Made by a program: the position numbers and the translations under genes. The notes beneath the pieces are model-generated. The model was not told the DNA's origin. It saw only the letters and a list, made by a program, of their open reading frames with translations, and did not search any database. Of a DNA stretch of 64,000 nt, positions 1 through 64,000 are shown in pieces (the stretch's first letter is position 1; every line of letters starts with the position of its first letter). This DNA is from Prostheceraeus crozeri. Lineage: Eukaryota > Platyhelminthes > Polycladida > Euryleptidae. The stretch spans positions 788,538 to 852,537 of the forward strand of contig CAJQUW010012972.1 in assembly GCA_907163375.1 (NCBI GenBank), read 5' to 3'.

Positions 1-2389
1 AACGAAAGTCGGGCCAAATTTGAGATGGTGCTATCAACTAATTCTCGAGACGAACTTCAGATTTCTTCAGATGAAGTGGATATGGATGTCGATAGTTACC
101 ATTTCATATGACTCCTCAGAAAGTAAAGAGAGTCAAGCTGCTGCAGCTCTTCTAACGTTTGATGTCCCAGATAATTATTTTTTTGTTGATTTGCAGTGCT
201 GCCATATTTCTTGTAGTCATCCTATATTTCTGATACAGCAAATGTACATTTCAGAATCTGACAACAAATATTCAGTGAACAATTATTTGCAGTATTTTGC
301 TTCTCGTAGGCGTGAGTGTGCTGAATCGTGATCAGCCACACGTGCTTCATTTTGTTATCATCGAATACATCCATCTCAATCAAGAATAATCTGGTTACCT
401 TAGGTCCATTCAGAGATTTACTTGCTATCAGCCAACCACATCGAATCTCCTGTCTAGTGCATGTCGCTCTGCTTCTCAGTAAGCAGGAATCGGCAGTTGT
501 GACGTCATCATGAATCTTTGACATGAATTTGCAGGCAAACTAACGAGCAGATGAGTGTGACAGTGATAGGAAATCGTCTTAGTGTTTGAATGCTTTAATA
601 TTCAGGAATAAATGTCGTTTCTGAAATTGACCGAACTCCACCTGTAGGACTAGTTGGATTGGGATTTCTGCAAAGACGGCTGGGAGCATTGACTACATGG
701 CATCTACCATGTTGAAGAATATGTGTGTTCGGTCCTTTGAAGTGGTGTGGAGGGTGGAGTTCGATAGCTCTGGTGATGAGATTTAGTCTGATGGTAGAAT
801 GGGACCAAAGTTGCTTAGGATTGGCAGGATCGAGATTTCCGCAAAGATGGCTGGGAGCATTGGCTGTATGTAGGCTTAAAAAAACATTGCTTATTTTAAA
901 ACACAATTTTAAAGCATGCTGTTTTTTAAAAAATCCTGTTTCTTTGTTTATTTTTGTTTTTTTGAGAATTTCTCATTATTTTTTTCAGGCATTTCATCCA
1001 ACTTTCGATTAAAGAAACTAATGATCGAAGTATAGATATTATTATAGTTATCCTAATATCAACTGCTATGTGCTTTCATTGGTATTTGGGGATCATTTCA
1101 TGGTTGTGATGTACTTTCGAGACATATAAATAACATTTTTCTTTTGGTATTGATATTCAGTAGTCTGAGCTCCTAATCTAATGCGAGTGTAACTCACTCG
1201 CGCGAGCATAGCAGTTAACAACTCGACGGAGCTTGTTATGTCATTAGAGGACCGAAGCCAGTCAGATTTCAGTAGGTAGCCTAGACTGATGAGGTCTTTC
1301 ATTCCTGTCTGTCAATCAATTATCGATCGCTGAGATGCAGTCGTGTTTCAGTCTGCAATAAACCGATTCTATTATTGAAATCATCTACTTGAATAGTCCC
1401 AGTTTCCCAATTATTTGATGACAGAGACAGCTGACAGATACGAGATCGATATCGAGATGGACATCGGATCTAACACCGGATGCATCTCTCGGAGTAGTTT
1501 TAGGCAATGTAAAAAGCGGGATGACTGCGGTTTTTGTTTGTTTGGAGGCAGATACGGACGCGGCCGCGGGTTGCAACTTAACATTCATTAAATTTCTAAA
1601 AAACTATCTTGGAGAAACGTCAGCATGACAGCAAAAGGGAAGCAAACGGAAATTTGATGCGTGTAGACCGACCGAAGAGATGCTAAATCCTATGAAAGCA
1701 AATGTAGCTCGGTGATGTGGTATATTTAGCTTCTGTGCAGCAGAATTTCAGCTCAAAGTTCTTTTATTGTGTCTATTAAAAACCACCCATGACGTTGACG
1801 ACACATTGACTGGGTTGGACATTTTAAAAAACGTTACAAACTGATGACATAAAATACAATAAAACAATAAAAACACAAAATGCACACAAAGAAAAAACAT
1901 TGTTTTTTAACATAAGCTTCATTCCATCTATATTGAATTTTTAACATCTTTATTGAAAATGGTGGTGTCTTAGTGTTGTGAAGTGGATGGAAGGGGGAGG
2001 TCGACAGCTATGGTGATGAAATTTGTTGTGATGGTGAAGTGAGACCTAGGTATCCAGTTCTTAAGAACAGGGACCTTTGAGCTGGAAGCTGCAACGACGT
2101 CGCTGCTAGTCTCTGACGTACTTACCACATATGCTTGAACACTAAAACAATTTCCACTTATTTGGTGCACATTTGTGTGAAGTAGGGTTGAATTCGGGTC
2201 GGGTACGCGGGTCCATCCGATTCCTGCGGGTCCAGGTTTGTTCGGGTCCGCCGGGTTCAGCGCACCAGGTCCATGAACCCGGACTGATAATTTTCTATTC
2301 TGTAATATTACTCTAATATTACATGGCCGCTGGCACTTGTAAAATTGTTGTAAAATGTTTATGAGAGATCTGGAGATTGAGGATTTGTA
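1..2389. other. Unassigned flank with a degenerate dispersed repeat
   Basis: No convincing gene was found. Two related segments lie about 180 bp apart near 640-700 and 800-870 (each contains a 'GGCTGGGAGCATTG' core). A segment at 735-790 resembles 1975-2040 (GAAGTGG..GGAGG..TCGA.AGCT.TGGTGATGA). The short ORFs here look like translation shadows: no domains, low-complexity composition and no splice context that I could support. Confidence 0.4.
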
Positions 2390-3782
2390 CCGTAAAACGG
2401 GGGAACTTGGAACATGCGGGGTAACTTGGAACAGTATATCAGAAACGTATATTATTTGATCATCTTGCTCTGTCAATGTGTAGCAAATAAGTTAATATCT
2501 GTTAATAAGAACTACTCTCACCCATGGTATGCTATAAAGCACAAAATCTATATGAAGGGTGGACTCAAGGAGGCCCAAAAGGCACAGTCTATGCAGTAGC
2601 CAAATCAGGTTGGTTTGAAATGCAAACTTTCGAAATTTGGTTTATCGATGTATTTCTCAAGACTGTCCGCAGAAGACTTGGAAGAAAGCTACTAGTCGGA
2701 GACAATTCGGCAAGTCACTTTTCTCCCAAAGTTATGCAGCTGGGTAAGACTCATGACATCTATTTTACTGCTCTCCCACCTAGCACAACGCATATTCTGC
2801 AGCCCCTCGACGTTGCTGTATTTCATCCGATGAAATTGATTTAGAGAGAGATTCTTCGCAATTTCCGCAAGGAGACCAGAAGACCGGGGCCTTTTCCAAA
2901 AGAACACTTCGCAATAATGCTGTCAGAGCTGTGGCAAAAGATGAAAATAAAAAATATAGCCAAGAACCTGATCTCTGGCTTTCGTTGTACTGGTCTTAGT
3001 CCAATTAACAGAGCAGATCCTCTAACACGCCTTCCAGGTGGGACAGGCCTGACGAGTTGCGAAGTTGGCAGAAATCTAGACCAGGCTCTTGTGAAGATCC
3101 TACAATCTAACAGAGGTCAAGTTCAGGAAAAGAAAAGAAGAGGACCGAAGATTTCCCCGGGCCTGGATCTCTCAATATCTACTACAAATGAGACTGATGT
3201 ATCGGGATACATCATCATCGGGATATCTAATAGGCCTACATCCTCCTGACCCCTTCAAGGAAGCAGTGGAAACCGTAGCCGTGTAGAAACAGAGATATCA
3301 GAGGAAACACAAAGTGAACAATCATCTTCTGAATCTGAAGAGGAGGATGAAGATTGTCAAGAGGACGATCTTTGTTATTTCTGCCAATGTTCTTACGTGA
3401 CGTATTCAGGGTATGATTGGATTCAGTGCATTCAATGCCACCATTGGATATGTGGTAACTGCAATGAGAGATCAACTGACATCCATTTTCAGTGTAAAGA
3501 TTGTTTGAAATGAAAATATGGACTCTATATGGCGCTATTTTGCAGCTCTTTCATTGAATTGTTATTTGTGTTCCAAGTTACCCCATGTTTCCAAAAAATA
3601 TAATGATTTTGAACTTGTAATGTTTTAAATTCTCGTAAAAATTATTAGATGTGAAATATATTATTTTGAAGATAATATACAACCTGCGGTTTATGTAAAG
3701 TTTCGTTTCTCTGAGATAATGGCTTTTATGATTAATATTATGAAAACTATCAAAAACCGTTCCAAGTTCCCCCGTTTTACGG
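2390..3782 (+). mobile_element. pogo/Tigger-like DNA transposon, short and decayed
   Basis: Terminal inverted repeats of about 25 bp start CCGTAAAACGGGGGAACTTG at 2390 and end with the reverse complement at 3782. They are flanked by TA (2388-2389 and 3783-3784), the target-site duplication expected for the Tc1/mariner-pogo superfamily. Subterminal repeats of the GGTAACTTGGAAC type lie just inside each end. The interior holds remnants of a DDE_1-type transposase and a cysteine-rich tail. At 1,393 bp it is too short for a full transposase plus DNA-binding domains, so it is probably an internally deleted copy. Confidence 0.85.
2524..3513 (+). pseudogene. pogo-type (DDE_1) transposase remnant with C-terminal zinc-binding tail
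   Basis: The first readable part (2524-2841) matches the end of a DDE_1 catalytic domain: a GDNSASHFS segment holding the second catalytic Asp, then LPPSTTHILQPLDVAVF. The frame stops with TAG at 2842, just after HPMKLI. It resumes at 2845 as a helical segment and at 2917-3249 in frame (LWQKMKIKNIAKNLISGF, CTGLSPINRADPL). A further open stretch near 3300-3513 encodes an acidic run and a CYFC...C..C...C..C cluster resembling the PHD/RING-like tails of some jerky/pogo transposases. The N-terminal helix-turn-helix and the first catalytic Asp are missing. It is not expected to be active. Confidence 0.75.
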
Positions 3783-3784
3783 TA

Positions 3785-5080
3785 TGTATAAATTGTATGT
3801 ACTACACCACAGTACATGACACCAACTAATGTCACTTTCTCAAAAAGAACTTGCGTTGGAGCTGGATCTCTTTCAGCGTGCTACTTGGCGCACTGACGTT
3901 TTAATCAGATGAAGTACAGGAATGGGAGAATATAGCTATTTGTAAAATGCCTTGAAAAACGCAAAACGTGCAATTTTCATAGGCATAGGCATATGGGCCC
4001 ATGCTTACCATAAAAATAAACAATTTCTTGAAAAACAAATTGGATTTGCTTGGTTTTAGATTTATTTTTTTTCATAGCTAGACAATGTAGCCAGTTACAG
4101 TGAATATCAAATTAATTACTTTGCGCAAAATACATCTTGAACACGGTACCGCATACTGCTCTATGTGAAAAAACTCTCATCTAGGTAGCCAATTCTTTGA
4201 ATTTGAATAAGAAGTTCCAACAAAAGGGCTGACATACTCGTATATAGGCCTACTGTACTCTATTTAAGATTTCATTGTGATAATCAGTATTGATTATTGG
4301 GCCTAAATTACAATTAATAAGATCGATGGATGTAGCACGTACAAGGCCTATAGCTATTGTCAAACTAGGCCTATCCCTCAAGTATTGAAAGTCACTACAT
4401 TGGAGTCAGATCGCTTAGAGTTAGCTTGAAGTCAATATCTTCGGTTGTGAATGTGCAATAGGCCAAAGTTTAGGCCACTTATTCATTTGCATCTGCAAGC
4501 AAGATTAGGCCTAGGCCATAATACACAGGCCTAATACAATGCAAGTAGCCTAATATTTATACCGGTATACCGCAAGGAGGCGCAGTCAATCGATTCCGCT
4601 TGATTTATCGTGCGACGGAATCAATAGCGCGATTTGTTTTTGCTAAATGACTTCTCAGTGAAATTTGCTTGATGAGGAAAAAATAGGATATTTTCCTGTT
4701 CTCTCGTTCAACATTTGAAATAATCCCACTGAACGGAAATGTGACACCTATGTGTAGCACCTATGTGCAGTTGCTAACCCTATGATCTAGCTAGGATAAT
4801 ACAGAGTTATCGTGTGACGCGACATTTTCATTCTCACACCACAGTAAATCTTTATGGGAATCCTGGGAAATTCCCACACATCGCAAGAATGAGATCTTTC
4901 TATACAAAAGCATTAAGCATGTTTCACACGACTAATGCGAATGCGAAACTTGGGAAATGCAAATACTAAACAGCAAAAAGCGTCGACCAAACGCTAGTCG
5001 ACACATGTTGCGCACTCTGTCGGCGTCTTAATAGCCACAACCTCGAGTACAACAAAGGCGGATTGAGGACACCAGATTAT
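3785..5080. other. Gene-free stretch
   Basis: No ORF with recognisable content. The segment at 4210-4570 is rich in AGGCCTA/TAGGCCTA words, which recur at many places outside the Polinton (for example 36.2, 36.6, 37.2 and 44.7 kb) and look like a genome-wide repeat property of this species. Confidence 0.4.
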
Positions 5081-5084
5081 GTTG

Positions 5085-5405
5085 TCCAATTGTTCACAAA
5101 TGCTTGATGGGATCAGCACCAGGTTATCTGCAAAGTGAAATTCAACTTCATGAACCTCGCAGAGCGAACTTGAGGAGTTATTTGCATAACAGCAGTTCTC
5201 TTAACCAACATCACTCACGGCGATCGCAAATTTTCATTTGTTGTTGCAGCTTGCTGGAATGAACTGCCAGCTGACATCCGCCCCCTCTCCAATACCATTC
5301 ATTTCAAAAAGATTCTAGAAAGCCATTTGTTTAAGAAATTTCTAACCATTTAGAACTTTTTTGTGAAAGCGGGATATAAATATATGAATTATTATTATTA
5401 TCTTC
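5085..5405 (+). mobile_element. LINE (L2/CR1-type) 3' end fragment
   Basis: One frame at 5235-5352 reads SFVVAACWNELPADIRPLSN and then a FKK..ESHLFKKF segment before a stop, which is the typical C-terminus of L2/CR1/jockey-like ORF2 proteins. The stop is followed by an ATT-rich tail (TTATTATTATTA at 5390-5401), typical of the 3' microsatellite ends of such LINEs. The upstream part (5085-5234) is frameshifted. Function is lost. Confidence 0.65.
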
Positions 5406-5537
5406 CAAATGAGTGCCTAATGATGAAATGGGGAAGGCATTTAACCAAGCACCAGATTCCGGACATTTCGCTGCAAGCGAACGAGCTCTGTCTACCTTGT
5501 TTGCATTTTTCAACAGATTATTGAAAATCTCAATTTG

Positions 5538-6081
5538 TCAAATGTAGTCCCAGGATTTTTGATGTCCGAATGTCTCTTTGGTTAGTAACGACCTATCAGA
5601 ATCTTGCCGTATTTTCAGCAGCTCATCGATCAAGGGAGAATTGGGTCTATAAGCAAACTGAAATTCATCATAATTATCTATCAAATCGTCATAAAAATAC
5701 TTCAACACAACATGTTTACAGAGTTTGCTCACAATTGGTAAAAGTGATATAGGCCAAAATTCATCACGTTTGATCGGTACAGTTTTCGCGATTTGGCACA
5801 CATTTGCGATTTTCCAACAATCTGGGACAATTCCTTTGTCAAGTGAAAGATTGAAAAGATTACATAATAGTAAGCATAATGAATGATTCGGTAGATATTT
5901 TCATCATTACAGGAAGGATACCATCACTACCAGGCGATTTGTCAATTTTTAAGTTTTTTAGTTGTTTGAGAACTTGAGGATTGGTGCACATAGGTAGAGT
6001 AGTACAGTTGTCTATTGGGAGAAGTGGAAACTGATGACTTGCTTCAAAGCTACTAGCGAAATTTCGGTTTATGCAATCCAC
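5538..6081 (-). pseudogene. LINE reverse transcriptase fragment, broken
   Basis: On the minus strand, 6081-5860 carries LKIDKSPGSDGI, the N-terminal RT block of CR1/jockey-like LINEs. Then 5801-5538 carries FWPISLLPIVSKLCKHVV and DEFQFAYRPN, which are RT blocks 1-2. The two parts are out of frame with each other. The catalytic YADD region is absent, so this is a truncated relic. Its orientation is opposite to the adjacent LINE 3' end, so the two come from separate insertions or a rearrangement. Confidence 0.75.
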
Positions 6082-6379
6082 CGCTTCGTAAACATCAGAA
6101 TATAATCAGATTATCTTACTGATTGGATTGTCTTCTTTTTTCCACGAATGTCTTTACCCCACACTAGTGGTCGTACGCAGAAATTTTCCATTTTTCAGGC
6201 AGAGACGCAAAATTCACGCAGTGGCTTATATATGTACTGTACATGTGCATATACATGTGCAGATATATAGGCCGATGAGGATCTATGTAATACCTCGCAT
6301 GGTTTATTGATGGTTAGACGTCACTACTTCCCTATTCTGAAATCTTTGACGGTGCTGACATAGTCAGACTTTTATTTGG

Positions 6380-6505
6380 AGCGCTGTGATGTTTTAGCCC
6401 GGATGCCATTCAAGCTGACTTCCCGTGACACTTTCGGGGCTCTTTGACAGGACCGGAAGATCGCTAGCCAAAGCACTTAACCACTGCGCCACGGAGACTG
6501 TATCG
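6380..6505 (-). mobile_element. tRNA-derived SINE head, relic
   Basis: Reverse complement of 6440-6500 reads CTCCGTGGCGCAGTGGTTAA, a tRNA 5' half with a good RNA polymerase III A box (TGGCGCAGTGG). The B-box side (GGTCCTGTCAAAG) is poor and no cloverleaf can be closed, so it is a SINE head and not a functional tRNA gene. Confidence 0.6.
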
Positions 6506-6509
6506 GCGC

Positions 6510-7915
6510 AGGGCCAGTAGTAGTGGTGGCTGTATGGCTCATGTCTAAAATGATGGAATCGCAAAGTGAAAGTTGCCTCAGTATATATGGGTCAATTCAC
6601 TTGAATAGATTGTCATAATATCAATTATTAGTCTTGATTTGAACAACTGTAGTGCATATTGTATTAATTTAAAATTATTGTGTTACAAGGCTATGTGCAT
6701 TTATGATTCACTTCCTTTACATTGAAGTAGAATAATGGCGACATCTCTAGATGTACATGTCGAATTTTTGGAAAATTTTATACCTAGAAGCATGGAAATA
6801 TACATGAACATGTACGTGACATTAAATGCTATCTAAAATACATTATCTACCCATCCTTCAAAGTAATAAATACCTTCGCCTGTAATTATATTGTCACCAC
6901 TTGCAACAGGCATTGGTATATTAGCCATGAAACCTACATGGCGAGGATGCAAATAAACCTCTAAGTTACATGACACATGAAAAAACCTTAACTCCAACAT
7001 AAACATTCTTCAAAAACTGTGATTTATAAAAATCAGTTAAGTGTGGAGAATAAGTCTAGGTAGTTAAGAATATGAAAATTCTAAAATTGATAATAAGATA
7101 GAAAAACAAGTACATGTAGTGAACAAAACCTTCAAGAAACAAAATTATCGAAGTCTTGAAATCGTAATGTTGAAATCTTGATACAAAGAAATATATGAAT
7201 GCAAATCTACTGGGGGGGGGAGTTGGGGCACGCTGCGGGCATCTCAATTTTTGCGAACAGTAGGCATTCGTCCGCGGGCATGGGCGATCGTCGTAGAATA
7301 AAAGATCCCTAACGATTTACTGCAACCGTTTCAAAATAATGGTTCGCCATCGAAGCGAGGTTTAAGGGGTTTCTCTTACCATACTTCCGGAGCGTTGATT
7401 TTCTAAAACTGTGACAATCCATTGAACACAGTGATCTCGCATACCCCGTGGACTAATAGTATGGACTTTCTGAAGTATATGAATGAATATATGAATTGTT
7501 CTTCTTTTCCAAAGCTTGTAAAACATCTCAACAAATGAGGGCCAAACAAAGGAGAATAAAAAGCACAGTGCGATATGAATAAAAGGTATCCTTTATTGAT
7601 TTTGAAATTAACAGGAAACTATCCGTGTGAGAAATACTTCATTAAATCTCCTCCTAGGAATGAGAACAAATTTCATTAACCAGCGAGTTTCAAATACTGT
7701 CAAGAATCGTGGAGGTTTCAGCAAACAGCTGTTGTGACAGACGGGATACTGCGATCAAATAAACAGTGAGTCATTTGTTTCAAATAAAAGCTTCATTTTC
7801 AAACAATGGGTTGTCAAATTCAGCCAGATGAATATTAAGCCAATGTAATTCTCTGCAGAAATTTTCTGTAGAAATTTGAGGTAATGGACGGAGTCATTAT
7901 AGCAATCAGACTTGT
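6510..7915. other. Gene-free stretch
   Basis: Nothing supportable was seen apart from a G9 run near 7213 and short low-complexity AT tracts. No coding domain was recognised on either strand. Confidence 0.4.
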
Positions 7916-7919
7916 GTCA

Positions 7920-8650
7920 ATTACTCACGAAATGTAATTGATTACAATCACTAATTACATCTTCATCAATGTAATTAATTACAATTACTAATTACTCCGT
8001 TTCACTTCAATTACCTTGCAATTATTTTAGATAATTGCAAGAATTGCACTATTCGTTTTTCCAACATTTATTTTTCTGGGCGGATATGCAAAGGTCAATC
8101 ACAACTGCTCCCCAGAATACAGACCACGCTTGTAGCTTTGATGTAAAATTGCCACCTTTTTATTCCCCTCAAGTGCTTTCGCCTCACATATTGATATCGA
8201 GACCTGTGGCTTATAGGAGACTTTATTACGACTGCAATAATAACCGCTAAGGTTTAAATTGACTTGAAGATTGAAGCTGTGCTTTCTTGAAGAACTCATG
8301 TGCTTGACATTTCCCGAAGGGAAATTAATTGTACTTGTTTTCTGATATACATTTTCCGATCAGCAAATAGAGGGAGAAAGAATATCACAACATCGGCGCC
8401 TAATTTAGATGTTGACAATTAGTTTCTTCGAAAAATGTCTGATACTAGTTGTACATCCGGTGCACATCTAAGTATTTGAATGAAAATTTCTGATTGTAAA
8501 GTATGAGTAATTGCAATTACATCTCAATTACATGGCCAAAAATATAATTGATTACAATTACAAATAGCTCATCAGAAAATGTAATTGATTACAAATGCTA
8601 ATTACAGTAATGGCAATTGCAATTGCGTATTTGTAATCGCAATTACAGCT
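7920..8650. repeat. AATTAC-rich repeat pair, possible non-autonomous transposon
   Basis: Two clusters of GTAATTGATTACAATTA-type words lie at about 7920-8040 and 8500-8650 and flank roughly 460 bp of unrelated sequence. The words are near-palindromic, so orientation is ambiguous. The layout resembles terminal regions of a small hAT-like or similar non-autonomous element, but no clean ends or target duplication were found. Confidence 0.4.
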
Positions 8651-9846
8651 ACAACAGAAGTCTGATAGCAACGACATATTGTTCATTTATATTCAAAAGT
8701 CATGAATTCAACTAATTCAAACTGAATTCCACAAATTACCATGGTTTGCTTGGTTCATTGCATGGCGCAAGAATTGAATGAACGACAAGGCATTTATTCG
8801 AGTTTAATTCGGTAGACGGACATTGGTAATCACAAGAATGAATGTTTCTTGAATTGAATGAGAAAATGTGACGATGTAAAAAGCACCTGAGAAAAGCAGC
8901 GCATTGCAAGGAACATCTTCAGTAAGCAAAAGTTGCAAATGGAAGTGATACGTAATCCGGAAAAATGGCAGGATTTATTTCTGACAAATGATGAATGTGA
9001 TTAGAATTTGCCAATTGATGTCTTGTAGAAATCTTATTAAGAAAACAGATCGATATTCATATGTCGATATTCGATATTCGAACTTTTATATGGATGTATT
9101 TAACATATTGGTTAAATTATATATGTAGTTAGTTTTTATTCCTTTAGAGTGGAAGGTTTGTGCTGACGAAAAGCTTTGAAAATATTATTGGATGAATAGA
9201 AGACGTTAATAAACTACAATCATCCAAAGTTTAATTGTTCATGCAATACAGTAATATGAGATTTGTCTATGAAAACCTATAAGAACATCGGTTTTTATTG
9301 TTTAAAACAGTACGCATTGCAGATGCATCCATCAACTGTGTCCGCACACAACATTTAATTACAGAAAAACATGAAGATTAAAGCGTAATGGGAACATTAA
9401 CAGCTTACAAGTTTATCGCAGTCGCCAATTTAGCCCAGCCTTTGGATCCATTTGATCTGCATAATTAGGAGAAAACAAATTATTGTTCAAAAAGCACTGA
9501 GAACCTTCAAATTATAATTAAAAGCTTTTTAAAGATCGTTCTGGTCAATAGCGTATACTAAAAATGGTTGATTGGGTTACAGACCCAAGAGATCAGACTA
9601 CTCATTGCTTCATTTAATTTATTGGAATAGTTGTTTTTTCAACACTATTATCGGTGATTAATAACAGTGATTCATCAGCTGCACTTGTACAATTGGATAA
9701 TTTGATTTTTGCAGTTTATGTTGAACTCTAACATTCACTTGGTGGAGCTACTGGGAAAACATAATCTTTCACGATAGCCATTTAGTCGCACGTTGCAAGG
9801 CACTTTCCGTTTCATCGTTAACCCAAGGAGGTCTAGATATCTATAC
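8651..9846. other. Gene-free stretch
   Basis: No coding or repeat feature that I can support. Confidence 0.4.
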
Positions 9847-12231
9847 CTTTTCAACATTAAATTGAGAATAGTCCAGACTGAATTGAGAACAGCCAAAATT
9901 GAAATGGGAATAGTCGAGATTGAAATGAGAATAGTCAATATCAAAATGAGAATAGTCAAAATTAAAATGAGAATTTATTTTTTATGATTTTTCCCTACTT
10001 TTGACAGTTTATCCTTACTAAAATCATACACAAGACAGGTCAAGACGGTAGGGGAGGATATCTGGATGTTGATAATGACTGTAGTTCATGGTTTTTACCA
10101 TAAGTACGTTTATGAATCTCACTATCTTAATTTCAAAGAATGATGTATATGCACTATATAAAGTATATCAATACAAGGTGTTTATGCGTTTACCTTACGT
10201 ATAATGCTTCGGTTTTTCAACGATAGGTTTCTCTACTATATGATCTAAATGAAAATTAAGCCTACTTGCAATCGAGAGTATTTAAAACGTTCATCAGATT
10301 CATGAAAGAACAATCCTTCTTGTTTTTGATCAATTAACCTTTCCTCACACTGTAATGACAGCACAGTGACTGGTCTTCCTCAGGCATTTTCTTTCAAGAT
10401 TATACTAAAACGATTGGTGATATGATAATTCTTTTCGTGAGAATTCTGTCTGATGTGCATTTTAAGCATAGATATCTAGAACTCGACATAGGTATATAAG
10501 AATGACATGGTAGACAATTTGAGCAGAATCACCTAACCAGCTACTTCGCGGAGAGAACCTAAGCACAATGTCAGAGTCCCAGTACATGAAGAAGGTGGTT
10601 GCATCGGAGAAAAGGTCTCAGATTTTGGCCTCTCACAATACCGGTGGTGAATGGAGACAATTGGCTACAAGTTTAGATGTGAAAACGTCGACTGCATATC
10701 GATGGATTCGCGAAGGCGAAAAGTCTGACCGACGATGAGGAAACCGTCGTCTCAAACTGAACGATGATCATCGTCAGTTTCTGATCACGGGAATTGAGGA
10801 TGATCCAAGAGTAACTCTGAATGATTTGAATAATCAATTGAATTCAATATACAGCATCGTATTTTCAAAGGAATGCATTCGACAGCATTTAGATACGGCT
10901 CTATATACGTTGAAAGCTATACGTTTTGAACCAGAGAGGGCCAATAAGCAAGTTAACAAAGAAATGCGGAAACAATTTGCAACCGATCTTTTACATTATC
11001 AATCGATGAATTTGCCTGTCCTATTTATGGATGAAACAAACTTCAATCTCCATTTTACAAGGAAGGAGGGTCGGCTACTTCGAGGAACTCGATGTATAAC
11101 AATGGCTGCTGGAAGTCGATACCCAACGTACATCTCATTGGATGTAGCAGCAGTATCGGTTTGATACACCATGAAGCTCGACGAGAATCCTTCAAGAAAG
11201 AAGATGCCACAGAATGGTTCCGTGAATGTCTGAGACGTGCCAATGAAATCTACAACTCTATTGTTGTGTTGGTCTTGGACAATGCCCCATGCCATACCGG
11301 TCTTGATGATGTTATTCAGGAGGATGAGTTTCAGATGCATTTTATTTTGCGGCTAGCACCATACAGCCCGATGCCAAATCCAATCGAGCGAGCGTGCGTG
11401 GTCATGTTTAAAAGCCGCTGTGAAAAGCAAACTTGCAATGCGGATGCAGAGTATACTTTCCAACGATCATGCAGGCATCAGTCAAACTGAAGCGAGATTA
11501 CGACAGCTTGAGAGTGCAATAGTCAACTCAATACCAGAAATAACACCGAGCAAATGTGCGAATTTCGTGGCGTCCATCCAGAACCTACTCCCTAGTGTGT
11601 TGAACCTAGAGGACGTTCAGTTCTAAATAATTCAATTATGCAATTTACGTGTGTATGATTACAAACGAAAGCAATCTTTGGAAGCAGAATTCTTTTATTT
11701 GTTGTTCAAATGGGTGAGAGATTTATGAAATATAGGGTAAACTGCTGATTATCATTAGATTATACAGTACATGCTATGTCAATCAATTGATTCGCCGTCA
11801 TTAAATTACGTTTATTTAATGTTTATTATTTTTGCGTATTTTAATACAGGTAATTCTCCGAACGACAAAGTCGTGTTAGTTAAAAGAATGAAGCATCACA
11901 AGAAAGTAAACGCATAAACACCTTGTATTGATATACTTTATATAGTGCATATACATCATTCTTTGAAATTAAGATAGTGAGATTCATAAACGTACTTATG
12001 GTAAAAACCATGAACTACAGTCATTATCAACATCCAGATATCCTCCCCTACCGTCTTGACCTGTCTTGTGTATGATTTTAGTAAGGATAAACTGTCAAAA
12101 GTAGGGAAAAATCATAAAAAATAAATTCTCATTTTAATTTTGACTATTCTCATTTCAATCTCGACTATTCCCATTTCAATTTTGGCTGTTCTCAATTCAG
12201 TCTGGACTATTCTCAATTCAATGTTGAAAAG
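9847..12231 (+). mobile_element. IS630/Tc1-like DNA transposon with long TIRs
   Basis: Inverted repeats at 9847-10193 and 11906-12231 are near-identical. The left arm has one extra short internal unit. The outer part of each arm is a set of about 18-21 bp tandem units containing GAATAGTC, plausible transposase binding sites. A broken DDE transposase lies between them (10568-11626). No TA duplication is clear at the ends, so the boundaries may be off by a few bases. The high arm identity but broken gene suggests moderate age or cross-mobilisation. Confidence 0.85.
10568..11626 (+). pseudogene. Tc1/mariner (IS630)-type transposase, one stop and two frameshifts
   Basis: Starts at ATG 10568. The first about 55 residues form a helix-turn-helix (TSLDVKTSTAYRWIREGEK). 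An in-frame TGA follows at about 10736. The catalytic core shows MDETNF (first Asp), then after a frameshift near 11100-11160 VLDNAPCH (second Asp) and YSPMPNPIE (Glu). The last two catalytic residues are separated by 35 amino acids, fitting a DD35E spacing. A second frameshift near 11420 leads to the C-terminal helix ending at 11626. It is enclosed by the long TIRs. Non-functional as read. Confidence 0.85.
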
Positions 12232-15200
12232 CAGTGGCGTCCCGTGCGCCCAGACCATAGGCCTTCACTCGGCATTGGAATACTATTTCTATACCAGACA
12301 TTTTTTATGTTACAACATTAATTTTCATAAAAGTTGAATTTTTAATAACAATTTCCCGAACATTTTTTAACGCCAAGTGAATGTGTACATGAGAAGTGAT
12401 TGCTCATGTCTCTTAACCGTCTTACTCAAGGAACAGATTACTATATCCCCTCTCTGTCCAGAACACATTTTCTCGAGAAAAAAGGAGGCAAGGTCTACAG
12501 TTTCTTGCGTTTCTCATGGCCGGTCAGCCGCTCACATGTTTGAAATTTTGATGCATTAAAATGTCTTGTGTATTTCTTATTTCTTTCTCTGTAAGCACTT
12601 TCAATTTTATATCAGGTGTTGGCCTACCTTGCTTGACGACTGTCATCTTTTCAGTATATTCCCTTCGGACGAAAGGCGTGGTTATGATCTCATCTGATCT
12701 GCAGTACTAAACATAGCGTCACATCAATCACGTAAAAACAAATTATGGAATTCTGCCGAATCTGGGTGTTCGAGTCAGATGCATTACTCTGCACTCTTTG
12801 GAGAACGCTCATCATCTGATCGCAGTCTTATCTGAACGTCAGCTTCCCTTACTATATTTAGATACCGCGTCAAGTCTGCCTCGATCAAGAATCGCATAGA
12901 ATTTCATTGCAAAAATTGGAGAAGGCAAAGCATTATGTCTATTGGAAAAGTCAATATTGGCGCGGGCGCGTGCACTTACTGCCTCACACGCACAGAACTC
13001 TTTCGCTCTGTCTGAACATCAATGCTCCGTCTGAACACACGACTAGCTTGTGTGTCTAATTGTTCGAAGAAAACAGCTGTGATTCGAGCACGTACTGCAA
13101 AACTGTTCAATGAGGTTGAGCGTGACTTTGAGACGGAAAGCTGTGCACATCTGTCACAAGAAGCTATCGAATTTAAATGAATGATGACACTTTTCATTTT
13201 TATAATTATTGGAAAATTATTTTTGAGGATGCGCCGAAGGCCTCGCAGGTACGGAGAAGACGCCACTGTTGAAAAGGTATATAATTGTATAGGAGGCAGA
13301 ATAAAGCTTTCTGTGGGAAAGCTTCGAAGGCCTGTTGCAGAGATAGGACGGTTCAAATTCTACTTGCTAATGCATGCTAAAGCAATTAGCAGTTTTGGAA
13401 TTTATCTTGCATTGTCAAAGTTACTTCATTCATTCGTGATGATAAATAAATGCAGTGCCGTGGTAACGGGTGTAAAACTAATTGTAAATTGAATGGCATT
13501 CCCGATATCCCAGTATACCACGTATCAGGAAAATCGCTTCAAGGAAAACGTTGCATTGATTACATTCCAAATACTGTGACAATAAGAAAAAAATGCTCGA
13601 ATCTGCCGGAAACATTGGCCGTCCAGAGGAATTTCCATGACAAGAAAGGGACGCCTTTTTGGACTAAAAGATTCACCATGTGTATTCAGTTGTAATAAGG
13701 CACAACAAATCACGTGAAATCCATGAACGAAACATTCTCAGTTGAAATAGCAGTATCCACTGCAGACGAGTTCGATACATCCGATAAGCGCAATGGCATA
13801 AAGAGATTCATCGAACTGATAAAACTGCTTTTTTAACAATGTTTGGCTGATTCATGATGACTCTATGCAGTTTTCTACAAAAATTGATAAATTTATGAAT
13901 ATACGAGTATGTGTGAAATCATGCATGCGGAAATCTTGTGAATACAGTCGAACCTATCTTATTGCCAATTCAAGGGACCTGCATAAAAATTTGCATTAAC
14001 ACAGGTTTTGCAATAATAGAGGTTACAGACGAAAACACCAATGTACGACGATTTTTTAATTATTACATCCATGCGTTATATCAAAGAAAAAATTTCATGA
14101 ACAATTATTTGATTAGAAAAGAAATCATTAACCTTGGCCTGTGAAAATCTGCGACCTAAATCACGAATGACAGCTGCCTCAAGATCAACAGTATATAATG
14201 CGAGCCTACACTGCTTGCAGTACATGCATATGATGTTAAGGGATAGAACTGTGTATAGAACTCTTACATGCCTGCCCTTTATGCCTGCATGTACAAAGTA
14301 TTGTCGGTTCATTACGCACAGTACCGGTGCGGTATAGTCTTGGTCATATTAATCTTAGGTGAAATCATAATCTCTGCAATGACGTCATTATTGAGGTTAT
14401 CAAATTTTAAGGTTTACAATTGCATGTAGAAAAACGTCCTCAGGCACAGAAGAACTATGACATGGGATACTTTCAATATGCGTGTTGATAAGAATACCTA
14501 TCTCAAGCAGCTTGATATCGAGCTGCAATGAATTATCCAAGTACAGTAATTACAATCGACTAGTGATGTTAACAACTTCACCGAAACATGTAGCATTGCA
14601 TTATACAAAGTGAGGAGGAATTAAGCTTATGCGATGTACAAAATCTACACGTTTATGAATAGGCTGCTTATAATTAAGCTTTGGAAATATAGTCTATGTC
14701 TCTCTCTCTCTCCCCTATAATAAGACTCTTGATTGAGAGAGGTCTTCAATAGCAAGACTGATGCTTGCTTTTTTACCTTGAAGGCTGAGTTTTTATACTT
14801 AACTGATACCTTTGATAGTAGTCATTTCATGATGTGGTGGACGAGTGAAACCTTTGATATGTGATTGCCATGCCACAAATCGGAAATGATAAACATTATG
14901 CTATGAAATTCTTCCTTGTGATCCGAATTCATCTTGGAAAATTAGGCATCCGACTGATGTTTAAAGTTTAATTATACCTTCTGTTCTATCTGATATACCT
15001 GATGAAGAACACACGAAGCAGTCGGATCACAGAACGTTAAAAAAATGGACTCTGATATTTCCAGGGAGTAAACGCTAAATCGCAGGTGCATGGTAAGACA
15101 TCATCGATTTGCACGAGATAGAAAATACATTTTTAAAATAGCTGGTTTGACTTTTTCGCCGTGTTTTCCATCGAGTATCCATCGAAAAATCCACTTTTGG

Positions 15201-15533
15201 TTCTCTGAAAATCAAGACGGAAATCCTGCTGTGGAAGTCATCGGTTCCATATTTTTCGAATGTGGAACATTTTGATTGAATATGAAAATCTCCTGATCTC
15301 CCCCATTCGATTCAGTGACGGTGACAGAGAGCAGATAATTCAAAGGCAACACAAAAATTCGACAAAACCTGCAAAATATTGCAAGTTTATCAGCGTTATG
15401 ATATGCTCCTATCTCTGTAACAGGCCTTCGAAGCTTTCCTGCCTCCTGAACAATTAAAGATATCTAGACCTAATTGGTCAACCTCTGAAGCAAAGTGATG
15501 AATGGAAATGGCCAGAAATGCTAAAGTCTTACT
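12232..15533. other. Gene-free stretch with minor repeats
   Basis: No gene was recognised. A CT microsatellite lies at 14700-14713. A roughly 45-bp segment at 13290-13352 (containing AAAGCTTCGAAGGCCTGTT) recurs in inverted orientation at about 15405-15465, so the pair could bracket an old element of about 2.1 kb. The ORFs here show no family signature. Confidence 0.4.
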
Positions 15534-15539
15534 GGCCTA

Positions 15540-16363
15540 AGTAATGGTCAAAAGACCGTTCCAGGACAGGACACCCATAAAAATAAAAAAAATTGGTATC
15601 TTTAAAAACGACATAAATTCATGAATTTAGTCCCTTTTTCAGGTTTTAAAGACCTGAATTCATGAATTTAGTCCATTCAAAAAGTACCATTTTTTCAAAA
15701 AATGGTATTTTTAAAAACAACATAAATTCATGAATTTGAACCCTTTTTCAGGTTATGAAGACCTAAATTCATAAATTTGGGCGTTTTTAAAAATACCCAG
15801 TTTTTCAAATTTTTCAAAATCTCAAATTTGAGAATTGCAATTTTCACCCTTAAAATCATGACCGTTCCAGGACACCGAAAATCATAAAAGTTGAGAATTT
15901 CAAAATTTGAGAATTACAATCGGGCGAAGCCCTAGAACCTTCGGTTCGATTTTCATTGCTTAAATCATGACCGTTCCAGGACACCGAAAATCATAAAAGT
16001 TAAGAATCTCAAATTTGAGAATTACAATCGGGCGAAGCCCTAGAACCTTCGGTTCGATTTTCATTGCTTAAATCATGACCGTTCTAGGACACCGAAAACC
16101 CGGACACCGAAAAAATCATAAAAGTTGAGAATTTCAAATTCATGAATTTTATCCATCTTTCAGGTTTTTAAAATATATCATGTGACTAAAAATATTTCTT
16201 TAAAAATGGAAGAAACAAAAATGGAAGGAACTTCAGAAATGAATGAAACAAAAATGGAAGGAACAAAAGTGGAAGGAACTTCAGAAATGGAAGAAACAAA
16301 AGTGGAAGGAACTTCAGAAATGGAAGAAACCGCAAGAATATATCCTTCGTTATCTCAATTAAA
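15540..16363 (+). repeat. Left terminal inverted repeat of the Polinton
   Basis: Matches the reverse complement of 34497-35304. As far as I aligned them, the 16-bp length difference comes from one extra 18-bp coding repeat here and a 2-base A-run difference. The TIR is itself repetitive: several ATAAATTCATGAATTT palindromes, a CCATTTTTT/AAAAAATGG stem, and two tandem copies of a roughly 110-bp unit carrying the paired hairpins GGGC-GAA-GCCC and GAACC-TTC-GGTTC (15920-15950 and 16028-16058). Its inner end carries the start of a membrane-protein gene that is complete only at the right end. Confidence 0.93.
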
Positions 16364-16382
16364 CTTTTACGGAGCAGCGTGA
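16182..16382 (+). pseudogene. TIR-borne 5' fragment of the right-end membrane protein gene
   Basis: Translates to the same N-terminus as the 33860-34660 gene (MTKNISLKMEETKMEGTSEM) with one extra SEMEET repeat. It loses identity at 16363, where the TIR ends, and stops after a short unrelated tail. It is a by-product of the TIR extending into the gene, probably with a shared promoter, and is not expected to have the function of the full protein. Confidence 0.85.
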
Positions 16383-16860
16383 CTTCTTTCTTTCTTTCTC
16401 TCTCTCTCTCTCGATCCTGTCTGTTACAGGAATATTGTATTCACAATGACATGCATTCTTTAAAACAATTGCTTGTCTTCAATGAGAATAATTCCCATAT
16501 GCTTTTAATAGAATGACCTTGAACGCAAATGGAAAAATACACCAACTATCGAACCATGTCGACAGCCATATCGACAAACTTTCTGACATCGGCGCGACAG
16601 TTGGTGTATTTTTCCATTCAAGCAATGTCGCATGAATGATTGTTATTGAAACCAAAATGAAGAGAAATGCTCATTCATTTCTCTTCTCTCTCATATGTCT
16701 ATTGTGTTTAGATTGTATTTGTTCTTTTGTTCTCATAGTGTGAATGAGATTTCACAACTCGCATTATGCGCTATTGTCTGTGATTTCCTTCACCCCTATC
16801 AGCTGAAACAATTTTAGCAGCTGCTACACGCTAATTCTTTTGAGAAATGTCTGAAATAGA
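16364..16860. other. Less AT-rich segment inside the Polinton, with a 20-bp inverted repeat
   Basis: Contains a TTTC/TC microsatellite (16384-16413) and a perfect 20-bp inverted repeat: 16528-16547 (AATGGAAAAATACACCAACT) against 16599-16618, around a 51-bp spacer that carries two TCGACA words. Base composition is closer to host flank than to the rest of the element, so it may be a nested insertion or captured host DNA. No coding content. Confidence 0.55.
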
Positions 16861-16876
16861 TTTTATTCCATTTAAA

Positions 16877-17070
16877 ATGAGAAACATTAGAGACATTCTA
16901 AAAATATACAGCAAACAAAACCACATTAAATTTCGATTTAAATGAGATTGCTAAGCAATTGGGAATAAAGAATTTTCACATATTGATGAGTAATGAATTA
17001 CTATTGATAAAAGATGTACGAAACACTAACTCAACTCATACAATGCAACAATGTAACGTTTAAATTTAGA
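16877..17070 (+). pseudogene. Truncated, frameshifted duplicate of the adenain-like protease
   Basis: An ATG at 16877 opens a frame resembling the protease N-terminus. A frameshift near 16915 is needed to continue into a segment with QLGIKNFH and MSNELLLIKD, which parallels QLGIKNFH and MRNELQLIKN of the intact gene at 17312. Similarity ends after about 50 codons, before any catalytic residue. It is a partial tandem duplication about 435 bp upstream of the intact copy. Confidence 0.8.
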
Positions 17071-17096
17071 TTAAATTAAATCATTTCAAAATTGAA

Positions 17097-17275
17097 TAAG
17101 TAGTAAAGAAAGACATCATTAGAGACCAGTTTTAAATCAATACCCCCCCTTCTGACTAAGTAGTAAGGAAAGTCATCATTATAAAAATGTTTTAAATCAA
17201 TACCCCTTCTGACTAAGTAGTAAGGAAAGACATCATTAGAGAACAGTTTTAAATCAATACCCCCCCCTTCTGACT
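17097..17275. repeat. Three tandem copies of a roughly 60-bp repeat upstream of the protease
   Basis: Units start AAGTAGTAARGAAAG.CATCA and end AAATCAATACCCC..TTCTGA, with C-runs of 4 to 7. They lie directly before the protease gene and could hold its upstream control sequences. The unit is not seen elsewhere in the element. Confidence 0.8.
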
Positions 17276-17311
17276 TCTAGGGGTCCCTTAAGAAATTTTT
17301 TTTATTATAAA

Positions 17312-17770
17312 ATGAGCAACATAAATGAGTTTTTGAAATTATATGGAACACAAACGACAACGAATTTCGACCTAAAGAAAATCGCAAATCAATTGGGAAT
17401 AAAGAATTTTCATGTTCTAATGAGAAACGAATTACAATTGATCAAAAATAAGCCAACAGGAACCTTCAGTTCCCGGAACAAAGTTCCATCAATAACTGTA
17501 AATTTCATAACAAATCTTCATACGTCAAATGAAAAAGGTGTACATTGGTCAGCAGGCGTTAAAAATCATCAGCAGAACTATTATTTTGATTCATACGGTT
17601 TGCCCCCTACAAATGAAGTAAAAGAATTACTTGGAACGGGAACATACAATACATTTCAAATTCAAAAACCAGGAACTACCTATTGTGGACAATTATGTTT
17701 ATACGTTTTGTACAAATTACAAAAAGGAGTACCATTTCTAGATATTATGTTAGAATTGAACAATCTATAA
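17312..17770 (+). CDS. Adenain-like cysteine protease (Polinton maturation protease)
   Basis: A 152-residue protein of the C5/Ulp1-like family that in adenoviruses and Polintons cleaves capsid and core precursors during particle maturation. The catalytic triad is visible: His in GVHWSAGV (about residue 77), Asp in YYFDSYGLPP (about 91), and Cys in YCGQLCLYVLY (about 130, after a conserved Gln-rich stretch). The length is typical of short Polinton proteases. The ATG at 17312 follows a T-run/A-run motif shared by most genes of the element. It converges on the integrase gene with only 34 bp between stops, where a small AGC-GAA-GCT hairpin sits (17775-17783). A decayed 5' duplicate lies upstream. 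Confidence 0.9.
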   Translation: MSNINEFLKLYGTQTTTNFDLKKIANQLGIKNFHVLMRNELQLIKNKPTGTFSSRNKVPSITVNFITNLHTSNEKGVHWSAGVKNHQQNYYFDSYGLPPTNEVKELLGTGTYNTFQIQKPGTTYCGQLCLYVLYKLQKGVPFLDIMLELNNL

Positions 17771-17804
17771 CTCAAGCGAAGCTAGCTAAAGCGCCACCTA
17801 AAGG

Positions 17805-19217
17805 TTAAAGCTCTGTTTTCTGTAATTCATTTTGATAAAAACGGCCTCTGATATCCTCATTATCTAAATCTTTAATTTCATAAGTAATCGGATAACTTTG
17901 ATTTATTTTGCAAACTTCAAATATTTCTTTAGTCCAATAGCCAACAAAGCCTTTTTCAAATTTATTCTTATATTTAAATATTCTAACTCTATCTCCAATT
18001 TTAAATTTCGGCTTAAGTTTCTGCAAATTCGGATTACTCTCATTCAAATTATTATTCTCGAATATTTTCTTTCGTACTAGATCAGGGTCGTCAGAAGCAT
18101 TCTTTGGAGTTTCTTCAATACCAGAATGAACTTTATTATTGTACTCATCTACAATTCCTGGTAATATTTTTAACCATTTCTGATTTCTTTGCTCAGTAAA
18201 TTTCTTGAATAATTTATTTTTTAACGTCCGATTGAATCTTTCTATCACTACGGCCTTCCCTGCATTTTCAGTTGAATAAACAGTTTCAAATAATGGTTGA
18301 ACGTTTCGGTTATAAAATTCCGATCCTTTATCAACAAACAATTTTTTTGGCTTTCTATTACTTTCTTTAAAGATTTCTTCAAACGCATATTTAACTGATA
18401 GACCACTTTTATTTTTTAAAGGTTTTACCCAAGCGTATCGTGTATATAAATCTATAACGGTCAATGCGTATTTATAATCAGACTTTGTCCTAGAACCTTC
18501 GGTTCGATCTTTTTCATTCGGCATATGAATAAGATCAGCACTCCAAATATCATCTTTATTAAATACTTTTACTTTCAATAAATATTTAGGCCTTCTATAT
18601 TCCTTGTGGATTTCGGACGCGTAGGTTCGAGCGTTGCTCTCAGAGTTATTAGTTCGAGCGTTGCTCTCAGAGTTATTAGTTCGAGCGTTGCTCTCAGACA
18701 GCTTAGCTGTCGTTTCATTTAAACCCTGTCCGAATAATATTTTAGCTTGTAAAGCTTTCTTAACAAACATTCTTTCAATTCTTTCTCTAAATGTAGGATT
18801 TTGAATACTATCTAATTCTTGAATCATCTTCTTATCAGCTGCATGTCGAGAACTTAGATCATGATTTCGATAAGCTAAATCATGCCTGTAAGCTGCGGCA
18901 TCTACTCTATTTATTGGTTCTTCACCTGGTTTCGGATTATTATTCTCATCTAGTCTTATATCTAATCGAGTTCCTGGACCAGTATATGAATGACCAGGAA
19001 GATGTTTTTCTTTCGAATATTTACTCCAAATAAATCCAGGAAAGTTTTCTAATGTTTTTTGTATGTCACCACCGTAGGTAGTAGCCAAACTTTGTTTGTT
19101 GTCGTTACCTTCATAAATTTTACAATTTGAGTTTTTATTTTTGTTTAATAGATAATTCAATAAATCTAAATTAGAAATTTTTAATTTAGTTAAATTTTCG
19201 GAATTTGTAGAATTCAT
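17805..19217 (-). CDS. Phospholipase A2 domain fused to retroviral-type integrase
   Basis: A 470-residue protein. Residues about 72-130 carry a parvovirus VP1-type PLA2 signature: calcium loop YTGPG (78-82) and catalytic HDLAY (112-116). Such domains open endosomal membranes during virus entry. Residues about 205-335 are an rve integrase core with D228 (WSADLI), D296 (VDKGSEFYN) and E326 (IERFNRTLK). The C-terminus (about 403-467) is an SH3/chromo-like tail (FKIGDRVRIFKYKNKFEKGF) typical of Polinton integrases. The linker is three SESNARTNN repeats made by a 27-bp DNA unit with a GAGC-GTT-GCTC hairpin. Only 29 residues separate D296 and E326, fewer than the roughly 33-35 usual for the family. 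A hairpin-derived insert (EKDRTEGSRTKSD) lies between strands of the core. The frame is uninterrupted. A fused product or a cleavable precursor are both possible. Confidence 0.88.
   Translation of the reverse strand: MNSTNSENLTKLKISNLDLLNYLLNKNKNSNCKIYEGNDNKQSLATTYGGDIQKTLENFPGFIWSKYSKEKHLPGHSYTGPGTRLDIRLDENNNPKPGEEPINRVDAAAYRHDLAYRNHDLSSRHAADKKMIQELDSIQNPTFRERIERMFVKKALQAKILFGQGLNETTAKLSESNARTNNSESNARTNNSESNARTYASEIHKEYRRPKYLLKVKVFNKDDIWSADLIHMPNEKDRTEGSRTKSDYKYALTVIDLYTRYAWVKPLKNKSGLSVKYAFEEIFKESNRKPKKLFVDKGSEFYNRNVQPLFETVYSTENAGKAVVIERFNRTLKNKLFKKFTEQRNQKWLKILPGIVDEYNNKVHSGIEETPKNASDDPDLVRKKIFENNNLNESNPNLQKLKPKFKIGDRVRIFKYKNKFEKGFVGYWTKEIFEVCKINQSYPITYEIKDLDNEDIRGRFYQNELQKTEL
18486..18716. 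repeat. Trinucleotide-loop hairpins inside the integrase gene
   Basis: GAACC-TTC-GGTTC at 18493-18505; GAGC-GTT-GCTC three times in a 27-bp tandem (18629-18639, 18656-18666, 18683-18693); GACAGC-TTA-GCTGTC at 18697-18711. All have perfect stems and three-base loops, and all keep the reading frame open. Confidence 0.85.
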
Positions 19218-19403
19218 TTTAAAAGATAAAAAAAAATTAAAAAGATAAAATAAAATAATTGTTTTACCGAAAAAGGTTCTGAGGTTATTACCTTATCATA
19301 CTAGGACTTAGATATATTCCAGAACCATCTTTAGTTTCTTTAATTTCAATTAAATCATCAACATTGTGGAGAATATTTTTAAGAACTCGTTTTCCTTCAT
19401 CAA
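19218..19403. other. Intergenic, AT-rich
   Basis: Upstream region of the integrase gene, with T- and A-runs directly before its ATG. A 25-codon ORF may exist but I see nothing supportable. Confidence 0.4.
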
Positions 19404-19829
19404 CTAATTAGATTTACTAATAAAATTATCTACTACTCCTTTTCCTTCGGGCGAAGCCCTGGAAGACATCTCCGTTGACCCATGAACCGATGTCCCTTCA
19501 CCCCTAGCAACTTTCTCTAACTCTCTGTTATGACGTTTTTGTTCTTCTAATGCTGCCTTCTCTGATTTATTTTTATTTACTGCTTGGACAATACCAGCTG
19601 TCCCACCTGCAACACTTCCTGCTGCTGCTATGCCACCTATTATTAGAGGAATTAATGGGAGAATCCCGCCATTCTTTTCTTCTTGTAATTGAATATTCTC
19701 TATCATTGGTTTACTTATGTAATACTTTTTTTTATTAATAGTAATAGTTTTAGGGGTATTTTTGTCAACAATATTCCGTAATTTTAATTCAACAGTTTTA
19801 TTATTAATATTACTTTTCGCTTGCGACAT
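19404..19829 (-). CDS. Small virion core-like protein with hydrophobic membrane-active segment
   Basis: 141 residues. A glycine/alanine-rich hydrophobic stretch (about residues 54-85, GGILPLIPLIIGGIAAAGSV) is followed by a basic helix. Polinton and adintovirus genomes carry such small proteins next to the capsid genes, and they are compared with adenovirus core or membrane-lytic proteins (pX, pVI). The role here is inferred from that pattern and from its place between integrase and major capsid genes. Near the C-terminus SSRASPEG is encoded by the recurrent GGGC-GAA-GCCC hairpin (19449-19459). The ATG at 19829 is preceded by the shared T-run/A-run motif. Confidence 0.7.
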   Translation of the reverse strand: MSQAKSNINNKTVELKLRNIVDKNTPKTITINKKKYYISKPMIENIQLQEEKNGGILPLIPLIIGGIAAAGSVAGGTAGIVQAVNKNKSEKAALEEQKRHNRELEKVARGEGTSVHGSTEMSSRASPEGKGVVDNFISKSN

Positions 19830-19839
19830 TTTTAATAAA

Positions 19840-20050
19840 AAAATTTTAAGTTATCAAAAATTTAAATCTATTCTAGTTATGAAAAATTTTAAGTTATCAA
19901 AATTTTTAATCTATTCTAGTTACCAAAAATTTTAAGTTATTCTAGTTATGAAAAATTTTTAAGTTAAGAATTTTTAATCTATTCTAGTTATGAAAAATTT
20001 TAAGTTAAGAATTTTTAATCTATTCTAGTTATGAAAAAATTTTAATTAAT
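19840..20050. repeat. AT-rich tandem repeat between core-like and capsid genes
   Basis: About five imperfect units of 35-45 bp of the form TCTATTCTAGTTATGAAAAA plus TTTTAAGTTA. It occupies nearly all of the spacer upstream of the 19404-19829 gene and downstream of the capsid gene. Possibly a terminator/promoter region, or simply slippage. Confidence 0.8.
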
Positions 20051-21380
20051 TTATTCTAGTCATCTTCCCATTAAGAATTTCAATAGAATATTTTACATCT
20101 TCTAGCAATAAACCATAAGCCATCAATGAAGTTGTGGAATCTTTCTTTTCAATATTAATTGTTACATCACAACCATTTTTAATAATATCTTCAGATTGTG
20201 CACTTAAATCGAAACAGAAAATTGGATATAAATGTCTCCAATCTCCAGGAGTTAATTGTGGTTCAACTCCAAATTCTATACAAAGATTTCGATAAGAATC
20301 ATATCCTTCCATAAATTGATTATTGGTATCATCGAATCTTAATGGATCAATTGGATATCGAGTTTGATTTAATGAAACTTGTAAACTTCGAATTGTATTA
20401 ATATGAAAAATATTATTGTTCTTATCAAAACTTGGAGAATTATTTCTTTGAAATGTTAGTAATAAATATCTTGGAGTATTCGCAGTTCTAGTAAAATGCC
20501 AGTTAAATCTTTGTTCGGAAAAAGTTACTGAACTAGCAGTTCTCTTTAGAAAATTAACTGGAATTGGTTTGTTAGTATTTAATCTTTTTGCAATAGCTGT
20601 TTCAATCTCTAAACTAGGAGTAATATGCTTAATCCACCATTCAAGTCTATCAATTTTTAAATATGCTTTTTTTCCAGTCTTACCAAAAAAGATTAATTCA
20701 TTATTTGCTGTACGATGAATTATTAATTTAAATTTTAACTGATATGATATTTTAACATAATCTAAATATCCGAATAATGGAGACAATGACCAATTTACTG
20801 TTTGCTTACTTTTCTTGTTAAATTCACGTCTTTCTTTATATGCAGTATTGTTTGTTTTATTTAAATGTTTTGCAATATTTTCTACATCTTTCGCAATTCC
20901 TGCGGCATCTGTTCCAGCGTGAGTTAAATCCTCAATAATTATGCCATCATTAGTATCAGGAAACCAACCTTCGATTTCATGCTTTTTATTATTTTCACCA
21001 ATTATTACAAATCTAAGCATTGTATCAATTACACCTGGAGAATCACTTATTGTTTCTATATTTTGAGTTGCAACATCTAAACGCATTTGTGTAAATAATC
21101 TTGGAAAGAAATTATTCTCTAGTGTAATATTATCGGTATCTGGTAATGGTGTTGTAAAATTAGCATCAGAATATAGAGAATATTCACAGTGTAAAAATGA
21201 ATCAGGTAAATATAAATAACTCTGCTGATTATCAACTTCAAAGATTAAATCTCCTCCAGTATTTACTCTACTGGAAGATCCGGGATTCATAGCAATTCTT
21301 ATATAGTCATTCTTTTTTTGATTATAACTGACGAACGGAGGATCGTCTAATCTAAATTTATTTTCGATAAGCGAAGACAT
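20046..21380 (-). CDS. Major capsid protein (double jelly-roll, hexon-like)
   Basis: 444 residues, in the range of Polinton major capsid proteins. I place it in this family by length, by position between small core-like genes, and by segments typical of the family: an N-terminal PPFVSYNQKKNDYIRIAMNP, a strand-rich region with DSFLHCEYSLYSD and NNFFPRLFTQMRLD, and a C-terminal half with repeated beta-strand patterns (PRYLLLTFQRNN, RDLFPIF-like WRHLYPIFCFDLS). It would form the pseudo-hexameric capsomers of the particle. No frame damage. The ATG at 21380 is preceded by TTTTTTATAAAA. This is recognition from sequence features only; a structure-based comparison would settle it. Confidence 0.82.
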   Translation of the reverse strand: MSSLIENKFRLDDPPFVSYNQKKNDYIRIAMNPGSSSRVNTGGDLIFEVDNQQSYLYLPDSFLHCEYSLYSDANFTTPLPDTDNITLENNFFPRLFTQMRLDVATQNIETISDSPGVIDTMLRFVIIGENNKKHEIEGWFPDTNDGIIIEDLTHAGTDAAGIAKDVENIAKHLNKTNNTAYKERREFNKKSKQTVNWSLSPLFGYLDYVKISYQLKFKLIIHRTANNELIFFGKTGKKAYLKIDRLEWWIKHITPSLEIETAIAKRLNTNKPIPVNFLKRTASSVTFSEQRFNWHFTRTANTPRYLLLTFQRNNSPSFDKNNNIFHINTIRSLQVSLNQTRYPIDPLRFDDTNNQFMEGYDSYRNLCIEFGVEPQLTPGDWRHLYPIFCFDLSAQSEDIIKNGCDVTINIEKKDSTTSLMAYGLLLEDVKYSIEILNGKMTRIN

Positions 21381-21451
21381 TTTTATAAAAAATAATTTGA
21401 CTTTTTGTTTTTCTCACAGATAGAAAAAAAATTTTTACTAAAATATAATTT

Positions 21452-21952
21452 TTAGAATTTTGCTAGACCAGCTCCGCTACAGCTTTGCTGGTTAGACCGA
21501 AGGTTGCTGCTCACGCCATTACCTCTTATTTCTTCAATTGTTTTTTTATTATTTTTATTTTCAATATGTTTACTATCACCATCAACAGCTATGTTAGCAA
21601 TTTTGTTCTTTGTTTCATCTGAAAGTTTTTTTAATTTTTTTAGTTCTTCAGAATCATTCCTAAGTTTACGAATAGCTTCTAGTTGTTTTAATTCGTTTTG
21701 TGATTTAACAGCATTTGATATTGCACTAGCTGTACTACCTATAGCAGCTGCTCCTTTTGCAGCAGATGTAATCAAATCTTTATTATTTTTAATTAAGTTA
21801 ACGATACTTCCAATACCAGAAAAGATGCCATCCCCTTCTTTTTGAACGGTTTCTCTATTATCATAATGATAAACAGGATTCATACGTGGTTCATGAGCAA
21901 TTTTTTGATTTGAAGCAAAATGTTTAAGATTGTGTTTATAAATTATAGGCAT
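21452..21952 (-). CDS. Small basic virion protein, core or membrane-lytic type
   Basis: 166 residues. After a polar N-terminus, about residues 40-83 hold GDGIFSGIGSIVNLIKNN and an alanine-rich amphipathic segment (SAAKGAAAIGSTASAISNAV), followed by a charged coiled coil. This layout is common for adenovirus pVI/pX-like proteins encoded beside Polinton capsid genes, so a role in the core or in membrane disruption is likely but inferred. The last about 20 residues (SSNLRSNQQSCSGAGLAKF) are encoded by a cluster of small hairpins (ACC-TTC-GGT, CAGC-AAA-GCTG, AGC-GGA-GCT on the coding strand), so the C-terminus appears to have been extended or replaced by that repeat. Confidence 0.65.
   Translation of the reverse strand: MPIIYKHNLKHFASNQKIAHEPRMNPVYHYDNRETVQKEGDGIFSGIGSIVNLIKNNKDLITSAAKGAAAIGSTASAISNAVKSQNELKQLEAIRKLRNDSEELKKLKKLSDETKNKIANIAVDGDSKHIENKNNKKTIEEIRGNGVSSNLRSNQQSCSGAGLAKF
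21466..21512. repeat. Three-hairpin cluster at a gene 3' end
   Basis: AGC-TCC-GCT (21470-21478), CAGC-TTT-GCTG (21480-21490) and ACC-GAA-GGT (21497-21505) in a row, all with three-base loops. Encodes the C-terminal tail of the 21452-21952 protein. Confidence 0.75.
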
Positions 21953-21991
21953 TTTTTAGTAATAAATTTGACTTTTAGGAAAAATATAAAT

Positions 21992-22024
21992 ACGGGCGAA
22001 GCCCTGGAAGACATCTCCGATGTC
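21992..22024. repeat. Intergenic double hairpin
   Basis: GGGC-GAA-GCCC (21994-22004) followed by GACATC-TCC-GATGTC (22010-22024). A degraded version of the same pair occurs in the gene at 19449-19475, where the second stem is broken. Confidence 0.85.
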
Positions 22025-22040
22025 CATTATAAAAAAATGT

Positions 22041-22214
22041 TTATTTTTTGTTCTTAACTTTTACAGATTGCGTTTTTGGTTTAACTTTATCAGGAACCAA
22101 ACCTGCATCAATCATTCTTTTTATTCTATGATTTTCTTTCATAATATTTCTTTCTTTTATTAACTCTTCTAATTGTTTAATTCTTTTAAAATTATCAGCT
22201 CTAATTTTATCCAT
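22041..22214 (-). CDS. 57-residue ORF, paralogue of the N-terminus of the 31043 gene
   Basis: Reads ATG at 22214 to TAA at 22041. The product starts MDKIRADNFKRIKQLEELIK and is about 80% identical over the first 30 residues to the N-terminus of the 269-residue protein at 31043 (MDKVRADNFKRIKQLDELIK). It then diverges into a basic tail (KPKTQSVKVKNKK). A stand-alone copy of one domain suggests a partial gene duplication or a decoy/partner of the longer protein. Both starts follow an A-rich leader. Function unknown. Confidence 0.75.
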   Translation of the reverse strand: MDKIRADNFKRIKQLEELIKERNIMKENHRIKRMIDAGLVPDKVKPKTQSVKVKNKK

Positions 22215-22385
22215 TTTTAAAATTATATACTTTTATATTTTTAAATTTTTTTTAAAAATTATATTTATACTTTTATATTTTTAAAATTATATTTATATTT
22301 TTATTTTTTAAATTATATTTATATTTTTTATGATTCTTATTTTTTGTAGGTAAAAAATATTTAAGTTAATATTTACAATACTCGT

Positions 22386-23273
22386 TTAAGATTTACGTTT
22401 GTGAATTGACAACAACTTCGAGATAACTTTATTAATTGACTGTTGCACTTTATCTATTGCGTCAAGCAGCGTGTGATGTACTTTAATTTCTTTTCTATTA
22501 ACTTGCATTTTCTGCTGATTAATCTTCAATGCCGTTTTAAGAGCATTTAACTTAATTTTAAGAACATCTAATTGTCTTTTAACAGAATCTAACTGTTCTT
22601 TATTTTCTTTAGAGTTTTCTTGTAAATTTTTCTTTAATTCATTTTCTAAATTGATTTTAAGAGTTTTCATTTTATCAACTTTTTGATTAAGCGAGTTTAC
22701 TTCATTTATTATTCTATTCATCTTTTTCATTTGTTGAGTAATTTTAGAACTCAATTCATCAACACTTTTTTGGAATGTAGTTTGTAACTTATTTAAATTC
22801 TTAAAAATTTTTTTAGGTAGTTTTTCTATTTCATCTTCTAATTGTTCTTTCAATAGTTGTATCTGATGTTTATTTTTAATTACAGCAGATTTTAAATTTA
22901 AAGAAAGTAATATTAAAATTTTTGATTGTTCTGAAATCTTTTTAAAAAGTTTTGCTATATCTGCTTCTAGCTCTCTATCCTTTTTATCAAGTTTTAATAA
23001 TTTTTCGTTTAATGATTTGTCATTAAGTTTAAGCAACTTTAATTCGTTCATCAGTGGAACCATAACATCGTTTATATATTTTTCCTTTAAGTCATTGATT
23101 TGTGTATCAACATATTGTTTATTTGTTAACTCTGTATTTTGTTGCGGAAGAATAGAAAGATGCAATGGACCAGATAAAACGTCTCCAGTTTTCATGATAT
23201 AATTTTCTATCTCTATTTCTAATTCACGATTATTCGGGATATATGCACCTCCACCAACATTTGGTAACATCAT
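22386..23273 (-). CDS. Fibre-like coiled-coil protein
   Basis: 295 residues. The N-terminal 60 residues contain MKTGDVLSGPLHLS...NTELTNKQYVDTQI, very like the short repeat that begins the shaft of many phage and virus tail or fibre proteins (the 'M.G.L.M...LTNK.YVD' pattern). The rest is an almost unbroken heptad-rich coiled coil to a basic end. A trimeric fibre or spike attached to the particle is the natural reading, supported by its place in the structural gene block. No globular receptor-binding knob is visible. It diverges from the zinc-finger gene with about 45 bp between the two ATGs, so they share a bidirectional promoter region. Confidence 0.6.
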   Translation of the reverse strand: MMLPNVGGGAYIPNNRELEIEIENYIMKTGDVLSGPLHLSILPQQNTELTNKQYVDTQINDLKEKYINDVMVPLMNELKLLKLNDKSLNEKLLKLDKKDRELEADIAKLFKKISEQSKILILLSLNLKSAVIKNKHQIQLLKEQLEDEIEKLPKKIFKNLNKLQTTFQKSVDELSSKITQQMKKMNRIINEVNSLNQKVDKMKTLKINLENELKKNLQENSKENKEQLDSVKRQLDVLKIKLNALKTALKINQQKMQVNRKEIKVHHTLLDAIDKVQQSINKVISKLLSIHKRKS

Positions 23274-23317
23274 TTTTTAACAATAAAAAAGGAAATTTTT
23301 TTCTAATAAAAATAAAA

Positions 23318-24262
23318 ATGGAAATGACTCAAATTTGTCAAGTTTGTGGAGTAGATTTTTTAAACCCAACTATGTTGTTTACTCATATGAAAAATACATC
23401 ATGTGGGAAAATTAATCGAAGTAACTTTTATAATAATCAATCTAACAATAATCAACCTAATAATAATCAACTGGAACAACCATTGCAAAAATTAAAACAT
23501 TTATTTATTTCAGATCAGGGGCAAAATCTTTATACCGCTAGAAAAAATACACCTAGAAAAAATACACCTAGGCAAAATAATAATAATCCTTTTACTCAAA
23601 ATAATCATTTAGATACAAAAAATAATCCTTTTACTCAAAATAATCATGTAAATCCAAATAATCCCCTTACTCAAAATAATCATGTAAATCCAAATAATCA
23701 TGTAAATCCAAATAATCCCCTTACTCAAAATAATCATGTAAATCCAAATAATAAATCTGTGAAAGGGGATACGAAAAAATGTTCTGGTTGTAATAAAAAT
23801 ATAACGTCCAAAAATTTTGCACGTCATTTAAAAATATGTGAACAAACAGAAGAGGTTAAAAAAGAAAAAAAAGATAAAATGAAAGATCAGTTATGTCGTA
23901 ATTGTAATAAATATTTTACAATTCAAGGAATTACTAATCATTATAATTCTTGTATAAGTTCTACAAGACAATGTACAAGTTGTCAAAATACTAAACCTAA
24001 GACAGAGTTTTATGATAGTAAATATAAGTGTAAGGATTGTTTAAAGGAAAAAGTAAAATGTAGAGGTTGTCAAAAAATTATATTAAAGAAAAATTTTCCA
24101 AGACATGTAACACTATGTCCAAAACTTAATGAAGATTTAAATCAAAATATTCCAAATCAAAATATTCCAAATCAAAATATTCCAAATCAAAATATTCCAA
24201 ATCAAAATATTCCTAATCAAAATATTCCAAATCTTCATCAACGTATAAATACTTTTTATTAG
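23318..24262 (+). CDS. Zinc-finger protein with NQNIP and asparagine-rich repeats
   Basis: 314 residues from ATG 23318. This start is preferred because the upstream 75 bp overlap the divergent gene start and ATG 23318 has the A-rich leader used elsewhere. Domains: an N-terminal C2H2-like finger (CQVCGVDFLNP..LFTHM), a low-complexity Asn/Pro region with repeats of TQNNHVNPNN, then three to four Cys/His modules (CSGCNKNITSKNFARHLKIC, CRNCNKYF...H...C, CTSCQN...CKDC, CRGCQKIILKKNFPRHVTLC). It ends in about six NQNIP repeats encoded by a 15-bp tandem. Probably binds nucleic acid. It could regulate transcription or act in replication; its exact role is unknown. Confidence 0.75.
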   Translation: MEMTQICQVCGVDFLNPTMLFTHMKNTSCGKINRSNFYNNQSNNNQPNNNQLEQPLQKLKHLFISDQGQNLYTARKNTPRKNTPRQNNNNPFTQNNHLDTKNNPFTQNNHVNPNNPLTQNNHVNPNNHVNPNNPLTQNNHVNPNNKSVKGDTKKCSGCNKNITSKNFARHLKICEQTEEVKKEKKDKMKDQLCRNCNKYFTIQGITNHYNSCISSTRQCTSCQNTKPKTEFYDSKYKCKDCLKEKVKCRGCQKIILKKNFPRHVTLCPKLNEDLNQNIPNQNIPNQNIPNQNIPNQNIPNQNIPNLHQRINTFY

Positions 24263-24426
24263 TATTTCTATTAAAATAGTCTTATATATTAAAATAGTTG
24301 TATTTCTACTAAAATAATCTTATATATATTAAAATAGTTGTATTTCTACTAAAATAATCTTATATATAGTAAAATATTATTTTTTTATAAAGAATAAAAT
24401 ATTATTTTATTAAAATATTCTTAAGC
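24263..24426. repeat. AT-rich tandem repeats after the zinc-finger gene
   Basis: Two to three copies of a roughly 50-bp unit of the form TTGTATTTCTACTAAAATAA plus TCTTATATAT. No coding content. Confidence 0.75.
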
Positions 24427-24580
24427 ATTCCGGAAGAGAGGAGAGGTATAAAAATACTTCTTTTGAGTATAGGAACAAAAATTCCGACACATTCCGGAGG
24501 TTCTACAGAGGTTAAAAACACTCATTAGAGTGTAAGAATGCTAGTCCGGAATCAACAAATAATAACTCCTAAATTTTTTA
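24427..24580 (+). ncRNA. Candidate structured non-coding RNA
   Basis: A GC-richer island in the AT-rich element. ATTCCGGA (24426-24433 region) near the start pairs with TCCGGAAT near 24545-24552, and AGCATTC with GAATGCT just inside, closing a domain of about 125 nt. Internal hairpins are ATACT..TTTT..GAGTAT-like near 24460-24475 and ACACTC-ATTA-GAGTGT near 24518-24533. CATTCCGGA occurs twice. A T-run follows near 24572. The gap holds no ORF. The strand is assumed from the T-run. It might be a polymerase III transcript or a folded leader of the ATPase gene. Confidence 0.4.
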
Positions 24581-24595
24581 TTTAAAAAATAATAA

Positions 24596-26182
24596 ATGAA
24601 TAAAAGCGAAAATTTGGAAGATTTATATTCACCGGTTATAATTAAAAGTAATAAAAGTGATAAAAGTAATAAAAGTAATCTAAGTCGTCATAAATCTCTT
24701 AATGCAATAAATGAAATGATAAATAATTATATGAATAACACTGAGTTTCAAGATACACTAACCCCTCAAGAACCGTATCTAAAAGATATTAATAATATTG
24801 TAGATAATATTGTAGATAATCCTATATATAATACTAGATATAATAATAATAATATATATAATAATATAGATAAAAATATAGATAAAAATACATATAATAA
24901 TATAGATAAAAAAATATATAATAAAAGATATTTAGAAACACTACCCCCTAATTCATCTCTTAATAAAAAAATACCACAATCAGATCTTACACGTCTTTGG
25001 AATTTTTTAAAATTTCATTGTATAAAAATATTGTTAGCATGTATTTTAATATTTTTTATTTATCATCTTGTTATATGTATTGGAAATCAATGGGGTTACT
25101 TTCTAACAGAGGAACAAAAGAGAATAATTTTTTATAACCAAGAAAAAAAAACTTTTAAAGGATGGAAGACTGAGGAGGATAAGATTAAGGATAAAACTAA
25201 TAATAAACAAGGTAAAATGCATCAAGAAAATTTACATTTCATTGTTTACGGTAAAACTGGAAGTGGTAAGACTACGTTTATTAAAAAATATATAAACGAA
25301 CATTATAAGGATGAAACAAAAGTACATATTTTTTGTATGCATACTTCTGAATGGCCAACTTTTACAAACGTCTATAATGATAAACAATTAGATGAGTTAC
25401 AAGATATGGAAAGTTTTGCTGGTACACCTGAAAATAAATCTTTATTAATTTTAGATGATGTTGCAAGTTTATCAAAACAAAAAAATATGTCAGAAATATT
25501 TACAAAAGGAAGACATCAAAATATTGAAATAGTTGTATTAGCTCATAAAGCTTGTGATGTAGATAATAAGATTAGAGAAAACATTCAAACATTTTTTACA
25601 ACTACACAAAATAATGCAGCATTCTTTAATGATATTAATAAAAATTATAAAATGAATATGCCTTTATCATATTATACACAACATAAATATGGAATAATAC
25701 GTGTTGACACCATAAGTGGACATATGCAAGTATATGATAAAGATTTAAATATATTAGTAGATACCGAACATGAAATCTATAATAACTCTCAAGATTTTGA
25801 TATTAGAATGTATGCAAATACAAAACATTTATCAAATCAAGTTATAGAACAAATAATTATCTTTTTAGAATCCGAAGCAAAAGTACCACTAAAAATTATT
25901 CCTGATACATTTTATTTTTATTTTGATCATTATTTAAATGCAAAATTTGGTATACCAATACCAAAAAGATTACAAGATAATGAAACATTAAACTATTTAA
26001 AAATTGCAATAAATGATGTTAGAAACGCTTTAAGAAAAGCAACACCAATAATATCTGATGTTAAATCTACATTTTCTGATGCCAAATCTACATTTGTTGA
26101 AGCCAAAAAAACTTTTAATGATATAAAACCATTAATAAATGGTGTTAGTGAAATACTTAATAATCAAACAAATTTATCATAA
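24596..26182 (+). CDS. Membrane-anchored A32-type ATPase
   Basis: 528 residues. The N-terminal 130 residues are Asn/Lys-rich and repetitive. One clear transmembrane helix follows at about 142-162 (IKILLACILIFFIYHLVICI). The ATPase domain has Walker A YGKTGSGKTTF (about 217-227) and Walker B LLILDDVAS (about 283-291), then FTKGRHQNIEIVVLAHKA, a segment typical of A32/FtsK-like viral packaging ATPases. The C-terminus contains 11-residue repeats (SDVKSTFSDAKSTFVEAKKTF), likely amphipathic or coiled. A second A32-like ATPase is encoded at 32863, so this one may have a separate task such as genome translocation at a membrane. Confidence 0.75.
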   Translation: MNKSENLEDLYSPVIIKSNKSDKSNKSNLSRHKSLNAINEMINNYMNNTEFQDTLTPQEPYLKDINNIVDNIVDNPIYNTRYNNNNIYNNIDKNIDKNTYNNIDKKIYNKRYLETLPPNSSLNKKIPQSDLTRLWNFLKFHCIKILLACILIFFIYHLVICIGNQWGYFLTEEQKRIIFYNQEKKTFKGWKTEEDKIKDKTNNKQGKMHQENLHFIVYGKTGSGKTTFIKKYINEHYKDETKVHIFCMHTSEWPTFTNVYNDKQLDELQDMESFAGTPENKSLLILDDVASLSKQKNMSEIFTKGRHQNIEIVVLAHKACDVDNKIRENIQTFFTTTQNNAAFFNDINKNYKMNMPLSYYTQHKYGIIRVDTISGHMQVYDKDLNILVDTEHEIYNNSQDFDIRMYANTKHLSNQVIEQIIIFLESEAKVPLKIIPDTFYFYFDHYLNAKFGIPIPKRLQDNETLNYLKIAINDVRNALRKATPIISDVKSTFSDAKSTFVEAKKTFNDIKPLINGVSEILNNQTNLS

Positions 26183-26365
26183 TTAAACAAATTTATCATA
26201 ATTAAACAAATTTATCATAATTAAACAAATTTATCATAATCGAACCGAAGGTTCTAGGGCTTCGCCCGATTGCAGATATATATATATATTTATAATATTT
26301 TCCATTATATATATTTATAATATTTTCCATTATATATATTTTCCATTATATATATATTTTAGATT
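26163..26365. repeat. Tandem repeats and double hairpin upstream of polB
   Basis: Three further copies of a roughly 22-bp unit (AATTAAACAAATTTATCAT) continue from the gene end, so the last codons of the ATPase are part of the repeat. Then comes the double hairpin GAACC-GAA-GGTTC / GGGC-TTC-GCCC (26242-26267), identical to that of the TIRs, followed by (AT)n and TTATAATATTTTCCAT repeats to about 26365. Confidence 0.85.
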
Positions 26366-26413
26366 TTTTTTTAAAAAAACTAAAACACAAATTTTTTCTT
26401 TAAAAAATAAAAA

Positions 26414-29400
26414 ATGAAAAAATTTTATTGTGTCTTATGTGAAAAAAAATTACAAACAAAAAGAAGTTATCAATCTCATCTACAAAGTAAAATGCATTTA
26501 CAAAATGTAGAACGAGTTGATGAAGGAAGTATATTAAAATTAAATAGTTATAAAAACTATTTAGAAACATTACCTACTGATATAAAAGTTAAAAAAATAT
26601 TTGATGATTATTCACATTCGGAATATAAAAAAGTTTTTAATAGTGAAGATGAACATGTATCAGATGGAAGATATTTATTTAGCGATACTGATGAATTTAA
26701 CGAAATAGATGAATTTGATGAAGCCGTAACAGATATAAAATATTTATTTAATGAATCGGTTGAATATAATGAAACCGATAAAACTTTTTCTGATATTCTA
26801 ACCAACTTTTCTAATATATTTAAGAAATCTTTCAAATGTTATATGAATGTAGAAGTACTTTATACAAAAAATGGATCTGATGGAATTCCTAAAGAAATAA
26901 TACAAGGACATTTTACAAAGTCACAAGAAATTCATAATGTAAATAATATACAACCCATATTTCAATCGATGATACTTAAATTAGAAAATTGTATAATTGA
27001 AGCCCAGTTACGTGAATCTGGTTGGAGATTTGTTAAAATACTATCTAAGAAAATAGTAATTGATAAATATAAAAATAATACTGGTGGTAGTTATGTTCCT
27101 TTACCTTTCAGTTCACCTCAATTAATCAACATAAAAAATGAAGATGATTATTGTTTTCTGTGGAGTATTATAGCACATTTACATCCTGCAAAATATCATA
27201 AAGAAAGACTAAGTCATTATAATAAAGAAGAATATATAAAGGAATTTGATCTTTCGGATGGTTTACATGAATTTCCATATGATTATAATAGGTTAATAAA
27301 GTTTCATAAAAAGAATAAAAATTTAATTGAAGTAAATGTTTTTGAATTAAATGTGAATTATGTTTCTATTGGTAAAATTACTCCACTTTACTCAGATTCA
27401 AAAAAATTTTATTTGAATAATAAAAATTTATGCCAATCAGAAATAGTATATAATGATAGAGGAAATTACATGCATCATAATATTTTTTACCAAGGAAATA
27501 TAATATGTACTGAAAAATTTGAACTTGTTAAAACACTATCACCAATAATGATTAATCATAATAATTATAAAGGACGTACTGATGATTATAATTACAAATA
27601 TTCATCTTTATCTTCAGAATATCAACAAAAATTAGAAAATTTAAATAAAAGTTTACAAAAATGTAAAATAGATTATCAACAACAAACAAAAATGTTACTA
27701 CAAGAATATCACCATAAATATCAAAATAAGATAGAAACAATTCAAAAATTAAATGAAGAAAATAATAAAAAATTAAATAATAAAGAATTAAATAATGAAG
27801 AAAATAAAGAATTAAATGAATGTTTAAAAAAATGTCTACAACAATATAAAGAACAATATGATAAAGAATATATTTATCAGCTACAAATATTAAATCAAAA
27901 TTATTATCAAAATACATTTAATATTACAAAAGAAATTGATGAAACACATGAAATATATAAAGATGAATTTGAAAAACTAGAACAGTCAAAACAACCAGCA
28001 CAAGCGAATATATTATATTATCAGGGTCATTTTATATTGTGTAAAGATGTTTCTATATTTACAAAAACTTCAGATAATAAAAATTTTCCTTGTCTTCAAT
28101 GTATGACAAGTTTTAGAACTTTAGAAGAAATGAATAGACATTTGGAGAATTGTCAACAAAACGAAGCAGTTCAAAATACTTTTCCTAAAGATGATTATTT
28201 AGAATATAATAAATGGTATTTTAAAAATAAAGTACCCTTTACTATTTATTGTGATTTTGAAGCATATAATGTTAATATGACACAAAATCAAACGGAAAGT
28301 TCCAGGGCTTCACCTGATTCTGAAAATTATAATTCTGAAAATTATAATTTTGAAAAAAGTGCGCCTGAAAAAAGTGCACCTGGAAAAAGTTCAGCTGAAC
28401 AAAGTAAAGAAAAATATTTATTTGAACAAAAACCATTATGTTGGGGAATGTACATTCATTCAAATTATCCTGAATTATTTAAATCAGAATATTTACAATA
28501 CTATGGTGAAGATAGTTCAGAAATGTTTACAAAGAAAGTAGAAGAATTACAAGAACGTTTTTCGCAATTGCTTGAAACAAATAAACCAATGATACCATTA
28601 ACGGATGAAAAAAGAAAAGAATTTGATGATGAAATAAATTGTTATTACTGTGGAAAAGGTTTTACAAATAAATATAAAACTGGCAAAGGTAGATATCTTG
28701 ATAAGGTAAAAGATCATGATCATCTAAATGGATTATATAGAGGTGCAGCACATAATTCTTGTAATCTTAATGCTAATAAATTTAAATATAACTTTGTTCC
28801 TTTATATTTCTACAATGGTTCTAAATATGATTTCCATCTAGTAATGAAAGATTTATTTTCATCTGAAAAATTACAACAACAAAAAATAAATGTACTATGT
28901 AAAACAGAAGAAGAATATTTTTCAATGCAATTAGGTTGTATTAGAATTTTAGATGCATTTAGATTTTTTACTCCTTATTCATTAGATGTTATGGGAAAAA
29001 CTTTGAAATCTGAACAATGTAAAATATTAAATAAATATAATTTAAAACCTTTAAAAGGAATATTTCCGTATGAGTACATAGCCTGCGGCTCACAGTCGAA
29101 GACTGATATAACTGGAGATTTTAATTCTGTGAATAAAATTATGGAAGAAGAACAACTTCCTCCAATAAATAAATTTAAATCAACATTAAAACAATCACAA
29201 TTATCTGACGAAGACTATGCAGAAGCTGAAAAAAATTGGAGAGAGTTAAATTGTAAAACAATGTATGATTATACAATGAAATATCTACAGATAGATGTAT
29301 TAATACTAGCTGATCTTTTCGAAAACTTTCGTGATATGTGTTTAGAATATTACGGAATAGATCCATGTTATTGTTATTCTACACCAGGTTTAACATGGTT

Positions 29401-30904
29401 AGCAGGATTAAAACATACAAATGTTAAACTTAAACATTATAAAGAAAATACATATGATAAATTATTATTTTTTGAATCTGGAATTAGAGGTGGTGTTTCA
29501 TCAGTTTTAGGTAATAGATATGTTAAATGTTATAATAAGAAAGTAAATCCACAAGAATATGGAATAATGAAACCTTTATCTCCAGAAGAAAGCGATCAGT
29601 TTATAAAATTGTTTAATCAAAATATAGAAGGACTTATATCAAATGAAGATAGTCAAGCAGCAGTTGATGAAATCATGAGAGAAAACTATTTATTATATTA
29701 TGATTTTAATAGCTTATATTCTTCTTGCATGATACAAGAATTACCAACAGGTGAAATGACATGGTGTAATAATCTAGATTATCAAAGAACATATGATGGT
29801 GAAAATAATTTTGGTTATGTATATGAAGTTGATTTAGTATACCCTGATTATATAAAAGAAGCAACAAAATATTATCCTTTCTGTCCAGAAAACAAAATTC
29901 CCAATATAGAAGATTTTTCAGATTATCAAAAATCTATAATTCCGAAAAAATACAGACCAACAAAAAAACTTATGTTAACACAAGGTAATAAAGGAAAGTA
30001 TGTTGTTGAAGGAAGAATGCTAGATTGGTATTTAGATCATGGTATGATTCTCACCAAAATACATCGAAAACTAGAGTATAGAAAATCTAAATGGTTAAAA
30101 AATTATATAGAGTTCAATATTGAAAAACGTAAAATAGCTAAAAGAAATAAAGATGATTTTGGAAACGTTTTCTTCAAATTAATGAATAATGCATTTTATG
30201 GTAAGACTTTAGAAAATGTGCGTAATAGACAAAATATTGAAATAGTTTATGATAGAGATAGATTTCAAAATTTAACAAGGAAACCTACATATAAAAGAAC
30301 TACTAGATTCAGTGATGAACTTTGTGCTGTTCATCTAAGAAGAAGCATTGTAAAACATGATAAGTTTAATTTCATTGGTTTCACTATATTAGAATTAGCT
30401 AAACTATTTATGTATAGTTTTATATATGATTATTTAGCACCTACTTATGGCAAAAACTATAAATTACACTTTACAGATACCGATTCTATTTTCTTAGAAT
30501 TAACAGTACCATATGGTTCTTCACTTGATAAAGAAATTAATAAAATAAAAGATATTATTCATCCTTCTGATTTATGTAAAGTAAAAGATGAATTAGAAGG
30601 AAATGAAGATTTCATAACAGAAGCTATATTTTTAAAATCTAAATGTTACTGTTATGATACAACTAATAATATTAAAACACATAAAACATTAAAAGGAATT
30701 TCAAAGGCATCAGTGGCTAATCAAATAACATTTCAAGATTATAAAAATGCATTATTTAATAATGAAATAAAAACAGCATATAATTATAGACTTAATTCAA
30801 AGAAACATAAAATGTATTTAAAAGAAGAACATAAATTAGCATTAGATCCATTTGATGATAAAAGAAAAATTTTACCTGATGGAATAACTACTTTACCTTT
30901 TTAA
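26414..30904 (+). CDS. polB: Protein-primed type B DNA polymerase
   Basis: 1,496 residues. N-terminal C2H2 finger (about 4-29, FYCVLCEKKL), a Polinton-type N-domain (about 238-268, NEDDYCFLWSIIAHLHP), a coiled region and a second Cys2 motif. Exonuclease: Exo I CDFEAYN (about 612), Exo II YNGSKYDFH (about 800), Exo III YLQIDVLILADLF (about 956). An HNH-like DHDHLNGLYRGAAHNSCN lies at about 765. Polymerase: Motif A DFNSLYSSCM (about 1097), Motif B KLMNNAFYGKT (about 1256), Motif C FTDTDSIFL (about 1353), then TLKGISKA. It should replicate the linear element from its TIRs with a terminal protein as primer. Between Exo I and the next conserved segment is a low-complexity insert (SSRASPDSENYNSENY..) of about 40 residues starting with the decayed hairpin repeat. 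The frame is intact. Confidence 0.95.
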   Translation: MKKFYCVLCEKKLQTKRSYQSHLQSKMHLQNVERVDEGSILKLNSYKNYLETLPTDIKVKKIFDDYSHSEYKKVFNSEDEHVSDGRYLFSDTDEFNEIDEFDEAVTDIKYLFNESVEYNETDKTFSDILTNFSNIFKKSFKCYMNVEVLYTKNGSDGIPKEIIQGHFTKSQEIHNVNNIQPIFQSMILKLENCIIEAQLRESGWRFVKILSKKIVIDKYKNNTGGSYVPLPFSSPQLINIKNEDDYCFLWSIIAHLHPAKYHKERLSHYNKEEYIKEFDLSDGLHEFPYDYNRLIKFHKKNKNLIEVNVFELNVNYVSIGKITPLYSDSKKFYLNNKNLCQSEIVYNDRGNYMHHNIFYQGNIICTEKFELVKTLSPIMINHNNYKGRTDDYNYKYSSLSSEYQQKLENLNKSLQKCKIDYQQQTKMLLQEYHHKYQNKIETIQKLNEENNKKLNNKELNNEENKELNECLKKCLQQYKEQYDKEYIYQLQILNQNYYQNTFNITKEIDETHEIYKDEFEKLEQSKQPAQANILYYQGHFILCKDVSIFTKTSDNKNFPCLQCMTSFRTLEEMNRHLENCQQNEAVQNTFPKDDYLEYNKWYFKNKVPFTIYCDFEAYNVNMTQNQTESSRASPDSENYNSENYNFEKSAPEKSAPGKSSAEQSKEKYLFEQKPLCWGMYIHSNYPELFKSEYLQYYGEDSSEMFTKKVEELQERFSQLLETNKPMIPLTDEKRKEFDDEINCYYCGKGFTNKYKTGKGRYLDKVKDHDHLNGLYRGAAHNSCNLNANKFKYNFVPLYFYNGSKYDFHLVMKDLFSSEKLQQQKINVLCKTEEEYFSMQLGCIRILDAFRFFTPYSLDVMGKTLKSEQCKILNKYNLKPLKGIFPYEYIACGSQSKTDITGDFNSVNKIMEEEQLPPINKFKSTLKQSQLSDEDYAEAEKNWRELNCKTMYDYTMKYLQIDVLILADLFENFRDMCLEYYGIDPCYCYSTPGLTWLAGLKHTNVKLKHYKENTYDKLLFFESGIRGGVSSVLGNRYVKCYNKKVNPQEYGIMKPLSPEESDQFIKLFNQNIEGLISNEDSQAAVDEIMRENYLLYYDFNSLYSSCMIQELPTGEMTWCNNLDYQRTYDGENNFGYVYEVDLVYPDYIKEATKYYPFCPENKIPNIEDFSDYQKSIIPKKYRPTKKLMLTQGNKGKYVVEGRMLDWYLDHGMILTKIHRKLEYRKSKWLKNYIEFNIEKRKIAKRNKDDFGNVFFKLMNNAFYGKTLENVRNRQNIEIVYDRDRFQNLTRKPTYKRTTRFSDELCAVHLRRSIVKHDKFNFIGFTILELAKLFMYSFIYDYLAPTYGKNYKLHFTDTDSIFLELTVPYGSSLDKEINKIKDIIHPSDLCKVKDELEGNEDFITEAIFLKSKCYCYDTTNNIKTHKTLKGISKASVANQITFQDYKNALFNNEIKTAYNYRLNSKKHKMYLKEEHKLALDPFDDKRKILPDGITTLPF
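28296..28400 (+). repeat. Repeat-derived insertion in the PolB exonuclease domain
   Basis: The SSRASP codons (AGTTCCAGGGCTTCACCT) are a decayed copy of the hairpin repeat that encodes SSRASP at 19.45 kb. They are followed by SENYN and EKSAP tandem units. The insert sits just after Exo I, so it presumably forms a surface loop. Confidence 0.7.
29080..29105 (+). repeat. Double hairpin within polB
   Basis: AGCC-TGC-GGCT (29080-29090) and CAGTC-GAA-GACTG (29093-29105), both perfect with three-base loops. Encodes ACGSQSKTD between the exonuclease and Exo III motifs. Confidence 0.85.
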
Positions 30905-31042
30905 TTTTCTAATTTCTATTTTCTAAATATAACAATATAACAATATAAAATATTATAAAATAATATAACATAAAATAATATAACATAAAATAATAATATA
31001 AAATAATAATATAAAATAATAATATAAAATTAACATATAAAA
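30905..31042. repeat. AT-rich tandem repeat spacer
   Basis: AAAATAATATAACAT and AAATAATAATAT units fill the gap between polB and the next gene. Confidence 0.8.
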
Positions 31043-31852
31043 ATGGATAAAGTTAGAGCTGATAATTTTAAAAGAATAAAACAATTAGACGAATTAATAA
31101 AACAAAGAAATATTATGAAAGAAAATCATCTTCAACATAGAATGACAAAAGCTGGTATTCAATCTGATATGTTTGAACAATTAAAATTAACTGAAGAAGT
31201 AAAAACTGATTATGAAAAAACTGTCGAACCATTTAAAACTCTTGAAAAAGAACTTAATGAAAAACGTGTTGATATAGCGGATCCTATACTTAAAACACTA
31301 TTAGATGACTATGGTTTGTTAGAGGCAAACATAGATAAAAAATTACCAAAATCTATGTTATTCGAACATTCTACTTTCTTTTTAGATAAAAAATTATTTG
31401 CAAGATTTTATCTTGGTGGTAAAGAAATATTTCCACAACCTTTACGGGGATTAATTTTTACTCCAGATAAAAAACCTATTAGTTTAGATAGAAATTTTGT
31501 TGATCTTTTAAGAGGAGCAGATTTAAAAAATTATGCTGTAGAAGATCTCATAAAATATAAAACTATATTAGATAGAGTAGGTGTAGTAAAAACTCTTAGA
31601 CGTTATAAACAATTAGAAAATTTATTATCAACGGGAGTTAAAATAGGAAAAGGTTTTAAAACTGAAACAACTGTATTCTTACCAGATGATCCACAAGAAT
31701 TACTAAATAGATTAAATATTTTAATATCTGCAATAAAAGAAGGACATAATTCTAGTTTCAATGAAATTCATGCTATATTGAAAAGACTGTTAGAAAAGAA
31801 GATTCTAAATGAAGAAGATTATAAAAGTGTAGCTGAAATATGTTGTTTCTAA
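31043..31852 (+). CDS. Conserved Polinton protein of unknown function
   Basis: 269 residues, mostly helical by composition. The N-terminal 35 residues (MDKVRADNFKRIKQLDELIK) are basic and duplicated as a separate ORF at 22041-22214. The middle has GKEIFPQPLRGLIFTPDKK and a leucine-rich segment, and the C-terminus FLPDDPQELLNRLNIL. The 'LIFTP..K.ISLDR.F..LL' and 'LPDDP..L..RL..L' patterns look familiar from unknown proteins encoded beside penton genes in animal Polintons, but I cannot name the family. It lies in the rightward block between polB and the penton gene. A structural or assembly role is a guess. Confidence 0.65.
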   Translation: MDKVRADNFKRIKQLDELIKQRNIMKENHLQHRMTKAGIQSDMFEQLKLTEEVKTDYEKTVEPFKTLEKELNEKRVDIADPILKTLLDDYGLLEANIDKKLPKSMLFEHSTFFLDKKLFARFYLGGKEIFPQPLRGLIFTPDKKPISLDRNFVDLLRGADLKNYAVEDLIKYKTILDRVGVVKTLRRYKQLENLLSTGVKIGKGFKTETTVFLPDDPQELLNRLNILISAIKEGHNSSFNEIHAILKRLLEKKILNEEDYKSVAEICCF

Positions 31853-31980
31853 TTTTTATCTATGATTTTTATTTATGATTTTTATCTATGATTTTTATTT
31901 ATGATTTTTATCTATGATTTTTATTTATGATTTTTATCTACGATTTTTATCTATAATATTTATTTAATTTTTTAGTTTAA
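31853..31980. repeat. 13-bp tandem repeat (TTTATCTATGATT type)
   Basis: About eight alternating ATTTTTATCTATG / ATTTTTATTTATG units fill the spacer upstream of the penton gene. Confidence 0.85.
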
Positions 31981-31982
31981 AA

Positions 31983-32771
31983 ATGTGTTCAGCAGATTTA
32001 GACAAAATTAATAAACATTTAGAAAATTTGACAGAGATTTTGGGTTCATCAAAATTTAGTACGACGTTAAAAATTATAACAACTACTTCATCACACACTT
32101 GTAATTTAGAACCCATTCTACATTTGGAACAAAATAAAAATTATCAAATTGCATTGACTAGTTTCTCTACATTTAACACTATTCAAAACGTTATCAAAGA
32201 TGTGAATGATCAATTTAGATATTCTACTGATAAAGGCAAAACATGGAAAATACTAACTTTTCTTCCTGGTTCTTACGAAGTTGAATCAATATCAAATGAA
32301 ATTAAGAGACATTTAGGGATACCATTTAAAGATAAGAAACAATTACATTTTGCAGTTGAACCGGCAGTTAATAAATTTTCTCTTACTTTAGACGAAAATC
32401 ATCAAGTTGATTTTAATCATGATAGATCATTGTCAAAGCTATTAGGATTTAATAAACAAACTTATAGTCAAGGTTATCATTTAAGTGAGAAGATTCCAAA
32501 AATAACTGAAATAAATTCAATTGTTGTACATTGTGACATTATTGAAGGAGGTTATATAAATGGTAAATTATCAAATTTAATATTCAGTTTTCCAGCTTTT
32601 ACTGTGCCCATTGGTTATAGATTAAATGTAATTCCACAAACATTAATATATTTCCCTATTACAAGAAAAACTATTAACAACATTAACATTAGAATCACTG
32701 ATGAGAAAGGACAAGAAATAAATTTTGGAGGTGAAGAGATTATGATAGATCTTTTGGTTCGAGAGGTATAA
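31983..32771 (+). CDS. Minor capsid (penton-like) protein
   Basis: 262 residues. The order and spacing of segments match Polinton penton proteins: YQIALTSFSTFNTIQNV, a GSYEVESISNEIKRHL strand-turn, KLLGFNKQTYSQGYHL, an INSIVVHCDIIEGGYINGKL segment, VPIGYRLNVIP, ITRKTINNINIRITDEKGQ and a C-terminal INFGGEEIMIDLLV. Single jelly-roll proteins of this type sit at the five-fold vertices. The start ATG is preceded by TTTTTTAGTTTAAAA, the shared leader. Adjacent to the packaging ATPase, as often seen. Confidence 0.85.
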   Translation: MCSADLDKINKHLENLTEILGSSKFSTTLKIITTTSSHTCNLEPILHLEQNKNYQIALTSFSTFNTIQNVIKDVNDQFRYSTDKGKTWKILTFLPGSYEVESISNEIKRHLGIPFKDKKQLHFAVEPAVNKFSLTLDENHQVDFNHDRSLSKLLGFNKQTYSQGYHLSEKIPKITEINSIVVHCDIIEGGYINGKLSNLIFSFPAFTVPIGYRLNVIPQTLIYFPITRKTINNINIRITDEKGQEINFGGEEIMIDLLVREV

Positions 32772-32862
32772 ACTCCCACGCGAAGCTAGAAAAGTTTAAT
32801 TTTCTTCTTCTTCTTTAAAAACAAAAAATTAAAAAATTAAAATAAAAAATTTTTATTAAAAA

Positions 32863-33630
32863 ATGAGTGAAGTGCCCCCATTAAATAAAAAAAAACTTAA
32901 ATTTAATCATCATCCAAATTTATCTAATAAAGTTTTAGCAGTTATTTGCGGAAGATCAGGATGTGGAAAAACATATCTATTATTTAAAATTTTAACAACT
33001 CCAAATTTTTTGGATTATAACAATCTTATAATTTATACAACAACAGCAGAACAACCCATCTATCAATTTTTAAAATATGGATTTGAAAATAATCTTAAAA
33101 AAACAGCAATTGCTTCTCTATTCGAAGAATACGAAAAATCTGAATATGAAGAAGAAATAAGTTCATGGTGTGAGGAAGCAACAACAAATAATCAGTTAGT
33201 CGAAACCAATAAAAATAAGCATATAAAAATACAACTAATAGATGATAGTGGTAATATGCAAGATCCTAGTAAACTAGATAAAACAATGAAACATTGTGTA
33301 ATTTTTGATGATTGTGTTAATGATAGAAATCAGTCAGTTCAGAGAAATTATTTTACAAGAGGTAGACATAATAACTGTAGTGTTTTTTATTTAACACAAA
33401 GTATGTATTCATTAGACGGAAGTGTTATTAGAAAGAATGCAAATATATTTATACTATTTGAAATAAATGCAAGAAACTTAAGTGATTTGCTAAGAGATTT
33501 ATGTATAAGAGATAAAGATGAATTTAAACAATCGTGTAATAATGCTTGGGCAAAAGATTATGGATTCATTACAATTAATATTGATAAAAAAATTCATGAT
33601 AGAGTTATCGAACAATTGTTCTCTGACTAG
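32863..33630 (+). CDS. A32/FtsK-HerA-type packaging ATPase
   Basis: 255 residues, the usual size for Polinton packaging ATPases. Walker A CGRSGCGKTYLLF (about 30-42), Walker B HCVIFDDCVND (about 145-155), then YFTRGRHNNCSVFYLTQSMY, containing the sensor-like RGRH..N segment of the A32 clade. It would translocate DNA into preformed capsids. The TAG stop lies within the first of three consecutive hairpins (33629-33667), which may act as a transcription or processing end between this gene and the convergent membrane-protein gene. Confidence 0.9.
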   Translation: MSEVPPLNKKKLKFNHHPNLSNKVLAVICGRSGCGKTYLLFKILTTPNFLDYNNLIIYTTTAEQPIYQFLKYGFENNLKKTAIASLFEEYEKSEYEEEISSWCEEATTNNQLVETNKNKHIKIQLIDDSGNMQDPSKLDKTMKHCVIFDDCVNDRNQSVQRNYFTRGRHNNCSVFYLTQSMYSLDGSVIRKNANIFILFEINARNLSDLLRDLCIRDKDEFKQSCNNAWAKDYGFITINIDKKIHDRVIEQLFSD

Positions 33631-33670
33631 GCTTCGCCTCGAGGGGCTTTGCCCCGACTGAAAGTCGATC
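33627..33670. repeat. Triple trinucleotide-loop hairpin at a convergent gene junction
   Basis: AGGC-TTC-GCCT (33629-33639), GGGGC-TTT-GCCCC (33643-33655) and CGACT-GAA-AGTCG (33655-33667) follow one another almost without spacing. Three different stem sequences with the same architecture argue that structure, not sequence, is what is kept. Confidence 0.88.
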
Positions 33671-33859
33671 GAAGATTTGTTTACCGAGTGATAAAAAATA
33701 TACAACATAGGGGTATAATATTTTTTTAAAATATAATATTTGAATTTTGCGGTAACATTGGAATACAGCAAAAACATTTTACTGAACAAATTATTTTTTT
33801 ATTGCTTTGTTGTCTGATATCTTTTCGTTCAAAGGTTTCTCGTTTAAAGTTTTCCTGTT
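33668..33859. other. Spacer between convergent genes
   Basis: AT-rich, no ORF with support. TTCAAAATATAATATT-like tracts only. Confidence 0.4.
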
Positions 33860-34660
33860 TTAAGTTTTGTTTAATAAAGTTTTGTTTAATAAAGTTTTGC
33901 TTAAATTTTCGCTTAAAGTTTTTAGCTCTTCTAAAAAAATTTTATCATTTTCTTCATTAGATATTTTACCACCAGTAAAAGTTTTATCATCACTAGAAAT
34001 TTTGCCACCCTGTTTATTCTTATCACCAACTTTTTCTGACTGTAATTTAAATGATATTTTATTTACTTCATTAGCTATTTGATCAAATTTTTCAATCTCA
34101 TCTAACGTAATAACATTATCATCACATACTCTTTGAAAGTAGTAATGTAGTTTATCATAGACTTCTTTAATATGTAAATGCTTAGTTTTTAATGATTTTC
34201 GTTTCTTAGTTATTAAAGATTTATCTAACATTGTAACAAGTGAAGTTGTAAAAACACCCGTACCTGTTAAAGCTGTAGCAACTACTGGAATTACTAAAAC
34301 ACCTGAAGATATAACAATTGTTAAAGCACCTAAACTTATTGTTAAGAATATGCCAATTCCTTGTGTTACATTCTTAACTTTAGTCCATCTCTTTCTTAAT
34401 TTTTTATAATGCTCTAATCTTAATAATAATTGAGATTCCTTATCTTTCATATACCTTACTCTATCCTTGTGTTTTTCTATATTTAATTCACTTATTTTTA
34501 ATTGAGATAACGAAGGATATATTCTTGCGGTTCCTTCCACTTTTGTTTCTTCCATTTCTGAAGTTCCTTCCACTTTTGTTCCTTCCATTTTTGTTTCATT
34601 CATTTCTGAAGTTCCTTCCATTTTTGTTTCTTCCATTTTTAAAGAAATATTTTTAGTCAC
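33860..34660 (-). CDS. Two-helix membrane protein starting in the right TIR
   Basis: 266 residues. The N-terminal about 45 residues are short repeats (TKMEGTSEMEET) encoded by 18-30 bp tandem DNA units. A basic helical region follows (about 60-95), then two hydrophobic segments at about 100-142 (IGIFLTISLGALTIVISSGV, VIPVVATALTGTGVFTTSLV), a basic stretch, and a segment with DDNVITLDEIEKFDQIANEV that looks EF-hand-like. The C-terminus ends in LLNKTLLNKT. Proteins with a double membrane helix followed by a 'D..I...E' helix recur near Polinton ends; their function is unknown to me. Its first about 55 codons are duplicated in the left TIR. Confidence 0.7.
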   Translation of the reverse strand: MTKNISLKMEETKMEGTSEMNETKMEGTKVEGTSEMEETKVEGTARIYPSLSQLKISELNIEKHKDRVRYMKDKESQLLLRLEHYKKLRKRWTKVKNVTQGIGIFLTISLGALTIVISSGVLVIPVVATALTGTGVFTTSLVTMLDKSLITKKRKSLKTKHLHIKEVYDKLHYYFQRVCDDNVITLDEIEKFDQIANEVNKISFKLQSEKVGDKNKQGGKISSDDKTFTGGKISNEENDKIFLEELKTLSENLSKTLLNKTLLNKT

Positions 34661-35304
34661 ATGATATATTTTAAAAACCTGAAAGATGGATAAAATTCAT
34701 GAATTTGAAATTCTCAACTTTTATGATTTTTTCGGTGTCCGGGTTTTCGGTGTCCTAGAACGGTCATGATTTAAGCAATGAAAATCGAACCGAAGGTTCT
34801 AGGGCTTCGCCCGATTGTAATTCTCAAATTTGAGATTCTTAACTTTTATGATTTTTTCGGTGTCCTGGAACGGTCATGATTTAAGCAATGAAAATCGAAC
34901 CGAAGGTTCTAGGGCTTCGCCCGATTGTAATTCTCAAATTTTGAAATTCTCAACTTTTATGATTTTCGGTGTCCTGGAACGGTCATGATTTTAAGGGTGA
35001 AAATTGCAATTCTCAAATTTGAGATTTTGAAAAATTTGAAAAACTGGGTATTTTTAAAAACGCCCAAATTTATGAATTTAGGTCTTCATAACCTGAAAAA
35101 GGGTTCAAATTCATGAATTTATGTTGTTTTTAAAAATACCATTTTTTGAAAAAATGGTACTTTTTGAATGGACTAAATTCATGAATTCAGGTCTTTAAAA
35201 CCTGAAAAAGGGACTAAATTCATGAATTTATGTCGTTTTTAAAGATACCAATTTTTTTTATTTTTATGGGTGTCCTGTCCTGGAACGGTCTTTTGACCAT
35301 TACT
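34497..35304 (-). repeat. Right terminal inverted repeat of the Polinton
   Basis: Reverse complement of 15540-16363 with only two indels noticed. Carries the same double hairpins (34787-34815 and 34897-34925) and AATTCATGAATT palindromes. It includes the promoter and 5' end of the 33860-34660 gene. Its outer end ACGGTCTTTTGACCATTACT abuts the GGCCTA duplication. Confidence 0.93.
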
Positions 35305-35310
35305 GGCCTA

Positions 35311-38230
35311 ACAAATAGATTTCTAGAATCGATCATCAACTCATCAAGCACGCAACTCAGCAGGCGTCAATTACATCGATAATTTGCTGGTTACCAAGTC
35401 TGAACCCGACACATGTAGGAATCAAAGAACACATAACGAGAAAAAATCAAGCATTTACAAATATCTCCAAGTTTGTAAATCCACCAACAGCTTTTCACTA
35501 AAAATAACTATCATAGCTTCTGATATCAACAATATCATCAATCTATGACTTCTTAAAGCAATTAAGAACAAAAATATCATCAGTAATCGAGAAAAATGTG
35601 AGAGTAGCGCATTCGAATCCATCCAAGTGCATTTTTAATTGCATTTAATGCTACGTACCTGGTGATTAAATTCAATTATCATCAATAAAACTGATCTCTT
35701 TCCATTACTAAACAGCAATGATTCATTTCAGCTTGGTTAATGCTGCTCCGAGAATAATTTGCAACTATCAATGCTGTTGCCCCTAATGAATAAGATCCCT
35801 TTCCGAATGGATTTTCGTAGATTCCTTGCTTATTCCTACGACTTCAGGGTTAAGTCTATTACAAGTAGGCCTAGATCACATGCTATTACCAATATGGTAA
35901 AATCCAGCAAAAGTGGTCCCCTTTTTTGTCCACTCAAAAAAATCTCGAAAATTCAATTTCTTTTGCTCCTGATAGCTGTATTTGGTTCTTGTAAGATACA
36001 TTATGTGTGCTAAACCACAATCTAGTTACTATTAGGGAACCTGTAGCCGAGTTTCTGATATGAGGGCGTCGATGTGATGACGCTGATGCGTTGGTGATGA
36101 CCGAAAGTTAATATTTATTCTTATACGCATGCTATTATTTATTTTTTTACTTCAGTAGTCAAGCTGAGGACATGTACTCGCAATTTTACACATCTCACAG
36201 TATTCATGATGAATTCAGTAAGCTGACAATCTAGACCTAAGGTGCAATGTAAGTAGGCCTAAATAGCTTTCAATAGACACGATTCTAAATTCAAATTTCA
36301 AAACTATTTCCAGCTATCATATACAGATTTTATTACAAGAGTTAATAGCTGAAAACATATATATATATTTGTATTCTACCATGTGGTAGGTCACACACAA
36401 TACAACAATAGGAAAGAAAGAAACAAAGTCAAAGATAACTGCAAAGTCATTGCTTAAATGTTCGTCACAAACTTCTTCCATTTTTTTCTCGATCTTCACA
36501 CAGACAGGAAACAGTCTTGAAAACAGCAGGAATGTATTAACTTGCATACTTTGTGATTATTCTATTATATTCACATTACAGCATCATGAATTGGAGTAGG
36601 CCAAGAATAGGCCTACTTGAAATAATTAACTATGACAAAATCAATGTCAAATAGAGAAGACACAACTGTCTTCACTGGTCTCATCCGTTACGTAGATTTA
36701 TGCTGCCATGCATGCATGTATTTTTACTTGGTAATGAAAATATAGTGCATATCCAATTAATTTTATTGACTTATCAAGTCATAGGATTTAAAGAAGTAGT
36801 CGTACCGGTAGACTGTATATGATATTCTTTTGACAGCTATAACTCTAGAAAAATCACTCTAGAATTTGAGTTATTTGAGTTATACTTTTGAGTTATTAGT
36901 TTATAGAATTTATTTAGGGTTGGTGTAGGAGAATTTTTTGACTGCTTTATGGATGGATTTTACGTTTTGTTTAGGGTTTTCATAGATAGCCTATGTCTGA
37001 TGGATCGTCTTTAGTGTGATTGTTTTATAAGACGGAATCGTGATAGGCCTGACAGGCCTACACAGCATTCAACGTATAATACTCATTAAAGGTCTGCCGA
37101 CGAAATTGTTCACAATTTCTTTTAATAATGTGATGATAAAGAATCAATAAAGACCTGTATGTAAGTGCGCTTGATGAGACATCTGCTTCCAAGTCTAGGC
37201 CTATTCAAAAGCAGACACTAAAAACATGTGTATGTATATGTAGGCCTAACAGACACACAAAAGAAATAAATAATCACAAATGCTATGCATCAGCAAAATA
37301 TGCCATGAGGTACAATGCGCAAGGTAAAGCTCATTGTCATACACTTTATATTGTCATAGACCTACTTACCCTACTCTACTATTTTGCGATCAGCTTCGTG
37401 ATCCTTTATGATAGGCATCATTGCAATGGCCAGTACCACCACAGCATAGTATCAAAATGCAGCTGAAGTGTCGATTGACAATATTTAACATAAGGTGTAC
37501 AGCATCAGAGTGCAGTATGAAAAAGATATTCGCAGGGCATTGAAATTATTACAACTTATGTTGTGTGTGTTCGATGGAGGTTTGATAAAATTAGCTCTAG
37601 GCCTACTTGCATGCTTGAAGAGATTTATATGGTCTAGACTTAATATAGGCTATTTGAAACTTTTTAAAGAATATCGACCTTTATATAAATAGGTATATAT
37701 AGGTAGCCCACGTAATTTGGGCTACACTTGGTATTCATTAATGCAACTTAGGTGCAGAGCAATATCTGCAGAGCAACTTCCCTCATTTCATCTCACAATA
37801 TTCTGCACACCATCAACGGGAATATTCTTTGTCAATATGGACGAAAAAGCTCTTTGAATTCCCGGCTTCCCACAATTATGACAATAAAGTCCTCACTCTT
37901 GACGCCGCGATTCTTCATCTTTCATAATGTGTGCCAGCTGCTCTTATATCGAATTCTCTCTTTCAATACCTAAACGGTTGTCCGAAACGGCATTTTGACG
38001 CACACTTGCTTATCCTAATGTTATTTATTCATCAACATGCTTCAATTGCAGGTTAACTCTAATTTAATATAGGACTTGGTAGGATCAGTAAAGAAAATGA
38101 GAAAAGTTCTTTGGATGTGATGTGGCAAAAGCGTGGCCCTTCAGTTGTCACCGACGGGCATCTTCTAGTCTTGTATGAAAAGCTCTCGAAAAAAATCATA
38201 GAAAAAATCAATTCATTTCTGAAAATGATG
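35311..38230. other. Gene-free host flank
   Basis: No gene recognised. Frequent AGGCCTA words (for example 35870, 36255, 36598, 37050, 37240). Base composition returns to the pattern seen left of the Polinton. Confidence 0.4.
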
Positions 38231-38238
38231 ATCATGGC

Positions 38239-38622
38239 TGTTAGAAGAACATGTAAGAGTTTACCGTAAACCAGCGAAGAAAAATCTTTTCATACGTTAT
38301 CGTTCACATCTTCCTCAAACTGCGAAACTGAATTACATAAGAAATGAAAGACAGAGAATATCAGAACGTTTGCTCAAACGCTGAATACATAAACAGCATA
38401 AGAATAATTTCAATAAAACTCTCCAACTCAATGGTCATCCTGATTCAATGATGAAAACGACCAACAATAAGCGTAGAAAACGAAGTAAAGCAAACTTTGA
38501 TGGCATATAGCTTCCATTTCCGTATGTTTCTGAAAAAGTCGACAATCAGATCAAGAATGTATTTCATCGTGAAAATATAAACGTCAGAATCAATCGGGCT
38601 AAAGTCCTCGGGATTTATCAAA
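38239..38622 (+). pseudogene. Reverse-transcriptase element C-terminal relic
   Basis: One frame reads VRVYRKPAKKNLFIRYRSHL and LPQTAKLNYIRNERQRISER, a stop at 38381, then a long stretch with a second stop, and PYVSEKVDNQIKNVFHREN. These segments resemble the region after the RT core in several invertebrate retroelements (Penelope-like or related), in which a 'PY....' segment introduces the C-terminal domain. The RT core itself is not present. The class is uncertain. Confidence 0.5.
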
Positions 38623-38639
38623 TAATTTCCCTCTCTTTA

Positions 38640-40550
38640 TCCCAATGAATCGCATAGCCATCATCTATCTATTAATTAGTAAATGCATTTCAAATACCTT
38701 CTATGGTAATCAGATTTTCATTTTGTGTGGGAGAGAAAAGATATCTCTGCCATGTAAACTGCCGGGAAGAAAAATCAACTTTTCGGTCCCACGCATAGAA
38801 GTAGATAATACACTAGAATGGAAGTTTGATATCTTGTCTATATACAATGATGGCACATGGAAAAATCTATGGTTTGTAGATCAGATTCGATCTGAAACAT
38901 TATATCATAGTCAAACCATTTGCCAAGTTGGTTGTGGAAGTTGTTGAAATTTCATTACCGGATATGAAAAAAATTTTTTTAGTGATGGTGGTATTGTATC
39001 ATGTGGAAAAACCTACTATTTCCATGGATAATATACTTGTCCTTATTTGTGCCATTCATTAACAACCATACATTTTTCATTTTATCAAACGAATAATTTA
39101 ATTTGGTCTTTGAGTCATATTGAAGTTGGTAAACAGTACGGTTGGGAGAACATCTCAAAGAATTCACAGTTAAATTTCTAAATTTTATCATTTTTCTATT
39201 TTTCTATCATAAGAAACGGCTAAGAATAAGCACTTTTTTTCTGGAAAAAGCACTCGTTAAAATCTTCTCTACTCTCAGATATTTCTCAGATCGATTGAAT
39301 AGAATTAAAATAAATAATGATATAGATTATTCATTGAAATTATTATTAATATTGAAAAATTTGATCAGGATATTTTTTGTTGAATATAATGAACAGGAAT
39401 AAAAAATGAAAAAAAAAATTTAAAAAAAAAAATAAAAAAAAATTTTCAGTAAAATAAAAAAAATAAATATGCAAATGTTGCAATGATAAATGCATTGAGC
39501 AAATGCAAATTGCATATTAGTCTAAGAGATTATAGAATAAATATTTAAAAATGTTTAAACGTATAAAAACGTTTTAGTCTTAGTTTTATTTGATATAAAA
39601 TGGAGAAAGTACATTTTGTGTCTTTTTATTGCTTTGTGTTTATTGCAACTTATTATGCGCATTAGATCCATTATTGCACATGCAATACCAAAATATTTGT
39701 TGCATATAGCAAACCAAACAAAAACAAGCACAATTGCCCCACCAAATCATGCCAACCAAACCCCCCCCATTTACCCCATGCAATTTCCCATTTTCTTTCA
39801 TTTCATGTCAGGTTCCCCTGTATGGTCCCACGGGATCAGAAAGTTAACTTTCCCTCCCGCAGTTAACTTTTCCAATGCAAATTCCTATAAAGGACAGATC
39901 ATAGAAGTCCATAAGCAAGCTATGATTAGCTAGAGACCACCAAGATATCGATACAGTCCCTTAGTTTTGCTCATTCATAGATTTCGCGATGCAACCATCA
40001 ATTTTATAATGAACAATAGACATCTATAAATCACAAAATGAAAAGCTACATTCTTTCGAGAAGAAATAAACGTTTCCTCCCTTAGGTATCTGTCCATCCC
40101 TCACTACGCTCGGGCTGTACAACACAGCTGCGCGAGGAAAAGTTGATATTTCTTCTCTCAAGAAAATAGCTGTTCTTAATTCACATCACATTTTTCCTTC
40201 TTCTATGTCAGGTCATTTAACAAAATGCTAATGGTACTATGTCACCCTTTACTACCGGCCGCATAGCTCCCACTCTTCCATACTGTCCCAAACATTTTGT
40301 ACATAGTTTTGTATTATTTGTAATTTTGTATCGCTTGTATGAAGATGTGAAGTTTTAAATCTTATTCTATAATGTCATAAATTCATTTCCTGAAGATAGC
40401 TATAGATAATAGCTGAAATTAATCGACCGTAAGAAGTAAAAAATAAAAATCAATCCATCACTAGAATTTGGCTCTTTCCAAAAAAAAGAAAGGCCACGTG
40501 TACAGGAAGCCATTTCTGCATTTGTATGGCCGATAAGAGTTCACTTTCGT
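38640..40550. other. Gene-free stretch
   Basis: An A-rich low-complexity tract lies at 39395-39470. ORFs at 38645 and 39142 have no recognisable content. Confidence 0.4.
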
Positions 40551-40557
40551 AGAAGAC

Positions 40558-42110
40558 CTAGCCGGGCGAGTGGGGAAGGCTAGACATTCGAATAGGTGAC
40601 GAAAGTTGGGCGCATATCAACATATTCTTCCTCACCACTCTCACTGGCTGACGAGGCCGCAGGCGGTTGAACAGCTCGCGCTTGACTTGGTGCCCTACCA
40701 GCGCAGAGATCATGGAGAACACGGCGGAAAGAGAAACCCGTCCCATTTCTTGCACTTTGCCACAACGAAACACTTGTATATTCCGCTTATTTGGCCCTCT
40801 ACCCACTGCCACTATGAACATCTGTGGCCAACCATAGCACAGCCGCCCGCCGAGATATTGGTGGAGGGAGGTGAGATTGAAGTCGTAGCCGAGATCGGCT
40901 TCGTGTTATGTTACTGACAATACGGCTGTCAGTCACGTTCATCCTGATGCCGGCGCAGAAATGAACGCACTTGGCGTGCAGGGCGCTCTCATAACGCAAC
41001 CAACTTGCACGCTGGAATTGGAAGAGCCACATGCTGCTAATCGTTGCCAGCTTGGTGTAATCCACTATTATAAATAACCCGCCGCCGAGTGACATCTTGC
41101 TGGACGGCTAGAAGTGGTGGAGCACCCCTTGTAGATTATCTGGCGCCGGCATAAAGCCAAATGCAGACCGAAAGTCAAATCGCAGTAGGCTATTTCAGCT
41201 GGTGTGACGGAATTACATGCGCCGGGAATGAAGAAGGACGAGGTTGGTGCAGTCATCAATGGTGGAGTGTTCAGCAGTCGAATTGTGATGTGGTGGATAC
41301 GTTGGGGGGCCACAGGCAGATAGCTGATGGGATGAAGCCGGCGCTCCACAATACCGAAGTCGCGCGCTGATTGGTGGACACTTGGTCAATGATGTCAGTT
41401 GTTAGCAAGAGCTCAATCTCCCGCTCATTCAGTCTTGCGGCATTGAACTGTTGGTGGTGACGCCCTCAGAAAAGTGCTCACTCGACACCACATAAAAACC
41501 CAGTTGGGTGGTCAATTGGGCGAAACGGCTAGCTAGTTCTATTTTCACCTGTGTCGTGGCTTCCACTGATTTGAAACATCCGTTGTTCATTTTCTCCATC
41601 TCCTTCAAACACTCTGTGGAGAATTGGCGAGGTTTAAGCGCAGGATCTTTCTTATGCTCTACCAGGACTGTGGTCTCCACCAATTCTGTCAAGTAAATAT
41701 CCACATACCATTCCCAGGGGATGGAACGCTCCCTCTTATTGAGAGACGGAGCTTTGCAAAAGGAGTTTTCCCATAGCTCGCCACCACTGAGCAACGTTTC
41801 CGGGTGCTGGATGGTCATACGAAGGCCCTCGTTCAGGGCCAGCGCTGATTCACGGACAATGATGAAATAGTCCTTAAAAAGCTTCGCACGTAAATGTGGC
41901 CGCATCTTTTCATTCCACACCTTCAGACCTCAAGGGCTCATCATGGCGTTCTTTCAAGATCACGAGTCGGTTACACTTCATCACATCACGGTCAAAAATC
42001 TCGCATTCAAAATCATTCGCAGTCAGTTTCTCGTCGTCTTCAGCGGCTGCATCAACCGCGGGAGACGCTCCCGCAGCACATGCGCATGGTACAGGTAGCC
42101 AAGTAGTCTC
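40558..42110 (-). pseudogene. Unrecognised GC-richer coding relic with frameshifts
   Basis: Minus-strand frames in succession look like decayed coding sequence. About 42110-41935 is open (ANDFECEIFDRDVMKCNRLV). It shifts frame into 41920-41429, which encodes 163 residues including RPHLRAKLFKDYFIIVRES, SIPWEWYVDIYLTELVETTV and VKIELASRFAQLTTQLGFYV. Shorter open pieces follow to 40558. The region is visibly more GC-rich than its surroundings and its codon use differs. I do not recognise the family. It could be a retrocopy, a viral insertion or a transposon gene. Confidence 0.45.
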
Positions 42111-42461
42111 GTTTCTTTAACAGAGAGAATCATGGCGTATGCCCACTAGATAGCTTCCAAGGCTAAGAGCGAGGCATTCTGCTATAAAGAAGCAATGTGC
42201 ACTACTGCAGTCGCGTAAACAGCTGGTACATTGCATACATTGCAACTGAACACAATTTGTGCAGTTGTTTTTCTTGATCTGTGCAACTGAAAAATTGTAT
42301 TCAGGAAAAGAGGTAAATTAAAAAAGTAGTGGATGTAAAGATGTGATGACAATTGCACAACTCACCTTGCAGTAAGCAAATGTTGAAAATTGAAATTTGG
42401 AAAACGATTGACCCTTATTATTTTCTTGTGTAAAAAGGCTTAGATACTTGCATTATACTCT

Positions 42462-42737
42462 GTGCACATTTGGAGAAATCTGTTCGCCCTTTACATCAAT
42501 GCGCCATTATTTTTGTCTGGAGGCCAAGGTGATGCGGTTCGTTGGTACTGCCACTGCCTCTATGAATTGGGAATTACAAGACTAATACATGCACATGAGG
42601 TTCTGGCAGAGAACATACATGTGCCTATAATTCAAGCAGAGAAACTGCTAGCCAGTCATGAAACAAATCTTGTAGGAGACCGAATTATGGACAAAGAAGG
42701 AAATGTACTAAATGTACATGCATGCCATGACTTGTAA
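42462..42737 (+). other. Open frame of unknown origin
   Basis: A 91-codon open frame without a convincing ATG start (GTG at 42462). The later part (AHEVLAENIHVPIIQAEKLL, ending NVHACHDL) has protein-like composition. It may be a fragment of a larger relic; no family assigned. Confidence 0.25.
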
Positions 42738-42790
42738 CTTGTAAGTTTTGCATGCTGCATACGAACCATCTAGCTCAAAGGTAGGCAAAC

Positions 42791-42890
42791 CATAGAGTGG
42801 GGATATATAGGTAGAGTGTCGACTCAAAAAATGTATCTGTATATAGTGAAAATTTTTAAATGAGAAGATTCAGTTTTTTGCGGAGATTTC
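42791..42890 (+). repeat. Inverted-repeat partner of 48851-48949
   Basis: About 100 bp (CATAGAGTGGGGATATATAG...CAGTTTTTTGCGGA) matches the reverse complement of 48851-48949 with roughly ten differences. Each copy starts at CATAGAGT, so this is probably the end of a transposon family. Confidence 0.7.
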
Positions 42891-42963
42891 CTATAATTCA
42901 CAAAACTGAAATTAATATTAGTCTTGTTTACTTACTACACTTGGGTAGATGGCAACTGCCAAC

Positions 42964-43846
42964 TACACTGTAAATCGCTGGATACGAAAATTACATACAA
43001 ACATATACCAAATTCACATACAATTTGAAACTAACATTTGATAAGAGATCCTCGTATGTTTACAGAGATCTGGTATGTTTTTCATACGAAATCTCACTTA
43101 CTTTCGTATGTGAATGGTATGCAGCGATACGAACGATTCTATCTGTGATTGGCTGTTTTGCAATGAAATGCGAGTTGTTGGTATGTTTTACTCGTATATA
43201 CGAGACCCGATGCAAATTCGTCCTGATTCGTACGTCTCTGACATAAACAGCTTTAAGGCACATAGTAAAAATATATATATTACATTCTACGTCAAATAGC
43301 TTTTTTCGGTTATACCAGTCGTGAATATTTCTTTTTGATTGTGTGGTATTTAACTAGATTAGATTTATTGTGAATTTTATACTCTACGAGTATGTCTTCG
43401 TTGCTACTTGTCTAGTAACATTAACAGGACGCGTATTTAGCTCTACTTTATGAACCAAGTTGTTTGACATCATTTCATTCGAACGATATCTTTCGTGCAA
43501 CCATGTCGACTTATATATTTTTTGCGTTTTGCGTTCATGACCTAGACTTGCATGTATTAAAGTCGAATTCAGTATTGCAAGTTTGACTCTTGAATGTCAT
43601 TATCTTACTACTTGCAAAACAGCAGTAACTTTAGTGTGATCTTTATTCACAAAAGGCCTTAAATCAACATACTTCAAACATCATTGATGCTTTCTTTGAC
43701 ATTGTGCTGGTATGGCTTTAGTATGTACAGCACACCACATTTGAAATAGCATGCGAAGACCATGCAAATAGATACAGAAATAGACCAAAAGCATATTTTG
43801 GCATGCATCCTTCGTATGTGATTGGTATTGAACGATTTACAGTGTA
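42964..43846. mobile_element. MITE-like element with TACACTGTAAATCG ends
   Basis: TACACTGTAAATCG at 42964-42977 is matched by its reverse complement at 43833-43846. Inside are many CGTATG/CATACG words in both orientations (42990-43240 and 43810-43825) that form imperfect long inverted repeats. There is no coding capacity. No clear target duplication was found, so superfamily is not assigned. Confidence 0.5.
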
Positions 43847-43856
43847 CCCGCAAGCG

Positions 43857-44165
43857 ATCAAGTTTTGATGAAAGGAAGTTAATCATAAAGACTTATTGGA
43901 AAGGGGGAAGCATTCAAAGTGCTTTTGAAATGTGGAATGAGATTTCAGATCCACTAGCATCTTCAAGATTCGTGATAAATTTGAAGATCTATGAGGCATA
44001 ACTGATGCTCCTCGTTCCGGTCGTCCAAGGACTGCAAGTGCTACTAACGAGAAAGTGAATTATGTTGCGCAGGCATTTGTTGCTAGTCCAGAAAAGTTGT
44101 CACTCAGGGGTTAGAAATATCTTATACAACTGTCCACCGTACTTTGACGGAGCTCAACCTTACTG
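43857..44165 (+). pseudogene. Mariner/Tc1-like transposase N-terminal relic
   Basis: Frames in this stretch read SFDERKLIIKTYWKGGSIQS, then, after shifts, a GRPRTAS-like segment and VAQAFVASPEKLS followed by YTTVHRTLTELN. This is the two helix-turn-helix/GRPR layout of mariner-type DNA-binding domains. At least two frameshifts and a stop. No catalytic domain follows. Confidence 0.65.
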
Positions 44166-44289
44166 CACACAGGCCGAGTCCATAGACTTTTCCAATGCAA
44201 ATTTGAAAGGCGTCTACACTTCGTTGAGCTTTTCCTTAAACCAGACTAAAGATGATCACTAAGCTATCTATGCAAAAGTTGCCATTCTG

Positions 44290-45330
44290 TCTATGGTGAA
44301 ACATGGCCTAGTGCACTAGTGCTAGTGTAGTACTAGTGTGACTAGTTTAAGATATCTATGAGTCCACGGGTGAAATAACGAAAATCTATGTTGAAAACAA
44401 GAAGTCTATAAATACATGCGATATATACAAATTTTTGAAACACTCTGTAGGCCTGTATTACAATGTATATTTGAATTTACAGCTAATATACTGCATTTGC
44501 TGAAATGTAATTTGATTTTGTCGCTGGTCTCATTTCAACAAAATTCGATATACCGGTATATGTAATTGGATGCATTTAGGTTGCATTGGTGACTGGAATT
44601 ACTAACAAACTTGTTTGAAGTTTCGCAGAATACTACCGAACATTATATAATCAAATTACATGAATAATTCCTTACAATAACAGGCCTTTATGTCACTAAG
44701 AGATGTAAAATGACTTGCAATTCACGATGTAAAATGTAGGCCTACTCATGGCAGAGTTAATTTTTTCCAGAAGTCTATCACTGAATGCTAATTCATATTT
44801 CTACACATACAAACTATGGACCACTCTTTGTCTTGAGCATTTAACAAATTAATAAGCTGTAACTGACGTTTGTAGAAATTTGTTTTCAAATAAATATCAG
44901 ACCTGAAAATCAAAACAAACAAGGTTATTTGCAGTTAAAATCTCACTCAATAATGTATCGTACTCAGCTATAGCTTTGAAACAACGTTAGTGAAAATTCA
45001 GAACTGTAAGTTACTTTGTTATTGCTTTAGACCACTAAATATTTCGTAGCATGAACCTCTTGACAAATGCCAAATTCATCGTAGTATAATGAAACTTCAG
45101 TGCGTGTGTTATTAGGTATTCAATTCTTTTTGTGTTTGGCATTACATGTAAATTGACAGGAATCCCTTGAATGATGGGAACTTATCTGGAAATTGTATCT
45201 GAAATGCACTATTTTCTAATTCGATTGATCAAACAGCATGCACTATAAATTGCCATCAATTTCACTCCGTTTCAATTTCATTCCGTATTATCAATTGCTA
45301 TAAATTTCATTCCGTTTCAATTTCATTCCG
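44290..45330. other. Gene-free stretch
   Basis: Nothing supported. A short imperfect repeat at 45260-45330 contains several TTTCATTCCGTTTCAATTT units just before the retrotransposon relic. Confidence 0.4.
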
Positions 45331-45341
45331 ATGAAGGAAGA

Positions 45342-47345
45342 ATGAAGAAGAAAAAGCTTGAACAAGATTGTGTAATTTTGGCAAATGTGGACTTACCGCA
45401 CAACAAGGAAAATGCGACACTATCACACCTGGAAGGAGCAATTGATGTAGTTATTTCAGATGCCAGACGACATTGGGAAGAAAATTACAATGCTACCGGA
45501 GTAAATGGAACTGACAATGAGCGTATTATACGTCAAAACTTGTCAAATGGAGATTCAAATCGTGTTGCATCAGCCGCTACCTTTGCTTCTGGAACCGGCC
45601 CTCATCAAATTTTGTCGTGTGAAGAGATAAGTAGGCCTATAAATCATATCATCCCTGCAAAAGATATTACTTGGGGTGAATTGAAGGGGAAAGATGCAAT
45701 CAAAGAAGAGCTACTGAAATGCTACAATAAGATCACAAGATGGAATAAAAATATATTTGTACCAACAAAAGGAAAGGCTGGAAATACTTTGATTGTAGAG
45801 CTATGTCGAATTCTGAATTTGTTTGCCTATAAGACAGCGTGGGAAGGCATAGCAATGTTGTTGGTTCACGTTGCCGTACCACCTATGTTGCAAAAACCTT
45901 GAGTTAATCAACAAGCAAATTCTAAATTTCTATTGACCAGACTGGAGAAATGGAAAAGGGGTGACATCAAATCTCTTATATCAGAAGCAAGTGAAATACA
46001 AAAGGAAATTAAATATGCCAAATATTCTGGAAGTACCAGCATAGAAAGAAAATTCTGTCAGCTAATGCAAAACGGAAAAGTTGCGCAAGCAATGAAACTC
46101 ATCAATTTAGATGACAATATTACTGGCGTTCACAGTATGACGAAAAAAAGTCAAGGAAATTTGGTGGAGAAACATCCTAGAGCTAAACCAGCGAATGAAG
46201 ATGTATTAATTTCCAATGTTGAAACAGCATTTGAAGTGATAATGTTTGAAGAAATGGATCTCACTATGGTTCAAAATGCAGCAAAAGGAGTTCCGGGTTC
46301 CGGAGGACCTACGCAAGTTGACACTGATTGCTGGAGAACTTTATTGTGTTCAAAAATGTTTGGAATGGCTTCAGTCAATTTATGTCAAGCAGTTGCGGAT
46401 ACAGCAAAGAGATTATGTACAGAATCGATCGATCCAGATTATCTTGTGGAATATCAGGCATGCTGAATGAAAGTCCTTGATAAGAACCCAGGCATCCGAC
46501 CGATTGTTATTGGGGAAGTCCTCAGAAGGATAATTGGTAAGATGGTCACTTGGACCTTAAAATCAGATGCTCAAGAAGCAGCAGGTCCACTTCAAACTTG
46601 TGCGGGCACTAAGAATAGAAGCTTCCATTCACGCTGCTGAAATGATGTTCTCCGATTCTGATACTGAAACCATCTAAATGGTGGATGCCTCAAACGCGTT
46701 TAACTCAATGAATCGTGAGTCTGCCCAACATAACATCAAAACAATTTGTCCTCCATTCCATACATATCTATCGAACACATATCAGAAACCGGCAAAGCTT
46801 TTCTATAAGACGATGAATACCGAAGAAATTCTTTTAACATCAGAAGAGGATTGTACACAGGGAGATCCATGTGCGATGCCATTCTATGCATCAGGCATCT
46901 CACCCTTACTGAAGGAGTTATCCGAAATTATATGTGATGACAAAGAAAAGCAAATATGGTATGCTGATGTCAGTTGCTGCTTGGGAAAGAAAGAAAAAAT
47001 TAAGCTATGGTGGGAATATTTGTTCAAAAGGGGACCTTCTTACGGATACTTTCCAAGTCATGATAAGACAGCTCTTTTGATCAAGAATGAAATTGACTTG
47101 GAATACGCTAAAATCACTTTTGAAAATTACAGCATGCAAATAATTAATCTGGTGGAAGATACCTAGGAGCAGCTGCTTTAGGTGACAATCAATTCAAAGC
47201 ATCGTATGTCAAGAAGAATGTCGACAAATGGATAGTAGATGTGGAGCTAATGTCCAAAATAGCAGCAGATGACCCACAAGCGGCACTATGTGGTTTCACA
47301 AAAGGCTTTTGTAATCGTTCGACATTTCTACAAAGAATTGAGTTG
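45342..47345 (+). pseudogene. Retrotransposon polyprotein with reverse transcriptase, 5' part of a split relic
   Basis: Open frames at 45342-45902, 45933-46466 and 46678-47166 are colinear parts of one protein separated by stops and shifts. The middle part has a helical linker and VPGSGGPTQVD, an RT block. The third has VDASNAFNSMNRE (RT block with catalytic Asp), TQGDPCAMPFYA and WYADVS in place of the expected YADD, so the active site is lost. The reading continues to about 47345 (AALCGFTKGFCNR) where it is cut by an insertion and resumes at 48960. The RT type is one common in marine invertebrate genomes; I do not assign the clade. Confidence 0.75.
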
Positions 47346-48955
47346 GTATATTAGGTGGAGTGGTAACTCCGCATTTATTAAATCCCTAATGTGTATACTC
47401 TTTTGATTTTATTAAATGAACTTGAGGGGTATATAGTTGGCAATTATTTTCAAAAAAGCCCATGAATATTTAATTTAAATATTTAGAGAAAGGGCCAAAA
47501 TGTTGTCATTAATTTATTGTTTTCCCGATATATTTCGCTGGCCAACAGACATCGTGATCACGGCTGTAGAAAAAGAAGGTTTAATTTTTCAAAGTTATCT
47601 AGTCCTCGATGTTAAAAACTATGTTACTTGTTTATCAAGATATCCTAGATCACATCATCCCACGCATTGCTTAAAATGAACTTCACCTTGTTTCCACTTC
47701 TATGATGTCTGCTCCATATTGCCTCCTTTACCACTCTGCTTTTATAATTACTTTCTTTGTCAATGATATGTAATGGCTTGAGGCGGGAGACGCATAATGA
47801 ATAAAAGGAAAACGTCACAAATCTCTCCCGAAATTTATATAATGCCGAATAAACACAAAGGTTTAAGTAAAAATATAATACAGGTAAAATCGGCAAACGT
47901 TTCGCGTCCAGACGCTTGGTCACTGCCTTACTAAAGTAAGTAACTATTAGTTACTACTATAGTTAGTTACTTACTATCACTTAGTTATTACTATAGTAAG
48001 GCAGTGACCAAGCGTCTGGACGCGAAACGTTTGCCGATTTTACCTGTATTATATTTTTACTTAAACCTTTGTGTTTATTCGGCATTATGTATATTTCGGG
48101 AGAGATTTGTGACGTTTTCCTTTTGTCAATGATTTTCCTAGAACTCCAATTGAACTGATGGTCTTCGTTTACGATGTGATTGGATATTTCTAAATGCGTG
48201 TCAAAAAAAAATAGTTGGTAATTGTTGCCAAATGTAAGACATGCAAATTTTTGCAGTTTTCAAGAAATTGCCACGAAATTGAGTGATCATGATTGCAATG
48301 CAGAAGGAATGATAGTATTTTACAGATTCTCAGTGTCATGACAGCCTTGGAGATTTAATGTTTGTTAAACTAGCAATTCGATGGGTTCCCATTACTTTCA
48401 TGCTCAACCTCAAGAGTTATCCGAGTTCTTAAGCGTGATCCCATCAGAGGCAACCTGCTAATGGCAGAGCAAAATCACATAATCAAAGACAATGATTTGA
48501 ATTAACTTTGAAAGTAAATGGGTCCACATCACCATTCAAGAAATGAAACATGAATTAAGTGAATCATAAAATCATGCCAGTGAAAATTGAATTAAAAACT
48601 TGAAATTTCAGCCATGAAAGCACGAATAATATCGTGACTTTTTCATGAAGACTTCCATTATAATACGGATCATGAAATTCCCTTGATAATCAGCTTAATA
48701 GCAAGGATGCTTATTAGCAAATATTCATTCCTTTTGATATCCAATTTGAATCATACTACTTATGTAGGGATGTCATCTCGGTAGTATATAAATTTGCAAA
48801 ATATTGACTTTTTTGAAACTGCTCAAATAATTTTTTGGACCACGGGAACGTAATTTCCGCAAAAAACTGAATCTTTTCATTTAAAATTTTTTACTGTATA
48901 CAGATACTTCTTTTGAGTCGACACTCTACCTGTATATCCCTACTCTATGCTACAA
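47346..48955. mobile_element. 1.6-kb insertion splitting the retrotransposon, with a foldback
   Basis: This segment interrupts a colinear retrotransposon protein. Its right end is the CATAGAGT-ended repeat (48851-48949) shared in inverted orientation with 42791-42890. It contains a long foldback (47803-48124). No transposase was seen, so it would be non-autonomous or composite. Confidence 0.55.
47803..48124. repeat. Long foldback with 131-bp arms
   Basis: 47803-47933 and 47994-48124 are inverted copies with only a couple of mismatches, separated by about 60 bp of imperfect TAGTTACTTAC-type palindromes. Each arm contains GCGTC-TG-GACGC followed by GAAACG. Near-identity indicates a recent event or constraint. 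Confidence 0.9.
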
Positions 48956-48959
48956 AGAA

Positions 48960-50098
48960 GTAATGGTGGGATGAAAGAATTATTTCAGCCATTGAAAATA
49001 AAATTGGAGACGCTTTCATACCGGCAATTGCAGGTAAACCTGTATCCGATTTGGAAAAACGAATCATAACTCCCGTCACGCTATGGTGGACTTAGCATTA
49101 CAAATCCCACTGCGTCATCGAACAGAGAATATTCGGCATCATCAAATATTGCGGAACCTTTTGACTCGCATACTTTGCCAACAAGAAAGATATTTTGAAA
49201 GTCTTAATTGTCAAGAAATTCAAGATGCAAAGATAAAAATGAAAAGTGACAAAGAAAGGTTTTGTAAAAGAGAACTGAGTGATATAATGGATGAGGAGAA
49301 AATGAGGGTAGCATTAAAACTTGCAAGTGAAAAAGGAGCATGTGTCTGACTTTCGGCATTACCTATACGGTCTCTCAGATATTGTCTCAACAAAAATGAG
49401 TTTAAAGATGCTATCCGGCTTAGATACAATTGGAGCATATCTGATATTCCAAGTTATTATGTATGCGGTGCCAAGAACGATGCTTGCCATTCAATTAATT
49501 ATAAAAAGGGAGGATTTGTTTCTTTACGCCACGATGTTTTTCGGGATACTGAAGCTGATTTCCTTCGTGAGATATGCAAGAATGTGGTAACTGAGCCGAA
49601 ACTGATGCAGACCAGTTTGTTCAATCCGGCAACCTTGAGGAAATGGCTCGATTAGACACATCTGCAGTTGGAGTTTGGGGAAGACTTGAAAAAACTTACT
49701 TTGATGTAAGGATAACCAACCCTAACTCACCAACTTATAAAAACAAACAACTAAAACAGATATTTAAACAACACGAAGAAGAGAAGAAGCGCAAATATGA
49801 AGAACGTATTTTGCATATTGAGAAGATCTCATTCGTCCATTTGACATTTGCCAATACAGGAGCGGTTGGACCGGCAACAACAATTTTTCATAAGAGGTTG
49901 GCAAGTCTCATGTCTTGGAAATACAATGAGAGGTATGCAGACGTAATGGGACACATCAGGAGAAAAATTATTTGTGCGTTGATCAAAAGTGTTTTGATTT
50001 CTTTGCACGGTTACAAAGGTGGAGAGCATGTGGAAACATCCCTTTCTGAAATTTCTTTTAATTTTATACCTGCATTTTCTCATTATGAAAACTTTTAG
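48960..50098 (+). pseudogene. Retrotransposon polyprotein, 3' part of the split relic
   Basis: Resumes the protein cut at 47345: ISAIENKIGDAFIPAIAGKP near 48985, then frames at 49083-49349, 49321-49590 and 49643-50098. In the frame of 49643-50098 it reads GVWGRLEKTYFDVRITNPNS, a helical EEKKRKYEERILHIEKISF segment and GPATTIFHKRLASLMSWKYN, the C-terminal domain of this retroelement type. Several shifts and stops. Inactive. Confidence 0.7.
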
Positions 50099-51040
50099 TT
50101 AATTCATGTACATGTAATTGATGCATAATGCGTATTGATCCTGCTGTAACTGTTGGTTTTCAGAATATGATTTTCTCGTTTTCTTCTTTTGTCTTTTATT
50201 TCACTCCGTTTGATATCAATATAAAGTATCAACTGATTATTGTTGATTATTACAAAAATGTGAGTAATCAAACAAAAGCGCAATGTATGTTGCATGAAGC
50301 ATTGATAATTACTACAAAATCAGTTTCCATCACAACTTGTCCCAATTATGTCAATAACCATCTGTACAGCGTATGGCACATGTATACATCCATCTCGCGC
50401 AATTATCAATCTCATAGACCGACACACAACGACGAATTGAGAGTGGGCTACACACAGAGATAGATTCATCTTCGTGTGGGTTGCTCTAGAGCGGACATTA
50501 TCCTATCCCAACCATTGTATGCAGTGGCAACAAGCGATAGAAAATGACACAGATATTCGTCTCTCTAGGCATTCAGATATTCTAGGCCTGTCAAACGAAA
50601 GTACCTACCTATCTTTGACTCAATTTTTCTTAGTGATAAATTAGTCAAATGGAAATATTTTTCACACAGTTCGACTCCTAACATTCTAAATTTACTGACC
50701 ATGTACGTTCAATGTGGCGTCAGTCTTCTGCACACCCGGCGGGAACAGCCAGCCATAAAACGAAAAAAATGCGAACCCTTAAACATTTGCAATTTTGGAA
50801 AGCTCGCATGTCAGATGCCATTTATGCCAGTCATCAAAATCATGTATGAGCTATTGCCAGATTATGACATCATCCTTCAAAATGGCCGCCATGATTATAA
50901 AAATGGGCTATATCTCGAAAATTAATTATTTTCAGGCCCACTGTATTACGAGCAGATATAAAGTCGACCAATTTCTTTCATTTGAGACTGATTTCATGCC
51001 AATCTGTTATACATATGTCAAATAATTACGTCATTATTCA
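50099..51040. other. Gene-free stretch
   Basis: No supported feature. ORFs at 50128 and 50701 lack recognisable content. Confidence 0.4.
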
Positions 51041-51094
51041 TGAGTAGTAAGGAAGTGACAAACACCAGACAGCGCAAGATGGCCGCCATCGCTG

Positions 51095-52745
51095 ACGTCC
51101 CCCCCTCCCCCTCCCCCTCCCCTCCCCCTCCCCTCCCCCTTCCCTCTGGAACGGCAGAGTGTCGTGGTCGGCCGCCGTGGTGCTTCGGGTCTGAGTGTCG
51201 TGGTGGACTTGGGCGACCGCCAGGATTTGTCTTGAGGCTATAGTGTGTGATGTTTTTCGTGCTGAATGTTGGGTTGTAAAATGGGCTGTTTCGAGTGGAA
51301 GGAGTGGTCGGATGAGAAAACGGAGGCCGGATTCGTATTCAGCGTGAAATTCTGCATCGGTTTCAAGTTTCAAGTCAAATCGGAGAGAAAAAATTTTCGC
51401 TGACGAACCCCCCTCCCCTCCCCCTCCCCCTCCCCCTCCCCCCCCCTCTGGACAGCTCGCTTCGATTTTGGCTTCCAGTGGACGGAATTTGTCGTGCGAT
51501 AGCTCGTTTGAAAGCTAAGAGTGAGACAAATTCACTGAAAGAATCGGCTTGTTCCTATCTGTCTTCGTTTAGATGTCAGACGCCATTTAAGATTTTGGGA
51601 CATTGGCGAAAAACGACAGAGTTAGAATTTGGGACGTTTTGGGCTGTAGCTTCAAAACGAAGCATCGGATTGGAAAACGGATTTCAGATTTGGAATCAGC
51701 GTGAAATTCTCTATCTGTATGGTGAGTTTCAAGTCAATCGGCGAGAAAAAATTTTCAACATTTTTCGAAAAAACGACAGAGTTAGAATTTGGGACGTTTT
51801 GGTGTGTAGCGCCCAAACGAACCATCGGATGAGAAAACGGAGGCCGGATTCGGATTCAGCGTGAAATTCTGCATCGGTATGGTGAGTTTCAAGTCAATCG
51901 GAGAGAAAAAATTTTCGCTGACGTCCCCCCCTCTCTGGACAGCTCGCTTCGATCTTTGCTTCTAGTGGACGGATTTTGTCGTGCCATAGCTCGTTTGAAA
52001 GCTAAGAGTGAGACAAATTCACTGAAAGAATCGGCTTGTTCCTATCTGTCTTCGTTTAGATGTGAGACGCCATTTAAGATTTTGGGACATTGGCGAAAAA
52101 ACGACAGAGTTAGAATTTGGGACGTTTTGGTGTGTAGCGCCCAAACGAACCATCGGATGAGAAAACGGAGGCCGGATTCGGATTCAGCGTGAAATTCTGC
52201 ATCGGTATGGTGAGTTTCAAGTCAATCGGAGAGAAAAAATTTTCGCTGACGTCCCCCCCCCTCCCCCTCCCCCTCCCCCTCCTCTGGACAGCTCGCTTCG
52301 ATCTTGGCTTCTAGTGGACGGATTTTGTCGTGCCATAGCTCGTTTGAAAGCTAAGAGTGAGACAAATTCACTGAAACAAACGGCTTGTTCATATCTGTCT
52401 TCGTTTAGATGTGAGACGCCATTTAAGATTTTGGGACATTGGCGAAAAACGACAGAGTTAGAATTTGGGACGTTTTGGGCTGTAGCTTCAAAACGAAGCA
52501 TCGGATTGGAAAACGGATTTCAGATTTGGAATCAGCGTGAAATTCTCTATCTGTATGGTGAGTTTCAAGGCAATCGGCGAGAAAAAATTTTCAACATTTT
52601 TCGAAAAACGACAGAGTTAGAATTTTTGCGATGGCTGCCTACTGTAGAGCCAAAACGAAGCATCGGATGGGAAAACGGAGGCCAGATTCGGATTTAGCGT
52701 CAAATTCTACATGGAAATGGTGTATTTCCAGCTCAATCGGAGCAC
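51095..52745 (+). repeat. Tandem repeat with polypyrimidine tracts
   Basis: Three full units and a partial one, starting at the CCCCTCCCC tracts (51099-51146 partial, 51408-51448, 51925-51935 short, 52245-52283) and the constant CTGGACAGCTCGCTTCGAT. Unit spacing is about 480 bp then 348 bp; the longer units contain an internal duplication of the ACGACAGAGTTAGAATTTGG segment. The open frames in it are by-products of the repeat. The C-rich tracts are near mirror-symmetric and could form triplex DNA. The array ends about 70 bp before a TATA box. Confidence 0.85.
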
Positions 52746-52816
52746 TAGAACCGGAGATAGACGGGTTTTTAGTGTTTGGATGTTGGGTATTACGTCATCA
52801 GCTGATCGTCACACAC

Positions 52817-52824
52817 TATATAAG
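52817..52824 (+). promoter_or_regulatory. TATA box upstream of the hairpin-rich region
   Basis: TATATAAG in CACACTATATAAGCTGGGA. A transcript would start near 52848 and enter the structured region directly. No long ORF follows within 1.6 kb, so the product may be non-coding. Confidence 0.55.
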
Positions 52825-53309
52825 CTGGGAACTGAGAGAGACTTGTCATTCAGACGAGAGCGATTGTCAGAGGTAGGTCGTCTCTCTGAGCTCCGATGAT
52901 AGCTTCGGACATTCCAAATTCCGGGTTTCTGTAAGAAACCGACTTAGAAAATTTCATTGCTGATATCAGCTAAGGCGTCAGACTTAGAGGTTCGCCAGGA
53001 GATGGCCTTCGTCTCCAGGCCATAAAAGACTCCAAAACTTTAAAGGCTTGTAACTTTGCTTCTACAAGTCCGTTTGACTTGATTCAAAAAAGGTTCGGTC
53101 GCTATTGACCTGCCCTAAGTGATAGACTACTTATAAAATTTCATAAGTAGTGCTAAAAAGTTGAAAATTTTAAATTCACTAGTTTTGGAGGTTTTCTGGG
53201 GTTTTCGACCCTGCTGAAGTCAATGAAAGCATTTTTAATGATGTCTGAGCCAGTCTTCTCATGGTATAAGCGGCTTTTCACTGAAAGCGAGCAAGACACG
53301 GAGAGTTTT

Positions 53310-53475
53310 GCTGTAATATTCCACTGGCAGGGTGTTCCTTCGGGACGGCGGACGATGCCGTAGTGATAAGTGTGGCAAGGGAGTGTGTCATATTTTAGAC
53401 CGTAACCGCTGGGACAACTCATGTCTCATGTTGGGCATTTGACACAGTTCTCAACGTAGCACTTTGAACGCCAAT
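53310..53475 (+). repeat. Structured 145-bp family, copy 1
   Basis: Shares ordered blocks with copies 2 and 3: TGTAATA, GTTCCTTCGGGAC, GGC..GCCGTAG, TAGACCG.AACC, CTCATGTTGGGC, CTCAACGTAG, ACGCCA. The segment before CATGTTGG folds as GACA-ACTCA-TGTC. Confidence 0.65.
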
Positions 53476-53984
53476 CGGTTGAGTCTTAGCTATCTTGTCA
53501 TGGGTGGCCTCTAAACATCTCCATTGCAAAACGCTGGTGAATCAAGCTCTCTACGGCTTGCTATCAAGCTGATCAAAGCAATAACTTGGGATGTTTCCTC
53601 AAGGTTTTCAAGTATGCTAAGTTCAAATGTGCTATCAGATTTCAAATTTAACTAAGTCTAAGGCAGCTTTGAGGGGTTAGATCCCAGCTACTGTTCACTA
53701 CCTTTGACTCGGCGTTGCTGTTACCACTTCGGGGCAGTGACAATGATGTCTTAAGCTGTAAATAGCGGGTATCGGGGAAGATCTCTCACTTCCCTAGTGA
53801 TCAGTACAAGGCCTTCGGGCTGTCGACGGGATCGAGTGCCACTCACTACACTCAAATCTATCATTCCTCACTAAGTGTAAATTACTGACTATACATTTGT
53901 CCTGCTATCAGCTTATTTTTGACTTGCTATCTAGTTGAATAGTCTCTTGCTATCAAGAGATTCACTTCTGCTCATAAAGCACAT

Positions 53985-54200
53985 CATCGCTGTAATACCT
54001 CCTTTGCTCGAGCGTTCCTTCGGGACGGCGGGTACTGCCGTAGAGGGATTGTGTTGCACGGGTTGTTCGTCGTTTGTTAGACCGAAACCTCTGAGCCGTT
54101 GCTCATGTTGGGCGTTCGACTTCATACTCAACGTGACGCTTTCTCTCGCCAGGTCAGAGTACTTCAGCCATTCGACAAAGGTTAGTCTTTATGATATGGA
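53985..54200 (+). repeat. Structured 145-bp family, copy 2
   Basis: Same block order as copy 1. Here the hairpin before CATGTTGG is GAGC-CGTT-GCTC, a different sequence with the same pairing. Continues with CGCCAGGTC and TCAGCCATTCGAC, also present in copy 3. Confidence 0.65.
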
Positions 54201-54339
54201 GTAGAGTGAAATGTAATTCATTAGATGCCCCTTCAATTATTGCTCCCATGATAAACGTTGATGAGACAAATGAAATGATTCTCATCTTCCCTTTTCAGCG
54301 ATTGAAATCGACTAACACACTATCGTATAATCGTCCACT

Positions 54340-54446
54340 ATGGGGCAAGACATGATAGAGCCTCCACGCGGTTTGCCCTGGGCAGTCTTTAGACTGGCGA
54401 ATACTATCATTAAGTTGAATCTGCTATCAGTCAACTTGAACGTTGC
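54340..54446 (+). repeat. 107-bp structured direct repeat, copy A
   Basis: Nearly identical to 54813-54919. Predicted fold: ATGATAG pairs with CTATCAT around an internal hairpin CAGTC-TTTA-GACTG, followed by AAGTTGA/TCAACTT capped by CTG-CTAT-CAG. Copy A lies immediately before the TATA box of the 54500 ORF. Confidence 0.85.
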
Positions 54447-54460
54447 GTCGTGTTAGAGGG

Positions 54461-54468
54461 TATATAAA
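54461..54468 (+). promoter_or_regulatory. TATA box of the 54500 ORF
   Basis: TATATAAA 39 bp before the ATG, with a TTTCATTTC-repeat leader between. Spacing suits a start site near 54492. Confidence 0.6.
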
Positions 54469-54499
54469 CCACTGCCTCTCATTTCATTTCATTTCAATC

Positions 54500-54766
54500 A
54501 TGCAGACGCCGAACAGTCAAGTCAGCTCTCCTCGCGGACCGCAGTTAAGGCCGCGAAATTTATTTGATGAATTTTCTAGAATAGAGGAGCAAGACAGAGT
54601 CCACAACAATCTTGCTCAGATTGGTAATGCGATGACAGCAAGTGTTGTCAATCCAACGGAATGGCGCTACATTCCACTTTTCAGTCATATACCAATTAGC
54701 GTGGAAGTCGACACTGCTACCAAGGAGAGCGTCAAAGACTCTCTCAGCAGAATCGGTAGGCTGTAA
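54500..54766 (+). CDS. Small hypothetical protein between 107-bp repeats
   Basis: 88 residues from ATG 54500, the first ATG after a well-placed TATA box. Product: polar N-terminus (PNSQVSSPRGPQLRPRN), then helical NLFDEFSRIEEQDRVHNNLA and a hydrophobic middle (WRYIPLFSHIPISVEV). No family recognised. It ends just before the second 107-bp repeat. The opposite strand has a longer open frame (54560-55111) that overlaps the structured repeats and is thought to be accidental. Confidence 0.45.
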   Translation: MQTPNSQVSSPRGPQLRPRNLFDEFSRIEEQDRVHNNLAQIGNAMTASVVNPTEWRYIPLFSHIPISVEVDTATKESVKDSLSRIGRL

Positions 54767-54812
54767 GATGACGACCCCCGAGAACGAACCACCGGCTCTC
54801 TTAAGGGCCACC

Positions 54813-54919
54813 ATGGGGCAAGACATGATAGAACCTCCACGCGGTTTGTCCTGGGCAGTCTTCGGACTGGCGAATACTATCATTAAGTTGAATCTGCTAT
54901 CAGTCAACTTGAACGTTGC
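54813..54919 (+). repeat. 107-bp structured direct repeat, copy B
   Basis: Differs from copy A at only a few positions; two of them change the loop of one hairpin from TTTA to TTCG (CAGTC-TTCG-GACTG) and leave the stem intact. It lies just after the 54500 ORF, so the two copies bracket that ORF. Confidence 0.85.
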
Positions 54920-54924
54920 AAATG

Positions 54925-55135
54925 AAGTTCGGTGTAATACTTCCTTTCGACGGGCGTTCCTGTAAAGGGCGGCGGTGAAACCCGTAGGTATGTATACCGC
55001 AAGGGACACTCGGCAATGATCAATCTTGTTAAACCTCTCTGCGTCATGTTTGCAAGTGATTGCCTCTGTCTCAACGTAGTATGCATTCGCGCCAGGGCGA
55101 CATTTAGCCAACTGTCGAAGGTTACCTAAAACTTT
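54925..55135 (+). repeat. Structured 145-bp family, copy 3
   Basis: More diverged: TGTAATACTTCC, GCGTTCCTGTAAAGG, CCGTAGG, TTAAACCTCT, GTCATGTTTGC, TCTCAACGTAG, CGCGCCAGGGCG, TTAGCCAACTGTCGAAGG. Several internal stems are replaced by others (for example GGTATGTATACC). Confidence 0.6.
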
Positions 55136-55380
55136 CCATTGTATACGTTATGAGAACCATGAGTTCTACCTGTCTCTATCAATGAGACGAATTGATGAAT
55201 GGAATGAAATGGGAGGACACTCACGCGCCACACGCAACATAACACACTTCTCTCTTCCGTAGTCTAACAAGCTCTTTACACATGGATCGCAGTCGATTGC
55301 TATCCCTGTATCAGAAGTGTAAGCTATCTTAATTATATTTAACACTATTTCAACTACCATCATCACCCATATGAAGTGTC

Positions 55381-55850
55381 ATAAGATTTACAAGTTAGAC
55401 TAAGCGTTCTACTATTTGTAAATGAAAGATATAGTTTCACCAGTTTACAAGTTAAAAATAAAGTTTCAATAGTGTGTACGTTAGAAATAAAGTTTTAGCT
55501 GTTTGTATATCAAAAACAAAGTTTCAAGAGTTTACAAGTTAAAAAATAAAGTTTCAATGGTGTATACGTTAGAAATAAAGTTTTAGCTGTTTGTATATCA
55601 AATTAAAGTTTCAAGAGTTTACAAGTTAGAAATAACGTTTCAATAGTGTATGCGTTAGAAATAAAGTTTTAGCTGTTTGTATATCAAAATAAAGTTTCAA
55701 GAGTTTACAAGTTAGAAATAAAGATTCAATAGTGTGTATGTTAGAAATAAAGGTATAACTGTTTGTAAAAATAAGATCGCAAGATTTACTAGTTTACAAG
55801 TTAGACTAAGTGTAAATTAAAATAAAATTATAACTGTTCACGAGTTAAAG
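55381..55850 (+). repeat. AATAAA-bearing minisatellite, array 1
   Basis: Roughly 16 imperfect units of 27-30 bp of the form AAATAAAGTTTCAATAGTGT plus GTATGTTAG. Almost every unit contains AATAAA, the polyadenylation signal, on the plus strand. The array opens with AAGATTTACAAGTTAGACTA, a leader that reappears at the start of array 2. Confidence 0.9.
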
Positions 55851-56066
55851 CGTTGATGCAACGATGAACAATTAATAAGCTGAAAAGTTTTAGATTCACT
55901 TTAACATTACCATATGTTTACAGATAGAAATGTATCACAGCAAAGCTACTTCATGAGTTAGTTTGCCAGGAGTGTATCATCTCAAACTTTTACTCCGTCG
56001 TTGAAATTTCATGACGACTTTTTTGCTAGACGAAAGTTAACACCAGAGGAGCGTAGGGGTGGGTGG

Positions 56067-56075
56067 CATAAAATA
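56067..56075 (+). promoter_or_regulatory. Possible TATA box of the 56151 ORF
   Basis: CATAAAATA in a GC-rich context about 80 bp before ATG 56151. Confidence 0.4.
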
Positions 56076-56150
56076 CGCCTACAGCACTGAGAGAGTTGGA
56101 GTGCATGAGCTATGTACATTCTTTTGACGACGAGAGGAGCGATTTAGCCG

Positions 56151-56543
56151 ATGGCGCAGGTAGTTTCCCAGAGCATGGAGGACATTGTTTAGGTGACTCT
56201 AAGGACGTATGTCGAGCTGCCTTCAGTGATAGGCTTCCAACTCATGATGAATGATGATATGCTTACGACCTACATTCAACCATTGGTGTATGCCCACACC
56301 CTCCCCCACAACGAGCTTGTCTGCCACATTGTATTCATGAGTGTGGCTCAAAGTAGGAAATTGATTGATGAGACTTTGCTGAAATATCCAAGGCGCGTAT
56401 TCAAGCATGGTCGCCTACTGTTGGAGTATTATTATCAATGGCGCGACGACACACATTTGCCCACCCGTGTTTTACCACACCTATCAACGGAAGAATACAA
56501 TAGAGCTTTAGCCGAGACGGTGAAAGGAGACGATGAGCGCTAG
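56151..56543 (+). CDS. Hypothetical ORF with an in-frame TAG after 13 codons
   Basis: ATG 56151 reads MAQVVSQSMEDIV, then TAG at 56190-56192, then 116 further codons in the same frame (VTLRTYVELPSVIGFQLMMN ... to 56543). The continuing frame is protein-like (HNELVCHIVFMSVAQSRKLI, RRVFKHGRLLLEYYYQWRDD). It may be a nonsense-mutated gene, a read-through gene, or a gene that starts at the downstream ATG 56244. I found no splice that removes the stop and keeps the frame. Its stop lies about 90 bp before the next TATA box. No family recognised. Confidence 0.45.
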
Positions 56544-56632
56544 CGGGTGAATGAAGCATCGGTGAGAGTGGGAATCAACTTGATGCTATTCTCCAATGAG
56601 GATTGTTGTCTAATGAGAATCAAGCATTCCTT

Positions 56633-56640
56633 TATAAATA
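56633..56640 (+). promoter_or_regulatory. TATA box of the spliced 56739 gene
   Basis: TATAAATA in CCTTTATAAATAGAGAG, about 100 bp before the ATG; a start near 56665 gives a leader of about 75 nt. Confidence 0.6.
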
Positions 56641-56738
56641 GAGAGCCTTCCACAGTGAGAATCATTCCATCGTTGAATCGTACAAGTGACGGACGCACAT
56701 TCTCTCTCTCTACATCCCTGTTATATTATCCAACTAAA

Positions 56739-57513
56739 ATGGTAAGTCGCTACTTTCCTCCCTCTCCTCCCTTGAATGTAAACTTAATACAATCTTTTTT
56801 ATTTTCAGGCATCTTCTACATCTGCTGCACTAGTAGGACAAAATGGTGACCAGACGTTACAAGGTTCGCTACAATCAGATCATCTACAGCTGAGACCAGT
56901 GGAAGAAACAACAAAGGTACATAATCCTACACCGCTACAGCGTAAATTTAAACAAGTCTTGCGTCATGAGGATCACAGCGTAGTACTGCGAACGGGAATG
57001 CTCCCTTCCACTGATGTGAAGATATTGAGCAATCAGTATGGGGATTACATACTCATCCCCGTGAGTCCGTACATTCGCCACCAACTTGACATTATTGAAG
57101 AGTACATAACATTAAATATGGACATTCCTACTCCTCTTGCTCAAGAGTGGAAGGCGAGAGATGAAAAGGATACTCCCTATAGAAGGATTTGGGATGGCAA
57201 TCAAATTTGCCTACCATTATCACATTGGTGTAGTTATTATAAAAAGGATGGAGATCAATCAATACCCATCAGATGTGATGAGCTCGGAGAAGGTACTTGG
57301 GATATCATTTTCAAAGTGAATGGACTATATTATGGTCAGCACAAGGATAACAAAATAGCCTCTCTCTCGATATACACTGAATCCATCCTATATATTCCAA
57401 AACCACCCAGCGTAGATGACATTATTGACGAAATCCTTAACGGGGGTGGTACGAAGCGCAAGTCGGGCAAGAATGCTACTTCCAAACGCAAGTCAAGGAA
57501 AGAGAATTGCTAA
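56739..57513 (+). CDS. Spliced gene: ATG, 67-bp intron, then 234-codon exon
   Basis: The start codon 56739-56741 is followed at once by GTAAGT. The intron 56742-56808 has a pyrimidine-rich end TTTTTTATTTTCAG. Splicing joins ATG to GCA at 56809 in the frame that runs open to 57513, giving 235 residues. Early part Ser/Gln-rich (ASSTSAALVGQNGDQ); then VVLRTGMLPSTDVKILSNQY, YILIPVSPYIRHQL, QICLPLSHWCSYYKKDGD, and WDIIFKVNGLYYGQ, a beta-rich pattern that could be a nucleic-acid-binding fold; the end is strongly basic (KRKSGKNATSKRKSRKE), a likely nuclear signal. No family recognised. Upstream TATA box and downstream compact ORFs make this the best-supported gene of the locus. Confidence 0.65.
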
Positions 57514-57547
57514 TCCTTTCCTAACTCTACCCTATGACAATTCGCTT

Positions 57548-57673
57548 ATGTGCTTTGAGTGTCGTGGACGTGGTCTTATTAGATACATTTTACTTCTTCG
57601 TTGCCATCATATCATTTGTGTATTTTGTCGTGAAAAGCATCGATGTAATTCTTCATTTTGTGATATGTTATAG
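57548..57673 (+). CDS. Mini RING-like zinc-binding ORF
   Basis: 41 codons from ATG 57548: CFEC, then CHHIICVFC, then HRCNSSFC. The order C-x2-C, C-x-H, C-x2-C, C-x5-C resembles a shortened RING finger. It follows the preceding stop by 35 bp and precedes the exonuclease-like ORF by about 50 bp. It may be the first domain of that protein joined by splicing (TTTACGTTTTAG at 57695-57706 could be an acceptor), or a separate small protein. Confidence 0.4.
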   Translation: MCFECRGRGLIRYILLLRCHHIICVFCREKHRCNSSFCDML

Positions 57674-57724
57674 AACGTTTCCTTAGATGTGTAATTTACG
57701 TTTTAGGCTTCTATCATCATTTTT

Positions 57725-58255
57725 ATGGATTGTGAAGGTGAACCTGTGCAGGAGCTCAGTGCTATTGCTATGAACAATTGGACATATCAGATTGTTAGTG
57801 TCTATCATCAACATGCCAACTGTGATCCCAATGTTGATCAATGGGCGAGAAAACACATTCATGGACTTAATCTGAAATATTTGCAAGACTATGGCTTTTC
57901 TTGTGAGACTGCTCTTCTTATTGACTTTAAACGATGGTTAGCTGCTTTCAATGTTATACGCATTTTTTGTAATAATCCTGGTAAGGAGAGGAAAGTATTT
58001 CCCAATCTAGTCATTAATGATATTTTGCTCCCACCTTGGGATAGTAGAGTGAATCAACACTATCATGAAGTCACGAAACGTTTTAAGGATTTGTGTGTTC
58101 CTATTTTGTCAGTTCGTTGTAGTAGCTACGTTCATAACCAATGCTTCTTTCCTCCTTACCTCAGCACTGCCAAAGTCCTATATGGTTATCATTGCTCGCT
58201 ATATGACATTTACCAGCTGTATCTATTTTACCTGTTTCAAACCATTGATTTGTAA
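57725..58255 (+). CDS. DEDD-exonuclease-like protein
   Basis: 176 residues. The start MDCEGEPVQELSAIAM places Asp and Glu as in the Exo I motif of DnaQ/ERI-1-like 3'-5' exonucleases, and in-frame codons just upstream (IIF) add the expected hydrophobic strand. HIHGLNLKYL resembles the conserved HGL/HGI turn of these enzymes, followed by FKRWLAAFNVIRIFCNN. The later acidic motifs are not obvious, although the end (HCSLYDIYQLYLFYL) could hold the last Asp. Degenerate or divergent family member; activity uncertain. It is the last ORF before the long minisatellite. Confidence 0.5.
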   Translation: MDCEGEPVQELSAIAMNNWTYQIVSVYHQHANCDPNVDQWARKHIHGLNLKYLQDYGFSCETALLIDFKRWLAAFNVIRIFCNNPGKERKVFPNLVINDILLPPWDSRVNQHYHEVTKRFKDLCVPILSVRCSSYVHNQCFFPPYLSTAKVLYGYHCSLYDIYQLYLFYLFQTIDL

Positions 58256-58414
58256 TGCATGCTTGTTACAGTTATTCAATAAATGTTATTATGCGAAGAG
58301 TTGTTGTTATCATGCAACGAATGGGTTAGATGAAGGGTGATCATATCTTTTTCAAATGACTGTGAAACATTGATTTCCATGATGAAGATTTAAACAGTTA
58401 GATTTGATGACGAA

Positions 58415-61400
58415 TAAGATTTACTAGTTTGCAAGTTAGACTAAGCGTTCTATTATTTGTAAATAAAAGATATACAACAGTTTACAGATTAAAAATAAAG
58501 TTTCAATAGTGTATGTGTTAGAAATAAAGTTTAAGCTGTTTCTATGTTAGAAATAAAATAAAGTTTCAAGAGTTTACAAGTTAAAATTAAAGTTTCAACA
58601 GTGTGTAAGTTAGAAATAAAGTTACATCTGTTTGTAAAAATAAGATTGCGGGATTAAATAGTTTGTAAGTTAGACTAAGCGTTCCACTATTTGTAAATGA
58701 AAGATATAGTTTCAACAGTTTACAGATTACAAAATAAAGTTTCAATAGTGTATATGTTAAAAATAAAGTTTAAGCTTTTTGTGTGTTAGAAATAAAATAA
58801 AGTTTCAAGAGTTTGTAGATTAAAAATAAAGTTTCAACAGTGTGTACGTTAGAAATAAAGTTACATCTGTTTGTAAAAATAAGATTGCGGGATTAAATAG
58901 TTTGTAAGTTAGACTAAGCGTTCCACTATTTGTAAATGAAAGATATAGTTTCAACAGTTTACAGATTACAAAATAAAGTTTCAATAGTGTGTATGTTAAA
59001 AATAAAGTTTAAGCTTTTTGTGTGTTAGAAATAGAATAAAGTTTCAAAACAGTTTGTAGATTAAAAATAAAGTTTCAACAGTGTACACGTTAAAAATAAA
59101 GTTTCAATAGTGTGTATGTTAAGAATAAAGTTCTATCTGTTTATATGTTAGAAATAAAAATGAAGGTTCATCAGTTTACAAGTTAAGAATAAAGTTTTAT
59201 CTGCTTGTATGTCAGAAATGAAATAAAGTTTCACCAGTTTAAAAGTTAAGAATAAAGTTTCAATAGTGTGTATGTTAAGAATAAAGTTCTATCTGTTTAT
59301 ATGCTAGAAATAAAATGAAGTTTCGCCAGTTTACAAGTTAAGAATAAAGTTTTATCTGTTTGTATGTTAGAAATAAAACAAAGTTTCAACCGTTAACAAG
59401 TTAAAAATAAAGTTTCAGATTAAAATAAAGTTTCAATAGTGTGTATGATGGAAATAAAGTTTAAGCGCTTTGTGCGTTAGAAATAAAGTTTCAGCCGTTT
59501 ACAAGTTAAAAATAAAGTTTCAACAGTGTGTACGTTAAGAATAAAGTTCTATCTGTTTATATGTTAGAAATAAAAATAAAGGTTCACCAGTTTACAAGTT
59601 AAGAATAAAGTTTTATCTGCTTGCATGTCAGAAATGAAATAAAGTTTCACCAGTTTAAAAGTTAAAAAATAAAGTTTCAATAGTGTGTATGTTAGAAATA
59701 AAGTTTCAATAGTGTGTATGTTAAGAATAAAGTTTTATCTGTTTGTATGTTAGAATTAAGACAAAGTTTCAACCGTTTACAAGTTAAAAATAAAGTTTCA
59801 ATAGTTAACACGTTAAAAATAAAGTTTCAATAGTGTGTATGTTAAGAATAAAGTTCTATCTGTTTATATGTTAGAAATAAAAATGAAGGTTCATCAGTTT
59901 ACAAGTTAAGAATAAATTTTATCTGCTTGTATGCTAGAAATGAAATAAAGTTTCACCAGTTTACAAGTTAAAATTAAAGTTTCAACAGTGTGTAAGTTAG
60001 AAATAAAGTTACATCTGTTTGTAAAAATAAGATTGCGGGATTAAATAGTTTGTAAGTTAGACTAAGCGTTCCACTATTTGTAAATGAAAGATATAGTTTC
60101 AACAGTTTACAGATTACAAAATAAAGTTTCAATAGTGTATATGTTAAAAATAAAGTTTAAGCTTTTTGTGTGTTAGAAATAAAATAAAGTTTCAAGAGTT
60201 TGTAGATTAAAAATAAAGTTTCAACAGTGTGTACGTTAGAAATAAAGTTACATCTGTTTGTAAAAATAAGATTGCGGGATTAAATAGTTTGTAAGTTAGA
60301 CTAAGCGTTCCACTATTTGTAAATGAAAGATATAGTTTCAACAGTTTACAGATTACAAAATAAAGTTTCAATAGTGTGTATGTTAAAAATAAAGTTTAAG
60401 CTTTTTGTGTGTTAGAAATAGAATAAAGTTTCAACAGTTTGTAGATTAAAAATAAAGTTTCAACAGTGTACACGTTAAAAATAAAGTTTCAATAGTGTGT
60501 ATGTTAAGAATAAAGTTCTATCTGTTTATATGTTAGAAATAAAAATGAAGGTTCATCAGTTTACAAGTTAAGAATAAAGTTTTATCTGCTTGTATGTCAG
60601 AAATGAAATAAAGTTTCACCAGTTTAAAAGTTAAGAATAAAGTTTCAATAGTGTGTATGTTAAGAATAAAGTTCTATCTGTTTATATGCTAGAAATAAAA
60701 TGAAGTTTCGCCAGTTTACAAGTTAAGAATAAAGTTTTATCTGTTTGTATGTTAGAAATAAAACAAAGTTTCAACCGTTAACAAGTTAAAAATAAAGTTT
60801 CAGATTAAAATAAAGTTTCAATAGTGTGTATGATGGAAATAAAGTTTAAGCGCTTTGTGCGTTAGAAATAAAGTTTCAGCCGTTTACAAGTTAAAAATAA
60901 AGTTTCAACAGTGTGTACGTTAAGAATAAAGTTCTATCTGTTTATATGTTAGAAATAAAAATAAAGGTTCACCAGTTTACAAGTTAAGAATAAAGTTTTA
61001 TCTGCTTGCATGTCAGAAATGAAATAAAGTTTCACCAGTTTAAAAGTTAAAAAATAAAGTTTCAATAGTGTGTATGTTAGAAATAAAGTTTCAATAGTGT
61101 GTATGTTAAGAATAAAGTTTTATCTGTTTGTATGTTAGAATTAAGACAAAGTTTCAACCGTTTACAAGTTAAAAATAAAGTTTCAATAGTTAACACGTTA
61201 AAAATAAAGTTTCAATAGTGTGTATGTTAAGAATAAAGTTCTATCTGTTTATATGTTAGAAATAAAAATGAAGGTTCATCAGTTTACAAGTTAAGAATAA
61301 ATTTTATCTGCTTGTATGCTAGAAATGAAATAAAGTTTCACCAGTTTACAAGTTAAAATTAAAGTTTCAACAGTGTGTAAGTTAGAAATAAAGTTACATC

Positions 61401-64000
61401 TGTTTGTAAAAATAAGATTGCGGGATTAAATAGTTTGTAAGTTAGACTAAGCGTTCCACTATTTGTAAATGAAAGATATAGTTTCAACAGTTTACAGATT
61501 ACAAAATAAAGTTTCAATAGTGTATATGTTAAAAATAAAGTTTAAGCTTTTTGTGTGTTAGAAATAAAATAAAGTTTCAAGAGTTTGTAGATTAAAAATA
61601 AAGTTTCAACAGTGTGTACGTTAGAAATAAAGTTACATCTGTTTGTAAAAATAAGATTGCGGGATTAAATAGTTTGTAAGTTAGACTAAGCGTTCCACTA
61701 TTTGTAAATGAAAGATATAGTTTCAACAGTTTACAGATTACAAAATAAAGTTTCAATAGTGTGTATGTTAAAAATAAAGTTTAAGCTTTTTGTGTGTTAG
61801 AAATAGAATAAAGTTTCAACAGTTTGTAGATTAAAAATAAAGTTTCAACAGTGTACACGTTAAAAATAAAGTTTCAATAGTGTGTATGTTAAGAATAAAG
61901 TTCTATCTGTTTATATGTTAGAAATAAAAATGAAGGTTCATCAGTTTACAAGTTAAGAATAAAGTTTTATCTGCTTGTATGTCAGAAATGAAATAAAGTT
62001 TCACCAGTTTAAAAGTTAAGAATAAAGTTTCAATAGTGTGTATGTTAAGAATAAAGTTCTATCTGTTTATATGCTAGAAATAAAATGAAGTTTCGCCAGT
62101 TTACAAGTTAAGAATAAAGTTTTATCTGTTTGTATGTTAGAAATAAAACAAAGTTTCAACCGTTAACAAGTTAAAAATAAAGTTTCAGATTAAAATAAAG
62201 TTTCAATAGTGTGTATGATGGAAATAAAGTTTAAGCGCTTTGTGCGTTAGAAATAAAGTTTCAGCCGTTTACAAGTTAAAAATAAAGTTTCAACAGTGTG
62301 TACGTTAAGAATAAAGTTCTATCTGTTTATATGTTAGAAATAAAAATAAAGGTTCACCAGTTTACAAGTTAAGAATAAAGTTTTATCTGCTTGCATGTCA
62401 GAAATGAAATAAAGTTTCACCAGTTTAAAAGTTAAAAAATAAAGTTTCAATAGTGTGTATGTTAGAAATAAAGTTTCAATAGTGTGTATGTTAAGAATAA
62501 AGTTTTATCTGTTTGTATGTTAGAATTAAGACAAAGTTTCAACCGTTTACAAGTTAAAAATAAAGTTTCAATAGTTAACACGTTAAAAATAAAGTTTCAA
62601 TAGTGTGTATGTTAAGAATAAAGTTCTATCTGTTTATATGTTAGAAATAAAAATGAAGGTTCATCAGTTTACAAGTTAAGAATAAATTTTATCTGCTTGT
62701 ATGCTAGAAATGAAATAAAGTTTCACCAGTTTAAAAAGTTAAGAATGAAGTTTCAATAGTGTGTATGTTAAGAATAAAGTTCTATCTGTTTATATGTTAG
62801 AAATAAAATGAAGTTTCGCCAGTTTACAAGTTAAGAATAAATTTTATCTGCTTGTATGCTAGAAATGAAATAAAGTTTCACCAGTTTACAAGTTAAAAAA
62901 TAAAGTTTCAATAGTGTGTATGTTAGAAATAAAGTTTCAATTGTGTGTATGTTAAGAATAAAGTTTTATCTGTTTGTATGTTTGAAATAAAACAAAGTTT
63001 CAACCGTTAACAAGTTAAAAATAAAGTTTCAGATTAAAATAAAGTTTCAATAGTGTGTATGATGGAAATAATGTTTTAAGCGCTTTGTGCGTTAGAAATA
63101 AAGTTTCAGCCGTTTACAAGTTAAAAATAAAGTTTCAATAGTGTGTATGTTAAGAATAAAGTTCTATCTGTTTATATGTTAGAAATAAAATGAAGGTTCA
63201 CCAGTTTACAAGTTAAGAATAAATTTTATCTGCTTGTATGTTAGAAATAAAACAAAGTTTCACCGATCTACAAGTTAAAAATAAAGTTTCAATAGTTAAC
63301 ACGTTAAAAATAAAGTTTCAATAGTGTGTATGTTAGAAATAAAGTTTCAATTGTGTGTATGTTAAGAATAAAGTTTTATCTGTTTGTATGTTTGAAATAA
63401 AACAAAGTTTCAACCGTTAACAAGTTAAAAATAAAGTTTCAGATTAAAATAAAGTTTCAATAGTGTGTATGATGGAAATAAAGTTTAAGCGCCTTGTGCG
63501 TTAGAAATAAAGTTTCAGCCGTTTACAAGTTAAAAATAAAGTTTCAACAGTGTGTACGTTAAGAATAAAGTTCTATCTGTTTATATGTTAGAAATAAAAA
63601 TAAAGGTTCACCAGTTTACAAGTTAAGAATAAAGTTTTATCTGCTTGCATGTCAGAAATGAAATAAAGTTTCACCAGTTTAAAAGTTAAAAAATAAAGTT
63701 TCAATAGTGTGTATGTTAGAAATAAAGTTTCAATAGTGTGTATGTTAAGAATAAAGTTTTATCTGTTTGTATGTTAGAATTAAGACAAAGTTTCAACCGT
63801 TTACAAGTTAAAAATAAAGTTTCAATAGTTAACACGTTAAAAATAAAGTTTCAATAGTGTGTATGTTAAGAATAAAGTTCTATCTGTTTATATGTTAGAA
63901 ATAAAAATGAAGGTTCCATCAGTTTACAAGTTAAGAATAAATTTTATCTGCTTGTATGCTAGAAATAAAATGAAGGTTCACCAGTTTAAAAGTTAAGAAT
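58415..64000 (+). repeat. AATAAA-bearing minisatellite, array 2, with 1.39-kb higher-order units
   Basis: Units of about 28-30 bp (AATAAAGTTTCAATAGTGTG type) run to the window edge. A distinctive marker (GTTACATCTGTTTG) recurs at 58621, 60009 and 61393 and, as a second set, 58860, 60248 and 61632, giving higher-order periods of 1,388 and 1,384 bp with near-identical copies. The opening segment matches the start of array 1 (TAGACTAAGCGTTCTA). On the plus strand it presents well over a hundred AATAAA signals. No ORF. Confidence 0.93.

Follow-up and report, generated by a model that had tools for sequence, protein, structure and literature searches.

The window analysed here, a 64,000-nucleotide stretch of the 2.05-Gb genome of Prostheceraeus crozeri (788-852 kb of contig C10760), contains a hairpin-bearing element of the Polinton type (15540..35304, unstranded) with the 6-bp duplication GGCCTA at both ends. 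Polintons, or Mavericks, are defined by PolB, an rve integrase, an A32-type ATPase and double-jelly-roll (DJR) capsid-like genes between terminal inverted repeats (TIRs), with a 6-bp duplication. The element possesses all of these: Pfam assigns its open reading frames (ORFs) to rve integrase, DJR capsid-like, A32 ATPase and DNA_pol_B_2 families, and its TIRs are ~773 bp long and 99.7% alike. The preliminary description, made from the letters alone, was right in calling the carrier a Polinton; the hairpins that it placed at 15920..34925 are confirmed, and the bounds of the element are corrected to 15540-35304. The ten stem-loop sequences that it listed are all present exactly in the window (10/10).

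The hairpins form units in which 2-5 nt join a pair of short GC-rich stems with 3-nt loops. The main forms are A (28 bp, C-GAACC-GAA-GGTTC-TA-GGGC-TTC-GCCC-G), B (37 bp) and C (28 bp), and D to F comprise longer or compound forms. Units A and B end in C...G and nothing longer, C-type units end in A...G, and units share halves, stack in tandem and replace one another at one site. Hairpins had been placed in both TIRs, and each TIR indeed has two unit-A pairs: those of the left TIR (15540..16312, plus strand) are at 15921..15948 (flanks AT/AT) and 16029..16056, both on the minus strand, in ~108-bp monomers of which one is empty (~15838), and those of the right TIR (34530..35304, minus strand) are at 34786..34813 and 34896..34923, both on the plus strand. 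A further unit A (26241..26268, plus) occupies the spacer between the A32 ATPase gene and PolB, and a unit B (S9; 21993..22025, minus) occupies another spacer, where other copies of the element have E-type arrays. The four spacers reported previously are reduced to these two clear cases (21994 and 26242) and a cluster at the 3' end of ORF 32863-33630 (S15; 33629..33667, plus), which is a D-type triple hairpin, empty in 7/12 rows. This cluster supplies the stop codon of the ORF, and relatives without it read on by a few codons; contrary to the earlier claim, the hairpins in genes are thus not always in frame.

Within the integrase gene there are an A-like unit (S13; 18479..18506, minus; a 10-aa insert, KDRTEGSRTK as aligned) and F-type hairpins (S14; 18629..18711, minus; on the gene strand GACAGC-TAA-GCTGTC and three GAGC-AAC-GCTC), the latter site being empty in 5/9 copies and otherwise found in versions of +33, +66 and +72 bp. 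ORF 19404-19829 has a partly rearranged B-type insert (S12; 19435..19500, minus, a few flanking bases included), also empty in 5/9 copies, with versions of +42 and +57 bp. The catalytic region of PolB contains a unit C (S5C1; 29078..29105, plus; a 10-aa insert, IACGSQSKTD). Sites that are empty in the window include S3, S2 and S1 of PolB (26655..26780, plus) and S10 of the left TIR (16186..16190, plus), filled by A or B in other copies, and S5C2 of PolB (29120..29121, plus), filled by unit C in 7/14 rows. A decayed unit A in PolB (S4; 28289..28316, plus; peptide QTESSRASP), intact as A or B in other copies, is an addition to the hairpins listed previously.

Hairpins with a 3-nt loop and a GC-rich inner stem were counted against 300 dinucleotide shuffles made in 600-bp blocks. 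The element (15600-35250) has 17, compared with a mean of 1.17 (sd 1.06), and 0/300 shuffles reach 17; with the TIR hairpins left out (16150-34700), there are 13, compared with 0.98, and again 0/300 shuffles are as high. The excess anticipated by the preliminary description is therefore large. The right flank, counted over 35251-58400 as far as the satellite beyond, shows no excess (9 versus 9.2), and the left flank (1-15600) shows a mild excess (10 versus 4.8; 4/300 shuffles as high) to which no cause is assigned. Grouping of the hairpins in pairs or triples, noted at the outset, is also borne out: the element has 10 adjacent pairs with loops of 3 nt (shuffles: mean 0.01, maximum 1), the corresponding numbers for loops of 2, 4, 5, 6, 7 and 8 nt are 0, 0, 1, 0, 0 and 0, and no loop-3 pair occurs in the 44,235 bp of window flanks.

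The host genome contains 3,186 exact copies of the 28-mer of unit A with its C...G ends and 3,341 of its 26-bp core, compared with none of the reversed control in either case. Although an AT-rich element makes GC-rich spots conspicuous, an artefact of chance or composition has a negligible probability in view of the shuffles (0/300) and the 3,186 exact copies against none of the reversed pattern. All sampled loci of the core (26/26, taken as exact 26-mer matches from the first 100 listed of 3,341 places) lie in Polinton-related DNA, a result weakened by the fact that 16 of them are TIR copies, which are Polinton by nature, the other 10 being elsewhere. No hairpin pairs were found in 20 control stretches (30,020 bp), and the core of unit A was not found in a bacterial and archaeal collection.

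Across Polinton copies, a given site may be filled or empty, the difference being a clean insert of 28 or 37 bp together with a duplicated A/T dinucleotide. Since this target dinucleotide ends up on both sides, a site grows by 30 bp with A or C and by 39 bp with B. This polymorphism indicates that the units are insertions, not fixed signals. The PolB genes of the window and copy L013 are identical over ~275 bp save for two clean 30-bp inserts with duplications TA and TT, and their distance over the neighbouring 716 columns is 0.004 (bootstrap 100). S1, S2 and S3 are each empty or filled by A or B depending on the copy, and S3 also by an A+B tandem. The same 2-mer, always of A/T only, stands on both sides in 69/91 copies of units A, B and C, many of which share descent, and the flanking 2-mers are non-identical in 22/91. 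At two sites the direction of change is gain: the S13 insert is missing from all outgroup integrases aligned (7/7), and the S5C1 insert from all aligned outgroup PolB sequences that cover the site (6/6). The tree of Polinton copies is poorly resolved (3/12 inner branches starred), which makes its estimate of at least 5-6 state changes per site a soft one. The S1 unit of L013 carries point changes, so the empty S1 of the window could be a precise loss, and old insertions could be passed from one Polinton copy to another by recombination, with no need of fresh ones. At S4 no empty copy was seen, and 9/13 copies have partly decayed palindromes with the peptide largely kept (QTESSRASP, RTESSRASP or QTESSRAST), a pattern taken to reflect the decay of a unit once inserted there. 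The preliminary description had considered that relatives might keep the same residues without the palindrome; the residues are absent wherever an empty state exists, but the S4 peptide does outlast its partly decayed palindrome.

At the six coding sites that lie inside genes and are empty in some copies, lengths change exclusively by multiples of 3 (30, 33, 39, 42, 48, 57, 63, 66, 69 and 72 bp, and an 18-bp repeat), whereas changes of 31, 38 and 62 also occur at spacer or TIR sites, and those at the gene end S15 (+61 and +32) are out of frame. Four of the six frames of unit A are stop-free; at all coding sites examined (6/6) it has the same orientation relative to the gene and is read in one frame, as R-T-E-G-S-R-A-S-P. 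The unit at S1 of L027 contains a stop. In genes, insertions would survive mainly when they preserve the frame and their hydrophilic peptide is tolerated.

The stem families of the paired units have a closing pair beginning with 5'-C or 5'-T in 11/11 cases and a GNA loop in 8/11 (P ~5e-4 and ~7e-6, respectively, if the families are independent). The half-unit GGGC-GAA-GCCC itself contains GCGAAGC, and according to passages of one source the mini-hairpin d(GCGAAGC) is extraordinarily stable, melting at 78 C, and is nuclease-resistant (PMC4686876); those passages concern oligonucleotides and aptamers and do not mention mobile DNA. The predicted folding of the units as DNA is only moderately more favourable than that of shuffles (z -1.4 to -2.4), and they are also predicted to fold into hairpins as RNA.

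The excess, copy number, filled and empty sites, 2-bp duplication, in-frame bias and Polinton-only location in the sample are probably best explained by a family of tiny mobile elements (double mini-hairpin elements) that insert in the DNA of one Polinton lineage; these would be selfish and would move, while the Polinton replicates, as folded single-stranded DNA. Insertion itself is well supported, and the selfish micro-palindromes akin to yeast mitochondrial GC clusters that were first suggested gain support from the filled and empty sites, the 2-bp duplications and the outgroups without the insert. A unit would enter an A/T dinucleotide, which then stands on both sides; units may land side by side, giving arrays, replace one another at a site and share half-units. 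Movement would take place while Polinton DNA is extrachromosomal or under strand-displacement replication, the mobile form being perhaps a folded single strand guarded by GNA/C-G triloops and captured at a 2-nt staggered opening. Such units would have no function for the Polinton and would be selfish. Neither a protein mobilising the units nor free hairpin DNA nor a transposition event was observed.

The presence of unit A in both TIRs, often repeated, and in a spacer, of other units in a spacer and at a gene end, and the exact conservation of sequence in more than 3,000 copies could instead point to selected cis-elements of the Polinton for replication, packaging or transcript end formation. 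This is improbable, as is the RNA-processing role proposed earlier, because near-identical copies differ in occupancy and many insertions lie in coding DNA, where they add translated peptides; an empty TIR monomer also stands beside filled ones. Folded unit RNAs might have been reverse-transcribed or reverse-spliced into Polinton DNA, by analogy with yeast GC42, for which a partly RNA-mediated route is suspected in passages of PMC4478555. The single orientation of unit A relative to the gene (6/6 coding sites examined) and the folding of units as RNA are consistent with such a route, but selection on the peptide also explains the orientation, and copies of nuclear transcripts should reach host DNA, not Polintons alone. 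RNA hairpins usually have tetraloops, whereas the GNA loops here are familiar from DNA mini-hairpins; overall, an RNA route is unlikely.

It is also rather doubtful that the units lack present mobility, being ancient insertions that recombination shuffles among Polintons and that slippage between 2-bp repeats removes. The weakly resolved tree is consistent with recombination, L013 holds a mutated A at S1, and there are partial deletions at S2 of L042, S3 of L019 and S15 of L014; however, different unit types and an A+B tandem at one site need repeated insertion or conversion, and one pair of near-identical copies shows clean junctions at the two sites that distinguish them. A protein of the Polinton or host, either the integrase or an unrecognised hairpin-binding nuclease, might conceivably move the units as miniature cut-and-paste transposons, as the frequent 2-bp duplication, the C...G ends of A and B, and the GAGA kept at S15 of L014 without a unit, like an excision footprint, would suggest. 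Against this, the Polinton itself is flanked by a duplication of 6 bp rather than 2, a 28-bp unit leaves very little room for transposase ends, the ends of C-type units differ, and Pfam singled out no candidate gene among the element ORFs, several of which lack an assignment. More speculatively, any pair of GNA/C-G mini-hairpins might survive nucleases as free single-stranded DNA during extrachromosomal strand displacement and be captured at 2-nt staggered Polinton breaks with no transposase; unrelated sequences would then converge under physical selection, and restriction to Polintons would mark a virus-like phase apart from chromosomes.

Selfish double mini-hairpins of this kind resemble micro-parasites known mainly from mitochondria and bacteria. 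Paquin et al. reportedly described double-hairpin elements of Allomyces mtDNA in 2000. The mitochondrial double-hairpin elements and GC clusters share with the present units at least two adjacent GC-rich short stem-loops, mobility deduced from filled and empty sites, and direct flanking repeats of 2-3 bp (here in 69/91 copies and the clean cases), but they are located in mtDNA, whereas the sampled units lie in Polintons. In contrast to the yeast GC clusters (GC42 and kin), the Polinton units are on large contigs, measure 28-37 bp, duplicate an A/T dinucleotide and are in frame in several genes. The elements of Allomyces and sponge mtDNA likewise consist of adjacent short stem-loops, repeated and with evidence of spread; passages on the sponge elements place them sometimes in genes, mostly rRNA and less often protein genes, and kept in transcripts (PMC2800124). 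In comparison with these organellar elements, as far as those passages describe them, the paired Polinton units have 3-nt loops and several protein-coding sites.

Miniature inverted-repeat transposable elements (MITEs) and bacterial REP palindromes also differ from the Polinton units, which are side-by-side hairpins rather than terminal repeats around a core. MITEs have terminal inverted repeats recognised by the transposase of an autonomous partner; the units show no evident ends of this kind beyond the C...G of A and B, and Pfam searches of the element ORFs found no autonomous partner. MITEs and REP palindromes are small non-autonomous repeats with inverted symmetry, and the fixed-length target duplication of MITEs has a counterpart in the 2 bp of the clean cases and 69/91 copies. 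Rickettsia palindromic elements (RPE) are inserted in frame and are longer than the units here. Their likeness is to the palindromes in frame at six internal coding sites, with S15 at a gene end as the exception; RPE belong to a bacterial chromosome and have no link to a mobile host element, whereas the units lie in a 2.05-Gb host genome and the core of unit A was not found in the bacterial and archaeal collection. RPE occur within proteins according to passages of PMC2635572. The coding palindromes of Nematomorpha mitochondria, described in passages of PMC6649704 as inverted repeats of up to 284 bp in translated genes, encode conserved protein regions, whereas the peptides of the Polinton units are short, added and absent from relatives.

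No report of mobile hairpin pairs in Polintons was found in the open-licence PMC literature among the titles and abstract openings of the matches listed. Thousands of copies in a large genome, all of those sampled being inside Polintons, would give such elements a new host context; the filled and empty sites would be a rich set for learning how 28-bp DNA can move, and the units would be a natural tracer of whether Polinton DNA has a non-chromosomal, virus-like stage. The peptides added in frame to polymerase and integrase also illustrate how selfish DNA can create protein insertions.

The Polinton-type element occupies positions 15540-35304 of the window, with a 6-bp duplication (GGCCTA) at both ends and terminal inverted repeats (TIRs) of approximately 773 bp that are 99.7% identical to each other. 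Its genes encode an integrase with a fused PLA2-like domain, a double-jelly-roll capsid-like protein, two proteins that match the A32-type ATPase family, and a DNA polymerase B (PolB, 26414-30904) of 1,496 aa; the nearest named relatives of the capsid (Lottia gigantea) and of PolB (Mytilus edulis) are both distant. At its N-terminus PolB also matches a C2H2-type zinc finger, and a second, weak match lies near residue 560. A minus-strand ORF (33860-34660) has its N-terminal part inside the right TIR, and a truncated twin of it lies in the left TIR from about 16207. GC content in 1-kb steps is 21-34% in the element and 25-50% in the remainder of the window, and no tRNA, tmRNA or known RNA family was found within the window.

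All ten of the GC-rich, 3-nt-loop hairpins quoted in the preliminary description are present, and the proposed excess over shuffled sequence was borne out: the element contains 17 GC-rich triloop hairpins versus 1.17 expected, a number reached by none of 300 shuffles (13 versus 0.98 without the TIR hairpins, again 0/300). Adjacent hairpin pairs with a loop of 3 nt number 10 in the element, against a shuffle mean of 0.01; loops of 2 nt and of 4-8 nt give at most one pair per loop length. GC-rich triloop hairpins are at expectation in the right flank (35251-58400), and no adjacent loop-3 pair occurs within the 44,235 bp of the window's flanks. The left flank (1-15600) has a mild excess of triloop hairpins (10 versus 4.8, with 4 of 300 shuffles as high) and no adjacent pairs. 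Twenty loci picked at places of unit A (197,703 bp) contain 82 loop-3 adjacent pairs, 9 with loop 5, which probably share their centres with loop-3 hairpins and differ by one base pair in the count, and 0-2 for each of the remaining loops.

The pairs belong to a few recurrent units. Unit A is C-GAACC-GAA-GGTTC-TA-GGGC-TTC-GCCC-G; unit B, C-NNGG-GACATC-NNN-GATGTC-TTCCA-GGGC-TTC-GCCC-G, has the second half in common with it; unit C consists of AGCC-TGC-GGCT or AACC-TGT-GGTT, followed by CA and CAGTC-GAA-GACTG, so that pairing is kept despite the change from AGCC/GGCT to AACC/GGTT; and units D, E and F are compound. The host genome (2.05 Gb in 14,165 contigs) has 3,341 exact copies of the unit A 26-mer and 3,186 of the 28-mer with C...G ends, and none of either reversed pattern; this control and the shuffles rule out a chance origin. 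Among 26 loci from 100 listed unit A places, picked as not plainly members of a TIR pair, all 26 match the window's element (blastn, at least 383 bp, unit A masked), 16 having flanks of TIR monomers and 10 of internal sites, and 20 control stretches taken from those contigs, 30,020 bp in all at 40% GC, contained no hairpin pairs and no element matches. Capsid and integrase queries of viral contigs gave no confirmed loci, units A, B and C were unmatched in those contigs, and the unit A core was not found in bacterial and archaeal genomes.

Comparison of related elements, as the preliminary description had proposed, revealed sites both filled and empty among Polinton copies. In PolB, S1 (26753) is empty or holds A (+30) or B (+39); S2 (26725) has the same three states, plus +48 and +63 where copies have an extra repeat; S3 (26655) has them too, plus a tandem of both units (+69; +66 in locus L019); and S5C2 (29120) is empty in 7 of 14 rows, the window included, and holds C (+30) in the other 7. 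Lengths are +42 and +57 at S12, within the ORF at 19404-19829, and +33, +66 and +72 at S14 in the integrase gene. The spacer or TIR sites S9, S10 and S7 hold A, B, E or arrays, with GAT separating the E units; S7 had no empty state among the copies compared. The window and locus L013 are identical over approximately 275 bp of PolB except for two inserts of 30 bp each with TA and TT at their borders, and an identical 2-mer, always AT, TA, AA or TT, stands on both sides in 69 of 91 A, B and C copies (degenerate-pattern matches in L009-L048 and the element), many of which, TIR copies above all, are related by descent. At S15 of another copy (L014:7679) the unit is missing and both GA copies are left (GAGA), possibly an excision footprint. 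On a tree built beside S1-S3 (716 aligned columns, 16 rows), of which 3 of 12 inner branches are well supported, the minimum numbers of state changes are 5, 6 and 6, respectively, which fit, without proving, repeated gain, loss or exchange.

The 10-aa insert at S13 in the integrase gene is missing from all seven aligned relatives (out of 120 among the matches listed), among which the length of the S14 region varies, and that at S5C1 from all six PolB relatives covering the site (seven aligned, out of 60 among the matches listed). A pattern search of 228 homologues (48 capsid, 60 PolB, 120 integrase) gave no unit-coded peptide, the B-specific pattern having been run on the first 108 and the capsid set being uninformative because the window's capsid gene contains no unit. 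Because the aligned relatives lack the inserts and the homologues lack the peptides, the inserts at S13 and S5C1 are gains in this lineage. Unit A is stop-free in four of six frames; it is translated RTEGSRASP or a variant at S1, S2, S3, S4, S8 and S13, and unit B is translated GTSEMSSRASP or a variant at S1, S2, S3, S4 and S12. One filled copy, S1 of L027, has a stop inside the unit. The claim that hairpins lie always in frame does not hold for S15, at the 3' end of the ORF at 32863-33630, where lengths of +61 and +32 are out of frame and the unit supplies the stop codon. Since spacer and TIR sites have lengths of 31, 38 and 62 too, the frame pattern is read as selection after insertion.

The base preceding the loop is C in nine and T in two of 11 stem families (paired units of the window's element and L009-L028), never a purine, and the loop is GNA in eight (P ~5e-4 and ~7e-6, respectively, assuming independence of stem families). 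DNA mini-hairpins with a GNA loop and at least two G-C pairs are described, in a passage of PMC4686876, as very stable (GCGAAGC, Tm 78 C) and nuclease-resistant. DNA folding predicts adjacent triloop hairpins in all eight units tried, with modest z-scores; unit E also has one 4-nt loop. An AAV-like T-shaped structure was dropped because outer pairing is limited to one C-G pair and palindromic duplications and no such fold is predicted.

The units insert with a 2-bp duplication, form arrays, have half-units in common and, within the sample, are located only in Polintons. The favoured reading infers that a DNA hairpin intermediate is made or exposed while the Polinton replicates, that capture takes place at staggered openings, and that the units are selfish. 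One rival is an RNA route, such as is suspected for yeast GC42 in a passage of PMC4478555; in RNA folding, unit A, the complement of A and unit C likewise form side-by-side hairpins with 3-nt loops, and the first stem of unit B is longer. Alternatively, an unknown enzyme might move the units, or old insertions might be recombining. The integrase is disfavoured as mover, since the element itself is bounded by a duplication of 6 bp.

The likeness to yeast mitochondrial GC clusters holds, as for fungal and sponge hairpin elements, in anatomy and behaviour, but the mitochondrial location that defines those elements is lacking, and the Polinton units are therefore not classed with them. Rickettsia palindromic elements resemble the units in their in-frame coding insertion.

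Beyond the element, a long satellite array (58418-64000) of AAATAAAGTTTCAACAGT-like units has periods of 29, 63, 92 and 239 bp and a strong GC skew (~0.3). In another Polinton copy (L013 and L014, G000:C205:1193000-1215999), each end reads TIR, A32-like gene and PolB inward. The copy therefore resembles an inverted duplication, head to head, with its centre near L013:9600-9650 in an AT-rich stretch upstream of PolB; snap-back replication might have produced it, or it may be an artefact of assembly.
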